Positions 1 to 64,000 of a DNA stretch of 64,000 bases are shown in pieces. Numbering within the stretch: the first letter of the stretch is position 1; each line of letters begins with the position of its first letter. The translations under genes and the position numbers were made by a program. The notes beneath the pieces were generated by a model. That model saw only the letters and a list, made by a program, of their open reading frames with translations. It had not been told where the DNA came from and ran no database searches. Origin of the DNA: Phycomyces nitens (Eukaryota; Mucoromycota; Mucoromycetes; Mucorales; Phycomycetaceae); contig JAHRBC010000003.1 in the NCBI GenBank assembly GCA_022702545.1, forward strand, positions 806,001 to 870,000, written 5' to 3'.

Positions 1-36
1 TTCAAAGTACTACATTCAAAATTCTATTGTACTCAC

Positions 37-1994
37 GACTCTCTTCTTCTTCATCTTGATCTGGCATTCTAACTTCTGTTCGTCGCTTCTTCCGAGCATC
101 ATATGCATCATCATCGTCTTCCATGACATCGTCAATGTCTGTGTATGTGATGATGGTTTCCTCATTGTTCTCGCTCTTAACCTTGATCTTCTTTTGTTTC
201 ATAAAGTCTTCAAGATTGGCATACTCTTCACGGTTAATACTAGAGAACTGAATGTCGTTTCCACTCTTCATGTGGAACTTCATATCGAATGTACGGGAGC
301 TTGCACCAGCAGAGGTTCCCACACGAGAGAAAGTGACTACGCCAATCTCATTAAGAGGAATAAAGGTAGGAGGTTTAGGAATAAAGAGGAAGCACTTTTC
401 CAATGGGTACAGATATCCTTCGTTTGCCTTCATTGAGCACTTTAGAGCATGTGCACCGTGATGACTAGATTCCAAGTGTTTCTGGCTCAATAAACTAGAC
501 ACATCTTACAGCAATTCTTGGCTTACCTTCTATAGGCACCTGGAACTGTAACCTTTCTGCTTGTCAAACAGCGGAAGATTGTGCTGATAACTTCATAGGT
601 TGGGGCTTCATAGTGTTTCAATAGCCTGTTGTCATATTTCTCGCTCATGGTAGCCCTGTAGAATGAAATGTCAGATCTAGAGAAGATCTCGTTGGAATAC
701 ATACTCATCCAAGTTCAATTCAACATCAATCTCATCTTCACGGACAAATTGAAATACAAGGAAGGGGTACTTTGTTTGACCCTGGCGCAAAGGTGGATCA
801 AGGCCAATCTAAAAAAGATACTCTGTTTACACCTCTTTTGATTATCAAAACCCGAGTCGCTCAACTTACGACAAACAACACATGGACCTCATCAGGCTTG
901 GGCAACAAGAACAGCTTGATAATACTGGAATACTGAATCTTGTAATCGTATGTCTTTCCGCGAAGACGAAGAAAGTCCTGGTACATGTCGATGTTGTAAC
1001 GACCACTGCACAACTTATTTTTTCAGAACACACATACATATATACATACATATACACAATTTAAACCACACCAAAACATACCGAGGGGTGAGACAGAGTA
1101 CTTCTTGGAACTGGACAATATTCTCGGTCGTCATCTGGCTGAATTCCAGCTTGGACTTTACTGTCTCGTAAAAGACCTGTGGACATTTCTTTTGTCAATC
1201 TCGGGTTTTGGCTGCGTGCCTGTTGTTGATTTACCATATCCGCATTCACTTCCTCTTCATCTGCATCCTCATCGTCGTTATTCTCAGTCTCCTTTGGCAC
1301 AGTACCAGGAATATAGAAAATGACGTCCATCAACTCATCGATTTCTCTGGGATTTACACCTTCGGGTGCAGGCTGTCCTGGATCCACAAAGTTGATCGAA
1401 ACCTCGTTCTTTCCTGGCTTGTTGGCACCAATTGCCTGTGCAAGAGGCAATTCAAACATTGTCTTGTTGGAAACATTAAACACAAGATTGGAACCTGCAA
1501 ATGACACCAAGGTATATACGTTTAGATTGTTGACCATAACGGACCAGAGACTCTTGGGTGTCTCCCTTTTTTTAAGAAAAGAAGTTTACCCTGAAAATCA
1601 GTCTTTCCCCAATTCCATCCCTTGACACTCAATTCTTTGGATTCGACGGCAATTTTGTAATACAATTTTGCAGTGTCCTTTAAAACCTCAAAATCCTAAA
1701 GGCAGATTTGAATGTCAATCGATTGTGTAATAATCAATCTTGCTAATCAAAACCGACCTCTGATTTAAAGCCATCAAATTTGGATACACTGCCATCCTTG
1801 AGTGTAACTCGTAATTGGTATCCTCTGGCTGCTCTGATCCAAGACATCTTTTTGAGATCATCAATCGATATAATGGTTGCCTTGTCTTCTGATGATTTCC
1901 ATCCTACTGCAGTAGGAGCTAATCTGAATCGACCAGTGTCTGGCTTGATTCCGCAATAGATCCCACTGAAATCGACGTGTTTTCTATCAGCCAT
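37..1994 (-). CDS. POB3: FACT complex subunit Pob3/SSRP1 (3' end outside window)
   Basis: Histone chaperone subunit of FACT, which with Spt16 reorganises nucleosomes during transcription and replication in the nucleus. Eight exons read on the minus strand: 1994-1758, 1695-1590, 1494-1235, 1188-1082, 1005-870, 808-705, 655-527 and 494-37; all frames join, giving 512 codons so far. The N-terminal domain opens with [13 protein letters not shown] and contains [10 protein letters not shown] and GKNEVSINF. The middle tandem PH-like domain includes [20 protein letters not shown] and FLLPKP. The C-terminal part is acidic ([18 protein letters not shown]). The last exon stops at a GTGAGT donor at position 36, so the gene runs off the window and any further acidic tail or HMG box cannot be judged. 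An acidic insert around residues 145-160 precedes the middle domain. The family call is secure; gene naming follows yeast Pob3. Confidence 0.93.
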
Positions 1995-2307
1995 ATCGTT
2001 TGATTCCCAAAAAATAAGAATAAAGAAGAATACAAAATAAAAATAAAAATTAAAAAATAAATAAAAATTAAAAAAATATAATATAAATTAAAAATAATAT
2101 AATAATAATAATAATAATAATTTCACATTACATTTTGAATATCTTTTTCTTTTGGGCTCCTCAGTTTGGGACGCGTCTTCGACGTCAGCCGTGGAATTAC
2201 ATACTCCGACGGACACTGTATGCCCGCCCTCATCCCCTTTCTCCGTTCTTTCTTTAAAGAAGCTCCTTTGTATATTGTATAAAGTACATAATTATATTTG
2301 AACCAGA
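1995..2307. promoter_or_regulatory. Divergent promoter region POB3 / DUF4870 gene
   Basis: This 313-bp gap separates two divergently transcribed genes. The half next to POB3 is almost pure A/T (2020-2120). The half next to the membrane-protein gene has an ACGCGT hexamer at 2171-2176, identical to the MluI cell-cycle box bound by MBF in yeasts, and a GACGTCAG CRE/ATF-like site at 2181-2188. Whether these sites are used is inference. Confidence 0.35.
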
Positions 2308-3041
2308 ATGAACTTTTCGCCCTATAAGCCCTCGCCCGACGAAGATAGAAATAATCGATTAAGAGAAGAACGCCAGAAACAAGTCAAGGGGAAATCAAAG
2401 CACACAGACACATCCTATAGTTCATATCAATCAGGAAAGCCTAGTTACCCTAATCCATCACCATCATCATTGGAAGAAGGATTGTTTTCAGAATCAGATA
2501 ATCTTGGAGGATCGCGTGGTCCGCCAGCAGGAACCCTGAGAGTAAACAAGTATGAGACCAGCCTGCCGATTAGAGTTGATATCGAAGCAGCTCTGGCCTA
2601 TGTACTCGGGCCCGTAACAGGTAATGGAGTGATAGATGTGTGTTTTTTTTCGCCGCAGTCAGACTGAGTGGCTGGACTATAGGACTCTTGTTCCTTGTGG
2701 TTGAGAGACAGAATGACTATGTGCGGTTCCATGCATGGCAGGTAATAGAAAAAGGGTATTTGACAAAGATGTTTAATATGGAGTCCGTAGTCTTCAATGG
2801 TGTTCTTGGCCTTGATGTGTACGCATTTTGTGTTAATGTTCATTTCCAATTTTCTGTCCTGGACGCTGTTTATTTTTGATATCTTCCTCCTTGTGTGGTT
2901 AACGTAAGTGGATTGGATATGAAACATTGGTTCTAAAAGGTGTTTAAAAGGTACCGAGCATATCTCGATGGTGCCTCTTTAGAGAGATACGAACTGCCTT
3001 ATTTTGGACCCATTGCGTCTGAATATGTAGACTCTGAATAA
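2308..3041 (+). CDS. DUF4870/Tic20-like small membrane protein
   Basis: Four exons, 2308-2620, 2683-2741, 2791-2903 and 2951-3041, join in frame to 191 aa. The N-terminal ~90 residues are polar, Ser/Pro-rich and probably cytosolic. The C-terminal half carries the family core LAYVLGPVTG followed by LLFLVVERQNDYVRFHAWQ, then a hydrophobic helix pair around LMFISNFLSWTLFIFDIFLL and a tail YRAYLDGASLERYELP. This matches the DUF4870/UPF0132 membrane family (Tic20-like clan), whose function in fungi is not established. The acceptor at 2682 was preferred over one at 2658 because it restores the conserved GPVTG-LLF junction. Family assignment is by recognition of the core motif only. Confidence 0.75.
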
Positions 3042-3124
3042 GGTCCAAGTGCTTCAAAATATTATATACATATATATATAAAAAATAAAATTTAATAGCA
3101 AGCGGTAGGAAGATTAAGAATTGT

Positions 3125-3364
3125 CTACTTTTGCTGCTGCTGCTGCTGCTGCTTCTCTTGCTGCTACTGCTGCTGCTGCTGCTTAATCAAGGCCTGACGT
3201 CTGTATTCTGGGCATAAAGGTACACCAGCTTCCTATTTCGAGCGTTTGATCCTCATGAGAGAGATTGGTGATTCTTTATTTTTGAAATGGTATGATTTCA
3301 AGACTTGTTTTAAGCATTTGGAACAAATGTCATTTTTCTGTAACACACCTCTGGTTGTAAGCAT
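3125..3364 (-). pseudogene. Small Cys-containing, poly-Gln ORF interrupted by two TAG codons
   Basis: From an ATG at 3364 one frame runs 80 codons to a TAG at 3127 but is interrupted by two in-frame TAG codons, one after MRIKRSK and one inside a CAG run. Recognisable parts are CSKCLKQVLKSYHFKN, LCPEYRRQALIK and a C-terminal glutamine tract encoded by (CAG)n. Both premature stops lie where CAG would fit, so C-to-T decay of a small gene is the simple reading. Other genes here (RhoGEF, Zn2Cys6 factor, STE14) end with TAG, which argues against stop-codon reassignment. The family is not recognised; an unspotted intron remains possible. Confidence 0.35.
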
Positions 3365-4062
3365 GGTTTTTATTGGTAAAGCAGATTGTAGTCTGTGGAC
3401 TTGTTTGTGTGTTACGTTTAATATATATATAATAAACGCATGGCTGTGGGTATCAATGGTTGTGCAAGACAAGGGTAGAATAGAGAATTTTTATTATTAT
3501 AAAAAGTAAAGCTTCGGGCATCTTTACGCTATCGCCGCTCGCACCATGGTTACACTATAAGAATATAAAAGATATACAGTCATTTCAGAAAGTATAAAAG
3601 TTTCTGGTTTTGAGTTCAATGTTGTGCAAAAAAATTGTACGTTGAACAATGTTACAGATATTGAAGATGACTATGCAGTTCTTCTTTATGGTGGACAAGA
3701 GCACATTGTCGATGAGTTATTCGTTATCAAAACAATAGATTGTACTCTGTTCTCAATTAATAGACCATTGGAAAAAGCCTAGCTGTAATGGACCCAGCTA
3801 TGGACATGTAACTAGGCAACAAGCGGCTCTATACGGTCTACTCTGATAGATTATTTTATTTTATTATTTTCATTTGCTTTTTAGCACATACTTGGAATCT
3901 TTTGCAGTGCCAGGTATTCATATCAGAGCAGCACAGAGATGGGCCAACCGTTATTACGAGTATTTTCTTTTGTTTGTAAGGAGGCGGACCTCATATTTAT
4001 TGTGGGCATCGCATCAAAAATGAGATGAATGCCACATAATTTGGCTTTGGTTTTTGTAGGGT
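3365..4062 (+). other. Unassigned stretch with one short open frame
   Basis: No recognisable gene. An open frame of about 60 codons (about 3600-3781, plus strand) reads VSGFEFNVVQKN, then DDYAVLLYGGQEHIVDELFV and ends LEKA-stop; it is preceded by a possible acceptor TTTCAG at about 3583. It could be the last exon of a small or decayed gene. The remainder is AT-rich. Confidence 0.2.
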
Positions 4063-5176
4063 TTACATTATTGAGAGAGGAATGCAGCTATGCTGGGATG
4101 TCAAAGAAGAATTCTGTTCTGACGCGCATGACAGCACGAGAGACAGAGAAAGACTGGAAAGGAGAGTCGTCGAATACAGCGGTCCAGTGATGGCGCCAGA
4201 TAGACAAGAAAAGGGCGCAGTACCAGAAGGTACGGACAGAGTGGTGAAGGAAAAGAGATCAAGAGGTACGCCATTTAATTGGACCAAGTGGTGGATCCAG
4301 GATAGGAGCGGATGGAACGCAGAGAGAACCGTATAATTGTGGAGGGTTTGACGAAAAATGAGAGGAAAGAGACAGGAGACGATTGGGGACAGAGTGAGTG
4401 CAGAACCAACAGGCAGGAACCACAGCGAAAAGGCAGACTGGGCAACTGAAGAAGGGATCCAGCATCGATCATCCAGAATATGCGGTTGATCTCCTCCTGT
4501 CTTTGCGCTTCCTCTCCTATCCTCCTCCATCTCATCCTCCATTGCGACACCCTGCTCTAGTTCCTAGCAGCAACTCACCGTCGCCAATGCCTCCCAAGCC
4601 TCTCCAAACCAGTCCTAATATAAAGAGGTTGGATCCATTGGAGTTGGAGGGCTTTCTGCTGGACTCATTTGGCTATGGCAGAATGGATACGTATGAGGAA
4701 GGGGACAGGGACAGACAAATCACGGAGGACATGCCACAGGCTGGCTAGGATGAGGAAGTTAAGACCAGTTGCTCGACCTCGTACGAAGAGGGAACGGTAC
4801 AGGTGGAGTGAATAAGCAGACTGGATCTTGGTAAGGAGAGAAATGGATTACGAGTCTCTTTGGGGAGTAGACTTCATTACGAGTTCTCCCAAAGCATCTT
4901 TAAGAAAAACAAGGCATCAGTAAATCGACACAGCAAAAAAAGGCCACAAGATTACGCCTTCTTCATTGCGATATATATTGGGTATCAAAATACTTTTTAC
5001 GCTCCACAATATTCATGATTAGAATAATCTCTTTCTTGCCTTGGTTCCTGTTGACAAACAAGTAAATGAAGCACACCTATATTATGTGTCGACCTTTATT
5101 GTTGATTCATATAGTTCATGACCTGGCTTAACGGTATCCAAAAAAGCAAGCCTCGCGAGTAAGGCTTCTACAACTG
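4063..5176. other. GC-richer island with overlapping open frames on both strands
   Basis: Positions 4063-4750 are visibly less AT-rich than the surroundings and hold open frames on both strands: 159 codons minus at 4063-4542, and 84 and 116 codons plus at 4082-4336 and 4398-4748. The plus frames are charged and Pro-rich (EYSGPVMAPDRQEKG; PPLRHPALVPSSNSPSPMPP). No family is recognised on either strand. The overlap of long frames on both strands suggests composition rather than coding, or an old insert. From 4750 to 5176 I see nothing. Confidence 0.2.
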
Positions 5177-5344
5177 ATGGCAGACAAGTTTTATTTCCGC
5201 GTAAAATGCGATGAGGTGTATGTGAGTCCTTGCTGTAGTGCCAAAAACCCGATTCTGATGCGAGACTCTTCGACAATGAAGAGAGTAATTACATTGCTCA
5301 AAGGTTGCAATGGATGTGTTCATTACACCAAAAAAAAAGAGTAA
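5177..5344 (+). CDS. Small ORF of unknown function (55 aa)
   Basis: Uninterrupted ATG-to-TAA frame starting MADKFYFRVKCDEVYVSPCC and ending HYTKKKE. Six cysteines (KCD, PCCS, LKGCNGC) could bind zinc, but no family is recognised. It overlaps the next open frame in another phase, so the two may be parts of one frameshifted or spliced gene. Coding status is uncertain. Confidence 0.25.
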   Translation: MADKFYFRVKCDEVYVSPCCSAKNPILMRDSSTMKRVITLLKGCNGCVHYTKKKE

Positions 5345-5667
5345 AGATTCGTTTGGTCATTATTGACTATGCCGGCCTATCTACGCCTCCTGACGATGCC
5401 GGGACGTTTCTCTTGGAAAACGTCAATATCCAAGAGGTTGCCATTGACCATGGCAATTCAATTGAGACACTTGGAAGGTATCAGCTGCTGGAGAAGAGCG
5501 ACGCCAAAGAGTTTGACGATTCAAATAAAAATAAAATACATTCTTTTGACAGTCTTCATCGTTCAATACCATGCATGCTTTTTCTTTTAGTCTATGCTTT
5601 AACAAAAGAAGAGCGTATTTTGAAAATCCAATCCAACAATAGAGAAACTACCGGTTTGAAAACATAA
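5305..5667 (+). other. Open frame of unknown function, possibly an exon
   Basis: A 120-codon frame (KIRLVIIDYAGLSTPPDDAG, then LLENVNIQEVAIDHGNSIE and YQLLEKSDAKEFDD). The acidic, balanced composition of the first 75 residues looks coding; the last part is lower quality. No homologous family is recognised and no intron-supported start was found. Confidence 0.22.
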
Positions 5668-5690
5668 AGCAATCATCGGCCGCAATCTCT

Positions 5691-5729
5691 TTGGCTTGGG
5701 TTGGCTTGGGTTGGCTTGGGTTGGCTTGG
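5691..5729. repeat. Decamer minisatellite TTGGCTTGGG x4
   Basis: Four head-to-tail copies of TTGGCTTGGG (the last ends in C) directly follow the unknown open frame. Short local tandem repeat. Confidence 0.9.
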
Positions 5730-5734
5730 CCTGA

Positions 5735-6280
5735 CATGAATTGGATTTTGTCGACATGATAAAAGACTAAAAGAATATTTGAATAAACATAATTCATGAT
5801 ACGTGAGCACGACTTGCCTCTACCCTCTACACTTTCTTCTCTACCATCCCCAATTCATACATACCTGGGCTTTGAGGCCATCAAAACTCCCTCCTTCTCA
5901 AGTATCGCTAAAAGGTGTGACTGTAAAGTAATAAACTGTCTTTACCAAAAATATAAATTGTTCAGCGTACAATCTCTTGTACAACATTGAACTTAAAAGC
6001 AGCGACTTTCTGAAATGAGTGTATACATATATTTATATATTTATATATTTATATAAACAATCAAAAGAGGCACAGATCGTGTAATGGGATTATTTTTTTT
6101 TGGCTTGTTAGAATCTAAAATTAATAATGGTTTATGTGATGAGTAAATGAGCGTATAAATTAGTATGTATATATATATATTATGGTACGGTGCAGGCAAA
6201 TGATTAAAGAACTGGCATAAAAAAGGCATTTAAAAAGTTTTTTTGGTATGGTGCTTGTGGATATGTATAATGGCGGACAG
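5735..6280. other. Intergenic, nothing recognised
   Basis: AT-rich sequence with TATATTTA-type repeats around 6020-6055 and 6168-6180. It contains the 3' flank of the Rho GEF gene. No coding or RNA feature seen. Confidence 0.5.
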
Positions 6281-8198
6281 CTAATGTCTTTGGCTCGAGC
6301 GCTCATTGCTCTTTGTGCTTTCTGCGCTGCCCTTTGAGGCTCTGGAAGATCCATCTGAAGAGGTGGTACCAAGTCGTCGAACAGAGTGGGGTGGTGATCT
6401 GCTCTGTGCCAATCTCTTGCTTGCCGCAACTACAAGTGTGGTCATGAGTGTATGAGTGTGGGTTGCTTTTGGCCATTATTATATCTCATGACTTACGATT
6501 CTTCATCTTGGTCTCTTCGTCAAGACGATTGATTATAACCTCTATCTTTGTAAACCATTCTTGCTGTTCGATTGGTCCATTGGTCTGGAGTACATATACA
6601 GTAGGTGAGCCCATATAGGTAGTATTGAGAGTGTCGATTCCCTGGAAGGATGACACGATTTCGATACAGTGTTCTCTTCCGCCAGCCTCACTAGGCAACA
6701 GAGTTCGGACCTGGGCACGGTCGAGAACAATGTGGTTCTTGTACTGCAGAACCGTCTTTTTGGTCTCTTGCTTTGGCCGCACAATTACCAGCAGGTCTGA
6801 GAACAAGAGGTATGTTTGCTCGTCTGCCATCTTGGAATTCATTGTCACGCGTGATAGCTGACCCTGAAGCACCAATCTTCTTTGAGCCTTGACGCCAAAA
6901 GGAGCACCAACAAGCGCTTGGTGTATCATAAGAACCTGATCAACATTATCGGCATCTTGGACTCTATGGGACAAATGATAAGCAATCTGAATATTGGTCT
7001 TTATCATTCTTACTTTATCTTGATTTCCTCTGCTAGGCTAATGATCTGTTTTTTGCAGCTCAATAGACCAGCATAGTCAGGGTGCATCGGGGAGGTCGTG
7101 TCGGCTAGTCTGGTCATTATTAGTGCGTAACGACTGATACAGCCTGCGGGGATTTGTAAGAGGGACAACAAGGTTGCACCCTTGAGAGATTGATCTTTGT
7201 GCGCTGTCTAGATGGCCTATTAGTAGTGCTTGGAATCTATTTTATAGACCAATCTTACCTCGACAAACTTTTTGAAGGGCTGGTATCTCATGAGTCTCTC
7301 ATAGGTAGTAACAGCAATATCGTAATTGTCGAGGTAAGCGTGGTAATGTACCAAGGACGGCAACTAGAAGAATATTAATACCAACCAATATCAATTTGGT
7401 ACAAATATTTTTGTACTTTACCCAACTCTTGAACACATCTGAAAAGATTTGTGTTGGTCCCCATATTTCCATTCTATCAAGCAGTTAATATTATTTTTCT
7501 TGTTGTTCAAAAAAAATAATAGTATCATACCTTTGCTGGAGACTGGTGTGAATCTTTTGGTGAATGTCGTAAATTGTATCAAAATTGCCAAATAGCCAGC
7601 GGGTCTCTCTATCGGTGCAGACCATCTTCTTCATCCCGAGAAAGCTAAACGACGAATTCTTGCTGTCTTTACGGAGCGGATCAAGAAATACCCGCTTGAT
7701 AAGATTTAGAGATTCCAGGTAGGCCTGCTCAGAAAAGAATAACTGTTGAACAAATGCCTCTCTTTTCTGGTGCACTAGTTCGTGGTCTGTAGGACAGGAT
7801 GCAAGGTTAATTTTGATAAATATTTTATTTACACAATGTCACATTTCTTGGTATTATCAAGATTTCTACAAGATACAAAAAAAACCCCCCATTGCTATTG
7901 AACAGTGCAACCTACCGATCAAACCATCGTCTACATCATCATAATCCAGGCTGTCGATGATATCAAATTGATCGTCTTGGAAGTTACTGATATTCTGTGC
8001 ATTTGATATGTGGGAATCGTGGGACCCAGAAGAAAAAGACGTGATATTTGTTATTCCACTGGGATATCTAGTTCCAGAACTGGCATAGCTGCTCTTGCTA
8101 GAGGTACTGACGAAGCTGCTAAGTCCAGAGTGTGTGTGTTGGCGAGTAGGGGGACTGCGAGGTACGTTTGTGTGTTCTTTATCGACAGAAAAGTGCAT
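6281..8198 (-). CDS. Rho guanine nucleotide exchange factor (DH-PH)
   Basis: Activates a Rho-family GTPase by GDP release at the membrane. Seven exons (8198-7916, 7786-7531, 7473-7422, 7363-7259, 7207-7014, 6963-6497, 6429-6281) join in frame to 501 aa. Residues 1-95 are Ser-rich and probably disordered (SSFVSTSSKSSYASSGTRYP) with an acidic end. The DH domain follows at about 98-305: KREAFVQQLFFSEQAYLESL is conserved region 1, then FKKFVE and IPAGCISRYALIMTRL (conserved region 3). The PH domain is at about 320-450, with YLLFSDLLVIVRPK and EWFTKIEVIINRL. The C-terminus is short and Ser/Arg-rich. The final exon frame was chosen because the GTAAGT donor leaves phase 1 and the next exon then ends at a clean TAG. 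It is shorter than Rom2/Cdc24-type GEFs and lacks CNH or CH domains, so the substrate GTPase cannot be named. Confidence 0.88.
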
Positions 8199-8718
8199 TC
8201 TTGGAAAGTGAAAGAAAGGAATATAAGAATACCAGGGCAGACTAGAGAATATTATAGTATTATTAAGAATAAAATAATCGCTGTACTACTAGATGATGTG
8301 TATTTAAAGAAATAAAGCCAAATTGTTCCTGCAAAAAAAAATTGTATCTTGCCATACAAAACTGGGTACATCTGTGTCTTGTGTTTGTGTGCGTCCCGAC
8401 TCGATTTATATAGCCACTGACTATAAACTTTTTTTCTTTTTTTCTTTTTTTTTCTTTTTTTCTTGCTTCTTGCTTCTTGCTTCTTATTAAATGTCTCTTG
8501 CACTATTCCTATCAATACACAATGGCTTGTAAACACAAGCCTATTGTATGTGATGAAACAAATACATAAATATATAATAATAATAATAATAATAATTATA
8601 TAATTATATATATATATAAAGTGATAAATAATGACAATGAACTTGTCACGTGACTTTGGGGTTCTCTTTCAATTTTTGAACTCGTTTTCAACATTACTGA
8701 TCTTTCCATCTTAAATAA
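8199..8718. promoter_or_regulatory. Divergent promoter RhoGEF / DOA10 with CACGTG palindrome
   Basis: About 520 bp between divergent genes. A perfect 10-bp palindrome GTCACGTGAC lies at 8645-8654, containing the E-box CACGTG (bHLH site in fungi), some 70 bp upstream of the DOA10 start. Poly-pyrimidine runs occupy 8428-8485 and an (ATA)n/(TA)n tract 8565-8625. Confidence 0.4.
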
Positions 8719-11700
8719 ATGCGATGGAGGATGAGCAAGGCAAGAAATAAAGCGCTTTTAATCAATTGACAATTCAGCTTACAAACTATACATTTGATGG
8801 ATCATTAGAGATCTGCAGAGTATGTAGGAGTGAATCAACACCTGATCATCCTCTCTTTCATCCATGCAAATGCTCAGGCAGTATTAGATTCATCCATCAA
8901 GACTGGTTTGTTTTTGTTTGATTTCTCGCCAAAATATCATCTAACCAGCATTATCTCTTAGTCTCAGCGAATGGCTCTCTCACAGCAAGAAAGAGTAAGC
9001 TAGTAAATGGATACAAGCAAGTTTTACTAATACATATACATATATATCTTTTGATTTTTTTTTAAACAAAAAAAAAGTTATTGCGAGTTGTGTGAATACC
9101 GGTTTACGTTTTCGCCAATCTACAGAGAGGATATGCCCAGACAACTTCCTCTAAAGGTCCTCTTTCGCCAATTATTATTTCGACTGGGCTCTTTGATCAA
9201 AACAGCTCTCCGGGGTGTCATCGTGACTACGGTTTGGTTAATCGCCCTGCCTTTGTTTACGCTCTGGATGTGGAGACTCTGTTTCTGGACAGGAGAGCGG
9301 ATCGGATACACTAGCGAACCAGACGCTGGAGGGCTGGTTGAGGATCCTTTGCCTCAGAATACGACATTTGTAAAGGATGTTGGATTTAATCTCGAAACGA
9401 TCTTTAGTAACCCTGGATCGACATGGAGCTTCCTTAACAAAAGGTAGACCTTCTTTTTCTTTGCTTTTTTTAGACAGGGTTGTAGGAGAGTGCGTGCTCT
9501 TTACTATTAAAGGTTCAATAGAACCATATTTATTTGCATATCTGTGTATCTGTGCGTGTTATCTGACAGCTCCCTAAATTTCGGGGTAAAAAAATCTCAA
9601 GGGGTTTCTGGACGGATTGCTTCGAGGGCCAGATTATTACTGCCTCTGTGATAGTGGTGTTTGTCACTGCCTATCTTTTCAGGGAGTGGGTGATTCAGAA
9701 CATGGCAACCGAGGAAGAAGTCGATCTTCCCGACCAGGCTATGGAATTTGCCCAGCCCATCAGAATCCCGGCCAGAGAACATGCTCCTGACCATCAATTA
9801 TTCCAGCAGCAGCAGTTTGGAGTCGATGCCTTGGGAGACGCAGCAGATATTTTACAGGCCCGGGACAGAGACCATTACCATCAGATCGACCAACGTGTCC
9901 AGCCCCATTTGCAGCAGATTTGGGGAGAACTCGAGGAATTCCAGCGACCGGACAATAGTCCTGGCTATGATTCCGAATCAGACAGTGATAACGGAAGACA
10001 CCAGGACGACAGAAGCATCCGTGAAGAATCACCTCTGCACGGCTACCCAACCGAAGAAGACAACCAGAGAGACCGACGCCAGGAATACAAGGGCAATGCA
10101 GGCGGAGTCCAGTCCAGCCGACAGTCGTCTTCTAATCACCCTCCACCTACCACCGCCGGACGTTGGGATGCTAATGAACATACCTGGCCAAACCCATCTC
10201 CACTTCCTCCTCCTAGCCGCTTTTACGAGTATCTCGACGACATGGACACCCAGCCCGGAAGCAGCAGTGCCTCTAGTCGAGGTAATGCCAGTGTAGACAC
10301 AGCAGCTGCTTCTGGAGTGAGCGAACACGACATGTCCTCGGACGGATCCCACCACGAAGACCAGGATTTTGAAGAGAACAACCAAGACATCCAAGGTCTC
10401 GAAAGCATGCTACGTCCCATTGGTGGTGATCTTGGGTGGTTAAGAAACGAAGAAATAAACATTGAACGCTTCAGAAACCAGATTTTGTTGGATGGAGAAC
10501 GCTTCCAACGTCCAGAGATTGCTCAAAACAGATTTCCTCGTGGACCACCAATCCACCCACCTCGTCTTGAACCGATCCAGCAGGTCGAAAACATAATGAA
10601 CGGCATTGGCAACAATGTGAATGTGAATGGAAATGGAAATGGGAATGGGAATGCAGATGAAGACGAAGATGCCCAGATGGAAGACGAACCGTTTGATATG
10701 GGAGAAGGGCTTGATGGAATATTGGAAGCAATCGGCATGCGCGGAAACCCTTGGATGCTCATCCAAAACTCGGTCCTAATGTCATTAATGATCTGTCTGT
10801 GCATCATTGTGGCAGTATGGATCCCTTATGCCATCGGTCGCTTGGTTATCCTGGTAATTTTGGATTGGTGTCTAGTAGAGGGGTAGTTTATTGATGTCTC
10901 TCGATAGATCCAACCCATCAGCTTTATCCAGACCCCCATTTACATTATGCGTCTCATCACAGATCCATTGGTGGACTTTACACTCGATAGATTATTACCG
11001 GCCGTCGTGTCTATGCCGACATCAAACAAGGCAGATTCTCCAGATGTGATCATGATATTCCTAGAGTCTCTAAAGTCACTCTTTGAAAAGGCAATCAATA
11101 TCCTCTCTGAATATGTGGGAACAAGTGCAGACCAACTAATTGCAAACGACCAGCCCGAGGTGGCTGCATTGGGCTTTGAATCAGGTATCCCAGACCTCTC
11201 GAGCCTTCAAGAAAAGGCAGAGCATCTGATCAGTCTTGGTCTCAAGCGCTGGCACCAGTTTGCAGTTGCTCAGACAGCGGTTGACCGAATGATGTGCATC
11301 TTTGTTGGCTATGTGATCTTGGTACTGTTTGGCACCTGGTACCTCTCGAGAAGAAACCAGACAGCCATGGCCAGAAGAGCCGGCGCAGAAAACACGCTGG
11401 AGGAAATCATTCACCAGCAAGGAATCTTTCTCAAGGTGGTTTGCTTTATTGGCATTGAACTGATTGCATTCCCAATGGCCTGTGGTGTCTTGCTCGACAT
11501 ATCTACCCTTCCTTTGTTCCCAAATGCCTCTATTGCCAGCCGATTTGCATTCTATCAGACCAACCCATTGTCGTCCTACTTTTTGCATTGGTTTGCTGGC
11601 ACAGGCTTCCTGTTCCATATTGCAGCATTGATTGCGCTGTGTAGAAAGGTTATCAGACCAGGTGTTCTGTGGTTCATTCGTGATCCAAACGATCCCCAGT

Positions 11701-13488
11701 TCCACCCTGTACAAGAGATGGTAGAGCGCCCTACAATGACATTGATCTACAAGATCAGCCACAGTGCAATGATGTACTCTATCATGGTTCTTGTTGGAGT
11801 GGGAGTCCCGACCTATGGAATCGGATACTACTTTAATGTCTATCCCCTGCGATGGTCGTTTGAGTAAGTTGTTTAGAATAATATCATTTGATTACTAATA
11901 TCCTGTATAGCATTCCCCTGTCTACATTGGCTGTTGACCTTGTGGGTCTAGAGATTATCTTGCCACTGCTCATACAGCAGGTCAATCTGCAGGACATCAC
12001 CAAGGATTGTCTGTTGGTCTGGTGGCGCCTGGTTTCTCGGCTGCTTCGTCTGTCATCGTTTATGCTGGGCGGCAGGTACCCTGAGGAAGAGGGAATACAT
12101 GTGAGAAAGACCTTGAAGGCATGGCTGATGCTCAAAAAGGCAAATGTGCCAGATGAGGCCTATTCTGATGTGGCTATTTCGGACCAAGAGGATGAGTGTG
12201 TCGTATTTGAAAAGGACGGAATGCTGGTCAGAGTGCCAAAGCTAGACGGAGTGCCTGTTGTTCCTGACCAGCCGATGGTTGTGCCCGTAGACCCGGTTAC
12301 CTTTGAGGCCATTAATGAAGCTGACAGACTGCGTGGACACCCGGCTGCTTCTGGAGCAGATAACCAAGACGCAACCACCACCGTAGTGTATATTCCATCC
12401 CATTTCAAGGCCAGGGTAAGTTTGAAATAGGACAAACAGAATTGCTAAGCAGATTTGTAGGTAATCACATTCTTGATTCTATTGTGGATTTCGATTTGCA
12501 TCGTACTGTCTACCCTGACCATCGTGCCTCGTAAGTGAAGGTGTGGGTATGTGGACCGGCTAATAAGATAATCTAGTTGTGTTGGGCCGATACTTGTTTA
12601 GTGCTTATCTTGCACCCACTTCCAGAGTACACGATCTGTACTCATTTGTGCTTGGAGCAATGGTTATACTGGGTGTCAGCGGTGGGCTGACAAGTGCTCT
12701 CAAATGCCGCGAATATTTCCAGTCAGACTCGGCTGCGGACAAGATTGCGTCTGTCAAAAGGCTGTGTATTACGGTACATTCATGATCTCTAAATGTTCTG
12801 TTTATTCTTAGCCCTTTCTTTTTTCTTGTTCTAGGTCGCGGGATTCCTATACATGGGAATTGCCCTGGGTGTTGTTACCCCACTCTTGCTAGGAATCATG
12901 GTTGAGCTATATGCCTTTATCCCAATCTCTTGTACCAAATACAACGACCCCATTACACTCTACATCTCACAGGTAAAGCGAGCGATTCCTGGACGGCTTG
13001 CTGACGAGGTTAATAGGATTGGCTTTACGGCGTTGTCTACATGTGTATTGCACGCGGGACGATCTATGTACTACCCAACAACCGCTGGCAAAGACGGTTG
13101 GATCAAATATTTGGAAATGATCCTTTGCAGCTGAACCCATGGACTGTCACACGCTCAATTGCAGCACCAGTTATCATGGCAACCGTGGCAGCCATTTCTA
13201 TACCTGGCATAGTGGCATGGGGGCTGACACAGTTCCTAGGTAACCATGTCATTCAAATCACAAATGAAACAAGTATGATAACAAGTATTAATATTTTTTT
13301 TTGTATTTAAAGGCAACGAAATTGACCGGCTCGTTCTCTTGCGCTTCATCTATCCTGCTGTCCTTTTGCTGCTGGTTCTAGTTGGGGCATGGATTCTATG
13401 CAGCAGATTAATAAAGGTCTGGCTGCGTGTAGCTAGAGATGATGCTTACCTTGTTGGAAAGCAACTCCACAACCTAGATAGTCAATAA
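8719..13488 (+). CDS. SSM4: ER-associated E3 ubiquitin ligase Doa10/Ssm4 (MARCH6 type)
   Basis: Integral ER/inner nuclear membrane RING-CH ligase of the ERAD-C pathway. Twelve exons (8719-8739, 8778-8905, 8962-8994, 9078-9443, 9602-10853, 10908-11863, 11911-12415, 12461-12530, 12577-12773, 12835-12972, 13017-13239, 13313-13488) join in frame to 1354 aa. The RINGv domain is at about residues 17-65: [24 protein letters not shown] and YCELCEYRF supply the C4HC3 ligands. Two membrane segments follow ([21 protein letters not shown]), then a long acidic, Asn/Gly-rich loop (about residues 210-480) ending in [11 protein letters not shown] repeats, then the conserved multi-spanning part and the C-terminal motif [11 protein letters not shown]. 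The first intron uses a GC donor (AAG|GCAAGA); its 7-codon exon is the least certain piece. Length fits the 1300-1400 aa Doa10 family. Confidence 0.93.
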
Positions 13489-14005
13489 TCAGAAAAACAA
13501 ATACACAATGTTATTACATTATAATTCCATATACATTTATAAAAAAAGAAAAGAATAGTTACAGAAAAGAAGGATAATAGTGATGTATGAAACACAGGAG
13601 TTAAAAAAACAAAAATAACAATTGTCGCGTGGCTAAAGAGATAATTCATGTTTTGAAACGTTTCAAAATTTATTCACATATTCAAACAAACGTATGATGT
13701 TGTTTTTTGAAAGTAATTCATGGTCGTACAAAGCCAATATGAAATTAATCATAAACAAATTACAAGATGGAAATCGCCATAATTCAACTAAATTTTGGAC
13801 CCATGACTTGTTAAATCCCCTTTTTGATCCCATGAACAAAAAAGTTATTTTCTTTTTTGTTTTACAAAGAATAATGGTGATGACTTGATAATCTTGTGGG
13901 GTATAAATTCCAACTACTTTGTGTCGTGAGGATAGGGAATTCCAAGATTGGTAGAATTGTATTTAATTGTATTTAAACATTTAAAATTCACATCCTTGTC
14001 ACCTT

Positions 14006-14040
<35 letters not shown>

Positions 14041-14133
14041 CTATTTCTTCTTCTTCTTCTTTGCACTTGTTTTCGGTAAGCACAAGAGCCTTGTCTTAGC
14101 CCATCTAACCTCTTTACAGATTTCTATACTCCA
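13489..14133. other. Intergenic with (CT)n tract before WWE-like gene
   Basis: AT-rich region with no gene. A CT microsatellite at about 14011-14036 followed by TTC repeats lies about 100 bp upstream of the next start, a pyrimidine-rich layout common in fungal promoters. Confidence 0.45.
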
Positions 14134-14745
14134 ATGAGCACCTATTCAGAAATGAACCCATTGTACAATCATCATCTTGGGCGTGTAAACAAACATACAA
14201 AGGGTTTTGTAGGTCAAAACAGAACAATTCCTCCACCATTATCACACGGCAGTCCAATATATCCCATGAGTCCGGCCATTGGGTCACAAGAAAAACACAA
14301 GCCATCGACACATTTTATCCCACAAACTACAATCACGCGTCCATCGATCCCTCTACGTTCTCCTCCTTATCTATCACCTCCAGCCCTATCAAATTCACTC
14401 TCAAATTCCACTTGGCTAATCTTCAAGGATGAAAAATGGGTCCCATTCGATGTACCAAACCAAGCCAAATTAGAACATACCCTTTCTCTAGGCGGCACAT
14501 TTGTCGACATCACCGACTCCAACTTCCCAAACGTCAAGCGCGTGCGAGTATTCCCCAAAAGCAGTTATCTTAGCTATCTTGGTGTGAAATACAGACTATC
14601 TCGTATCATGCAACCCGATGCCTGGCTAGACCATGCAAATCTCCAGAGAGACAACCTAGAAGACAAACAAAAGGGCATCTCAGACACAGATCCCAAGCTG
14701 TGGGAGATTATACACTCCTTTGGATCACCTTTGGCCACTCTTTAA
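14134..14745 (+). CDS. WWE-like domain protein, single exon (203 aa)
   Basis: An uninterrupted frame from MSTYSEMNPLYNHH to a TAA. The first ~95 residues are Pro/Ser-rich and low-complexity (PSIPLRSPPYLSPPALSN). Residues about 98-170 form a compact domain: STWLIFKDEKWVPFDVPNQ, then LEHTLSLGGTFVDITDSNF, VKRVRVFPKSSYLSYLGVKY and SRIMQPDAW. The leading W, the W-V-P-F and the R-V-R-V-F-P strand pattern resemble WWE-type or DDHD-associated folds, but this is pattern inference. Wild-type function is unknown. The start is supported by the pyrimidine-rich leader and the lack of upstream in-frame coding. Confidence 0.7.
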   Translation: MSTYSEMNPLYNHHLGRVNKHTKGFVGQNRTIPPPLSHGSPIYPMSPAIGSQEKHKPSTHFIPQTTITRPSIPLRSPPYLSPPALSNSLSNSTWLIFKDEKWVPFDVPNQAKLEHTLSLGGTFVDITDSNFPNVKRVRVFPKSSYLSYLGVKYRLSRIMQPDAWLDHANLQRDNLEDKQKGISDTDPKLWEIIHSFGSPLATL

Positions 14746-17397
14746 ATTTCTCTTTGCACAAACATTCTATATATTTTCAATCTCTTTATCTCATTGAATT
14801 TTTTTTTTTCCTTTTTCTTTTTTTCTTTTTTGTAGACATCACACACACACACACACACACATTTTATTATTATTACTATTATTATTGTACATCTCTTTTT
14901 AGTATTATTATCATTATCATTATTTTTTGATTGAATTATGGTGCATTTATTTATATATAGAGAGCACACATTATTTCGATATTATTACTATTACTATTAT
15001 CATTATTATTATCATTACTGTTATTTCTATTATTTCTACTATTTCCATTATTGTTGTTTTATCTTATCTTTATTATACATGCACATGTGTGTGTGTATAT
15101 ACATATAATTTAAATCCCTTTTTTCTTCTCCAGAAATGAGGAGAATTCTAGAGAGTATCAGTCACATAATTCAACTGTATAAACTGAAAATACAATACAA
15201 TTATACTTTTTCTCAAACAATCCCAAAGTAACTTCTTTCTTGTCGTGAGGGTAAAACCGGAGTTTCCAATTAAAGATTTCCTATCGTATCAGGTGATATC
15301 TATATAGTCTTGACTCTTTTCTATTGGACAGTAGAAATCTCACAATTAATAAAGTATAAAACTCTCTGGAACTTTTTATACTGCAAAACAATGATGATTT
15401 TTTCTATTATATTTTATTTTATTTTTATTGAATGGAAATGCCTTGATATCTCCAGCCTGGTTACACTCTGCATATTAAAATAACAACGCATCTGAGAGAG
15501 AATATTGGCACGGGTTGAAAATATATATAAAAAAAAAACTCTTGATAGAGTGCAAAACAAGTAACAGAGCACGGGTGCACATAATGTATAATACCAATAT
15601 ATTTATTATAGTTGTATCGATAGTGATCAATAAGCCACTCTGTAGAACAATAGCCTGAAAGGGCATCCAAATGTTTCTTTTTTGTAAATACACGTTGCCT
15701 CGATGTGCCGTGCTTCCGGTAATGTGCTACGGAGTATCACCGAGGCACACGATACAACGTTTGTTGCAGAATAAAGACCGCCTTAATTATATCTCACTCT
15801 GCTTTTTTTTTTTTAGTTTCAGAGCATGGCAAACGGAACGATATTCCACAAGAACACAATCGGATTCAACTTGCATTCGTCCTTAATTGACTTTTTATTC
15901 CTGACACTAGGGCGCCACAATGCCACGTTGGATATACTGGCAGCCAAGACTTTTAGATACGCCCAGAATGTCACCAATTGCCCTCTCTCTCTCTTATTGT
16001 TCTCATTGTTCTCTCTTTCTCATTGCTCTCTCTTTTGGGGCATCAGAATCTCAACTTCTTTACATTCGACTTATTTTTGGCCATTGACAATTGAGCCTTA
16101 ATACGACTGTGGTACAACTAAAGACAGTAATAGAAAAACGTGCAGTTTTTGGGAATTCGACAGACTTGCAAAGTGTATCTATAAGTATCCAAAAATAAAT
16201 AAATCGTTCGATTATGGATACCTTTTTTTTTATAGATACACCATCCATTCTTTTTAATCACCCTGTAAAAAGGGTTTATGTTTTGAAACATTTGAAATAT
16301 ATATATTATTATTACTATGATTATTTGATCTCAGAGTTTTTTTATTTATTTTTTATTGTAAAAAAATTTTTTTTTGTTTGTTTTGGCAGGGTATTGCAAG
16401 GCACAGACCGAAAACTCATTATTGAACGGACGATGAATCCGTGAGGAACGTGCACTATATTAAAAACAAGAGATTGGTATTTTAGTGTATAATAAACAAT
16501 TTCGATATTTGATATTTTAATGTTTGATATTTGATATTTGATATTTGATTCATTGAATATCTATAATTATAATGATAATTGTGATTATAATTATAATTAT
16601 GATTATAATTATCCTTTGTAATCGAATCAATTGTTCTACCCAGTCCGTGTTTTTGCAACGTGGCCTTTTTTTTTATATATATATTCCATGGATTGAGAAA
16701 CTGTTTTGCTTTTTGAAAGGGCCTTTTTTTGTTGGTGTCGTTGTTGCCTACAAGATGTTTGGTAATACTCTTGTACGATTCGAGTACCCGAGATCGGCAA
16801 ATGTATGGTTTCTGTTGCTCAAACGAAAGATCCATATCTTATTTAAAATCAACCAGAACAGGAAGTAACCCACTCACAATAGAATCGATTCACTGTTCTG
16901 ACGACGCTATAATGAGCTTAAATAGATATATGTATATAATGGGAATTTCATCATACCATCTTGTTTAAAAAAAACATTTCATCATTCACAGCCACGACTA
17001 AATGATTTACCGTAATATAGGCAGTTTTAAACAATCAAAAGAAAGAAAATAAATAAATAAGTAAATATAAAGGATGTATTTATATATAATTTTTTTTTGT
17101 ACAGAATTTATAGGGAAAAATACAAACCCTTGTGAATTCCATCTTTTCATTATGAATGGACCACTCACCTTCATAGCAATGAATTTAGACTCGACCGTAA
17201 GAACCAATCAAAATCAGTAATTATAGCCAATCTATTTTAAATATTTTTTTGTCTATATAAAATCTACTGCTCATATCGTTTGTCGTTTGTTCTCTTGCTA
17301 CGGCCTCGAAACAAATATCTTTTTTCACACCTTTTAAACTTCTTATTCTTCTTCTTCCTTTTCCTATTCTTCTTCTAAAATAACATATACGAACATC
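14746..17397. other. Long AT-rich intergenic region with short unassigned frames
   Basis: Microsatellites dominate the first part: (AC)n at 14842-14861 and ATT/ATC repeats at 14862-15060. Short frames at 15826-16101 (MANGTIFHKNTIGFNL) and about 16720-16868 (GVVVAYKMFGNTLVRFEYP) look partly coding but have no start, splice or family support. A GATATTTGATATTT repeat occurs at 16500-16550. I see no confident gene. Confidence 0.4.
15692..15760. repeat. Imperfect 69-bp hairpin-forming inverted repeat
   Basis: The outer six bases ACGTTG (15692-15697) pair with CAACGT (15755-15760), and TGCCTCG (15696-15702) pairs with CGAGGCA (15741-15747). The GC-rich stem stands out in AT-rich DNA. It lacks tRNA box sequences. 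Confidence 0.5.
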
Positions 17398-18697
17398 ATG
17401 CAATTTCCAACTACAACAATCTACACCCCACCCTACGCCCACAATGATTCTTATCTGAATGGACTCACTGACCAACCCACAGCCCTCGAAACAACCAAAA
17501 GCCCAAAGAACGAAAAGCCCAAGCGCAAGCAGGTCAAGAACGCATGTGGTAATTATCCAGCATTTTTTTATTTTTATTTTTAACAATAGATGTCACACAG
17601 ATATTCAAGTTCGGCATTTAGACTTATTCATACAAACTGTGTCCAGTCTAATTAACGCCTCTTTCTTTATTGTTGTTGTTATTATTATTATCAGTCAATT
17701 GCCAAAAGGCGTGCAAAAAGTGCGATGATGGCAGACCATGCCAGCGATGTGTCAAGCTAGGCCTCACAATGACATGCTCAAACTCTGAACGCAAAGAGCG
17801 CAAAAAGGGCATGAAGCGTGGTCCATACAAGAAGAGACAGAGACAGACCTCTTCTTCCGCTTCCTATGACCAAGGTAAAGGATCAATTTGAATACTTTTG
17901 TACAGACACTAATTATTATTATTGTTTTGTTTTTAGGTTCTTACATGGCAAACGAATGGTACCCTACTAATGGATACACAGTTCCCTCGTGCCCGGCACC
18001 GATGGTCCGAGAAGCACCAAAGCGAGCAACTCTTTGGTTGGAAGAACAGCAACACCAAGTGTACCCGACCCTTTCGACCGAGGAAAGTGCTCTTGTGCAT
18101 GCATTGCCAATGTTGGACACTGGCTACATTCAGTCCTCAACCACTCCTTCACTTGCCCAGTCCTCACCACTCTCCAGTCCCCATTCGAGGGACGAGACCT
18201 ACCAGACATCATACCCTGGCTCAACTTCTCCCATTTCTCTGGTATTTTCTCAGGGACAATCAGACACATTTGGTGTACCCACAATTGCCCAGACTGACAA
18301 TTGGTGGGCTGAACAGACAACTAAAACGACGCCCTACCTCGTCCAACCCACCGAGTCTACCCCTGGTTTTGTCCCATCCTACCCACTCGGGCCCATCAGC
18401 CCAGACATCAGCGGCGTCACATTTGAACTTCCCATCTCTCTCCCTCTGTCGACCTACCAAAACAATATCCAGCCAATTTACTACCCACAGCCCCCAAAGG
18501 ACATCATTCCTTGTGATATTCCTTCCCAGTCCTCCTGGCTCGATCAACCAATTCAACAATTACAGCAATTCCAACAATTCCAACAATTCCAACAACAAAA
18601 TAATAATAATAATTATCATCATCATCAACAGCAGCAGCAGCAAATGCAGCAACAACAGAGCACTACTTGGCAATCATTTATGGCCACCCGCTTCTAG
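17398..18697 (+). CDS. Zn(II)2Cys6 transcription factor
   Basis: DNA-binding regulator of fungal binuclear-cluster type. Three exons (17398-17548, 17695-17874, 17937-18697) join to 363 aa. The cluster is split by intron 1 and reads NACVNCQKACKKCDDGRPCQ then RCVKLGLTMTC (about residues 49-80), which gives the six cysteines with normal spacing. A basic linker follows (RKERKKGMKRGPYKKRQRQ). The rest is Ser/Pro/Thr-rich and ends in poly-Gln, poly-Asn and His runs (QQFQQFQQFQQQNNNNN), a likely activation or aggregation-prone tail. There is no fungal-specific middle homology domain, so it is a short member of the family. The target genes are unknown. Confidence 0.9.
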
Positions 18698-19679
18698 AAC
18701 ACTCCACCTCCCCAAAAAAAGAAAAATTACTCTTACTTACACACCGACAAAACAAGCCTGGATTTATCGACTACCAGAAAATAATAACAGCCTCAATGCC
18801 ATCCCCATATGCCCCACCCCCTCTTCTTCTTCCTCTTTTTCTTTATACACATCCATACATACACATACAAGCATACAAAAACCGCCTCTTGGTACAATTC
18901 AAGAAAGGGACCATTCTGTATTGTACATACATATATATAGCATTCTATTTTATATATCACTAGGCTAATTATTCCACCAAAAATAATATAGAAAAGTCTT
19001 GTACTTTCTATTATCTACGACTCTTTTGTCGACTATATGCCTTTTTTTTATTTTATTTTATTATTATTCTATTATTAATTCTATTTACATGCACTCTTAC
19101 TATTCTTTTTTTATTATTATTATATTATTATTATACATCATACATTATGCGTGTATGTATAAATATAACGTTAGACAAGAAATCCTTCTTATTTTTCTCC
19201 CTTACAATCACATCTGTTTTCTACCTCATCCCATTTTAGACCTTATTGTTTACACATCTATATCTATTAAAAAAATTCATCTATATCTATATATATATAT
19301 TAAACATCCCACGTATTTATAGATCAATAATAATCATTATTTATGACGATTAATCAATTTCCAAAGAAGTCTACCAAACATATAAACATGATTATTGTCC
19401 AATGATCTTAACCAGACTTGACCTATTTGATTGGGTCATCACAATGTCATTAACACTTGGAGTCAAACATGTCCCCGCTTCAATCCCCTCTCTATTGTAT
19501 TATATTTTATTTTCTGATGACGATCTTTATGTTTTCCTTAAAAAGAATAGCCCTGACGTTATAAACAAGTATTTTTGTCTTGAAAAAAGAGAGAGGAACC
19601 GTCGAGAACATTAGATAACCTTTTTTTGTTTTCCATCTTAATAATCACATATTATCGAATAATAATAATAATAATAATA
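18698..19679. other. Intergenic, AT-rich
   Basis: 3' flank of the Zn2Cys6 gene and promoter of glycerol kinase. Contains (TTA)n at 19045-19140 and a (AAT)n run that ends right at the next start codon (19660-19680). A short frame (about 19400-19614) reads LTRLDLFDWVITMSLTLGVK but has no family support. Confidence 0.45.
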
Positions 19680-21620
19680 ATGACTTTATTTGTGTGTGCA
19701 ATCGATCAAGGAACCACATCTACCAGATTCCAGATATTCGATCAGGAAGGAGCCTTTATAACTTCTCATCAGGAAAAGCTCGGCCAGATCTACAAGCGAC
19801 CAGGGTAAAGGATCCAGAATAAAACAATTGAACAAGACAATTAAACTTCCATAGGTGGATCGAACATGACCCAAAAGAGATCTTGTCCTCAGTGGTTACC
19901 TGTGCAAATGAAGCCGTCCGCCGTTTTGAATTGATGGGCCATTCGATCAAGCACCTCAAGGGTAATCAATATCCTGTTTGGCTCAATATTCACCTAAAAA
20001 CATATTTAGGTCTTGGTATTACGAATCAAAGAGAGACCACAATTATGTGGAACAGAGATACGGGTGAACCCTTGTACAATGCGATTGTCTGGGGCGACAC
20101 ACGAACAAATAAAATCGTCCAAACTCTCCAGAAAAACAAGGGCGTATCTCGACTCCAGAAAATTACTGGACTACCACTTCACAACTATTTCTCTGCCGTC
20201 AAGATTGTCTGGCTAATCAAACATGTTCCAGCAGTCAAGAAAGCGATTGAGAATGGACAGGCAATGTTTGGCACTGTCGACAGTTGGCTTATCTGGGTAA
20301 TTTAGAGATATTACATAATGGGTGTGTTTACATGTGTCGCATGGTATAATAACACTCTGGATATTAGAACCTGACTGGCGGTTGTGAGGGAGGCGTCCAT
20401 GTCACAGATGTTACCAATGCAAGTCGAACAATGTTGATGAACCTTGAGACACGCACATGGGACCATGATCTATTAGAGTAAATCGATCATTAAAAGCAAT
20501 TAAGCATGTCTAATCTGTCTCACGTAGGTTGTTTGGTGTTCCAGAATCAATTTTACCAAAGATCGTATCTTCATCAGAGCACTATGGAGATGTTGAGCTC
20601 ATAAAGTCTATCAGGGGTTTGCAGATCTCTGGTTGTCTTGGTGACCAGCAGGCCGCTTTTGTGGGCCAGAAATGTTTTGAGGCTGGAGAGATCAAGAATA
20701 CGTATGGAACAGGCGCGTTTATGCTGCTTCATATTGGAGACAGTCCAGTGTGTTCAAAGCAGGGGCTCATATCTACCATTGGGTATCAATTTGGACCTAA
20801 TGGGCCGGTTGGGTACTGTCTAGAGGGGTCAATTGGGGTAGCTGGATCGGCGATCGAGTGGCTCAAGGATAATATGGGCGTCATTGAGGATGTAAAACAG
20901 GTGGATGAATTGGCTTCCAAAGGTAACCAAAAGAGAGAGAAAAAAATTCTCCCATTTTTGAGGGTGTTGTTGATCCTTGATCGTTTTCTAGTCAATGATA
21001 CGGGTGGGGTTATGTTTGTAACCGCTTTCTCGGGTCTGTTTGCCCCTTATTGGCGCGATGATGCGCGTGGCACGATTGTTGGCTTGACCCAGTACACCAA
21101 CAAGTGCCATTTGACGCGTGCTACTGTTGAGGCTGCCTGTCTCTCGACGCGTGCAGTCTTGACAGCCATGCAACAGGAGGGCCATGTTGAGCTAAAGAGG
21201 TTAAAGGCCGATGGAGGACTGTCGAACTCGGACATGTGCATGCAATTACAGGCAGACGCATTGGGAATTCCAGTAGGCAAGTTTGTAGACATGTATTATC
21301 ATGACTTTTTCTTCCTTTCTAATCGTCCAACAGAACGGCCGGCTATGCGGGAGACTAGTGGACTTGGGGCAGCATTTGCAGCTGGGCTTGGTTGTGGTCT
21401 CTGGAAAGATCTCGAGACAGTCAGGTCGCTGTATGTGGAAGGTGCAGATGTATTTGAGTCCAATGTGGATGACAAAGGTAAAAAAAAAAAGCATAGCGAT
21501 AATAGATTGGTTTTAATATGGTTTATTCATTTAGATCGTGAGACAAAGTATACAATGTGGGAAGAAGCAGTTCAAAGGAGTTATGGATGGACACAAGTAT
21601 ACAATGATGAATCTGAATAA
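19680..21620 (+). CDS. GUT1: Glycerol kinase (FGGY family)
   Basis: Phosphorylates glycerol to glycerol-3-phosphate with ATP in the cytosol, feeding glycolysis or lipid synthesis. Eight exons (19680-19804, 19855-19961, 20010-20296, 20368-20477, 20528-20922, 20992-21276, 21334-21477, 21535-21620) join to 512 aa, the usual length. Visible landmarks: the phosphate loop [15 protein letters not shown] at the N-terminus, [57 protein letters not shown], and the FGGY-type signature [20 protein letters not shown]. Intron 6 (21277-21333) begins GCAAGT, a GC-AG intron; splicing there restores [19 protein letters not shown]. All catalytic-region motifs look intact. Confidence 0.95.
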
Positions 21621-21834
21621 TAATAATAATAATGATAATAATAACGATTATAATAATAATATAAAGGGAGAGAGAAAGAGAAAATGTAAATATATAAAAG
21701 AGTGTGTATAATAATGGTAAAATAGCAGATTTTTCGGTTTTTGATTGAGATTATGGTAGAAACATGAAAGGGGTGGGTAAATAATTATAATAATAAAGGC
21801 TGTACAAAAAAGAAGAAGAAAAAGGGTAATTTTG

Positions 21835-22868
21835 TTATTTTTTGGAGTTGCGTTGACCAGTCTTTAGTTGAGTGAAGCGTCTGTCATCCACACGCTGCAG
21901 AAAGGCCACCTTTTCCATATATCTTATGCAGGTTGTGTTAGTCAAGTGTGGCAAATTATATATATATATATATAGAGGCATCTTATCTCTTACCCGTCTT
22001 TGTTTTGGTATTTCAAATCCTCACGAATACCCTCTCTGTCCACATATCCTTGCCAGTCCAGCCGACTCTTTTCCAGTGTGTTTGTCTTGGGTACCTTGAT
22101 GTTGTATTGTGAGACAAGGTCAGATAGCTTTGATTTTGGTCGCACTAAGCCAGCCTTCTTCTTCTTTGTCAATGATGGGCTATAAAGAAAACTGTGAGCA
22201 AATGGGCCTTTTTGTTTTTTGGATTTTATAGACAAGAGGTTTATTACCTTTTTAGTGTAGGTGCATCAGGAATGGGAGTAACGAAAAGGTCCTTTTTGTT
22301 GGGTTTGACGGGTTCTTTACAAGTCAAGCTGTCTGGCAGATTCATTTCTGCCCAGATAGCATCAATCTTGGCTTTTCTCTCGTTATCCATTGTCGTATTT
22401 TGGTCATTAGCCACCCTATACACAAAAAGGTAAGTACATTTGATTTTATTTGATTTTTGAGTTATCGTAGGCCCTTACTTTGGACGCTTGACGGTAGGGT
22501 CATCGGCGCCCCGCTTTCGTTTGTATGCAGGGGCATCGGGTGTTCTAATGTCGTCTTGGTAGGATTCCTCGTCAGATTCCGCGACCTCGTCAGGTTCACT
22601 ATCAGAATCGATCTCTAATATACGTGTAAGTTTTTTATTCGTTCGTTAATTCATTCATTCAATCATTCATTCATTAACTAATCAATTAATTAATTAATTA
22701 ATTAATTAATTGATTAATGAATGGCAGTAGATAAAGAATGGGTTGGAATTGACACTTGCGATCTGGTGTGTAGTCGGAATCATCCTCTGATTCATCGTCT
22801 AGTTCCAAGACACTTTCTTCTTTCAGTCGAGCATTTTCTTCTTGACGGATCTTTAATGGGGGTTGCAT
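21835..22868 (-). CDS. SWC5: SWR1-complex protein Swc5 (BCNT-C domain)
   Basis: Subunit of the SWR1 remodeller that deposits H2A.Z in the nucleus. Five exons (22868-22760, 22614-22479, 22415-22248, 22179-21994, 21922-21835) join to 228 aa. The N-terminal third is strongly acidic (LELDDESEDDSDYTP, DSDSEPDEVAESDEES), as expected for histone binding. A basic stretch YKRKRG follows. The C-terminal 80 residues are the BCNT-C domain: LEKSRLDWQGYVDREGIRED, LKYQNKDGYMEKVAFLQRVD and DRRF. The first intron appears to use a GC donor (GATC|GCAAGT). It is tail-to-tail with glycerol kinase, with about 215 bp between stop codons. Confidence 0.9.
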
Positions 22869-23503
22869 AATGATTTATGAGAGAAAATAATCAAAAAAAT
22901 AAAAAAAAGAAAAAGAACAGAAAAATTAAAATAAAATAAAAAAATAAAATAAAAAGAAATAATAAAAAAAAATCAATTTTATTTAACCTCCGTCACATTC
23001 ACAGAAATACCATTCACAAAAGGATAACTAGAGTGTCAACATTGAAGATTTTTGCAAGAAAATGGAGGCAAGAGCACGTAGATACAAGAGGTCAATGTGA
23101 TGTGGCACGTAACATTGCTTCTGGAGCAAGAGTGTATCTAATGATTTAGTTACTTTTCTCAAACGACGTGAACTGGGCTGGGTAATCCGAAAGGAAGTAC
23201 TAGAATTAATCCAATGACTCTAGAAAGGATATATATATATAAAAAGCCCATCTGGATATTCGGTTTTGTTGTTGAATACTGACAACATTATTAGTGGCGT
23301 TCTACAAGGATTTTGAACAATGTGGCTGTAAATAATATATTCTTAAAAAAAAAAGGGGGGGATTCAAACAATTGCTTTTTTTTAAAAAATTAAAAACCAA
23401 AAAAAAAAAAGGGCATAGGCTGTTTTTAAATATTCAAAATATTTTTTTTAAAAAATAAAATAAAATAGCAATTGAATCCCCCCTTTAGGATTGTCAAATC
23501 TAA

Positions 23504-23536
<33 letters not shown>

Positions 23537-23717
23537 GAATATGTGACTTGTATTGGTGACAGTAATGGATATCAGTCTGGTCAATTGTACCACCCTCACC
23601 CCTCCTCCACCTCAACTTTCTGTGACTTTTAAGTAGACCCAATATTATCAAAAACAGGGTCAAAGTTTATTATCAAATTTACCCTCTTTTTTATAAACAA
23701 AACCTTCATTGATCAAC
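22869..23717. other. Divergent promoter SWC5 / TIM22 with hairpin insertion
   Basis: A-rich tracts next to SWC5, then unassigned sequence, then the MITE-like foldback described separately, and a 30+ base T tract at about 23505-23535. No gene recognised. Confidence 0.45.
23351..23486. repeat. MITE-like foldback, ~136 bp
   Basis: Left arm AAAAGGGGGGGATTCAAACA then ATTGC (23351-23375) is matched by the reverse complement of the right arm, GCAATTGAATCCCCCCTTT (23468-23486), with poly-T/poly-A extensions inside. The loop is about 75 bp. No coding content. Confidence 0.55.
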
Positions 23718-24344
23718 ATGGCCAGTCCTTTGGGTGGTGCAGGCCAGATGGGTGGCAATAATAATGGAATGAGTCTGCAAGAAAAGCAGACAATTGCAAT
23801 GATTCAAAGCACAATGGAATCATGTCCCTTCAAGACAGCATTGTCTGGCACAGCAGGTAAAAAGAAAGAAAGAGCAAGATAAAAAATGGACAGGGCAGCT
23901 TACTAATAGCTGAAATAAAGGGTTTGTGATGGGTGGTGCCTTTGGTCTTTTCATGTCATCATTTGAATATTCTGGTCCCAATATGAATGAGGAGATTGCC
24001 AACCAAACTACCAAGCAGCAAATCAAGGCTGCTTTCAAGGACATGAGTTCTCGGTCGTATTCAATGGCCAAGAACTTTGCTGTTGTTGGTGCAATCTATT
24101 CTGGATCAGAGTGCTGTATTGAATCCGTGAGTACTCTAGAGTGTATAGAATGTATAGAATGGTTATTAATCTGGACGTCAATGATTAGTATCGAGCCAAG
24201 AATGATCTTTACAACAGCATGGCTGCAGGATGCTTTACAGGAGGTGCTTTGGCTGTTAGAGCTGGCCCTCAGGCTGCTGCTTTTGGCTGTGCTGGTTTTG
24301 CTGCCTTTTCGACTGCCATTGATTGGTACATGAGAAGAGACTAA
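23718..24344 (+). CDS. TIM22: Mitochondrial inner-membrane translocase subunit Tim22
   Basis: Channel-forming core of the TIM22 carrier translocase that inserts multi-spanning carrier proteins into the inner membrane. Three exons (23718-23856, 23921-24126, 24189-24344) join to 166 aa. Gly/Met/Asn-rich N-terminus ([16 protein letters not shown]), then [20 protein letters not shown], and the Tim17/22/23 family segments [20 protein letters not shown] and [20 protein letters not shown] ending in AAIDW-like [13 protein letters not shown]. Cysteines in MESCPFK and SECCIE match the conserved disulfide positions of Tim22 proteins. Length is typical. Confidence 0.95.
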
Positions 24345-24670
24345 CAGCACACCTTCAAGCCTAATCATCTTGATTTCCTGGCTTGATTTTACCACCTCCA
24401 CCTCCATTACCATTACCATTATCATCCACAATCACCACCACTACCACTACCACCAAAACTCACTTCATCACTTTATCCGAATAGACTACAAAATAAAACC
24501 TAGTTATTGTACAATGAATATTGTTCATCTTAAAGTGTAGTGTATTAAATGAGATTTATCTTTTTTTATGTTGTATATATATATATATATGTATGTATGT
24601 ATATATCTTGATATTTTATCGGTTTTGTATCATCTTTTTTTCTTCTTTCTTTCTTTCTTTCTTTTTCTTT
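24345..24670. other. Intergenic between convergent genes
   Basis: 326 bp between convergent TIM22 and KES1. CCA/TCACCA-rich stretch at 24390-24460, (AT)n at 24575-24605 and (CTTT)n at 24645-24672. Nothing else seen. Confidence 0.5.
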
Positions 24671-26360
24671 CTAGTCGCGCAAATGAAGTGATTGTTCGTA
24701 AATCCAGGCACCATCGTCAAGATAAGGCTTGCCGACCATGGACTGCTTTAGTCCAACGGTGTGCTTTGTGTATGAGTCAGTAGCAGTATCATCCCTGACA
24801 AACTTGAACAGACTTGGCTCCCAGGTTTCGTGATTCTCCTCTCTCTCTTTACGCACCCTGCGCTGCCATTCTTCAATCTTGGACTTCTCGGCATTGGCAA
24901 CCTGGAAATTCTTGACCTTTAATGCTTCTGTAACCTTGCCCCACAGACGGTGAGACTCGATCTCCTTTTGTTCGTCATAAGGAGGTGTGCGACGGTCTGC
25001 CATGGGCTCAGCCTCGGCATCAAACAAGAGTTCCTTTTGGGTGCTACCAGTATGGTTGTAGAATGACTGATGGCTCCATCTGCCAGACAAAGTATAGCAT
25101 TCCTGGCCTTCGTAACTAATGGCTCCCTTGATGTGGTGATATTCTCCACCAAACCATGGCTTGGGAATAAACTCGATAATAGACTTGGCTCCATTGGTAC
25201 ACATGATAGTACACACACCACTAAGCTCAATAAAGGCTGCGCCAGTAAGTACACCACGGATCATTAGGTCGGGAAAGTCAATCAAATATTCCTCATCCCA
25301 TGGCTTCACAAACAAGACCGCACGTCCAACCTGCTCCACCTTGATAGAAGTACCCTTGAACTTTGACTTTTGGCCACCTAAAGAGAAACATTACAGGTCT
25401 ATCGATTCCAAGCATCATATCCTCTTTGGCTACAAATCTTACAGTGGCCATTGAGAGAAACGCCGGCCTTTTCGTCTTCCAAGTAAAAGGCAGAGATTGG
25501 AGGATGATGACGGACTAAAAGGACAATTGAAATCAACAACCATGCCCTTGTCTTGAATATTGGACTCTTACCTTGTTCGCAAACACACGACACATCCCCA
25601 AGATTGCATCTAAATTGTTCGCCCAAGATAGGGTTGTAAGGCTTCTTCTCATTCAAGCCATTTGTACAACGCGATGCATAACTTCCCCACAAGGTTGACA
25701 TAAACCAGCGCGTTACTGCCAGCATGCGCTCTAATACATATCCAGATATTTTTAGTTGGACTCGTTAATTACAAGCCGCCAAAAGGATAGCCAATAAGCA
25801 GCAATCAGTATTAATTCAAAAAACATTTACCCTTTGGATCCGAAGACTCACTAATTGCAGTGAAGCTGTAGAATAATAATAATAATAAACACACAGAACA
25901 AGAAATGTGTATTTAACAATCAGAACAAGGTGTGGGATACGGGATTCGGCCAAATGTAATTAGAAATACCCGAGAAATACAAGGTGTACCATCTTGCAGA
26001 AAATTCTCGAGTTACTTACCAACTCGGGTGGTCACCCCAATAAGTACTATAGGACAGGAATGAGTTTATCTGTTGGGGGGGTGGACACGCATTACTAATC
26101 CAATCATCATCCAAACTTTACCCATATTCCAACAGAGACAAGCCATTCAAGAAAAAGGCCGGGCAGGTCAGAGAAGAAAGATCACCCGTGAAGCTGATGA
26201 CTGTCTTGAGAAAATCCTTGAACTGACCCTTGGTACTTGGTTCGACATGCTGCATCGACAAGGTATCGACATCATGAACAGTAGGAGAAGTTCCCTCGCC
26301 ATCTGTGGGTGACTTTGGGTCGGTTGATGATTTGCCGAAAAGTGACTTTTTCAATACCAT
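24671..26360 (-). CDS. KES1: Oxysterol-binding protein, Kes1/Osh4 type
   Basis: Sterol/PI4P exchanger acting between ER and trans-Golgi membranes. Six exons (26360-26122, 26046-26020, 25865-25831, 25730-25572, 25514-25443, 25377-24671) join to 412 aa; it consists of the bare ORD domain without PH or ankyrin repeats, like yeast Osh4. Landmarks: lid KGQFKDFLKTVISFTGDLSS, AVTRWFMSTLWGSYASR, KKPYNPILGEQFRC, the family fingerprint as EQVRHHPPISAFYLE, PKPWFGGEYHHIKG and the C-terminal EEWQRRVRKEREE. The fingerprint normally reads EQVSHHPP; here serine is arginine, while both PI4P-binding histidines remain. The fingerprint is split by an intron between EQ and VR, so the arginine codon lies in a confidently placed exon. 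Confidence 0.94.
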
Positions 26361-28257
26361 GTTTGATAAAATAGCAACTGTTAATGTACAAAAAGGCTAA
26401 AAGAAAGAGAGAGAGAGAGATAATATCGGAGTATGGTTGATGTTATTTTATCATCATGTCTGGGTTATATGGTTGTCATGGTTACTTTCTAGTTGTTGCA
26501 GCGTTTCTGTCGTGATTGTGCGGGCATTAGACATCATCTCGCACTTTTAAAACAGTATAAATGGTTTTAAATACATATAAAAAAAGAATTTTATACAATA
26601 AAAATGGGTCAAACGGAGCTGAATTATTATTTTCATATAAAGCATCAGCCAACATGTTTTCTTCTTCTATATAGTGCATAACCATGTACCCGGGAAAAAA
26701 CAAGATAATAGAATGTCCATACTACACTACCAGGGGCCAAAGGGTAAAAATTGATATCTAGAGACAATAGGGGTTGCCATACAAAGAAAAAATTGATGAG
26801 GTATACTGAGAACCGGCCTAAAAACAAGTGTATATAATACATGGCCTTTATTATGGTATAGACACATCTAATAGTAAAAAAAAAGAAAAAAGAAAAAGGC
26901 TGGTATCTTGAAGATTTTCTTTGACTATAAATGTCCTTTATAGAAATGGTATACCTTGTTAATGTTGCTTGCAAACATCTGAAAAACTTGTAATATATCT
27001 TGTAGATTTCTGTATTAAAGTTCCCTGTTTAGATTTACACTAAAGGAATCTAGATTACAAGTGATTTATCCAATTCTGCTTCATGAACTGTGTATATCAT
27101 AACGAGTCAAATGGATTGGATCTCTTGATAATTAAGAGAATGTAAGTAATAAAACACTATAGACTTTTTGATGATCATTAAGCAAAGTATTTCACCTTTA
27201 TTTCGAGGATATGTTTATTGATAAGTTGAACAAAACTAGGTAGATATACATGTAACCCGTACAGAAGTTATACTATTAACCTTTATCGTTTATGTGGTCA
27301 AGCATCTAAAAGATCCAAAATGAAAATGTTGCTTATTCAAGGTTTTGTTCATTCGTCAGAGCACGCTTGTCATTTCTACTCGGTTTGTCTGTATTTCTGA
27401 AAGCTAATACGGGCATTCGATGACCACCCATGACATTGTTACCATGGTCTAAATGTCATCAGAGTTGAGCTTGTTGTAAGCTAGTAAAGACAAAAATATT
27501 CAAGTTGTTGCTTGAAACAAAATCCAGTCAAAGTATATTGGAGAGACAAGTTAGTATGCTGGTAAAGAAAATAATAACACTAGTTTCATCACATTGTATA
27601 CCAAGATAAATTATAAGGTGTATTACCTGTATGTGGGTGTGAGTAAGGTTGTTTTTTTTTTCAGAATCAGTTGCAAGTATAAATATCAACACCTAGACAG
27701 ACATCTTTATAATCGAAAAACTTGTGGAAACCATGTTCTTAAAAAGAAGTTTGGTTGTCGCCACTTAAAGGACAGATAGCCAAGTCTAGCCGGTTCTATG
27801 CTAAACAGATATATAGCTTTTATCCCAGGCTCATAAAAGAAATCCCTAAACGATAAGAAGAAGAAGCAGTGTTGTCAACCATCGACTCATATCTGGACAT
27901 GAAAAATACTCTTGGGCTAAACATTTTTTTTGGTGATTCTAACAAAAGATATAAAGAAAAACTTGTTTTTGTATTGGCATTTTATATTGATATTGGCGAA
28001 ACAAAGTCGAGTAATGGATATTCTTTTTGGTATTACAGTCATTTTGGTTTATTTATCATATTATATATTACTCCCTCACAAGCGATAGAAAATAAGAAAA
28101 CAAAAAACATTGAACCTGTGCTTGAGTGGAAAGATATAAAGAAAGGGAAGATTATTATTATTTTTCATGACAAAAAAAAATAAAGGGTGGCTCTGAGAGC
28201 ATCCATAATATTAGGAAAAGTGGAGTCAATGACGATTGACTTAAGAACAATGCTCAA
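26361..28257. other. AT-rich region without recognised gene
   Basis: Apart from a 104-codon frame (27869-28183, ending KGKIIIIFHDKKK, with hydrophobic centre HFGLFIILYITPSQAIEN) no gene-like structure is visible. That frame has no start context, introns or family and may be a transposon remnant. This stretch marks the change from gene-dense DNA to decayed DNA. Confidence 0.35.
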
Positions 28258-28335
28258 TTGATAGTTTTTTTCCTTTTTGTTTCAATCTATAATTGTGTTG
28301 GATACAACACATACTATTATCTTTGCAGTAAAGAA

Positions 28336-28790
28336 ATGAGTGTTGCACTCGCCCAAAGGATCTTTTTGGCAGAGGCCCTTTTCACTGAACCTGCTATCCG
28401 AGTAAAAGCGACTCCCAAAAGCCTGATATACCAGACCACCCTCACCGTCGTCTCGCCAAGTCTACCTTCCTACCTTCCAATAGTCGTATTATAAAGGTCA
28501 ACTTTTATCGCATCAGCACTCGAGATCCCAGCCCTGACATCCTTTCGCCAATTGAAGAGACTGTCCGGTCGTATGGAAAGGGTGTTCAGTTGCATTCTTA
28601 CGTTCCCCACTGCAGAACTTTTTGTGGCCAATATACCATCCTCTTGAACACATCTTGGTTAGATATACCCAAATATCTTCATAACCAGAACTGTCCTGTC
28701 TATCCTTACACCATTAAGGCCGATCGTCTTCTACAGGAGTAACTTCAATTGGAGATTTCTGAAGCAGAAGCTCTTTATGCGTATTAGGTA
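28336..28790 (+). pseudogene. Degenerate ORF, probably transposon-derived
   Basis: A frame beginning MSVALAQRIFLAEALFTEPA shifts phase into KVNFYRISTRDPSPDILSPI and LHSYVPHCRTFCGQYTILLN before stopping, and is followed by a (CTTTCT)n tract at 28805-28835. The phase change, stops and higher codon-like regularity indicate a once-coding sequence, possibly a retroelement ORF1/gag. Not assigned to a known family with confidence. Confidence 0.35.
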
Positions 28791-30705
28791 GCTGCCAATA
28801 CTCACCTCTCTTTCTCTTTCTCTTTCTCTTTCTCTTCTCATTGCGACCGTGAGTTCAATATCGAACAACAACTTTGTACTCTGATCTCTTGGGTTGCATG
28901 TCCATTTGTCCCCAATCGATTCCAGTGATAACCACTAGATCCAAGTCTGGATCCACTCTTTCACTTCCTCCTACCAGTACAGCTGATGACGAGGTTTACA
29001 TATCAATTTATGATCCTATTGGCTGATGGACCACTTTAGGCAAGTATTCGTTTGCCACAAGAGCAATACCCCAGTCAATAATAACGGATAACAAATTCTG
29101 CCGGTCCTTGCCTGCCTCTCCTTTCATCCCAATACCCTAGGTAATTGACCTTGATGGCAGTACACCCATGAATGAACAAATCATCAATTTTGGCCAATAT
29201 TGTTTACTACTTTTATAAATAATTGCACATTCTACCAGCTTAAGTGTCTTGAATGTTTGGGTTCTCTTCTCCACCATCGCTATTCTCAATCTCATTTTTC
29301 AAGTCCCAGTCAGATCTTTGTACTTTGAACCATGCTTGTCTCTTTATCCTCTTTCTCACTTTGAACAGTAGTTGTACGTATCACCAGATGACCGTGCCCT
29401 AGTTAAGGTTATAGATACCGATCAACGCATTGGCCATTTCTTCCAACATATTGATGGTAGACGAATAATATACTATTCTTGGCTCCTTAATTGCCTCCAT
29501 GTATCCCATAACATCCCTACTCTACCCAATATTTCCTCACTTATTTCCCTAGTTTGAATTGACAATTGATGCCTTGTAAAACCCATTCAAGGGTCTTTAT
29601 GTCGTCATCCTTGGTCACCAACTACTTTATTTTTTATCCAGTCTATTGTCTCAATTTCTAGACACTGGCTCTATTAGCCTACTTCCGAACAGTATTTCTA
29701 CCCAAGGCTTTGGATTTATAATGTATGCGCATCGATATACAGTAATTAAGACTGACAGGCATATTTTTGTCGGTGTTTGTCTGTAAAATGTCTTTTTTGA
29801 TTGACTTGGTATAACACCTCTTGATTAAGCACCTTGAAAAAATCCTGCACTTCAAGTATCAGACTTCAATAGTTATTCCCAATTCAAGACCATTCATTCA
29901 AAAGAACATCCAGTGCTTTCTTCCAAAAGATTAAGAAAATGATTTTTATTTATTTAATTAATAATAGATACCAAAAAGAAAATCCAAAAAAACACACACA
30001 CCACATCTGCTCAGATTATCGCCTCCTTGATTCAGATAGATAAAGTTGGTGAAATTTGTTGGAAGATTAGATGTTGGCTTGAGAAACTTTAGCACAAAAG
30101 AAAGAATGATGACGAAAGTGTATGGGATTAAATTTTTCTGGTCTAGGATAAAGTGCCCCTTCCACGATTACGCATTGACCTTCTTTCGTTAATAATTATA
30201 TATCCTTTTAACAAAAGTCTTTATAAGATGATGAATTCCTTAAAATAAAACATCCAAAAAGAAAAACCCTACACTGAACACTCTTGGAGGATCCACTGTA
30301 ATTCTGCCTAATCTCAGAGAAGCCTTGGGAATAAGCAAACGTGTCCTAGTTGGAGAAGTCAAAAAAGCATTTTTCTCAAGAATGCTTGACATCTTCATCA
30401 CCAAATAATATGCCCATTTCGATAAACAGGGTTGCCTAAAAACTAACGAGCCCTTTCTATGGTACTGCAACTACCTCATTTCCAGAAGAAAAGAGATTCC
30501 TTGCGACTTTTATTAATTGGCAACAATACCTTTCAGCTACAATCTGCGGATAAAAAGCAGTCTAAGATCAGAAAAAAAAACCGTAGCTTTGTTGCCGCTC
30601 TTCTCGCTGTAGTGATAAAGCAAGATCACCATCAGTAGAAGATATCAAAGGTTTGGTCAACTTCTAGCTACCCAAAGGTTCTTTCTAACATTATTTCTCT
30701 CCTAG
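28791..30705. other. Decayed sequence, no intact gene
   Basis: Scattered frames with many stops (for example near 28920-29100 and 29370-29560) suggest continuation of the degenerate element upstream. The possible 5' exons of the next gene would lie here (about 30480-30640), but I cannot place a start. Confidence 0.3.
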
Positions 30706-32189
30706 ACATCTCTTTTGTAACAACAAGCTCTGGAGGAACATACGAATACCGAGATAGCTCTGTTAACGACAACGATAGTCCTGTCCTTCCTTACATCACT
30801 ATCTTTGATGAAATATCCCCAATTTCTGAAGAAGACCTCTTTAGATTGGTATATTTATCAATAAACTTGCCGATGGCAGAGAGATTGTAAGTAAAAGTAA
30901 CTGATATATCAATTTTCACACTTTAATATGATAGATAGCCAACTCCTACTATTTATAGGAGCATATCTGGCATTACTTTTGAAGACAGCCTTAACAGCGG
31001 CAGTTTCTTACCTGATCCATTGGATAACGATGTTATAAGTATGATCAATAAGTTTACCAGAGTAAGTTGTACTTCACAAAAACAGCAACAAGCATAAATA
31101 TCTTGACTATCTATATGTTATAGGCTGTCGAATACCGCACAAAGGATATGCTTCTTTCCCCAACCAAAATTGAGCATATCAATATTGTTTCTCTGCTTAA
31201 TACAAGGCAAATATTTTAAAGTGTTGATTCACGTATTAAATGTATAGTAACCCATTCTTGTTTTTCAATGATAATGTAGCTTCTTCAACAGTTGTAAAGA
31301 TGATAGCATTTATCAATACAGCTACCGGCACTATGAAGCACCTGAAACAATAACGAACATGGAGAACAACCTCAAAATCAAATACATAGCTCCATTTCTG
31401 AATGCTGCTTTTGATATCAATGATAAGCTAATTGTCTTTTGGTAAGCTGTAAACTTGATGGAAAAACTATTATTGTACAAGACGTAATTCTCATCGGTAA
31501 GAAATGATTTTCTTAATGCAGGGATACATCTTTGAGTCTTTATACAAACTCAAATATGAAAATACAAAAAAAGACAAACTACTGCTGCCAAACTCAAAAC
31601 AATTGATGGCATGGAAATTGGCGTGGTAGAAATCAAGCCATTTAACACCCCCGCCGAAAAAGTTGAAGAAGATCGAGTCCGGCTTGCCGAGATCAGCAAG
31701 AAAATGCTTCACAAAAGAATCTTGGCTGCAAAGAGCGAGAAAGAGCTGGTTACCTTTGCTATTATGATTTCAGGTGAATACTAATCTTGTTAATATATGA
31801 GTTTACCTTTTATTAACATCTTTACAAACAGGCATTAATATTGAATATTATGTCCATAAATATAAGCCTCAAGAATCAGTAATACCAAGTGGGGGTGGAA
31901 TGAAACATGCAAATAAGTACACTTTTCAGCTTGTAAAAAAGTCGATTCTTCCCACGTTCCCCAGCACTTTCAGCAACATGTCTCTTTCATTAGAGTCCTT
32001 GACCCACTTCAAGGTAAGAAAGGAGATATAATAATACCGTAAAGGCAGTTATTTTATAACTTTTAATTTTCTTAGAAAATGATGGTCAAAAGCATTGCTC
32101 CAGATTCAGATGTCGAAAAGCCATATATTTATAAAGATAGCTACAAAGAATTCGAACCAATTGTAACACTTCTGAAGTTTAATGAATAA
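30706..32189 (+). CDS. Multi-exon gene of unknown family with a VEIK motif; 5' end unresolved, one frameshift
   Basis: Seven consecutive exons splice coherently: 30706-30886, 30959-31061, 31124-31206 (GC donor), 31280-31441, 31522-31773, 31832-32013 and 32076-32189 (TAA). Product pieces in order: YITIFDEISPISEEDLFRLV, ISGITFEDSLNSGSFLPDPL, RTKDMLLSPTKIEHINIVSL, YRHYEAPETITNMENNLKIK, KTIDGMEIGVVEIKPFNTPA, MLHKRILAAKSEKELVTFAI, YTFQLVKKSILPTFPSTF and KMMVKSIAPDSDVEKPY. Exon 5 carries one extra A in an A7 tract at about 31566-31572; without it the frame is continuous. The GVVEIKP segment, followed by a helical stretch, resembles the ExK half of a PD-(D/E)XK nuclease core. That is inference from one motif. 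The frameshift means either a sequencing error or a recently broken gene. Confidence 0.5.
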
Positions 32190-33142
32190 AATAATCCTGA
32201 CATTTGTGGGCACCGTAAAATTGACTATAAAAAATACGACTCGCACTCAATAAAAGGAACTTTTTGAAAATTATTCTGGAGATAAAGGGGTACTCATATG
32301 TAAAGTACTAATTGTAATATATAGATTTGCATTAAGCATCTATTCAACTATATTTTTTCAAGTTTTGAATTTATTCTTATTACCTTTGGATATTCCTGGA
32401 AAAAAAATATATGGATGTTATATAGGCAAAAACATTCAAAACTTAACTAGATATGCTGCAATATTTTCAATTCTCAACTCTTTTTGTTTAGGTTTTAAAG
32501 TGTTAAAAACAATAGAAAGTCAACTAGAGACAGTGTATTAAGATTCTTGATGCTTTCGACTGAGCTCAGCTCTGAACTGTTTAGTTGTTATTTTGAAAAT
32601 ATCATATACTTTGGAGTATTCATTTTTCCATTTCCTACAACAAGTAGTATATATATATTCTTGACGTTGAACATGTTGTACTTTGAAAGTTGCCTCAACT
32701 TTGTTATTCAGATTCAAAATATCAAGAAAGATAAATAGCTAGAGTATATAAAAAAGAAAAAATAATAGAAATACGTCTAGATTCTATACAAGATTGATGA
32801 CAGCCATAACTAAATTATACAAGTGATATCTCCATAAGCTAATGATTTTATCCGCGATCACAACTAGGGCTTCTGTATAAGCATACCAGTATTTCATTGC
32901 TTTGAGAGTGTAGCTATCTATACTTTTTAATACTTTCATTCATAATATCTTACATAATGCAGATTTCTGAGCTATTTTGTTTCTTCAAGTATTATAAATG
33001 CCTGTGATTACTGTAATATTTGACTTTGGATTAGGGCCCAAATTTATTTAAAGGTCCGCCAATGGACCAAACCCACAAGTCAATTACAATTACAAAATTT
33101 GGTGTTTATAATTATTTTAGGAATATTTTATTAAATTGACAA
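32190..33142. other. AT-rich intergenic, U6 upstream region
   Basis: No gene recognised. The last ~40 bases before U6 (TTTATAATTATTTTAG at 33104-33119 and AATATTTTATTAAATTG at 33122-33138) are candidates for the pol III TATA element. Confidence 0.4.
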
Positions 33143-33165
33143 GTGCTTGCACCTCTGTCACATAT

Positions 33166-33197
<32 letters not shown>

Positions 33198-33257
33198 GGC
33201 CCCTGCACAAGGATGACACTAAACTTCTGAGATGGAACGCTCTACGGAGCAGATTTT
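33143..33257 (+). ncRNA. U6 spliceosomal snRNA
   Basis: Begins GTGCTTGC and contains the nearly invariant U6 core: AAAATTGGAACGATACAGAG, with ACAGAGA (33181-33187) for 5' splice-site recognition, AGATTAGCATGGCCCC with the catalytic AGC (33193-33195), and GCACAAGGATGACAC. The 3' part (CTTCTGAGATGGAACGC) differs from the animal/yeast pattern and is followed by a perfect GCTC-TACG-GAGC hairpin before the T-run terminator at about 33254-33262. Intronless. Pol III transcription is expected from the T run. Confidence 0.95.
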
Positions 33258-33262
33258 TTTTT
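33254..33262 (+). terminator. Pol III T-run terminator of U6
   Basis: A run of nine T residues immediately follows the U6 3' hairpin, the normal RNA polymerase III termination signal. Confidence 0.7.
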
Positions 33263-33334
33263 AGTTTCTCTCTCTATATTTTATATTTTTCTCTCTCTAA
33301 TTCGTCATTACCATAGTAATCAAATAGCACATCA

Positions 33335-34338
33335 ATGCTAAATTCTTATTTCTCTCTTTCTATACCTTTTTTTTATTACTATCAATCAAATCACACCTTG
33401 TCTCACCAAATCAGCAAGAAACCCCTTTACAAGCGAAAGAATCTTTCAGACTACCAGAAAGAGCTGATATTCAGAGGTGTCTTTTATAACATCTCACAGT
33501 CTTGCATTTCATATAAAAAGTATATACCCAATGCAACTATCAAAAGAATAATACAAAGATACACGACATGAAATACATTTTCTGAGAAGCAAAAAAGAAC
33601 ATTCAAAGGTCCTTAATAAGCGTGATTTACGCCATCTTGAAAATGAAATGAAAAACAATCGTAGGTATACACTTGGAGAGCTGACAAACACCAAGAGAGA
33701 CATAAATGCAATCATATCTCCAAGACTGTCATCTGCCATGTCATTTGTAGAATAGAAATGTCGTCTTTTTTTTTACACTGTGTTTAAGCTATGGATATCT
33801 AAAGAACATGAGAAGAAGTGCTAAGCCTTTGCACATCACTCAAAGTTAACCAGCCAACGATGGGGACATATACCGGGTCATGAATCTGGATTCATGCCTT
33901 TTCCTTGGGATGGAAATATGTGAATATGGAACTTTTCAGTGGAAATGTTCAGGAAAGACTGTATAATTGGCATAATACAGTTTGGCGGTAGTTCGGTAAT
34001 GGTGTGGAGTTGTGTGTGGACAGGAGGATTTGGCCCTTTAAAGACAATTATTAACATTCTACAGTATGCCTATATCAACTTACTGAGAAAAGACTTGTCT
34101 CTTGGACAATTTGGATGAACTTTATGGCGACAATTTTATTTATCGAGATAGTACTCCTTGTTATAAGTCAAAGCTAGCTGATGACTGGAAGAGGTACCAT
34201 ACTATCCCAGTAATGGTATGGCCGCCAAATAGCCCATATCTCAGCCCTATTGATAACTCGGGCATATATTGGATACATGGTAAAGGCAAGAGTGGCGGCT
34301 CCAAGAAATATCAAGAAGATGTATTCCGTAACCTATGA
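33335..34338 (+). pseudogene. Degenerate Tc1-like transposase
   Basis: Cut-and-paste transposase remnant with multiple stops and frame changes. N-terminal HTH-like part around LSDYQKELIFRGVFYNISQS and NATIKRIIQRY. Middle DDE part: GGSSVMVWSCVWTGGFGPLK. C-terminal part: NFIYRDSTPCYKSKLADDW then VMVWPPNSPYLSPIDNSG, which corresponds to the family pattern QDNAPxHKSK ... WPPxSPDLNPIEN. At least six stop codons interrupt it, so it is inactive. Terminal inverted repeats were not found. Confidence 0.8.
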
Positions 34339-35068
34339 GCAGTGGAAGAAAATACCAGTTAATGGGAAAAGTATTGGATGTCAATAACAAATCACATATA
34401 TGAAATGAAGAAATCAGGTTGGAGATCCATAGAATACTACCTTTCTTTAATAAGCATTTTATTATTATTATTGAATGTGGTATGTTTTCACTCATGCCCA
34501 CCATACTGGTTCATGTACAGTACCGTATAAACATCATTGGAAAATCAAGAATTCTGAAAACTAATCTTTCCAAAGGCCTGATATAAACCCAATTACTCAT
34601 CTTTGAAAGGCAATAAAAATAGACTGCAAAAAAGATATTATTGCTAGTAATTGTAATGAATACGTGTTATCAAGTCGATACTTGTTGATTGCTAATAGTA
34701 CACTAGACATATCAGTTTATTATAAAGAAATATTGAACAGCCTTAATGATACTCTAACTGCAGATTATATAGCACAATAAAGTAATGTCCCATTCAAGTT
34801 AATATTGAGTTGATATATAGAAATACAAGCACTATTACTCCACTAGAGTATGCTTGGATAAACTATTTAATATGTATAGAAAAGTTGCTTATTCATACTT
34901 ATCCTTTCTCATTATTATGTAAAATCTTTTATATATATATATATATATTCTGATAGGCTATATGGTATAGACTAATTGATCTGACAGCTACATACCCCAG
35001 ATGTTTTGATAAGGTCATATTTACGGCAAGATAAAGTAGTTGCAACAGTCATTTAGTTGTTATTTGGT
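34339..35068. other. AT-rich intergenic
   Basis: No recognised gene; includes (TA)n at 34931-34950 and the 3' flank of IST1. Confidence 0.45.
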
Positions 35069-36209
35069 TCATCTCTTTTTCAATGCTTCGAGTCGTTTAG
35101 CAAGGTCATCAAAACTGTCTTCTGCCGGCTTGCTTGTAGAGGGGACATTGACAGGCTTCTTGAGTGGTAAGTTGGTAGGTATATCTGGCAAATCAAATGT
35201 AGGGGAAGGAGAGCGTGCTGCTGGCTATATTTACGTGCAGAAGGTTAGTAACATTGCATTAAAGTTGTTTTTATTTTTGCCTACCAGCTGGGTCTGAGAT
35301 TTAGGTGCTGCCAAAATAGGCGGTTCTCTTTCAGCTTCTTGAGCCTGTATTTTTTAAGGACAATGGCAATAAAGACATTAAAGATCAAAAAGAGCCATAG
35401 TTTTCTCCATTACCTTTTCAGCAAGACCACCTCCAGGTACATCGTCATCGTCATCAAAGTCCTCGTCATTATATACCTGTTCTTTAGCAAGAACATCCGA
35501 AACCCACCCAACATCGTATGACTTTGCGATTTCTTCCAAGTATCGTTCCACCAAGAAGGCATCGGGTGCGTTGACCTGCATTTTGGATATAACCTAATCC
35601 ATTGTACCCATCAGCAAAGTATATCCTTATACATATATTCAGTATATTCTTCTTTGTTACCCTTGGGTTCACTTGGTTATCAGCATTATCCAAAGCAGAG
35701 AGCACAAACTCCTTTCCAAAACGGTAGGCAAGTTGATCTCTGACCTGCAAGTACAAGGCTCAGTTAAAGGTCTCGGGATTCCTTTATCTATCTTATTTAC
35801 CACACTAAGCTCCTTGACTTCGTCTGCCCGAGGCATGGCCCAAATAAGAGTGTGAACTGCTTCAGAAATACCGGGATCACATATTCTATATTATGTATCA
35901 GATATGGCATCCTTGCAGAAATAGTTATAACAAAGATTTGAAATGTGCATGCCTGTATTGCTCAATCAGACCGAATCTAGCGAGCAAAAGATCACAGTAA
36001 AGCTCTAGAATCTCCATGGCCTCCATCAGCAGATCCTCCCGGATAATATGTTCTACTCGTATACGTGCACTCTCAACCTTTCCCTTTTCCAAGAGAGTTG
36101 CAATCTCTCTTCTCTGGTGCTGATTAAGTGAGTTCTTTTTGGCCTGAAGCATCTTTAGTCGGTTTATGGCCAGCTTAAGCTGGACCTTTAGACGCGTAGG
36201 AGCGAACAT
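35069..36209 (-). CDS. IST1: IST1, ESCRT-III-like regulator of Vps4
   Basis: Regulates Vps4 recruitment in multivesicular-body sorting at endosomes. Six exons (36209-35953, 35885-35801, 35744-35661, 35593-35414, 35344-35285, 35224-35069) join to 273 aa. The ESCRT-III-like helical domain starts at the canonical MFAPTRLKVQLKLAINRLKM, continues QRREIATLLEKGKVESARIR, MEAMEILELYCDLLLARFGL, CDPGISEAVHTLIWAMPR, RDQLAYRFGKEFVLSALDNA and LVERYLEEIAKSYDVGWV. The C-terminus is disordered, acidic and then Pro-rich, and ends DDLAKRLEALKKR, a likely MIM-type helix for binding the Vps4 MIT domain. The start at 36209 was chosen over an upstream in-frame ATG at 36278 because the family begins there. Intron 1 has a GC donor (ACAG|GCATGC). 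Confidence 0.93.
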
Positions 36210-36337
36210 TGAGCAAGCCAGTAAAAGAGAGGTTGAATAAAATAAAGTATAGCGTTTGGTCTCCTTCCATTTTTCCATATAACACGTGATTTCTGCCTTT
36301 AGACATTGATTAATTCATAATTACTTCTTGTTCAGCG
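36210..36337. promoter_or_regulatory. Compact divergent promoter IST1 / STE14 with E-box
   Basis: Only 128 bp separate the two start codons. CACGTG at 36283-36288 lies near the middle. Shared regulation is inferred from geometry. Confidence 0.35.
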
Positions 36338-37335
36338 ATGGAGAGTACAGAATCAAGCCATCAAGACAGAGAAGCAACGATTCGTCTGGTGAGATCATCT
36401 GGATCCGAACTGTTCGCAACCAATCGACAAAGACCGATTCCTAGAGACGACAAGATTCACTTGTTGGATGGTGAAAATAGTCCTCAAAATATTGCCCTTT
36501 ATGGCTTTTTACTTGGCATGGTCTGTAGTGGAGGACTAATGCTGGTAATCCTGGGTAAATCGGAATGGGGAATCCAACATCTTGGAATCTACATTGGCGC
36601 CCTTGCTCTTTTTCACTTTTTGGAATACATTGCCACTGCCCTGTTTAATGCAGACAAACTAAGTCTCGACTGTAAGTTTTTTTTTTGGGTGAAAGAGTTT
36701 TACAAAGTTTAAATATCTTATTGTATTTATATCCATGCCTGTATTATAGCCTTCCTGATCGACCATAGTCCTCACTACCATGCTGCCCATGCTGCCTCAA
36801 TTATTGAATTTATTATTGAATACTTATTCTTCCCTTCGTACAAGAGATTCGGCTTATTGAGCTGGCTAGGTAAGCCCAATTCTTACTTATGGTCAAGTAT
36901 CCAACCAATGATTTCCCTAGGTCTCTTCCTCCTTGTTCTTGGCCAGGGATGCCGTACAGTGGCCATGTTCTCTGCCAGACACAACTTTTCCCACCACATT
37001 GTAGACTACAAATCTCACGACCATGTTCTGGTTAAGCATGGAATCTACAGGTAATTGCTCTTTTTTTTTCTAATATGGTCTTTTCATACTTACCTTTTAC
37101 TTGCCTCGATTGCAGTATTATGCGCCATCCTTCTTACTTTGGATTCTACTGGTGGGCTGTCGGTGCTCAGTTTCTCCTGATGAACCCAATTTGCCTTGGT
37201 CTATTTGTATACTGGCTCCACAAATTCTTTGCCGAGCGTATTGCCTATGAAGAACATACATTGAACCGATTCTTTGGACCAGAGTGGATTATCTACAAGT
37301 CAAAGACGCCTACCTGGATGCCATTAATTCCCTAG
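36338..37335 (+). CDS. STE14: Isoprenylcysteine carboxyl methyltransferase (Ste14/ICMT)
   Basis: ER membrane enzyme that methylates the C-terminal prenylcysteine of CaaX proteins (Ras, Rho, mating factors) using S-adenosylmethionine. Four exons (36338-36671, 36750-36869, 36921-37050, 37116-37335) join to 267 aa with several membrane helices. Family landmarks: HFLEYIATALFN, FLIDHSPHYHAAHAASIIEF, RTVAMFSARHNFSHHIVDYK, HVLVKHGIYSIMRHPSYFGF, YWWAVGAQFLLMNPICLG and the catalytic C-terminal RIAYEEHTLNRFFGPEW then YKSKTPTWMPLIP. Intron 2 is 51 nt, divisible by three and stop-free, so retention would add 17 residues; the spliced form fits the family better. The Rho GEF at 6.3 kb acts on a class of proteins this enzyme modifies, but they are not linked. 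Confidence 0.95.
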
Positions 37336-37856
37336 ATCCAACTGCACCTTGAATGGGCATTTAGAGGCCATTAAACCAAGAATTCAACCTCTTTAACAAC
37401 AGTTTTGCTGATTTTATTTTATAAACATTGATAGCATTTTTTTTTTTTTTTAAAAAAAAGAGAGTTTTGTAAAGTCTATTATGTCCATAGGCCTTATAGA
37501 ATATACTAGCCTTTATATTGGCAGAGACGGTAAAGAAAAATAAACAGGTTTGGTTTCTTGACTTTGGAGATGGCTAAAGTACATACCACTAAAAATGGTT
37601 CTGTAAAAGACATGATTATATGGTTATTATTGGAATTAGCAACGAGTTCCATTACACAACATTAAAATCTCCCATGTCTAGCTACTGTAATTGTAGCTCT
37701 TTAAAGACCTAGCTTGCTTACAATAGACTCAAGGTGCTGTTAAAGCTGTGCCGAGAGTTTGTAGATTTATCTTTTGCAAGCCGTTCAAAAACACTGCCAT
37801 TATGCAATCAAAGCTGGCCACAATTGATTAATGATACCTCTGGAGATTTATTCCTC
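37336..37856. other. Intergenic, nothing recognised
   Basis: Poly-T/poly-A tracts at 37438-37460; no gene seen between convergent STE14 and the HTH gene. Confidence 0.45.
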
Positions 37857-38381
37857 TTATTTGCTCTTTTTCTTCTTTGGTCTCGACCGAGGTTTCATCA
37901 GTCCACGACCAGTTGCAACAATTGATCTCCTTTTCATTACACTTTGAATCCATCCTTTGGTGAAATTCTTATCTGGAGCAATCGATGGATCAGATTTGAT
38001 AATATCCCCAGCGAGTCTTAGTAAAGTTGACTGGTTGACTGGTATACGAGCTTTTTTCATATTGTCAATCTCTGACTCCAGTCTTTCTTCGAGTGCCGGA
38101 GCAGCCGCGGTAACAAAATGCTTGCAGCCAAACTGATGGGGTTCTGCCTTTCTGATCTTTGATCGAGATTCTTCCGAGATTATTCGTTTGACAGTGGTAT
38201 GTGAAAGAGGTTTCCAGACTCCTTCTTTCTGGAATTGTTCGAAAGCCCAGATACCTAGGTCATGTAGAGTAATGTTGCTACTGTCTTCTTTTTCAATTAT
38301 GGCTTCTTTCTGTTCGCGAGTGAGTGTCACTCGTTCATTTTTTGCCTTTGGGTGAGGGTGAGGGTTGGGGATGTTTGGCAT
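37857..38381 (-). CDS. Solitary CENP-B/Tc5-type helix-turn-helix protein (174 aa)
   Basis: A single intact frame MPNIPNPHPHPKAKNERVTL ending RSRPKKKKSK-stop. It contains two helix-turn-helix units as in CENP-B and pogo/Tc5 transposases: first TREQKEAIIEKEDSSNITLH with LSHTTVKRIISE, second LRLAGDIIKSDPSIAPD with FTKGWIQSVMKRRSI, the latter matching the HTH_Tnp_Tc5 pattern GWLxxFKxRxxI. The DDE nuclease that follows in real pogo elements is absent; instead a basic nuclear-localisation-like tail ends the protein. It is either a domesticated DNA-binding protein or a truncated transposase whose remaining part is still open. Absence of any stop over 174 codons in otherwise decayed DNA favours recent function. 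Confidence 0.72.
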   Translation of the reverse strand: MPNIPNPHPHPKAKNERVTLTREQKEAIIEKEDSSNITLHDLGIWAFEQFQKEGVWKPLSHTTVKRIISEESRSKIRKAEPHQFGCKHFVTAAAPALEERLESEIDNMKKARIPVNQSTLLRLAGDIIKSDPSIAPDKNFTKGWIQSVMKRRSIVATGRGLMKPRSRPKKKKSK

Positions 38382-39553
38382 TGTGGAAAAGAGGTGGTTT
38401 TAAAGGTGGACCAAAGTCGGTATGCTTTTGTATCATTAAAATACCGCATGCTTAATCACCAAAAGGCTGTATTTTTTTTACAGTGCGGTCGATTCTTGGA
38501 TGGGACAGCTTTGAAATCCCGCGCCTTTTTAAAATAAAATATCCATCCCGACAGCTCCGTATAGGTTGGCTAATGGCACACATTTGGCTCTTGCCAATAT
38601 ATCTCTATATGTTATCACTTTTGCTTTTTGTCTTTAAATGCCACAGTACACAAACTCACTGAAATAAAGAGCAGAAGTCTGTAATTTATAAAAAGATATT
38701 ATTACAGACATTCTAGTATTTTGTGTGTAGTACATTGCTCTTTGTGAGTGCATGTAGTGGATTTGACATTGGATTACAATGGAATGCACGCACTTTAACT
38801 AGTATTCAATGCCATTATTATTTTTCAGAAAACGTTTCAAGTTCTTTATATTCTTCAGACGGTTAATTTTGACCCTCATCATCTTGTCAAGGTATACCAA
38901 TACATCTTTAATTGAACTGGGATCAGGACTACATACGGGTCACTTTATCACTCTTAAATCTGCGTTTTTTTTGCTCTCTTTTATCTCTACAGTACTTTGG
39001 CACGGGGAATTATCTTGATAAAGGTTTTATATTCTCTGGTTCACACTCTAAATTGTTTTTGAAATGAATCAAAGTGATTTAAAGTATGCTTATATATTCC
39101 CATTGTTAAATATCCTGGCTTATTATTTTCACGAGCGCAACACATTTAGATCAGATATATTTTCAGATTATTTAGTACCCTGTGTAAACTTGGATCCTGA
39201 AGGGTATACCATATATACTTTACTCTTTTGTCTAAAACCTCAAAAAAAAATACGTTTGTATGTTGGAAAAAGCATAAGTGTGGATTATGTACTCCAATTG
39301 ACTAGATTCCAGCATTCAATAGTCTATCTAGCGTGTTGAGTAAAGACAAAGTGATTTATTAAATGCTAATTGGTAAGTCATGTCATGTATACAGCTAAAC
39401 AAGAATTCAAATTAATGGTCTTTATGATAGCTTGCATTTTATCATTGGAAACATACACTCCCAGACTTATAATTATTATGTTGATTAGCATGGCTAAGCT
39501 AGAGTCCTGTTTTTTTTTATATTTCTTGACGCAGAACACGCAAGTATCGTTCA
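38382..39553. other. AT-rich, nothing recognised
   Basis: Short frames only (for example 39064-39339), without family, splice or start support. Confidence 0.4.
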
Positions 39554-39817
39554 TCAAAAGTTCCAGAGAGTCCCTTTCTTTCTACGGGTAACTGTTGTTG
39601 TCGCCTTTCTGTACCTTTGAATTGCACTATGTACAGTGTACCGTGCTATATTATATCTTTTACAAACAAGCGATACCTTTACTCCATCATCAAAGGCACC
39701 AATACTCGTTCCTCTAAATTCAATTGGAACTTCTTTTTGTCTAGAAATAGTGCCAAAAATGTTTTCTATATAGATGACTACAAAATAATGAATAATAAAG
39801 ATCACAAATAACAGCAA
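39554..39817 (-). pseudogene. Tc1/mariner-like transposase N-terminal remnant
   Basis: The frame contains EVPIEFRGTSIGAFDDGVKV then SLVCKRYNIARYTVHSAIQR and YRKATTTVTRRKKG, the layout of the first HTH and linker of Tc1-like transposases. The DDE part is not recognisable downstream. A second decayed copy of the same superfamily is at 33.3-34.3 kb. Confidence 0.6.
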
Positions 39818-42297
39818 GTCTAGGTACTAGTATTTAAATAAAAAAAGAGCTCAGAGCTGTACCCTTCCTGAGCCTGTAGAATTATAGCTATTAAGATACA
39901 TCTATCTATTCTGAATATCGGTTATCCTAATAGCTATAATTGTATCACTTCATTCCTTCTTGGCAAGTGATAGTCGACCAGACACTTTACTTTTGGGTCA
40001 GACATATATATTTTATAAATTATATTTTATATCAGCCTTTGTTACATTTAACTGTCTGGGCTCTTTTATCACTTTATTATATATTTAAAGCATGCTGAAT
40101 CAAATAACCATATCAATATTGTTGTACTATTATCGATTGTAAAAGTGAAGCTGATAAATAAATATGTGGTTGATAGATAGTTTTTTATTAAATAATTTAT
40201 TTTTGAAAGAATGTACAGCATTTTTGTCAGATTCTTAGTTCACCGTTTGCCTAACAAAAAGCAAACGGATCCATCTCCCTCAGGACGAAGACCTGATCTG
40301 ACATCGAAGGAGAAAAAAAAGATGGCTACACTCTTTGGCCAAAACACTTCATCGGCATAAACGAAGAGCCTCCATGTTAAAAGAGTAGTATGAGAACCAG
40401 AATGATATTTAGGCAGCGCTGCACGTCAGCATACACCATATAACCAAGTCTGAATTCCTAGAGTATCGGATGCCCAATCCGCATCGCGCATACCGCAGCC
40501 ATCCGCTCTAGACACTTGCGCAATAAATTGCCAGTGCTACAACAGCAAAAGGTTGTAGACACAGTACAAGAGAAAGCCGTGCCTCCCTCCTGTAGGTCTA
40601 GAAAAGAAACTTCCCTGCCCAAGAACTAAACGCCCAGGCAGACCTGAAAAAGCAGAGTGATTAAAAAGTATACAATATTCATGGTACATTATCTAGGTAT
40701 CTCACTTCCCTTTTTTTAAATTTCCGTGTCTACACCGTGAGCCATAGTTTCTTCTCATCGATAGCCTTGTGGGTGTCTGAGGTTGTCAAGTACATTTTCA
40801 CTGTCTTTTTTTTTCAACGGCCTTGTGGAATCTAGAAGAACAAGTGGGCTAGAGTTTTATTCTACGCATTTATTTCTCAAGAGTATATAGTATTGCCGTT
40901 TGGAGACACCAAGCTGGCATACATTATATCTTGGAAAGCAGGAAAGAAATAATAGAAAATGACTTACCAGAGGAATGTTTCTTAGGAAATTGTACTTACA
41001 TGAAAGAGAGGGATACAGTTTGGTAAGAGGGTAAGGGTCATTTAAATAATTAATTTTGTTGGAATGTGAAAAGGGAACCAGGGAGACGAAGTTTTTAAGT
41101 GACGTCTACGCGTACATATTATCTATTATACATTGGATTCTTGACCAAGGTAATAAATTGACCGGTATATACTAGAAAATATTATTATAAAACAAAAATG
41201 CCTGTAAGATAGAGTCAAAGAAGAGTCCTGAAGATATATTGTCTGCATGGGATTTGTCTTGATAAGGATTTTAGATAATATTATATTAGCTTTATAGATA
41301 ATACACCACAATAACAAGGCACTGCCATCATAATATTAATTAAAGTGTAGTATTAATAAATAGAGTTACAATAATGTGCTCATATTGTATAGTCTTTTGT
41401 AATAAGCTGCTAAAATGTATTCAAAGCATATCTTATATCTTGATCTTTCATAGTATTACACTGCGATGTGCTTTGCCGCAGTGTATCTGGTTTTATTATT
41501 CAATAACAAGTGCTTGGACCTCTGTCACATATTTTTTGAAATGGTTTTGTTATTCAAATAAAAAACCAAACAATTATTAAAGCTGTAAAGTTCAAAAATC
41601 TGAACTACGATATCCCTGCAAGATATTCAATTCTACTTTAGTAGTAAATATAAGAATATCTGCAATGAGATTTCTTTGATATCTCATAGTTGCTAGCCTT
41701 TAAACATTATAGTACCTTTAATCTCTTGATGTAAATACATAAAAATAGTGAGAAACCATCCTAGTAGATACACTTGTTTTATAAAAGTCAATTACTCTAA
41801 ATCATTATCCAGAATAAGAATTTTTGGGACGAGTAATTTCTGATATCTCGTAATATCTAACAAGTGCATTAAAATTAGGTTTGAGCAAAAGATACAAAAA
41901 GACGCTTATATTATATGAGAATAATACAAGTGAGAGATAATACAGACTAGAACACTTTAATAAATCAAATATATTCCTGGTCACGGTAAATTAACAGGAA
42001 TAATTGCAAGAGTATTCACAGCTACCGCAAATTTGTAATATGTGCGCTTCAAGAATCCTTTGATATGTTTTGCCTTTTCGAATAATTATCCTGATCTTTT
42101 AATTTTGTTTAAGCCAAAGAATATTTTCCTTTCTTCTGGCCCCAGAAATAGGAAGCTATTTTCAATCGGTTTAATGACGCCTTAATAAGCACACCAGTTT
42201 TGGATCTTTTCAGAAAGGATTAAAGTATAAATCCTCGTCACCGATACTTTAATTAGGGGGTCTTGTTTTCGGGCTCTTACAATTTCTGGAAGATGAC
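39818..42297. other. AT-rich decayed region
   Basis: One GC-richer stretch at about 40240-40650 looks like an old coding insert with stops in all frames. The rest is AT-rich without recognisable genes, apart from the U6 fragment at 41.5 kb. Confidence 0.4.
41490..41533 (+). pseudogene. Truncated U6 5'-end duplicate
   Basis: ACAAGTGCTTGGACCTCTGT then CACATATT matches the first 25 nt of the U6 gene at 33143 with one mismatch, and the ~15 nt upstream (TTTTATTA...AAT) also resembles the U6 5' flank. The U6 core is missing, so it cannot function. Confidence 0.7.
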
Positions 42298-42640
42298 TTG
42301 GACAAATGGATAGTAATTGTCTACGGGTCAAAGGAATTGCATGGATCTAAAAAGAATTACGTAGCAACAGATCTGAAAGTTCTAGGTCTTGCTTGGAGCT
42401 ATTCTCGTTCTCATTATTATCTGTCTGATAGACGTATTATGCTCTGCACTGATTATGCTGCTCTGATAGATATTGTAAGCAGCCTAATCAACAAATGTGT
42501 ATTGTTTGAAGTTTCCCTTCAAATGTTTTATACCTTTCTCATATTCTCTTACGATTCTCGTTTATTTTTGTGTTTTACCAATAGAGTTTGCTGTCTATTG
42601 GCATATTATTGGATACAACGGTCAAGGATCACTTTCATCT
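42298..42640 (+). pseudogene. Ty3/gypsy-type RNase H remnant
   Basis: The frame contains VYGSKELHGSKKNYVATDLK, VLGLAWSYSRSHYYLSDRR and IMLCTDYAALIDIVSS, matching the RT-RNase H pattern YxSKxLxxxExNYxxTExEx ... TDHxAL of LTR retrotransposons. The following codons lose similarity. No LTRs or integrase were identified. Confidence 0.7.
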
Positions 42641-43969
42641 AAAAGTGCTCCCGCAACTGAGAAAACTATTAAATATAATGATTCAATCATTATATCTTTC
42701 TTAAACATATTCTCTTAAACCTAAGAAAGGTTTTTCTATAAAGTTGTTACATCATGAAACCGCTACATAAATTGACATCAGTTCATAAAAAAGATAAATT
42801 TGGAATAAAAAAATATTTGAAGAATATTATGCTTATTACTGATCATAAGCCTTATGAGTTGGTCCAGATAATTGTTCACATCTTCATAACTTTTCAAGTT
42901 AACACCAAAAGGCCTCATATTTAAAACTAGAGATGTTGACATATGGTAATAGTATAAGATCTCATACTGCTTGGGCTTCTTCTCAGAGATATTTCAGAGA
43001 AGGAAATATCAATAAGCTAATGATAAGGCAGATACTGGATATTATTAACAATGGATACAAGGTGCAGTTGATGGAAAATTTATCATTCAGTTTAACCATT
43101 GCGTTTTCATGTTTTTACCCAAACACTTTAAAAGGTCTACTGAGAACTTTCGTGATTACCTAGATTGAAAATGTTACTATCAGTCTTCTAGTAGCCTCGG
43201 TCTAGCAGGGGAAGGATAGCAAAATATATAAGAGAAATTATTTGCCATTAACCACTTGGACCTCAAGCACTAAGCCAACGTACTTGATTTTTCCATGACT
43301 GTTCTTGCATTGTTCCTTTCAAATGAATTTAATATCATGCCGCCTTTTTCTTTTTTGTCTTCAAGTTACCTGATTAGTTCCCATAGTCTTTCTTTATTGC
43401 TTTTACTATAATATCATTTTCTCAAAGACGGTCACCTTTAAAAAAAAACAATTCTCTAAAATAAAACTGTATAAACAGAATGGAGCATATCAAATAAATT
43501 TATGCTTATATTATCCAACTTTCTCAAGTATATCTTGATTGTCTGATTTAGAGTACTATAATTTGGAACTATAGCTGTAAAGGGCTGGTTACAAGCATTT
43601 AATTTTGAAGACAAACTAATTAAAGGCATTTACACTATGACAGTTAATATAGCACATTTCAATGCGAAATGGATGACTCAATCATGATTATCATTTACGT
43701 ATATAATAATATATAGTATATATACATATATTAATAGCTACAATATTAAGAGAGATATTTACTCCAATTTTTTTTTAAATATTAAATTATTTGCAGACGT
43801 ATAATAGCTAACCATGTAAAATGACCAAGATGTTTCAAGAGATTTTATTTGAGGGAATACAAAGTCAAGTCAAGTCAAGGGTAGTGTGAAACGATTAGGG
43901 TTAATTTGCTCTTGTCCTTTGTCTTGCTCAATCTTCTTCTTCTGCTTCCATTCAATCCTCATCTTCCCG
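42641..43969. other. AT-rich flank of the palindrome
   Basis: No recognised gene. A GTCAA pentamer repeat occurs at 43864-43880 just before the palindrome. Confidence 0.4.
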
Positions 43970-44009
43970 CATCGCAGCAGCTCGGTCTTCGGACCATGTC
44001 ACCACTCGG

Positions 44010-44130
44010 TCTTCCTGCACTGTCAAGGCCCAGTCTTCCGCTCTGTTCAATGTTAGTCTTTCTGCACAATTCAATGTTGGTCCTTTGGCGCCGTTCAATG
44101 CAAGTCTTCTTTCTTTGTCCAATCCAGGTC
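44010..44130. repeat. About 24-bp degenerate tandem repeat at outer arm end
   Basis: Units of the type GTTCAATGTTGGTCCTTTGG recur (GTTAGTCTTTCTGCACAATT and so on). The left arm has one more unit than the right arm. Minus-strand translation shows an octapeptide-like periodicity (NGAKGPTLNCAERLTLNRAE). Confidence 0.6.
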
Positions 44131-44336
44131 TTCTGCGCCATTCAGTCCAAAGTCTTTTCGCCTTGCTTGATCTTTGATTGCTTTCTTTGCCCAATTTCAA
44201 TTTCTTTGTTCATTCGGTACTTGTCTTTTTACTTTGTTCAGGTTCATTGTCAAATTTTAACGGATTCCGTACATTCAATTTTTTTTTTAAATGGTCGATA
44301 ATTTGGAAACCAAGCCTCACAAGCGCCCTAGAGGAA

Positions 44337-44600
44337 AGAACATCTACTCATATGCTTGCAACTCCCCTTAGGGCTATCTGTCCTACAGGCATAAGGTACG
44401 TCTTCCCTGATTCTTACCATATAGCAACATATGACTTTGTATATTTCCTTCTTAAGGGCCCGTTGTATTGGGCTATTCCAAAAGATGAAAATATACTAAA
44501 GGCATACGCTGCTGCATAGGATACAGCAAAAGACATACCTTATGCCTGTAGGACAGATAGCCCTAAGGGGAGTTGCCAGCACATGAGTTGGTGTTCTTTC
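44337..44600. repeat. Nested inverted repeat inside the left arm
   Basis: About 65 bp at 44337-44403 (ending GGCATAAGGTACGTC) returns inverted at 44533-44600 (starting GACATACCTTATGCC), with a ~130-bp loop. Both copies can encode ATPLRAICPTGIR followed by a GTAYGT splice-donor-like sequence. The same nested pair occurs in the right arm at about 62965-63210. Confidence 0.8.
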
Positions 44601-44919
44601 CTGGAGGACTCCTGTGGACCATCGTCTTTCATTATATCATCTTTAACATTTTGGACATCTAGAGAAAGATAATACATATATATATTAGTACATGTTCTTC
44701 ATCATAAATCACGAGATCAATAGGTACTTACAGTTCAAATTGTATAAAGGATGCTACCACCACTTTAACCACCGAAGGCGTCTTTCGAGAGATCTTCCTT
44801 CTTGCGGAGGGCGCCTTTTTTTAGCACTCCTCCTTTTTTTCTTGATAGCTTGAAATTTCATTTCAATTCTTCTTTGAATCAAACTCATAATTGGATTCGT
44901 AGGGAACGGCATTGATCTT

Positions 44920-45210
44920 GTCATCAAACTCGGGAAGCAAACTTGGAAGCAAACTTGGAAATCCAACTTTGTACTGAACTCGGCTTCGAACTTGGCCTTG
45001 AACTCGGAAATCCAACTCGACATTGAACTCGGCTTCCAGACCAGACATCAAACCATGCATTGGACTACACTAAACATTGCTTTGGACTTACCTTGAGCCA
45101 TACATTGGACCTTGCAGCAAATATAACACTGGACTTTGCATTAAACTTTGCATTGGACTTGGAGTTGAACTTGGCATCGGAATTGGATTGAGCTCGACAT
45201 TGGACTTTGG
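44920..45210. repeat. 12-bp-period degenerate repeat, outer left arm
   Basis: Successive units such as TTGGACTTTGCA, TTAAACTTTGCA and TTGGACTTGGAG encode a four-residue period on the minus strand (KFNSKSNAKFNAKSS). The counterpart in the right arm is 62380-62600, with different unit order. Confidence 0.6.
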
Positions 45211-45320
45211 CAGGCGTCGATTTGGTATTCGGTTTTTGTACTGTAGACATTTGGTTGACTTGACTTGAAAGATTTCTTGGCTATGGATTGTACCCCTTGC
45301 TTGATTTCAGTCTTCTGTAA

Positions 45321-45876
45321 TAATTTTGACAGTGAATATTCACACTTGGTTAGAGTCAGCGTTTTTACGTTACCTTGACTGAGAAGATTTACCCTGGGTT
45401 GAGATTGGCTTGCGTTTTGAGGATCTCTTGTTGATCCCTGTTTATACACCGGCTGAAGTATGAACAGATTGTGTTCTTTGTTTTGTTGCCATGGATGATA
45501 GGATTTGACAGCCGGATTTTTTTTCTTGATGTAAGCGGGACAGACGGTACACGGGGTAATACAATCCACCACAGCCACCACCTCCACCAGCAGGACCAGC
45601 AAGGCTACCAACAAAGGGAAAATGGAACCGCCAACAGAAACCATGTGCCAATCGAGCGATGCGTCCACCACAATGGGCTGGACAATCAACGGCAGACGGA
45701 TGACCAGACTTGGTTGATCCAAGGCCCTATACAGGCACAAAGGCACTGTAAGTCTTTGGGCGAGAGAAGTACGACTAGCGCACTCAACGGCCTGCCGTTA
45801 GCAAGAACCATTCTTCACTCTCACTGGCATCCTCCAGACGGTGTCCTCTTGTAGTACATAGGCCGGGATAAGGAAA
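45321..45876 (-). other. Possible two-exon gene fragment in left arm (unresolved)
   Basis: Mirror of 61491-62046. The minus strand shows FPYPGLCTTRGHRLEDASES then EEWFLLTAG, a possible 43-nt intron, and a second part with a strongly hydrophobic segment (PLLVALLVLLVEVVAVVDC) after DASLDWHMVSVGGS. The opposite strand is also open for over 120 codons, so coding direction is not decided. No family recognised. Confidence 0.22.
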
Positions 45877-46024
45877 CTAAAGACCGTTTATATAGTTAGT
45901 ATCCAAAATGTCATAAAATACAGTATAATGGAACAAATACTTATCTTAAGGGTTCTCCTTGATGCTGTCACAATCATATGGATTTGAAGGACAATACCAT
46001 CTGGGGCCGTATCGCTGCTTCGGT

Positions 46025-46867
46025 TCACACTGTTCTGTTGGGAGCTCCCTCGTAGATTGCTGGTAGCCTATAAAGTCCCGCCAGTGTTAGTGGTGTTTGT
46101 ATGGATTGTCTTACCCCTGATTTTCTTGATGTCCCGTATTTGATTTCTTGATGAATCGGATGCTTCGTATATGTTCTTGATTGCAGTAGAGGTCCAAGCA
46201 TCCCTTTCCCTCAGCCCAGCGAGATGGCGAGACTCTGGGCTGAACTCTCTTGAGTTGAATGGTTCCTTTGTTCTTGACGATACCTTGTTTGGATTTCTTG
46301 ATAGTGAACCCGGTACGCTGATGATGTCTTGAATGTTTCGGAACCTGGGAAAGGGATATTTGTACGTACTGGTCTCGATCATGCTCAGGGATGGCAGCCA
46401 CAACAATTGAATCATCTTGGATATCTTTTGTATCGGTTTATTTTGTCTTGGGTCGGTAAGCTGTAAGATGTACAGGCTGAGTTGGCTGAATAAGCTTCAT
46501 TGGCTTCATTGGCTGTACGGATGAATGTAGCCGCCGTCCCTTTGCAGAACATATTGTCGGCGGAAGCAGTTGGTGTAAAGAAGACGACCTGGGACCAGCA
46601 TAGGCTTGTTGTCTTGTTGGCTGGTCGTATCCGAGATATCTTGACTTGCGATATAATTCTCGGATCCATTGTTTGAGGTGGCCATTCTTGCGAGTTTATA
46701 TGGCCTCGAGAGTCAGGATTGTTTTTGAGCCAATCCACTTGGAATCGTCTGATGCTTGATCGAGTCGTTCTTGTTTCGACTATTGGCCGTGGATATCTGG
46801 TGTTACTCTCGAGGCCATCGACGGAAAGATTGCTTCTCCTCAATGACAACTGCCATATATAATACAT
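46025..46867 (-). CDS. Putative three-exon gene of unknown function, left copy (248 aa)
   Basis: Mirror image of the right-arm copy at 60500-61342, where the model was worked out: exons of 394, 310 and 43 nt separated by introns of 49 and 47 nt, all in phase. The predicted protein is basic (RIRPANKTTSL, RTGFTIKKSKQGIVKNKGT, RWAEGKGCLDLYCNQEH). The corresponding open frames are residue-identical in the two arms. No family recognised; existence as a gene is inferred from intron borders joining open frames. Confidence 0.38.
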
Positions 46868-47053
46868 GGGCCTTTAGTTGTCAATCGCAACCTGCTACTG
46901 ACAGAAGTAAGCATACTCTGCTCGGTCTGGTCAATCGGTTGATTGTTGCCCATCTAGACCAGTCATCATTCACCTCAAAGAGGTTGGCACAAAATCTGAC
47001 TGCAGTTCTCTTGTATTGCTTGCAACTGCCTTGGGATCCCATGCTTTCTCTCC

Positions 47054-47106
47054 CAGTGACAAGTACAGGGCGGATTGTCGGAAGACTTGATGCGTACTTG
47101 TCACTG
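47054..47106. repeat. 13-bp perfect inverted repeat (left arm copy)
   Basis: CAGTGACAAGTAC at 47054-47066 and GTACTTGTCACTG at 47094-47106, separated by 27 bp. The partner in the right arm is at 60261-60313. Confidence 0.85.
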
Positions 47107-47495
47107 TTGCGATCGAACTACGGTTGGGGTGTCTGTAGAAATCACCTTGTTTTTGCCATCTCCGGTGATTATGCTTGTCTGGGTGTGTGCTTGCGTAGTT
47201 GGACCCAGGAACAGACTCGATTGTACCCCTGTAGCTGATCTTCCGTTACGTCTGTGAGAATCTTGTTGACAATATCTTGCTGTCCTTGGCTTGTTTCTCA
47301 GAAACCTCTCGAGTGCATTGGCTCTATAGATGGATTTACCACAATCCAATAGTAGACTCCTCATAGTCCGGAAAGGACCAATCAGAACCTGGACGCAAGC
47401 TTATAATATCTTGCAAGAGCCGGCAAAGGTCATCCAAAGACTCGAGAAGAATCCAACATGGAGACCAACTCGTTCGGTCCAGACATAACGGCGTA

Positions 47496-47783
47496 ATGGA
47501 CACCGTTACCCCTCAGTATCCATTCTCCCTGGCTCAAGTACAAACCTCAAGCAACCAAGATCTGATAACCAGATCCGCCAGACAAAGACCCAGCCAGCAA
47601 CAGCCTCCAGAACCGTTCCAGAGACTTGACCAACCGGACCACAATGTCCTAACCGGACCCAGAAACAAAGACCTCAGCGGCCCAATACATACCATAACCA
47701 TCTCTTCCAAATCTCGACCTCAGACTCGGAAGGAAGTTGACAAGAACCGTACGAACAGGAAGTTCAAGTCAACCCTACAGTAG
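47496..47783 (+). other. Gln/Pro-rich open frame (left arm copy)
   Basis: 95 codons from MDTVTPQYPFSLAQVQTSSN, rich in Q, P, R and T, in the orientation opposite to the other arm genes. The mirror frame at 59560-59871 is 103 codons because of one stop-codon difference (TAG/CAG). Downstream another frame reads QVNPTVVQAPPSNVDKRQIP. It may be a gag-like remnant; there is no firm evidence of translation. Confidence 0.2.
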
Positions 47784-48340
47784 TGCAAGCACCACCCTCA
47801 AATGTAGACAAACGGCAAATACCAGAGGGAGCCAGGATTGGAAACCAGTCTTGTACCACCGAATGTGACACTCCAATGTAGATCTCCACATCTACCTTCT
47901 CTTTACTATCTATGCCAAGTCAAGAACTCGGAACCAAACTGCCAGGTGGGACGTGGTGTCAACCTCTGAAGAGATTGATAAGCCAGCCCGTTTGAGTCTG
48001 TAACAGCAGGAACCGAACGTAAAGAGGCCACCTCATGGCTTAACTGAAAGAGACAATGTGAATCACCACAAAGGCCAACAGAAAAGTACCATGAAAGGTC
48101 CGGTCACTCGAGCATCTCCATGAAGCTTCAGAAGCTTCCGAATCAACCTTTGTTACCGGCCGCGTCTGACTGGCTCCAGGGCCAGCAGACCGATGATGCG
48201 TCCACTTGGTGAAACGTACGAGCCTTGGGTCTAGATATCAAAACTTCAGAACGATCGGTTTCGCAGATTCCTTACTGCACTTTAGACCCGAGGGTCAAAG
48301 TGAGCTCAGTCACCACTAGCCAACTATCTTCGTCTCGAAA

Positions 48341-50263
48341 TCACTGACCGGCCTTTGGTCGGAGGGCGTACTTCAGGAGCTTCTTAGAATCATCTTTAGG
48401 GACAAGTACTTTTCCTGGCTCGTCAAATTCAGTCACCTCGCACTTGCGCGCAAAGCGAGAAGTGTTTAGCCTAACATGGATAGGCTGGACGACACGAGTT
48501 GTCTTGAGCTCTTCCTCAGCATCCTTTACCTCTTTGCTGCTGGATGCAGCAACAGGCTTGGGAGCCTTGGCCTTCACTGGGAAAGGTACCTTGAATTGAT
48601 CTTCAGGACCCTTGGAAGGTTTTCCCTTGACTGGAAAAGGTGCTTTGAACTGCCCTTCAGGAGCCTTTCCCTTATCACGGCTGGCTGCCGCAACAGGTTC
48701 TGGCTTTTGAGGAGTGCAGTCTTTCACGGCCTTCTCCCTCTCGGTGCTAAGATCCACAGGCTTGAACACCTTTGAAAGCATGCTATTGGAGTAAGCTGCT
48801 CTGCTCTCCAGCTTTGCAGTGGCAGCTCTAGCCTGGTCCAGGATCTTCTGACTGGCGGGCGAAATGACCTTGGATTTACCCTTGGGTTTGGAAAACACCA
48901 TTGGATGCTCCTCGGTCTCATCATCCCCGTCGGCACCTGTCACCAACCCTCGCATACAGGGCTCCTCCTGCTTCTTGCCCAGTACTTTGGCAATGCTGTC
49001 TTTGTTGCTAGGAATTTCCTGGGCCAAGAATTCTCTAACCAGCATCGATCGGTGCTTGCCGACACTCGCATCATCGTCAGCAACCTGCTGCGGCACACAG
49101 GTTGGACTTTCGTTCGTACCAAAATCCTTGCCCGCCGGCTGGGAGGGACCAAGCAGGCTGTCCACTGACACGGATTTTTGGGCGGGAACCACGGACTCTT
49201 CGCCACAAGAGGGATCGTGAATCACCGCATCGTCGTTTTCTTGACCCATGGCAACATTGTCAATGTCCATGGGTTCGGAACATCCTGTGGAGTGAACGTG
49301 TCCGGAAATGCCACCAAGTGAAAGAGATCTTTGTGGGGTGATCTCTTCGTCTGAACCCATAACATCATCAAAGATACCATTTGGATCCACAGTATCAATC
49401 TCCATTGGCTCAAAAAGAGCCGCAGGAACGGTCTCGCAACCGTGAGTCTCCCCTTGCTCAAAGGCTTGGAGATCGTCGACCAACCAGCCCATCGGCTTTT
49501 CTCCATCCAATTCAACAGGATGCACAGGTTCCAGGAAGTAGTGCTCATCGGACGAGCATCTTCCGGCAGGTGCATCTGCCTCGACTTGGACTTCAGGAGC
49601 CTCTGGAGACGAATCGCCATGAGATTCTGTAGAGAAGCTGTTAAACCCCTCATCCATCATCTCGTCCAGGAGCTTGGCATAGGCCCTCAGCTTCCTGAGT
49701 TCCTCTGAGGATTGACTGTCCCAGAAGAAGTCGAGCTGTACGTTGGGCTCAGTCTCTTCACAGCTCTCCGTAAGCTCAGTAGACACACCGTCGTCCAGAG
49801 GAGCATGGGTTGCCCCATCAGTACCAGCCACGCCGTTGACTGGGAACACTATCACGGAACTGTCACCAGCTGCTACAATAGAGTAACAGCGGTGTGGGAT
49901 ATATCCCCGAACGTCTGCAACAAATGACGAGGAAGAGTCCCCTACGTCAATGGATTCCGCGTCCAAAGACGAACCAGCAGATTCCAAGGAATCCACGCAG
50001 TTTGACACATGGCTAAGGGTTGTCTTTCCAGTGTCCTTGATGTGACCTTCGACCAGGCCATCATCATCAAAGCGGGTCTTGTTCACTGGGGCAGCGTCCA
50101 TGCCGAGTGCAGAGGGACGTCTTCGAGCAGGTTTGGCCATGCTGAAAGCAGAGGGCAAAGGAGAAGCGGCCAACATCATCATGGGGATGACGAGGCAAAG
50201 TGGGGCAAGAATGGAGTATAGCCATTTGGCTGTTTTGAAAGCGTTGTAGAGCTTGGGATTCAT
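48341..50263 (-). CDS. Unknown secreted/membrane-anchored acidic protein, left copy (640 aa)
   Basis: Intronless 640-codon gene, mirrored at 57104-59026. Start chosen at MNPKLYN (50263) rather than the in-frame ATG at 50308, because the preceding AAAA context is favourable and a TATATAAAAG box lies about 65 bp upstream. Residues about 14-40 are a signal peptide or anchor (WLYSILAPLCLVIPMMMLAA, then SPLPSAFSMA). The centre is acidic and Ser-rich with repeated MEID(T/N)V-type segments (PMEIDTVDPNGIFDDVMG; PMDIDNVAM). The C-terminal third is basic and has a repeat QFKAPFPVKGK / QFKVPFPVKAK, ending KKLLKYALRPKAGQ. No family recognised. It differs from the right copy at 8 residues, with 1 silent change; both copies are intact. 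Confidence 0.8.
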   Translation of the reverse strand: MNPKLYNAFKTAKWLYSILAPLCLVIPMMMLAASPLPSAFSMAKPARRRPSALGMDAAPVNKTRFDDDGLVEGHIKDTGKTTLSHVSNCVDSLESAGSSLDAESIDVGDSSSSFVADVRGYIPHRCYSIVAAGDSSVIVFPVNGVAGTDGATHAPLDDGVSTELTESCEETEPNVQLDFFWDSQSSEELRKLRAYAKLLDEMMDEGFNSFSTESHGDSSPEAPEVQVEADAPAGRCSSDEHYFLEPVHPVELDGEKPMGWLVDDLQAFEQGETHGCETVPAALFEPMEIDTVDPNGIFDDVMGSDEEITPQRSLSLGGISGHVHSTGCSEPMDIDNVAMGQENDDAVIHDPSCGEESVVPAQKSVSVDSLLGPSQPAGKDFGTNESPTCVPQQVADDDASVGKHRSMLVREFLAQEIPSNKDSIAKVLGKKQEEPCMRGLVTGADGDDETEEHPMVFSKPKGKSKVISPASQKILDQARAATAKLESRAAYSNSMLSKVFKPVDLSTEREKAVKDCTPQKPEPVAAASRDKGKAPEGQFKAPFPVKGKPSKGPEDQFKVPFPVKAKAPKPVAASSSKEVKDAEEELKTTRVVQPIHVRLNTSRFARKCEVTEFDEPGKVLVPKDDSKKLLKYALRPKAGQ

Positions 50264-51260
50264 TTTTGATAAACGACTTGAGAAACAGAGAAAAGGGAAA
50301 ATTGTCAAGACGTCTCTCTTTTATATAAAAAAAGGCGTTTTCAATCGCGTCAGCAATATCCTTGGCGTGATTATTGAACAGATTGACCCCAAAAGGCCAT
50401 GCTTATCTCTATATTTTACTGCTTTCGGCAACAGATCGTGGGAGCCATGGCAACGATTCGTGGAAACCAAGGTGACGTGATTGATCTATTGGCTGTAATT
50501 AATTCCATGTCAAAATGCGTGTAACATCGTGTCAAAATGAACTGTGATGGTAGAGTGTTTGACTGATTATGAGCAAAAAGTAGTTATTGAGGAAGTAAAG
50601 AAGTAAAGAAGTAAAGAAAATCAGACTTGTTGGTGTTCCTGTAACATTAAAAAGTCCAAGAAGAGCGATTTTGTACTTTGTTTTGTTACGCCGAAATGGT
50701 CTGTGCGTTACTTGGAAAGGTGCATTAGGAGCACACAAATAAATTGATAGCCACTTGAAAGTCTGTTTTAATGAGTGGCCAAGAAAAACAAGAGTAATTT
50801 AGAACAGCACAGTCAATGATGAGACATAACATCACTAATGAACTCTTATTAAGATGAGATATATCTGAAATAAATATAAAGTCATGTTTTCCAATTATAT
50901 GTGGAGCATATTTTGAAAATATATTACAGTTCTCGAGTTATTTTTATTAAATAAATATATCAGCGATACTACACAAGCTAAACTCGATCATCTTTTATAT
51001 AAGATTGTATAAAAAAGCCAGTTTAATAAATTTATCCCATTACAAAGATCTCAAAAGTCGATATTGGAGAAAAGAGGTGTGTGAATTATATGGATTTTAA
51101 CTGTATTGTTTTGCCTACAAATAAAACCTATATAATTTAATTATAAACCTGGATTATTAACAGTACCCTAATACTTGTAGACTTCTTCCCTTAATACCAT
51201 AATGGCATGAACTGCTCCTCGCATATTTTAGCCTGTATTATTACTTACGATTAGTAAAAT
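50264..51260. other. Left arm: 640-aa gene promoter and AT-rich spacer
   Basis: TATATAAAAG-type box in inverse orientation at about 50321-50330. The remainder is AT-rich. A 68-codon minus-strand frame (50532-50738, RRNKTKYKIALLGLFNVTGT) is identical in both arms but of unknown meaning. Confidence 0.4.
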
Positions 51261-51261
51261 A

Positions 51262-51500
51262 CACAATCAAACTCGTCGGTATCTCTTGAAGCTGGTACTC
51301 TTGCCCTTGCTGTATGATTAAGATATATGCATTGTTTGTCAACAGGGATAATATGTGGGCTATTTGATGCTTAAACTGTCATTGGTCTATTATGATGCTT
51401 TTTCTAGCTCTCAACTAGTTTCGACTTATGACAAGGATTATTGTCTTTTTGGTAGGTAAACTCTCTGTCATGAAGTTCATTCAAGTAACTAAAGAGGCAA
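51262..51500 (-). pseudogene. Tc1-like transposase C-terminal fragment (left arm)
   Basis: Minus-strand text LNELHDREFTYQKDNNPCHK then SKLVES matches the Tc1 pattern with the second catalytic Asp (QDN-PxHKSK), followed after stops by a degraded WPPxSPxLxPI block (ASNSPHIIPVDKQ). Mirror copy at 55867-56105. Confidence 0.75.
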
Positions 51501-51661
51501 CAATTGTATGTCGTACCTAACACAATTGGTGTTGACTCCGTTACGACTACATATGTGGTATAGGATCTCTGAGCCGCGCTTTTTTTTTTTGAAAATATAT
51601 ATATAATAAATTTCTCTATTCCTTTGTCTCTCATATCTTTTCAAGCCGCGCACTGTGGACT

Positions 51662-52587
51662 AAATGAATAGCAATGAATTCTCACCAGAGTAGATCATCA
51701 AGGTTATTAAGCTCTGTCAACAAGCACAACAACGATAGAGAGATTATGAACGAGACGAACTCCCCAAAGAACTCTACAAAGATTTGAAAGAGTCTTCAAC
51801 GAAACGTCTCAAATTCAACATTAACAGATTCGCAAAAGATACCCTCTATTTTGAGGGCGGTAAATGGACCAAGTCAGGAGCCATCAATCAGATATTCGTC
51901 CAAGACCTCAAGAAATATACGATGGATGCCCATCAAATTGTATAGGGCAAATATAAGGATGGTAACAAACTCCGGGTTACTGGAAGAGTGGCAAGTGAAA
52001 TCTTCCTTGATCTTAAACACATCAGAGCCAGATGAGGCAGTGCTAACGACGCAACCGATATGGAAGACATTGTCGAGAAAGTCAGACATTTGGCCGTTTA
52101 TGAATTTTTCATGGAAAAGGTGCTTTATGAAGACGCCAAAGACATTGGTATCCGAAAAATGAAGCTCCCAACAAGAGCAATATATCTCAAAAATAAAAAA
52201 GACAATAACAAGGACATGGCCTTTGATCACGAGTGGGTGGGGAAAATCCAACAGGCAAGATACGAAGGATCAGTTCTTCAAAGTGCAGTCAGCAATAAGA
52301 GAGGAGGCAATTTTTTTGGTAAAGGACAATTCAATTACTCAGAAAATCATTTTTTGAGAGAGGAAAATTGGCTCCCCCAGGTCCCAGTACACGGCAGTAC
52401 ACACCAGCCAAAAACAACAACATTTCATCTAGTATTACATCCAGTTTCTCCAATAAATTCCCAAGTACCGTTTCACACAGACACATCTATAGTTCCACAA
52501 TCAATCTCGGTCCCACAACAACACTACAACATTCCAATAGATGAAATTCCTCCAGGAGGACAATTGAGCAATTTTCTAGTAACATGA
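51662..52587 (+). pseudogene. DIRS gag-like gene
   Basis: Pieces in shifting frames: LKESSTKRLKFNINRFAKDT, GGKWTKSGAINQIFVQDLKK, then an intact stretch 52060-52587 starting MEDIVEKVRHLAVYEFFMEK and containing the Gly/Phe-rich RGGNFFGKGQFNYSENH and a Pro/Gln tail. Position before the reverse transcriptase and nucleic-acid-binding-like composition support gag. At least two disruptions. Confidence 0.65.
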
Positions 52588-52683
52588 AAAAACACTATTA
52601 ATCAGCAATAGCTGATAATGGTAGTAGATCAAAGGTACAGAATACAGTAGACGCCGTCCCCGATATTGTGAAGAACCAAACCA

Positions 52684-54348
52684 TTGTCATTACCACCAGA
52701 AGACCAGAAAGAGGTGGATTTAGCAGTGGAGAAATTCAGGAACTCGGATGTGATTGAGATACTTCCTACACCAAACGAGAACTACTTGTCCCAGTTCTTT
52801 ATCGTCAGAGAAACCAACAAATTCCGACCGATTCTGGACTGCAAGCGGATCAATCAATTCATTCAATCACATTCCTTTAAGATGGAAGGAGTGTCTGCCC
52901 TGAGATATCATAGAGCCAAGAAATTTAATGACAAAGATAGACTTGAAAGATGCGTACATAGGTGTACTGGTTTACGAGGAATCCAGACATTTTCTCACAT
53001 TTTCTCACAAGGGCACAGTGCCACAATACAAGTCTCTCTCATCCGGAATGAATGTGACCCCGAAAATATTTTCAAAACTCATGAGATATATAATGGGTCT
53101 TATTCGGAAGAAGAGTATCCGACTGGTCAACTACTTGGACGATATATTTATGCTGAAAAAAAAAACTAAGTTGGAGATGAAACAGCAGTCATCTCAGGAT
53201 ATAAGACACCTAACTTCTCTGGGCTATCTGATCAACTGGCAGAAGAGAGCATTAATACCTTTATACAAACAGGAATTACTCGGCTTTCTATTCAATACCA
53301 AGAACATGGAAATAAAGGTTCCGAGCAAGAATATGTCCAACTTGAATATCCGAGTCAAACAAGCCTTCACACAAGTGAAATCATGCCGATGGATTACCAG
53401 CTTGGTAAGGAAAATGACGGCTATGATTCCAGCAATAGGAAGGTCACTACAAAACGACAAGTACTTATAGAGATACTGCTCAAGATCACTTCAAGCAAAG
53501 TTATCAAGATGGGAAGCGCACTGTCCATTATTGCAAGACACCAAAAAGGAATTGACATGGTGGATAGAAAAAAGAGATACCGTAAACGGGGTCCCGATAA
53601 GAAAGCCAATACCACCACCAGCAGCAGAAGCAGCAATCACAATACACATCGACACATCCTACTCGGGTTGAGGAGTCTCCTCCCAAAAGATCCAAACAGC
53701 CGCTTATTAGACAGCAGAAAAAAGATAAGATTCCATCAATGCCAGGGAATTTAAGAATATACTAATTTCTCTACAGCTCCGTGCACGATGATTCAGAAAC
53801 TCCAGCATAATAGTATACACATACAGCACCACAGCACTAAAGTATACTCACAAGTCAGGAGGGACAGCATCCCAATTGCTACAAGACCTAACGTTGGAGA
53901 TACACAATATTTGCAACTTGCACCATTTGACAGTACAATATCGACATATACCAAGGGTAACAAATAGGCCAGCCGATCAACTAAGTCGACAAAGGGCACC
54001 AATTTACGAGTGGATTTTATCCAAGACATGGTTTAAGCAGATTAAAAAGACCTTAAAGTGCAGATTAGAAATAGGCGCCTTTGCCGCAAGACACAACTGA
54101 AAGATATCAATATTTTGGAGTTTGCTTCTAGACCCAGAAGCCGAGGCCCAAGACCCCTTTCAACAACAACGACCAAAAGTAGGACTCTACCTCCACACTC
54201 TATAAAAACTTATTCTCAGAGTATTTCAACGGTTAAACGAACAAAAGATGGACAAATCAAACTTGATAGCTTAGAATTGGCCAACACAATTTTGGTGGTT
54301 GATGCTTTTGAGGATGACCATTTCCTAGCAATCTCACAGTCCATTTGA
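52684..54348 (+). pseudogene. DIRS reverse transcriptase-RNase H
   Basis: RT motifs in order: LSQFFIVRETNKFRPILDCK, a frameshift near 52905, MTKIDLKDAYIGVLVYEESR, HFLTFSHKGTVPQYKSLSSG and the active-site segment RLVNYLDDIFML, then NWQKRALIPLYKQELLGF. The RNase H-like part shows ITIHIDTSYSG and later KSGGTASQLLQDLTLEIHN and RVTNRPADQLSRQR. The similarity ends near an altered TQPWWLMLLRMT block at about 54290. Several frameshifts and stops. Confidence 0.85.
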
Positions 54349-54780
54349 CAGAACATGACTTCTCAATGCATGGATATCATCCCCAAGAAACAAGAGACAA
54401 AAGGGCTGGAGGACGAGATTTCAAACTTCCCCACCGAAGCAAAAAGATACAGTACACAGCGAATATACAATTATGAATGAATAAGATGACCAGTGTCACG
54501 CCGTGTTTGTGGTTCTCCGTCTTCTGTCCATATCGAAAGCACACCATCTTCTTAACAATTGGCATGCCACCCTTTTCAAGAGTGAGCACTCCATATTTTT
54601 ACTAAGCAACCTTTCCCGAATTCTTCCATTTTAATTAATATAAATACCAACCAAGATCTAACGAAATAAATTATCGAATTAAACCCTTTACAACTTTCTC
54701 TTACCTTTGCTTCTACGTTTCTTCCTGAAGAACAATTCCATTTGCTTGCTAAGCTACGAATTGCTGGATATTTACGTCAG

Positions 54781-54783
<3 letters not shown>

Positions 54784-54834
<51 letters not shown>

Positions 54835-54858
54835 CTTTCTCTCTCTACTCTTTCTCTC
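54784..54858. repeat. CT microsatellite inside the DIRS element
   Basis: About 24 uninterrupted CT units followed by CTCTACTCTTT variants. Confidence 0.9.
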
Positions 54859-55023
54859 TCTTCGTCTATCTTCTTGGACACTTCTTGTCTAAAGACAACA
54901 CACCGCGTGACACCAGCATGGCGTGAGCGTCAAGAACCACGAATAAATTCAGAAGATTATTAGCCTTTACAAGTTGTACAATATCTAGTATTTCTAAAAT
55001 ACCAATCAACATTGATATTAAAC

Positions 55024-55860
55024 ATGGCAAGATCAGCTATCGCCTTAGTAGACAAAGTCACCCATCCGCCAGAAATACCACTTGCCGAGTATCCACTTAT
55101 ACAGGAGTTTTTTAAAGCAAGAAAAATCAACTTTTACACTACTCAATATAAGCAACGAGACGCGGAAGTTCATCCGGTATTAATTATGTTAGAATTGTGG
55201 AAATCAAGTGACATTATAACATTGACAAATCTACAGAAGAAAAGCCGTGATGTTGATAAACCTGGCAACTATGTGGAGATCAAACTCTGATATTAGTATG
55301 CTACATTCGAGATGTTACATTACATTACAACGAGGATGAACATATATTATGAGCTACCTTAATAGCCCGAGAGTCAAAAGAAGCCCGAAAAAAATATTGA
55401 AAGTAGGAATAACCAGAGCTGTGCGGATATGCTCCGTCAAGATATTGGAACTGTTTATCAAGAGAGCCAATGCATTGCGAACACAATTGCAAGTCGATCA
55501 TACTCTAATTCTCGGGCATATTAAGTCAGACAACCATATCCCTGTGAGGCCAGTCACAATGGCAAGTTGGGTGACAAGTACCATGAGCGATGCCGGAATC
55601 GACACCAAGAAGTATACGGCGCATTTGACAAGGTAGGCTGTAAGTGCTCATGCAATTCTTTAAGGAATACTACTTGAAGAAGTTAAATAGCATGCACACT
55701 GGAGCTCATCCCATAACACTTTTGAACAATATTATTTTAAGCCGAATGACCAACATTCAAGGGGGGACATCACAGAAGCCTTATTTTTGCCAAGTACTGA
55801 GAACAGTACCACATATGTAGTCGTAACGGAGTCAACACCAATTGTGTTAGGTACGACATA
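55024..55860 (+). pseudogene. DIRS tyrosine recombinase
   Basis: N-terminal part MARSAIALVDKVTHPPEIPL, then EYPLIQEFFKARKINFYTTQ. The catalytic domain follows with shifts: MASWVTSTMSDAGIDTKKYT, AHLTR (HxxR box), HAHWSSSHNTFEQYYFKP containing the nucleophilic Tyr context, and a tail ALFLPSTENSTTYVVVTEST that crosses the palindrome junction at 55807. Stops in the catalytic region show it is inactive. Confidence 0.8.
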
Positions 55861-55866
55861 CAATTG

Positions 55867-56105
55867 TTGCCTCTTTAGTTACTTGAATGAACTTCATGAC
55901 AGAGAGTTTACCTACCAAAAAGACAATAATCCTTGTCATAAGTCGAAACTAGTTGAGAGCTAGAAAAAGCATCATAATAGACCAATGACAGTTTAAGCAT
56001 CAAATAGCCCACATATTATCCCTGTTGACAAACAATGCATATATCTTAATCATACAGCAAGGGCAAGAGTACCAGCTTCAAGAGATACCGACGAGTTTGA
56101 TTGTG
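55867..56105 (+). pseudogene. Tc1-like transposase C-terminal fragment (right arm)
   Basis: Mirror of 51262-51500: YLNELHDREFTYQKDNNPCH then KSKLVES, stop, and a degraded continuation. The N-terminal transposase part is missing; its place is taken by the DIRS tail. Confidence 0.75.
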
Positions 56106-57036
56106 TATTTTACTAATCGTAAGTAATAATACAGGCTAAAATATGCGAGGAGCAGTTCATGCCATTATGGTATTAAGGGAAGAAGTCTACAAGTATTAGG
56201 GTACTGTTAATAATCCAGGTTTATAATTAAATTATATAGGTTTTATTTGTAGGCAAAACAATACAGTTAAAATCCATATAATTCACACACCTCTTTTCTC
56301 CAATATCGACTTTTGAGATCTTTGTAATGGGATAAATTTATTAAACTGGCTTTTTTATACAATCTTATATAAAAGATGATCGAGTTTAGCTTGTGTAGTA
56401 TCGCTGATATATTTATTTAATAAAAATAACTCGAGAACTGTAATATATTTTCAAAATATGCTCCACATATAATTGGAAAACATGACTTTATATTTATTTC
56501 AGATATATCTCATCTTAATAAGAGTTCATTAGTGATGTTATGTCTCATCATTGACTGTGCTGTTCTAAATTACTCTTGTTTTTCTTGGCCACTCATTAAA
56601 ACAGACTTTCAAGTGGCTATCAATTTATTTGTGTGCTCCTAATGCACCTTTCCAAGTAACGCACAGACCATTTCGGCGTAACAAAACAAAGTACAAAATC
56701 GCTCTTCTTGGACTTTTTAATGTTACAGGAACACCAACAAGTCTGATTTTCTTTACTTCTTTACTTCTTTACTTCCTCAATAACTACTTTTTGCTCATAA
56801 TCAGTCAAACACTCTACCATCACAGTTCATTTTGACACGATGTTACACGCATTTTGACATGGAATTAATTACAGCCAATAGATCAATCACGTCACCTTGG
56901 TTTCCACGAATCGTTGCCATGGCTCCCACGATCTGTTGCCGAAAGCAGTAAAATATAGAGATAAGCATGGCCTTTTGGGGTCAATCTGTTCAATAATCAC
57001 GCCAAGGATATTGCTGACGCGATTGAAAACGCCTTT

Positions 57037-57046
57037 TTTTATATAA
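57037..57046 (+). promoter_or_regulatory. TATA box of the 640-aa gene
   Basis: TATATAAAAG at 57040-57049, about 60 bp upstream of the chosen ATG at 57104. The mirror site is present in the left arm. Confidence 0.5.
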
Positions 57047-57103
57047 AAGAGAGACGTCTTGACAATTTTCCCTTTTCTCTGTTTTTCAAGTCGTTTATCA
57101 AAA

Positions 57104-59026
57104 ATGCATCCCAAGCTCTACAACGCTTTCAAAACAGCCAAATGGCTATACTCCATTCTTGCCCCACTTTGCCTCGTCATCCCTATGATGATGTTGGCCG
57201 CTTCTCCTTTGCCCTCTGCTTTCAGCATGGCCAAACCTGCTCGAAGACGTCCCTCTGCACTCGGCATGGACGCTGCCCCAGTGAACAAGACCCGCTTTGA
57301 TGATGATGGCCTGGTCGAAGGTCACATCAAGGACACTGGAAAGACAACCCTTGGCCATGTGTCAAACTGCGTGGATTCCTTGGAATCTGCTGGTTCGTCT
57401 TTGGACGCGGAATCCATTGACGTAGGGGACTCTTCCTCGTCATTTGTTGCAGACGTTCGGGGATATATCCCACACCGCTGTTACTCTATTGTAGCAGCTG
57501 GTGACAGTTCCGTGATAGTGTTCCCAGTCAACGGCGTGGCTGGTACTGATGGGGCAACCCATGCTCCTCTGGACGACGGTGTGTCTACTGAGCTTACGGA
57601 GAGCTGTGAAGAGACTGAGCCCAACGTACAGCTCGACTTCTTCTGGGACAGTCAATCCTCAGAGGAACTCAGGAAGCTGAGGGCCTATGCCAAGCTCCTG
57701 GACGAGATGATGGATGAGGGGTTTAACAGCTTCTCTACAGAATCTCATGGCGATTCGTCTCCAGAGGCTCCTGAAGTCCAAGTCGAGGCAGATGCACCTG
57801 CCGGAAGATGCTCGTCCGATGAGCACTACTTCCTGGAACCTGTGCATCCTGTTGAATTGGATGGAGGAAAGCCGATGGGCTGGTTGGTCGACGATCTCCA
57901 AGCCTTTGAGCAAGGGGAGACTCACGGTTGCGAGACCGTTCCTGCGGCTCTTTTTGAGCCAATGGAGATTGATACTGTGGATCCAAATGGTATCTTTGAT
58001 GATGTTATGGATTCAGACGAAGAGATCACCCCACAAAGATCTCTTTCACTTGGTGGCATTTTCGGACACGTTCACTCCACAGGATGTTCCGAACCCATGG
58101 ACATTGACGATGTTGCCATGGGTCAAGAAAACGACGATGCGGTGATTCCCGATCCCTCTTGTGGCGAAGAGTCCGTGGTTCCCGCCCAAAAATTCGTGTC
58201 AGTGGACAGCCTGCTTGGTCCCTCCCAGCCGGCGGGCAAGGATTTTGGTACGAACGAAAGTCCAACCTGTGTGCCGCAGCAGGTTGCTGACGATGATGCG
58301 AGTGTCGGCAAGCACCGATCGATGCTGGTTAGAGAATTCTTGGCCCAGGAAATTCCTAGCAACAAAGACAGCATTGCCAAAGTACTGGGCAAGAAGCAGG
58401 AGGAGCCCTGTATGCGAGGGTTGGTGACAGGTGCCGACGGGGATGATGAGACCGAGGAGCATCCAATGGTGTTTTCCAAACCCAAGGGTAAATCCAAGGT
58501 CATTTCGCCCGCCAGTCAGAAGATCCTGGACCAGGCTAGAGCTGCCACTGCAAAGCTGGAGAGCAGAGCAGCTTACTCCAATAGCATGCTTTCAAAGGTG
58601 TTCAAGCCTGTGGATCTTAGCACCGAGAGGGAGAAGGCCGTGAAAGACTGCACTCCTCAAAAGCCAGAACCTGTTGCGGCAGCCAGCCGTGATAAGGGAA
58701 AGGCTCCTGAAGGGCAGTTCAAAGCACCTTTTCCAGTCAAGGGAAAACCTTCCAAGGGTCCTGAAGATCAATTCAAGGTACCTTTCCCAGTGAAGGCCAA
58801 GGCTCCCAAGCCTGTTGCTGCATCCAGCAGCAAAGAGGTAAAGGATGCTGAGGAAGAGCTCAAGACAACTCGTGTCGTCCAGCCTATCCATGTTAGGCTA
58901 AACACTTCTCGCTTTGCGCGCAAGTGCGAGGTGACTGAATTTGACGAGCCAGGAAAAGTACTTGTCCCTAAAGATGATTCTAAGAAGCTCCTGAAGTACG
59001 CCCTCCGACCAAAGGCCGGTCAGTGA
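57104..59026 (+). CDS. Unknown secreted/membrane-anchored acidic protein, right copy (640 aa)
   Basis: Right-arm twin of the gene at 48341-50263, beginning MHPKLYNAFKTAKW. Same architecture: N-terminal hydrophobic signal or anchor, acidic Ser-rich centre, basic Lys/Pro-rich C-terminal third with the QFKxPFPVK repeat. Eight amino-acid differences from the left copy: N2H, a Ser to Gly near TTL(S/G)HV, a Glu to Gly in LDG(E/G)KP, Gly to Asp in DVM(G/D)SD, Ser to Phe in GGI(S/F)GHV, Asn to Asp in DID(N/D)V, His to Pro in VI(H/P)DP, and Ser to Phe in AQK(S/F)V; one silent Pro codon change. Neither copy has a stop or indel. Function unknown; no enzyme motif seen. Confidence 0.8.
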   Translation: MHPKLYNAFKTAKWLYSILAPLCLVIPMMMLAASPLPSAFSMAKPARRRPSALGMDAAPVNKTRFDDDGLVEGHIKDTGKTTLGHVSNCVDSLESAGSSLDAESIDVGDSSSSFVADVRGYIPHRCYSIVAAGDSSVIVFPVNGVAGTDGATHAPLDDGVSTELTESCEETEPNVQLDFFWDSQSSEELRKLRAYAKLLDEMMDEGFNSFSTESHGDSSPEAPEVQVEADAPAGRCSSDEHYFLEPVHPVELDGGKPMGWLVDDLQAFEQGETHGCETVPAALFEPMEIDTVDPNGIFDDVMDSDEEITPQRSLSLGGIFGHVHSTGCSEPMDIDDVAMGQENDDAVIPDPSCGEESVVPAQKFVSVDSLLGPSQPAGKDFGTNESPTCVPQQVADDDASVGKHRSMLVREFLAQEIPSNKDSIAKVLGKKQEEPCMRGLVTGADGDDETEEHPMVFSKPKGKSKVISPASQKILDQARAATAKLESRAAYSNSMLSKVFKPVDLSTEREKAVKDCTPQKPEPVAAASRDKGKAPEGQFKAPFPVKGKPSKGPEDQFKVPFPVKAKAPKPVAASSSKEVKDAEEELKTTRVVQPIHVRLNTSRFARKCEVTEFDEPGKVLVPKDDSKKLLKYALRPKAGQ

Positions 59027-59559
59027 TTTCGAGACGAAGATAGTTGGCTAGTGGTGACTGAGCTCACTTTGACCCTCGGGTCTAAAGTGCAGTAAGGAAT
59101 CTGCGAAACCGATCGTTCTGAAGTTTTGATATCTAGACCCAAGGCTCGTACGTTTCACCAAGTGGACGCATCATCGGTCTGCTGGCCCTGGAGCCAGTCA
59201 GACGCGGCCGGTAACAAAGGTTGATTCGGAAGCTTCTGAAGCTTCATGGAGATGCTCGAGTGACCGGACCTTTCATGGTACTTTTCTGTTGGCCTTTGTG
59301 GTGATTCACATTGTCTCTTTCAGTTAAGCCATGAGGTGGCCTCTTTACGTTCGGTTCCTGCTGTTACAGACTCAAACGGGCTGGCTTATCAATCTCTTCA
59401 GAGGTTGACACCACGTCCCACCTGGCAGTTTGGTTCCGAGTTCTTGACTTGGCATAGATAGTAAAGAGAAGGTAGATGTGGAGATCTACATTGGAGTGTC
59501 ACATTCGGTGGTACAAGACTGGTTTCCAATCCTGGCTCCCTCTGGTATTTGCCGTTTGT

Positions 59560-59871
59560 CTACATTCGAGGGTGGTGCTTGCACTGCTGTAGGGTTGACT
59601 TGAACTTCCTGTTCGTACGGTTCTTGTCAACTTCCTTCCGAGTCTGAGGTCGAGATTTGGAAGAGATGGTTATGGTATGTATTGGGCCGCTGAGGTCTTT
59701 GTTTCTGGGTCCGGTTAGGACATTGTGGTCCGGTTGGTCAAGTCTCTGGAACGGTTCTGGAGGCTGTTGCTGGCTGGGTCTTTGTCTGGCGGATCTGGTT
59801 ATCAGATCTTGGTTGCTTGAGGTTTGTACTTGAGCCAGGGAGAATGGATACTGAGGGGTAACGGTGTCCAT
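59560..59871 (-). other. Gln/Pro-rich open frame (right arm copy)
   Basis: 103-codon mirror of 47496-47783, eight codons longer because the left-arm TAG reads CAG here. Composition Q/P/R/T-rich. Translation not supported by other evidence. Confidence 0.2.
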
Positions 59872-60260
59872 TACGCCGTTATGTCTGGACCGAACGAGTT
59901 GGTCTCCATGTTGGATTCTTCTCGAGTCTTTGGATGACCTTTGCCGGCTCTTGCAAGATATTATAAGCTTGCGTCCAGGTTCTGATTGGTCCTTTCCGGA
60001 CTATGAGGAGTCTACTATTGGATTGTGGTAAATCCATCTATAGAGCCAATGCACTCGAGAGGTTTCTGAGAAACAAGCCAAGGACAGCAAGATATTGTCA
60101 ACAAGATTCTCACAGACGTAACGGAAGATCAGCTACAGGGGTACAATCGAGTCTGTTCCTGGGTCCAACTACGCAAGCACACACCCAGACAAGCATAATC
60201 ACCGGAGATGGCAAAAACAAGGTGATTTCTACAGACACCCCAACCGTAGTTCGATCGCAA

Positions 60261-60313
60261 CAGTGACAAGTACGCATCAAGTCTTCCGACAATCCGCCCT
60301 GTACTTGTCACTG
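60261..60313. repeat. 13-bp perfect inverted repeat (right arm copy)
   Basis: CAGTGACAAGTAC at 60261-60273 and GTACTTGTCACTG at 60301-60313, mirror of the left arm. Confidence 0.85.
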
Positions 60314-60499
60314 GGAGAGAAAGCATGGGATCCCAAGGCAGTTGCAAGCAATACAAGAGAACTGCAGTCAGATTTTGTGCCAACCTCTTTGAGGTGAATG
60401 ATGACTGGTCTAGATAGGCAACAATCAACCGATTGACCAGACCGAGCAGAGTATGCTTACTTCTGTCAGTAGCAGGTTGCGATTGACAACTAAAGGCCC

Positions 60500-61342
60500 A
60501 TGTATTATATATGGCAGTTGTCATTGAGGAGAAGCAATCTTTCCGTCGATGGCCTCGAGAGTAACACCAGATATCCACGGCCAATAGTCGAAACAAGAAC
60601 GACTCGATCAAGCATCAGACGATTCCAAGTGGATTGGCTCAAAAACAATCCTGACTCTCGAGGCCATATAAACTCGCAAGAATGGCCACCTCAAACAATG
60701 GATCCGAGAATTATATCGCAAGTCAAGATATCTCGGATACGACCAGCCAACAAGACAACAAGCCTATGCTGGTCCCAGGTCGTCTTCTTTACACCAACTG
60801 CTTCCGCCGACAATATGTTCTGCAAAGGGACGGCGGCTACATTCATCCGTACAGCCAATGAAGCCAATGAAGCTTATTCAGCCAACTCAGCCTGTACATC
60901 TTACAGCTTACCGACCCAAGACAAAATAAACCGATACAAAAGATATCCAAGATGATTCAATTGTTGTGGCTGCCATCCCTGAGCATGATCGAGACCAGTA
61001 CGTACAAATATCCCTTTCCCAGGTTCCGAAACATTCAAGACATCATCAGCGTACCGGGTTCACTATCAAGAAATCCAAACAAGGTATCGTCAAGAACAAA
61101 GGAACCATTCAACTCAAGAGAGTTCAGCCCAGAGTCTCGCCATCTCGCTGGGCTGAGGGAAAGGGATGCTTGGACCTCTACTGCAATCAAGAACATATAC
61201 GAAGCATCCGATTCATCAAGAAATCAAATACGGGACATCAAGAAAATCAGGGGTAAGACAATCCATACAAACACCACTAACACTGGCGGGACTTTATAGG
61301 CTACCAGCAATCTACGAGGGAGCTCCCAACAGAACAGTGTGA
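60500..61342 (+). CDS. Putative three-exon gene of unknown function, right copy (248 aa)
   Basis: Model: exons 60500-60893, 60943-61252 and 61300-61342 with GTACAT...AAAAG and GTAAGA...TATAG introns of 49 and 47 nt; phases join and the frame ends in TGA. Recognisable segments: MYYIWQLSLRRSNLSVDGLE, FQVDWLKNNPDSRGHINSQE, TFIRTANEANEAYSANSAYI, VVAAIPEHDRDQYVQISLSQ and RVSPSRWAEGKGCLDLYC. An alternative last-exon frame (YQQSTRELPTEQCEPKQRYG) is also open for about 40 codons. Upstream frames at 60003-60266 (SSLFLGPTTQAHTQTSIITG) could be earlier exons. No domain recognised. Confidence 0.4.
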
Positions 61343-61490
61343 ACCGAAGCAGCGATACGGCCCCAGATGGTATTGTCCTTCAAATCCATATGATTGTGAC
61401 AGCATCAAGGAGAACCCTTAAGATAAGTATTTGTTCCATTATACTGTATTTTATGACATTTTGGATACTAACTATATAAACGGTCTTTAG

Positions 61491-62046
61491 TTTCCTTATC
61501 CCGGCCTATGTACTACAAGAGGACACCGTCTGGAGGATGCCAGTGAGAGTGAAGAATGGTTCTTGCTAACGGCAGGCCGTTGAGTGCGCTAGTCGTACTT
61601 CTCTCGCCCAAAGACTTACAGTGCCTTTGTGCCTGTATAGGGCCTTGGATCAACCAAGTCTGGTCATCCGTCTGCCGTTGATTGTCCAGCCCATTGTGGT
61701 GGACGCATCGCTCGATTGGCACATGGTTTCTGTTGGCGGTTCCCTTTTCCCTTTGTTGGTAGCCTTGCTGGTCCTGCTGGTGGAGGTGGTGGCTGTGGTG
61801 GATTGTATTACCCCGTGTACCGTCTGTCCCGCTTACATCAAGAAAAAAAATCCGGCTGTCAAATCCTATTATCCATGGCAACAAAACAAAGAATACAATC
61901 TGTTCATACTTCAACCGGTGTATGAACAGGGATCAACAAGAGATCCCCGAAATGCAAGCCAATCTCAACCCAGGATAAATATTCTCAGTCAAGGTAACGT
62001 AAAAACGCTGACTTTATCCAAGTGTGAATACTCACTATCAAAATGA
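61491..62046 (+). other. Possible two-exon gene fragment in right arm (unresolved)
   Basis: Exon-like 61491-61578 (after TTTAG) joins across a 43-nt GT-AG interval to a frame 61622-62046 with a long hydrophobic stretch (FPLLVALLVLLVEVVAVVDC) then PCTVCPAYIKKKNPAVKS. It then meets the tandem repeats at 61.98 kb. Opposite strand also open. Not assigned. Confidence 0.22.
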
Positions 62047-62360
62047 TTATAGATGACTGAAAGCAAGGAAGGGTATAGACCCACTCCAAAGCCGATCCCA
62101 AAGGGTGGAATCCAGACCATGGGCAGAGTTCCACAGTCAAGGTAAAGTTAAAATGCTGACTCTAACCAATCATGAATACTCACTGTTAATATGATTACAG
62201 ATGACTGAAATCAAGGAAGGGTATAGACCCACTGCCGAGCAGATTCCAAAAAGTGGAATCCAAACCATGGACAGAGTCCCACAGTCAAGGTAAAGTCAAA
62301 ACGCTGACTCGAAAAAGTATGAATACTCATCATCAATATAATTACAGGGGACTGATCCAA
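61985..62360 (+). repeat. About 147-bp tandem repeat with intron-like borders
   Basis: The unit recurs 2.5 times; copies begin GTCAAGGTAACG (about 61987), GTCAAGGTAAAG (about 62131) and GTCAAGGTAAAG (about 62282). Each holds a GTAA...TTA(C/T)AG interval of about 60 bp, then a segment translating as EGYRPTPKPIPKGGIQTM or EGYRPTAEQIPKSGIQTM. The left arm has fewer copies, accounting for much of the 185-bp length difference. Confidence 0.75.
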
Positions 62361-62964
62361 ATAATTGTATACCTGCCAAGTTCAAAACCAAGTCCAATGC
62401 AAAGTTTAATGCAAAGTCCAGTGCTATGTTTGCTGTAAAGTCCAATGTATGACTCAAGGTAAGGTATACAGCTATTTAGTGCATTCCAAAGCACAGTTCA
62501 GTGTCTAGTCTGGAAGCCAAGTTCAATGTCGAGTTGGATTTCAAAGTTCAAGACCAAGTCCAAAGTCGAGTTCAGTACCAAGTTGGATTGCCAAGTTTGA
62601 TTCCAAGTTTGCTTCCCGAGTTTGATGACAAAATCAATGCTGTTCCTTACAAATCCGATTATGAGTTTGATTCAAAGAAGAATTGAAATGAAATTTCAAA
62701 CGATCAAGAAAAAAGGAGGAGTGCTAAAAAAAGGCGCCCTCCGCAAGAAGGAAGATCTCTCGAAAGACGCCTTCGGTGGTTAAAGTGGTGGTAGCATCCT
62801 TTATACAATTTGAACTGTAAGTACCTATTGATCTCTTGTGATTTATGATGAAGAACATGTACTAATATATATATATATATTATCTTTCTCTAGATGTCCA
62901 AAATGTTAAAGATGACATAATGAAAGACGATGGTCCACAGGAGTCCTCCAGGAAAGAACACCAA

Positions 62965-63215
62965 CTCATGTGCTTGCAACTCCCCTTAGGGCTATCTGTC
63001 CTACAGGCATAAGGTATGTCTTTTGCTGTATCCTATGCAGCAGCGTATGCCTTTAGTATATTTTCATCTTTTGGAATAGCCCAATACAACGGGCCCTTAA
63101 GAAGGAAATATACAAAGTCATATGTTGCTATATGGTAAGAATCAGGGAAGACGTACCTTATGCCTGTAGAACAGATAGCCTTAAGGGGAGTTGCAAGCAT
63201 ATGAGTAGATGTTCT
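62965..63215. repeat. Nested inverted repeat inside the right arm
   Basis: Mirror of 44337-44600; the two ~65-bp arms surround a loop encoding FPDSYHIATYDFVYFLLKGP on the minus strand. Confidence 0.8.
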
Positions 63216-63557
63216 TTCCTCTAGGGCACTTGTGAGGCTTGGTTTCCAAATTATCGACCATTTAAAAAAAATTGAATGTACGGAATCCGTTAAAATTTGA
63301 CAATGAACCTGAACAAAGTAAAAAGACAAGTACCGAATGAACAAAGAAATTGAAATTGGGCAAAGAAAGCAAGCAAAGATCAAGCAAGGAAAAAAAGACT
63401 TTGGACTGAATGGCGCAGAAGACTTGGATTGGACAAAGAAAGAATACTTGCATTGAACGGCGCCAAAGGACCAACATTGAGGATAGCTGAAGACCGACCC
63501 TTGACAGTGCTGGAAGACTGAGCAGTGACATAGCCCGAAGACAAAGCTGCCGCGATG

Positions 63558-64000
63558 CTGTACTTTGGCGAGAACTTGGTAGAATTACAATTTTGAGGTC
63601 TGGGGGGCGGGAATATATGGTCTCCACCTTCTCGTGGTTATTCCTGTGAGTAGAAGCTTGTTGCTTTGAAACCAAGAGAGACCCTCCATAAGATATATTG
63701 TTATATAGTACACTATAGAGACATGACCAGAAATTGTAAATATTATAATAAAATACCTACCGTTTATTCTGATTTTAGTCCATTTCATTAGCTTGCAGTT
63801 GAAAATGCATGATAGTCCATGAATTCGCATTTATTTCGCTTACTTTGACAAGGTAGTCTCAGTACCCTAGAGAGGTCTTGTAAGTTTCAAAAGTTACTTT
63901 TTTTATTGAAATGAGCATTTAGTTTGAAGATGCCAAACTTTGTTGAGATTAACGATAATCTATAGTCTATATGAAAGGAATGGACATATGGCTGCTGTTT
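63558..64000. other. Right flank of the palindrome
   Basis: No match to the left flank and no recognised gene. AT-rich after 63680. Confidence 0.45.

Follow-up and report, generated by a model that had tools for sequence, protein, structure and literature searches.

A gene-bearing palindrome in Phycomyces nitens centered on a decayed DIRS1-like retrotransposon

The DNA analyzed here (the window; 64,000 nt of a Phycomyces nitens contig designated C5) contains a mirror-image stretch of 19.6 kb that was confirmed to be a genuine palindrome. Self-BLASTN and comparison with related repeats divide it into a left arm (43969..51502, plus strand), a core (51503..55864, plus strand) and a right arm (55865..63558, minus strand) that is the left-arm unit in inverted orientation. 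When the window was aligned with itself by BLASTN, the inner arms (45294-51560 versus 62073-55807, minus strand) matched over 6267 bp with 99.49% identity and 0 gaps, whereas the outer arms (44071-45176 versus 63480-62374) matched over 1112 columns with 94.69% identity and 7 gaps. A preliminary description of this DNA had stated that coordinates of paired landmarks sum to 107367, that the inner arms carry no net indel and that the coding part differs by <0.5% between arms. These statements were borne out (45294 + 62073 = 107367; 0 gaps across 6267 bp; differences at 9 of 1920 sites). Its near-perfect arms of 7.6 kb are accurate for ~6 kb per arm but not for the outer 1.1 kb (94.7%), and its edge at 63557 fails on the right, where homology to the repeat family on contig C6 continues to C5:870528, 528 bp beyond the window. 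The net indels in the outer arms are due to extra copies of a 148-bp repeat in the right arm (61986-62355, plus strand), which occurs in tandem in that arm only. At the other end, the innermost 58 bp of each aligned arm are part of the retrotransposon in the core. As a control for chance, inverted matches were sought under low-complexity filtering in 20 block-shuffled windows and in the real sequence at 1-43900; the best were just 30 bp (43.6 bits) and 19 bp, respectively, which excludes a chance origin of the palindrome. Without this filter, a stretch of 60 bp rich in A and T (22664-22723) also self-paired in inverted orientation.

Each arm contains a single-exon ORF encoding a predicted 640-aa protein (48341..50263, minus strand, in the left arm; 57104..59026, plus strand, in the right). 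The protein matched no Pfam family, and 5 of the 7994 candidates scored were relatives at E ≤ 0.001, four of them from P. nitens and one from P. blakesleeanus. An AlphaFold2 model had a mean pLDDT of 32.9, with an N-terminal helix (residues 3-33) at ~60. Phase analysis showed that the third-position excess of variable sites is confined to this ORF, and none of the other nine left-arm ORFs (10 scanned in all) reached the Pfam cut-off. An additional protein-coding gene in the outer 4.3 kb of the arm was considered and rejected, as that region has neither a third-position excess nor a Pfam match. We read it as non-coding, although it could hold spliced genes whose phase signal is weak.

Both arms belong to a dispersed repeat family of at least 40 loci (the two arms counted), which are spread over 7 of the 11 contigs with many loci per contig. 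Most of the copies examined keep an intact reading frame. The outer module of the unit (43969..46242, plus strand), which has no codon signature, was found at at least 40 family loci; its identity across loci is mostly 87-96%, with pieces of a few loci at 73-86%. It includes an imperfect 270-bp hairpin at 44332..44602, with a mirror copy at 62950-63220. The preliminary description had proposed a genome search for the arm sequence with the same outer edges; the arm does recur, at the loci just counted, but its outer ends are of two kinds, and those of the window palindrome belong to different subfamilies (left, A; right, B). Inner ends of family copies fade out at differing places. On contig C1, each of the three units lies between inverted copies of an 838-bp sequence (93% in C1_2944; at C1_2906 there is just an outer piece of 82 bp), so inverted repeats could bound the unit there. 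Neither the window palindrome nor its flanks matched this sequence, and no target-site duplication was seen at the ends of the 838-bp flanks in C1_2944. Two loci on C7 are enclosed by direct repeats of ~1.15 kb, with spacings of 16.3 and 16.7 kb. A 16-kb element with direct-repeat borders was set aside as a less likely carrier of the unit; the C7 and C4 units align over ~8.5 kb only.

The core derives from a DIRS1-like retrotransposon. The left terminus of the element (51503..51560, plus strand) starts with ATT, and its left internal complementary region (ICR; 55807..55864, minus strand) ends at the 3-bp circular junction. These two segments, ~4.3 kb apart, are exact reverse complements (58/58 bp). 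The arm boundaries fall at the DIRS termini, such that the arms join the element at its outer edges and the inverted arm begins precisely at the circular junction, with the right half of the element missing. A reverse transcriptase (RT) fragment was detected at 52904-53470 (E = 2.3e-11); among six further ORF pieces of the core, no match exceeded the cut-off and no recombinase was seen, and a dispersed repeat of ~425 bp (54488..54914) is nested within the element. RT and tyrosine recombinase (PF00589) were both found in two related elements, L029 and L031. In L029 (C9:3334k), the right ICR and right inverted terminal repeat (ITR) are present and the ICRs overlap at AAT; both features, and the overlap, are absent from the window copy, which is hence classed as a decayed, truncated derivative rather than a complete member. 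Compared with the DIRS1-like retrotransposons described in PMC3266345, the core resembles them in its ATT start and its complementary left terminus and left ICR, and related P. nitens copies do so in their 3-bp ICR overlap, RT and tyrosine recombinase. The window copy departs from that description in being decayed, in lacking the right ICR and right ITR and in being flanked by inverted host arms. According to PMC3783388, the first fungal DIRS1-like retrotransposon was reported from P. blakesleeanus. The junction between arm and left terminus recurs in family copies C6_2648 and C6_2371. For the window locus, no strictly unrearranged counterpart was found, as the element at C6_2648 is truncated and that at C6_2371 is a deleted one that retains its right end. 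The circular junction is likewise the end of a further DIRS copy (C9:304k), next to which there is no inverted flank; truncation at this point can thus arise without a palindrome.

Differences between the arms are unevenly distributed. They are dense at the edge (18 in 199 bp; 45299-45497) and sparse further in (14 in 5.9 kb; 45623-51560), which delimits a homogenized part at 45498..51560 (plus strand) in the left arm, with its outer boundary between 45497 and 45623, and at 55807..61869 (minus strand; sum 107367) in the right, where the 148-bp repeats adjoin its outer edge. Classified against nine other aligned family copies, 11 of the 14 inner differences proved private (7 to the left arm, 4 to the right) and the other 3 were shared variants, as against 6 private, 10 shared and 2 neither among the 18 at the edge (Fisher p = 0.016). 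Edge differences are mostly older variants and inner ones mostly private, new mutations. C-to-T changes make up 10 of the 14 inner differences in mixed contexts, too few to decide whether repeat-induced or CpG-type mutation lies behind them.

A second palindrome was found at C6:2629822-2659370. Its arms are 13.3 kb long and 99.90% identical, with no substitution and four one-base indels from 2629970 inward; its center is another element with inverted terminal repeats, and its outer edge joins a different paralogue. The polarity of this pair is opposite to that of the window palindrome. The sequence at C6:2915840-2932994 is collinear with the C6 palindrome over 17.3 kb at 95.3% identity, through the inverted terminal repeat, and then diverges. 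It looks like the paralogous, unrearranged state and would provide a before/after comparison for the C6 palindrome, in which the outer end of the transposable element (TE) repeat is the very point where the inverted flank starts. A third inverted pair, consisting of pseudogenes (C5:3.88/3.91 Mb), could be the product of an earlier palindrome event.

Taken together, we think it somewhat probable that the window palindrome is a recent inverted duplication, in which the inverted repeats of the TE seeded a fold-back copy of its flank and recombination with an inverted member of the family then closed the product. The preliminary description had listed a recent fold-back rearrangement among its readings; this is the best fit of those offered and is supported in part. 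A DIRS1-like element had first inserted where the left copy ends on its inner side, as shown by the junction, which recurs in two other family copies. A break, or the stalling of a fork, on the right of the 58-bp pair would then have let the strand end fold back on the pair, and synthesis would have left the element and run along the left arm to produce an inverted copy. The new strand would then have annealed, near the 148-bp repeats, to an inverted family member already present on the right and so closed the gap. Point mutations have accumulated in both arms since then. Closure of this kind would explain the observed mosaic of a right arm that is new inside and of subfamily B outside. Interstitial closure requires a second inverted copy, whose presence we infer. 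In both the window and the C6 palindrome, an inverted repeat pair lies at the edges of the spacer and both arms extend from it, and the window arms are near-identical and recent (14 differences in 45623-51560, of which 11 are private). No functional role of the palindrome is needed to explain the evidence; the outcome is one more gene copy, with two copies left alike.

In yeast mutants, inverted repeats have been shown to anneal by fold-back and inverted duplications to be primed in this way (PMC10164571, PMC10622511); in the former, the repeats were Alu repeats and the events needed long single-stranded DNA in a mutant, and in the latter, events needed loss of Sae2 or Mre11 and proceeded via dicentric chromosomes. 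As in the S. cerevisiae duplications described there, a central inverted pair with a spacer is surrounded by a mirrored flank. Unlike them, the window palindrome is interstitial in a chromosome-scale contig, its outer edge is closed within a homologous repeat family, and its repeat pair comes from a DIRS1-like element and spans only 58 bp, which is little compared with the Alu repeats in PMC10164571.

The main rival is that two family members already lay tail-to-tail around a DIRS-like element, for example because the complementary region of one element had recombined with the left terminus of a second, and that arm-to-arm gene conversion then homogenized the inner 6 kb. We regard this as unlikely, if a serious possibility. 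Recombination between DIRS-bearing copies is possible because three of them have one common junction, and family copies elsewhere are mosaics, with 75%-100% identity to the left arm in 300-bp bins (45301-50700). Among neighboring family loci within 110 kb, 7 of 9 pairs are inverted (p = 0.09). Moreover, high arm identity does not need fold-back, since C6_2913 and C6_2821, inverted family members ~90 kb apart, are 98.2% identical across 6 kb. Arm-to-arm gene conversion accounts for the identity of the arms equally well, and the boundary at ~45.5 kb and the A/B mosaic appear to fit conversion and a single recent copying event alike. Gene-bearing arms are also alike in the ampliconic palindromes of Y chromosomes, perhaps by arm-to-arm exchange, but the P. 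nitens palindrome lies in a fungal contig, has shorter arms and a TE core, and is recent. Against the tail-to-tail arrangement, two steps are required, and in one of them the same two inverted TE repeats would still have to undergo exchange; in the C6 before/after pair the inverted flank begins at the exact end of such a repeat.

An assembly artefact, with one arm assembled twice, is improbable. Dispersed repeats are abundant in both flanks of the window palindrome, which makes assembly harder, and the substitution-free inner arms of the C6 palindrome are what a duplicated contig end would give; yet the window arms differ by 14 inner substitutions with private ones in both arms, their outer ends come from different subfamilies, and their dissimilar flanks lie on one 8.05-Mb contig. 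Very improbable is a large foldback or other cargo transposon or a centromeric inverted repeat, both raised in the preliminary description: the arms are indeed dispersed repeats with conserved modules, and the C1 units have their inverted 838-bp flanks, but none of 10 other close copies carries an inverted second arm within the stretch retrieved, except for the C6 pair, outer ends differ and inner ends fade, none of the 10 left-arm ORFs reached the Pfam cut-off, and a centromere does not accord with many loci per contig, on 7 contigs, with mostly intact reading frames. An rDNA palindrome was likewise not supported, U6 snRNA being the sole Rfam match in the window at gathering thresholds.

A broader proposal, to which we give only tentative and rather doubtful credence, is that palindromes are seeded time and again by inverted terminal repeats of resident P. 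nitens retroelements within a single large gene family restricted to Phycomyces, adding and homogenizing copies, and that the ICR used by DIRS1-like elements in their replication also serves to prime fold-back on the chromosome. The window and C6 palindromes fit this directly. DIRS elements also occur at the borders of a duplication in Dictyostelium, for which PMC2643946 proposes unequal crossing-over between repeats; in P. nitens, the duplication is inverted around one element. A literature search of titles and abstract openings, with most subscription journals outside its coverage, found no report of a DIRS-seeded palindrome in a fungus. The natural origin of large palindromes has mostly been inferred from yeast mutants and tumors. 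Here, one genome holds two gene-bearing palindromes centered on inverted-repeat elements, together with a paralogous locus resembling the state before the event, so that the fold-back model becomes testable in natural isolates. If the model is true, DIRS1-like elements would gain a new role in genome change, and it would suggest a route by which a family of unknown genes adds copies and keeps them alike.

Self-comparison of the window confirmed the coordinates of the palindrome given in the preliminary description, together with the constant (107367) to which paired positions sum. Its characterization as "near-perfect" held for the inner arms, where 45294-51560 aligned to 62073-55807 at 99.49% over 6267 bp without a gap, but not for the outer part (44071-45176 vs. 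63480-62374), which fell below the earlier statement at 94.69%. The longest inverted match in 20 shuffles was 30 bp. The window corresponds to C5:806001-870000 in a genome comprising 48.98 Mb in 11 contigs. Alignment of P. nitens glycerol kinase (P0006, 512 aa) to it produced four blocks, two at 100% identity and two at 83.196% of 363 and 89.116% of 147; the latter values amount to exactly the 302 and 131 residues of the query that these blocks cover, and the missing identity is therefore due to reading through introns. The source is accordingly P. nitens or a species very close to it. The window also carries a U6 spliceosomal RNA gene (33145-33258, + strand) and an ORF (37857-38399) with a sub-threshold match to a Tc5-type transposase DNA-binding domain (E 5.4e-4; 20.3 bits vs. 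a cut-off of 22.2).

The core (51503-55864) is derived from a DIRS1-like element. It was mostly 79-87% identical to related elements and 92% identical to the copy beside C6_2648, a member of the repeat family found in the arms. A reverse transcriptase fragment is present, and a left terminus starting with ATT (51503-51560) and a left internal complementary region (ICR; 55807-55864) were found; six further ORF pieces of the core gave no recombinase match. A related copy at C9:3334k encodes reverse transcriptase and tyrosine recombinase domains and has a complete set of termini, with a 3-bp overlap (AAT) between the two ICRs, an arrangement described for the DIRS1-like group (PMC3266345). The window element ends at the ICR junction, and the inverted arm starts there. 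Among the five copies whose right end could be judged, the right terminus is retained in three; the other two, the window copy and C9:304k, stop at the junction, the latter without an inverted flank. Such a copy, at 283-4301 of fetched stretch L031, stops exactly at the circular junction and has neither a right terminus nor an inverted flank.

Both arms belong to a dispersed family. Its outer module (43969-46242) occurs at 40 or more loci on seven contigs, counting both arms, mostly at 87-96% identity, while the adjoining ORF diverges past easy alignment. This ~2.3-kb module, seen also in L032-L036, contains a hairpin and 148-bp repeats and has no codon signature. The 640-aa ORF was found at 12 close loci, of which the 10 other than the window arms were fetched for comparison, and in older fragments. 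It is intact in 8 of 11 aligned copies (both arms and nine others), and dN/dS values of 0.30-0.63 by a crude count over 54 pairs, with the arm-vs.-arm pair left out, suggest weak purifying selection. Between the arms, eight nonsynonymous changes and one synonymous change are too few to read and do not indicate constraint. On C7 and C4 the module persists but is accompanied by an ORF of ~700 aa; since that of C7 is barely alignable to the window ORF (32% over 107 aa), conservation of the module exceeds that of the gene. Identity among copies is itself mosaic, falling to 75-80% in parts of 49201-49800. Relatives of the protein encoded at 48344-50263 were found in Phycomyces only, and its predicted structure has very low confidence except for an N-terminal helix. 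A left-flank repeat of about 1.15 kb (40071-41238) recurs near other family loci, with direct copies on C7 spaced 16.3 and 16.7 kb.

Outside about position 43969, the sequence of the left arm is similar to that of C5_1829, C5_1072, and the three C1 copies, and the outer end of the right arm resembles the five C6 copies, a likeness that continues beyond the window. When the 18 arm-to-arm differences between 45299 and 45497 were compared with nine other copies, six were private to one arm, 10 were shared variants, and two were neither. Eleven of the 14 differences between 45623 and 50282 were private (seven left, four right) and three were shared; the arms did not differ at all from 50283 to 51560. 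The arms also agree at about 99% over a smaller patch (44201-44800). The outer-end resemblances and the split between private and shared differences indicate a recent common source for the inner arms, but not for the outer ends. The main rival to fold-back copying, namely an older tail-to-tail pair later made alike by conversion, is not sharply separated from it by these data.

A second palindrome was found at C6:2629822-2659370 (29.5 kb; stretches L016, L017, L030, L012, and L013), whose 13.3-kb arms (2629822-2643126 and 2646067-2659370) are inverted and 99.90% identical over 13,307 columns; family copies C6_2626 and C6_2648 are mirror images at 99.9%. At the center of the palindrome lies an element with ~350-bp terminal repeats that are inverted there; a minimum of four other copies, each located on C7, have them in direct orientation. 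The unrearranged locus C6:2915840-2932994 is collinear with the palindrome through the inverted terminal repeat, past which the palindrome has its inverted left flank and the other locus an inverted second element; identity within the inverted pair is 96.9% in the latter and 100% in the palindrome. Four single-base indels are the only differences between the arms from 2629970 inward. The outer edge holds a cluster of eight substitutions plus one indel, and at all of these the left arm matches C6:2915840-2932994. With no substitutions in its inner arms, this palindrome could also reflect an assembly fault.

Further inverted arrangements were observed among family loci. C6_2913 and C6_2821 are inverted, 98.2% alike over 6 kb and about 90 kb apart, and two pseudogenised relatives (C5:3879401-3885154 and 3913087-3918591; L041, L042) are inverted, 99.1-99.4% alike and about 28 kb apart, with a third copy at C5 3.94 Mb. 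Seven of nine neighboring pairs within 110 kb are inverted (p = 0.09), an excess that is only suggestive. Each of the three C1 units, mutually 96-97% alike, is bordered internally by an 838-bp sequence and externally by all or part of the same sequence in inverted orientation; identity is 92.96% in C1_2944, and the piece in C1_2906 measures 82 bp. The paired repeats flanking one unit (L024 2281-3117 with L024/L025, C1:2954249-2955083) are 93% identical. No match to this sequence was found in the window palindrome or its fetched flanks; the C1 flanks may record a further inverted exchange or mark the termini of a mobile unit.

Taking the inverted pair, the junctions, the mosaic arms, the private mutations, and the C6 case with its unrearranged counterpart as observed, we favor fold-back copying as the origin of the window palindrome. 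A break would have been followed by fold-back at the transposon's inverted pair, the flank would then have been copied by synthesis, and the structure would have been closed within an inverted family member.
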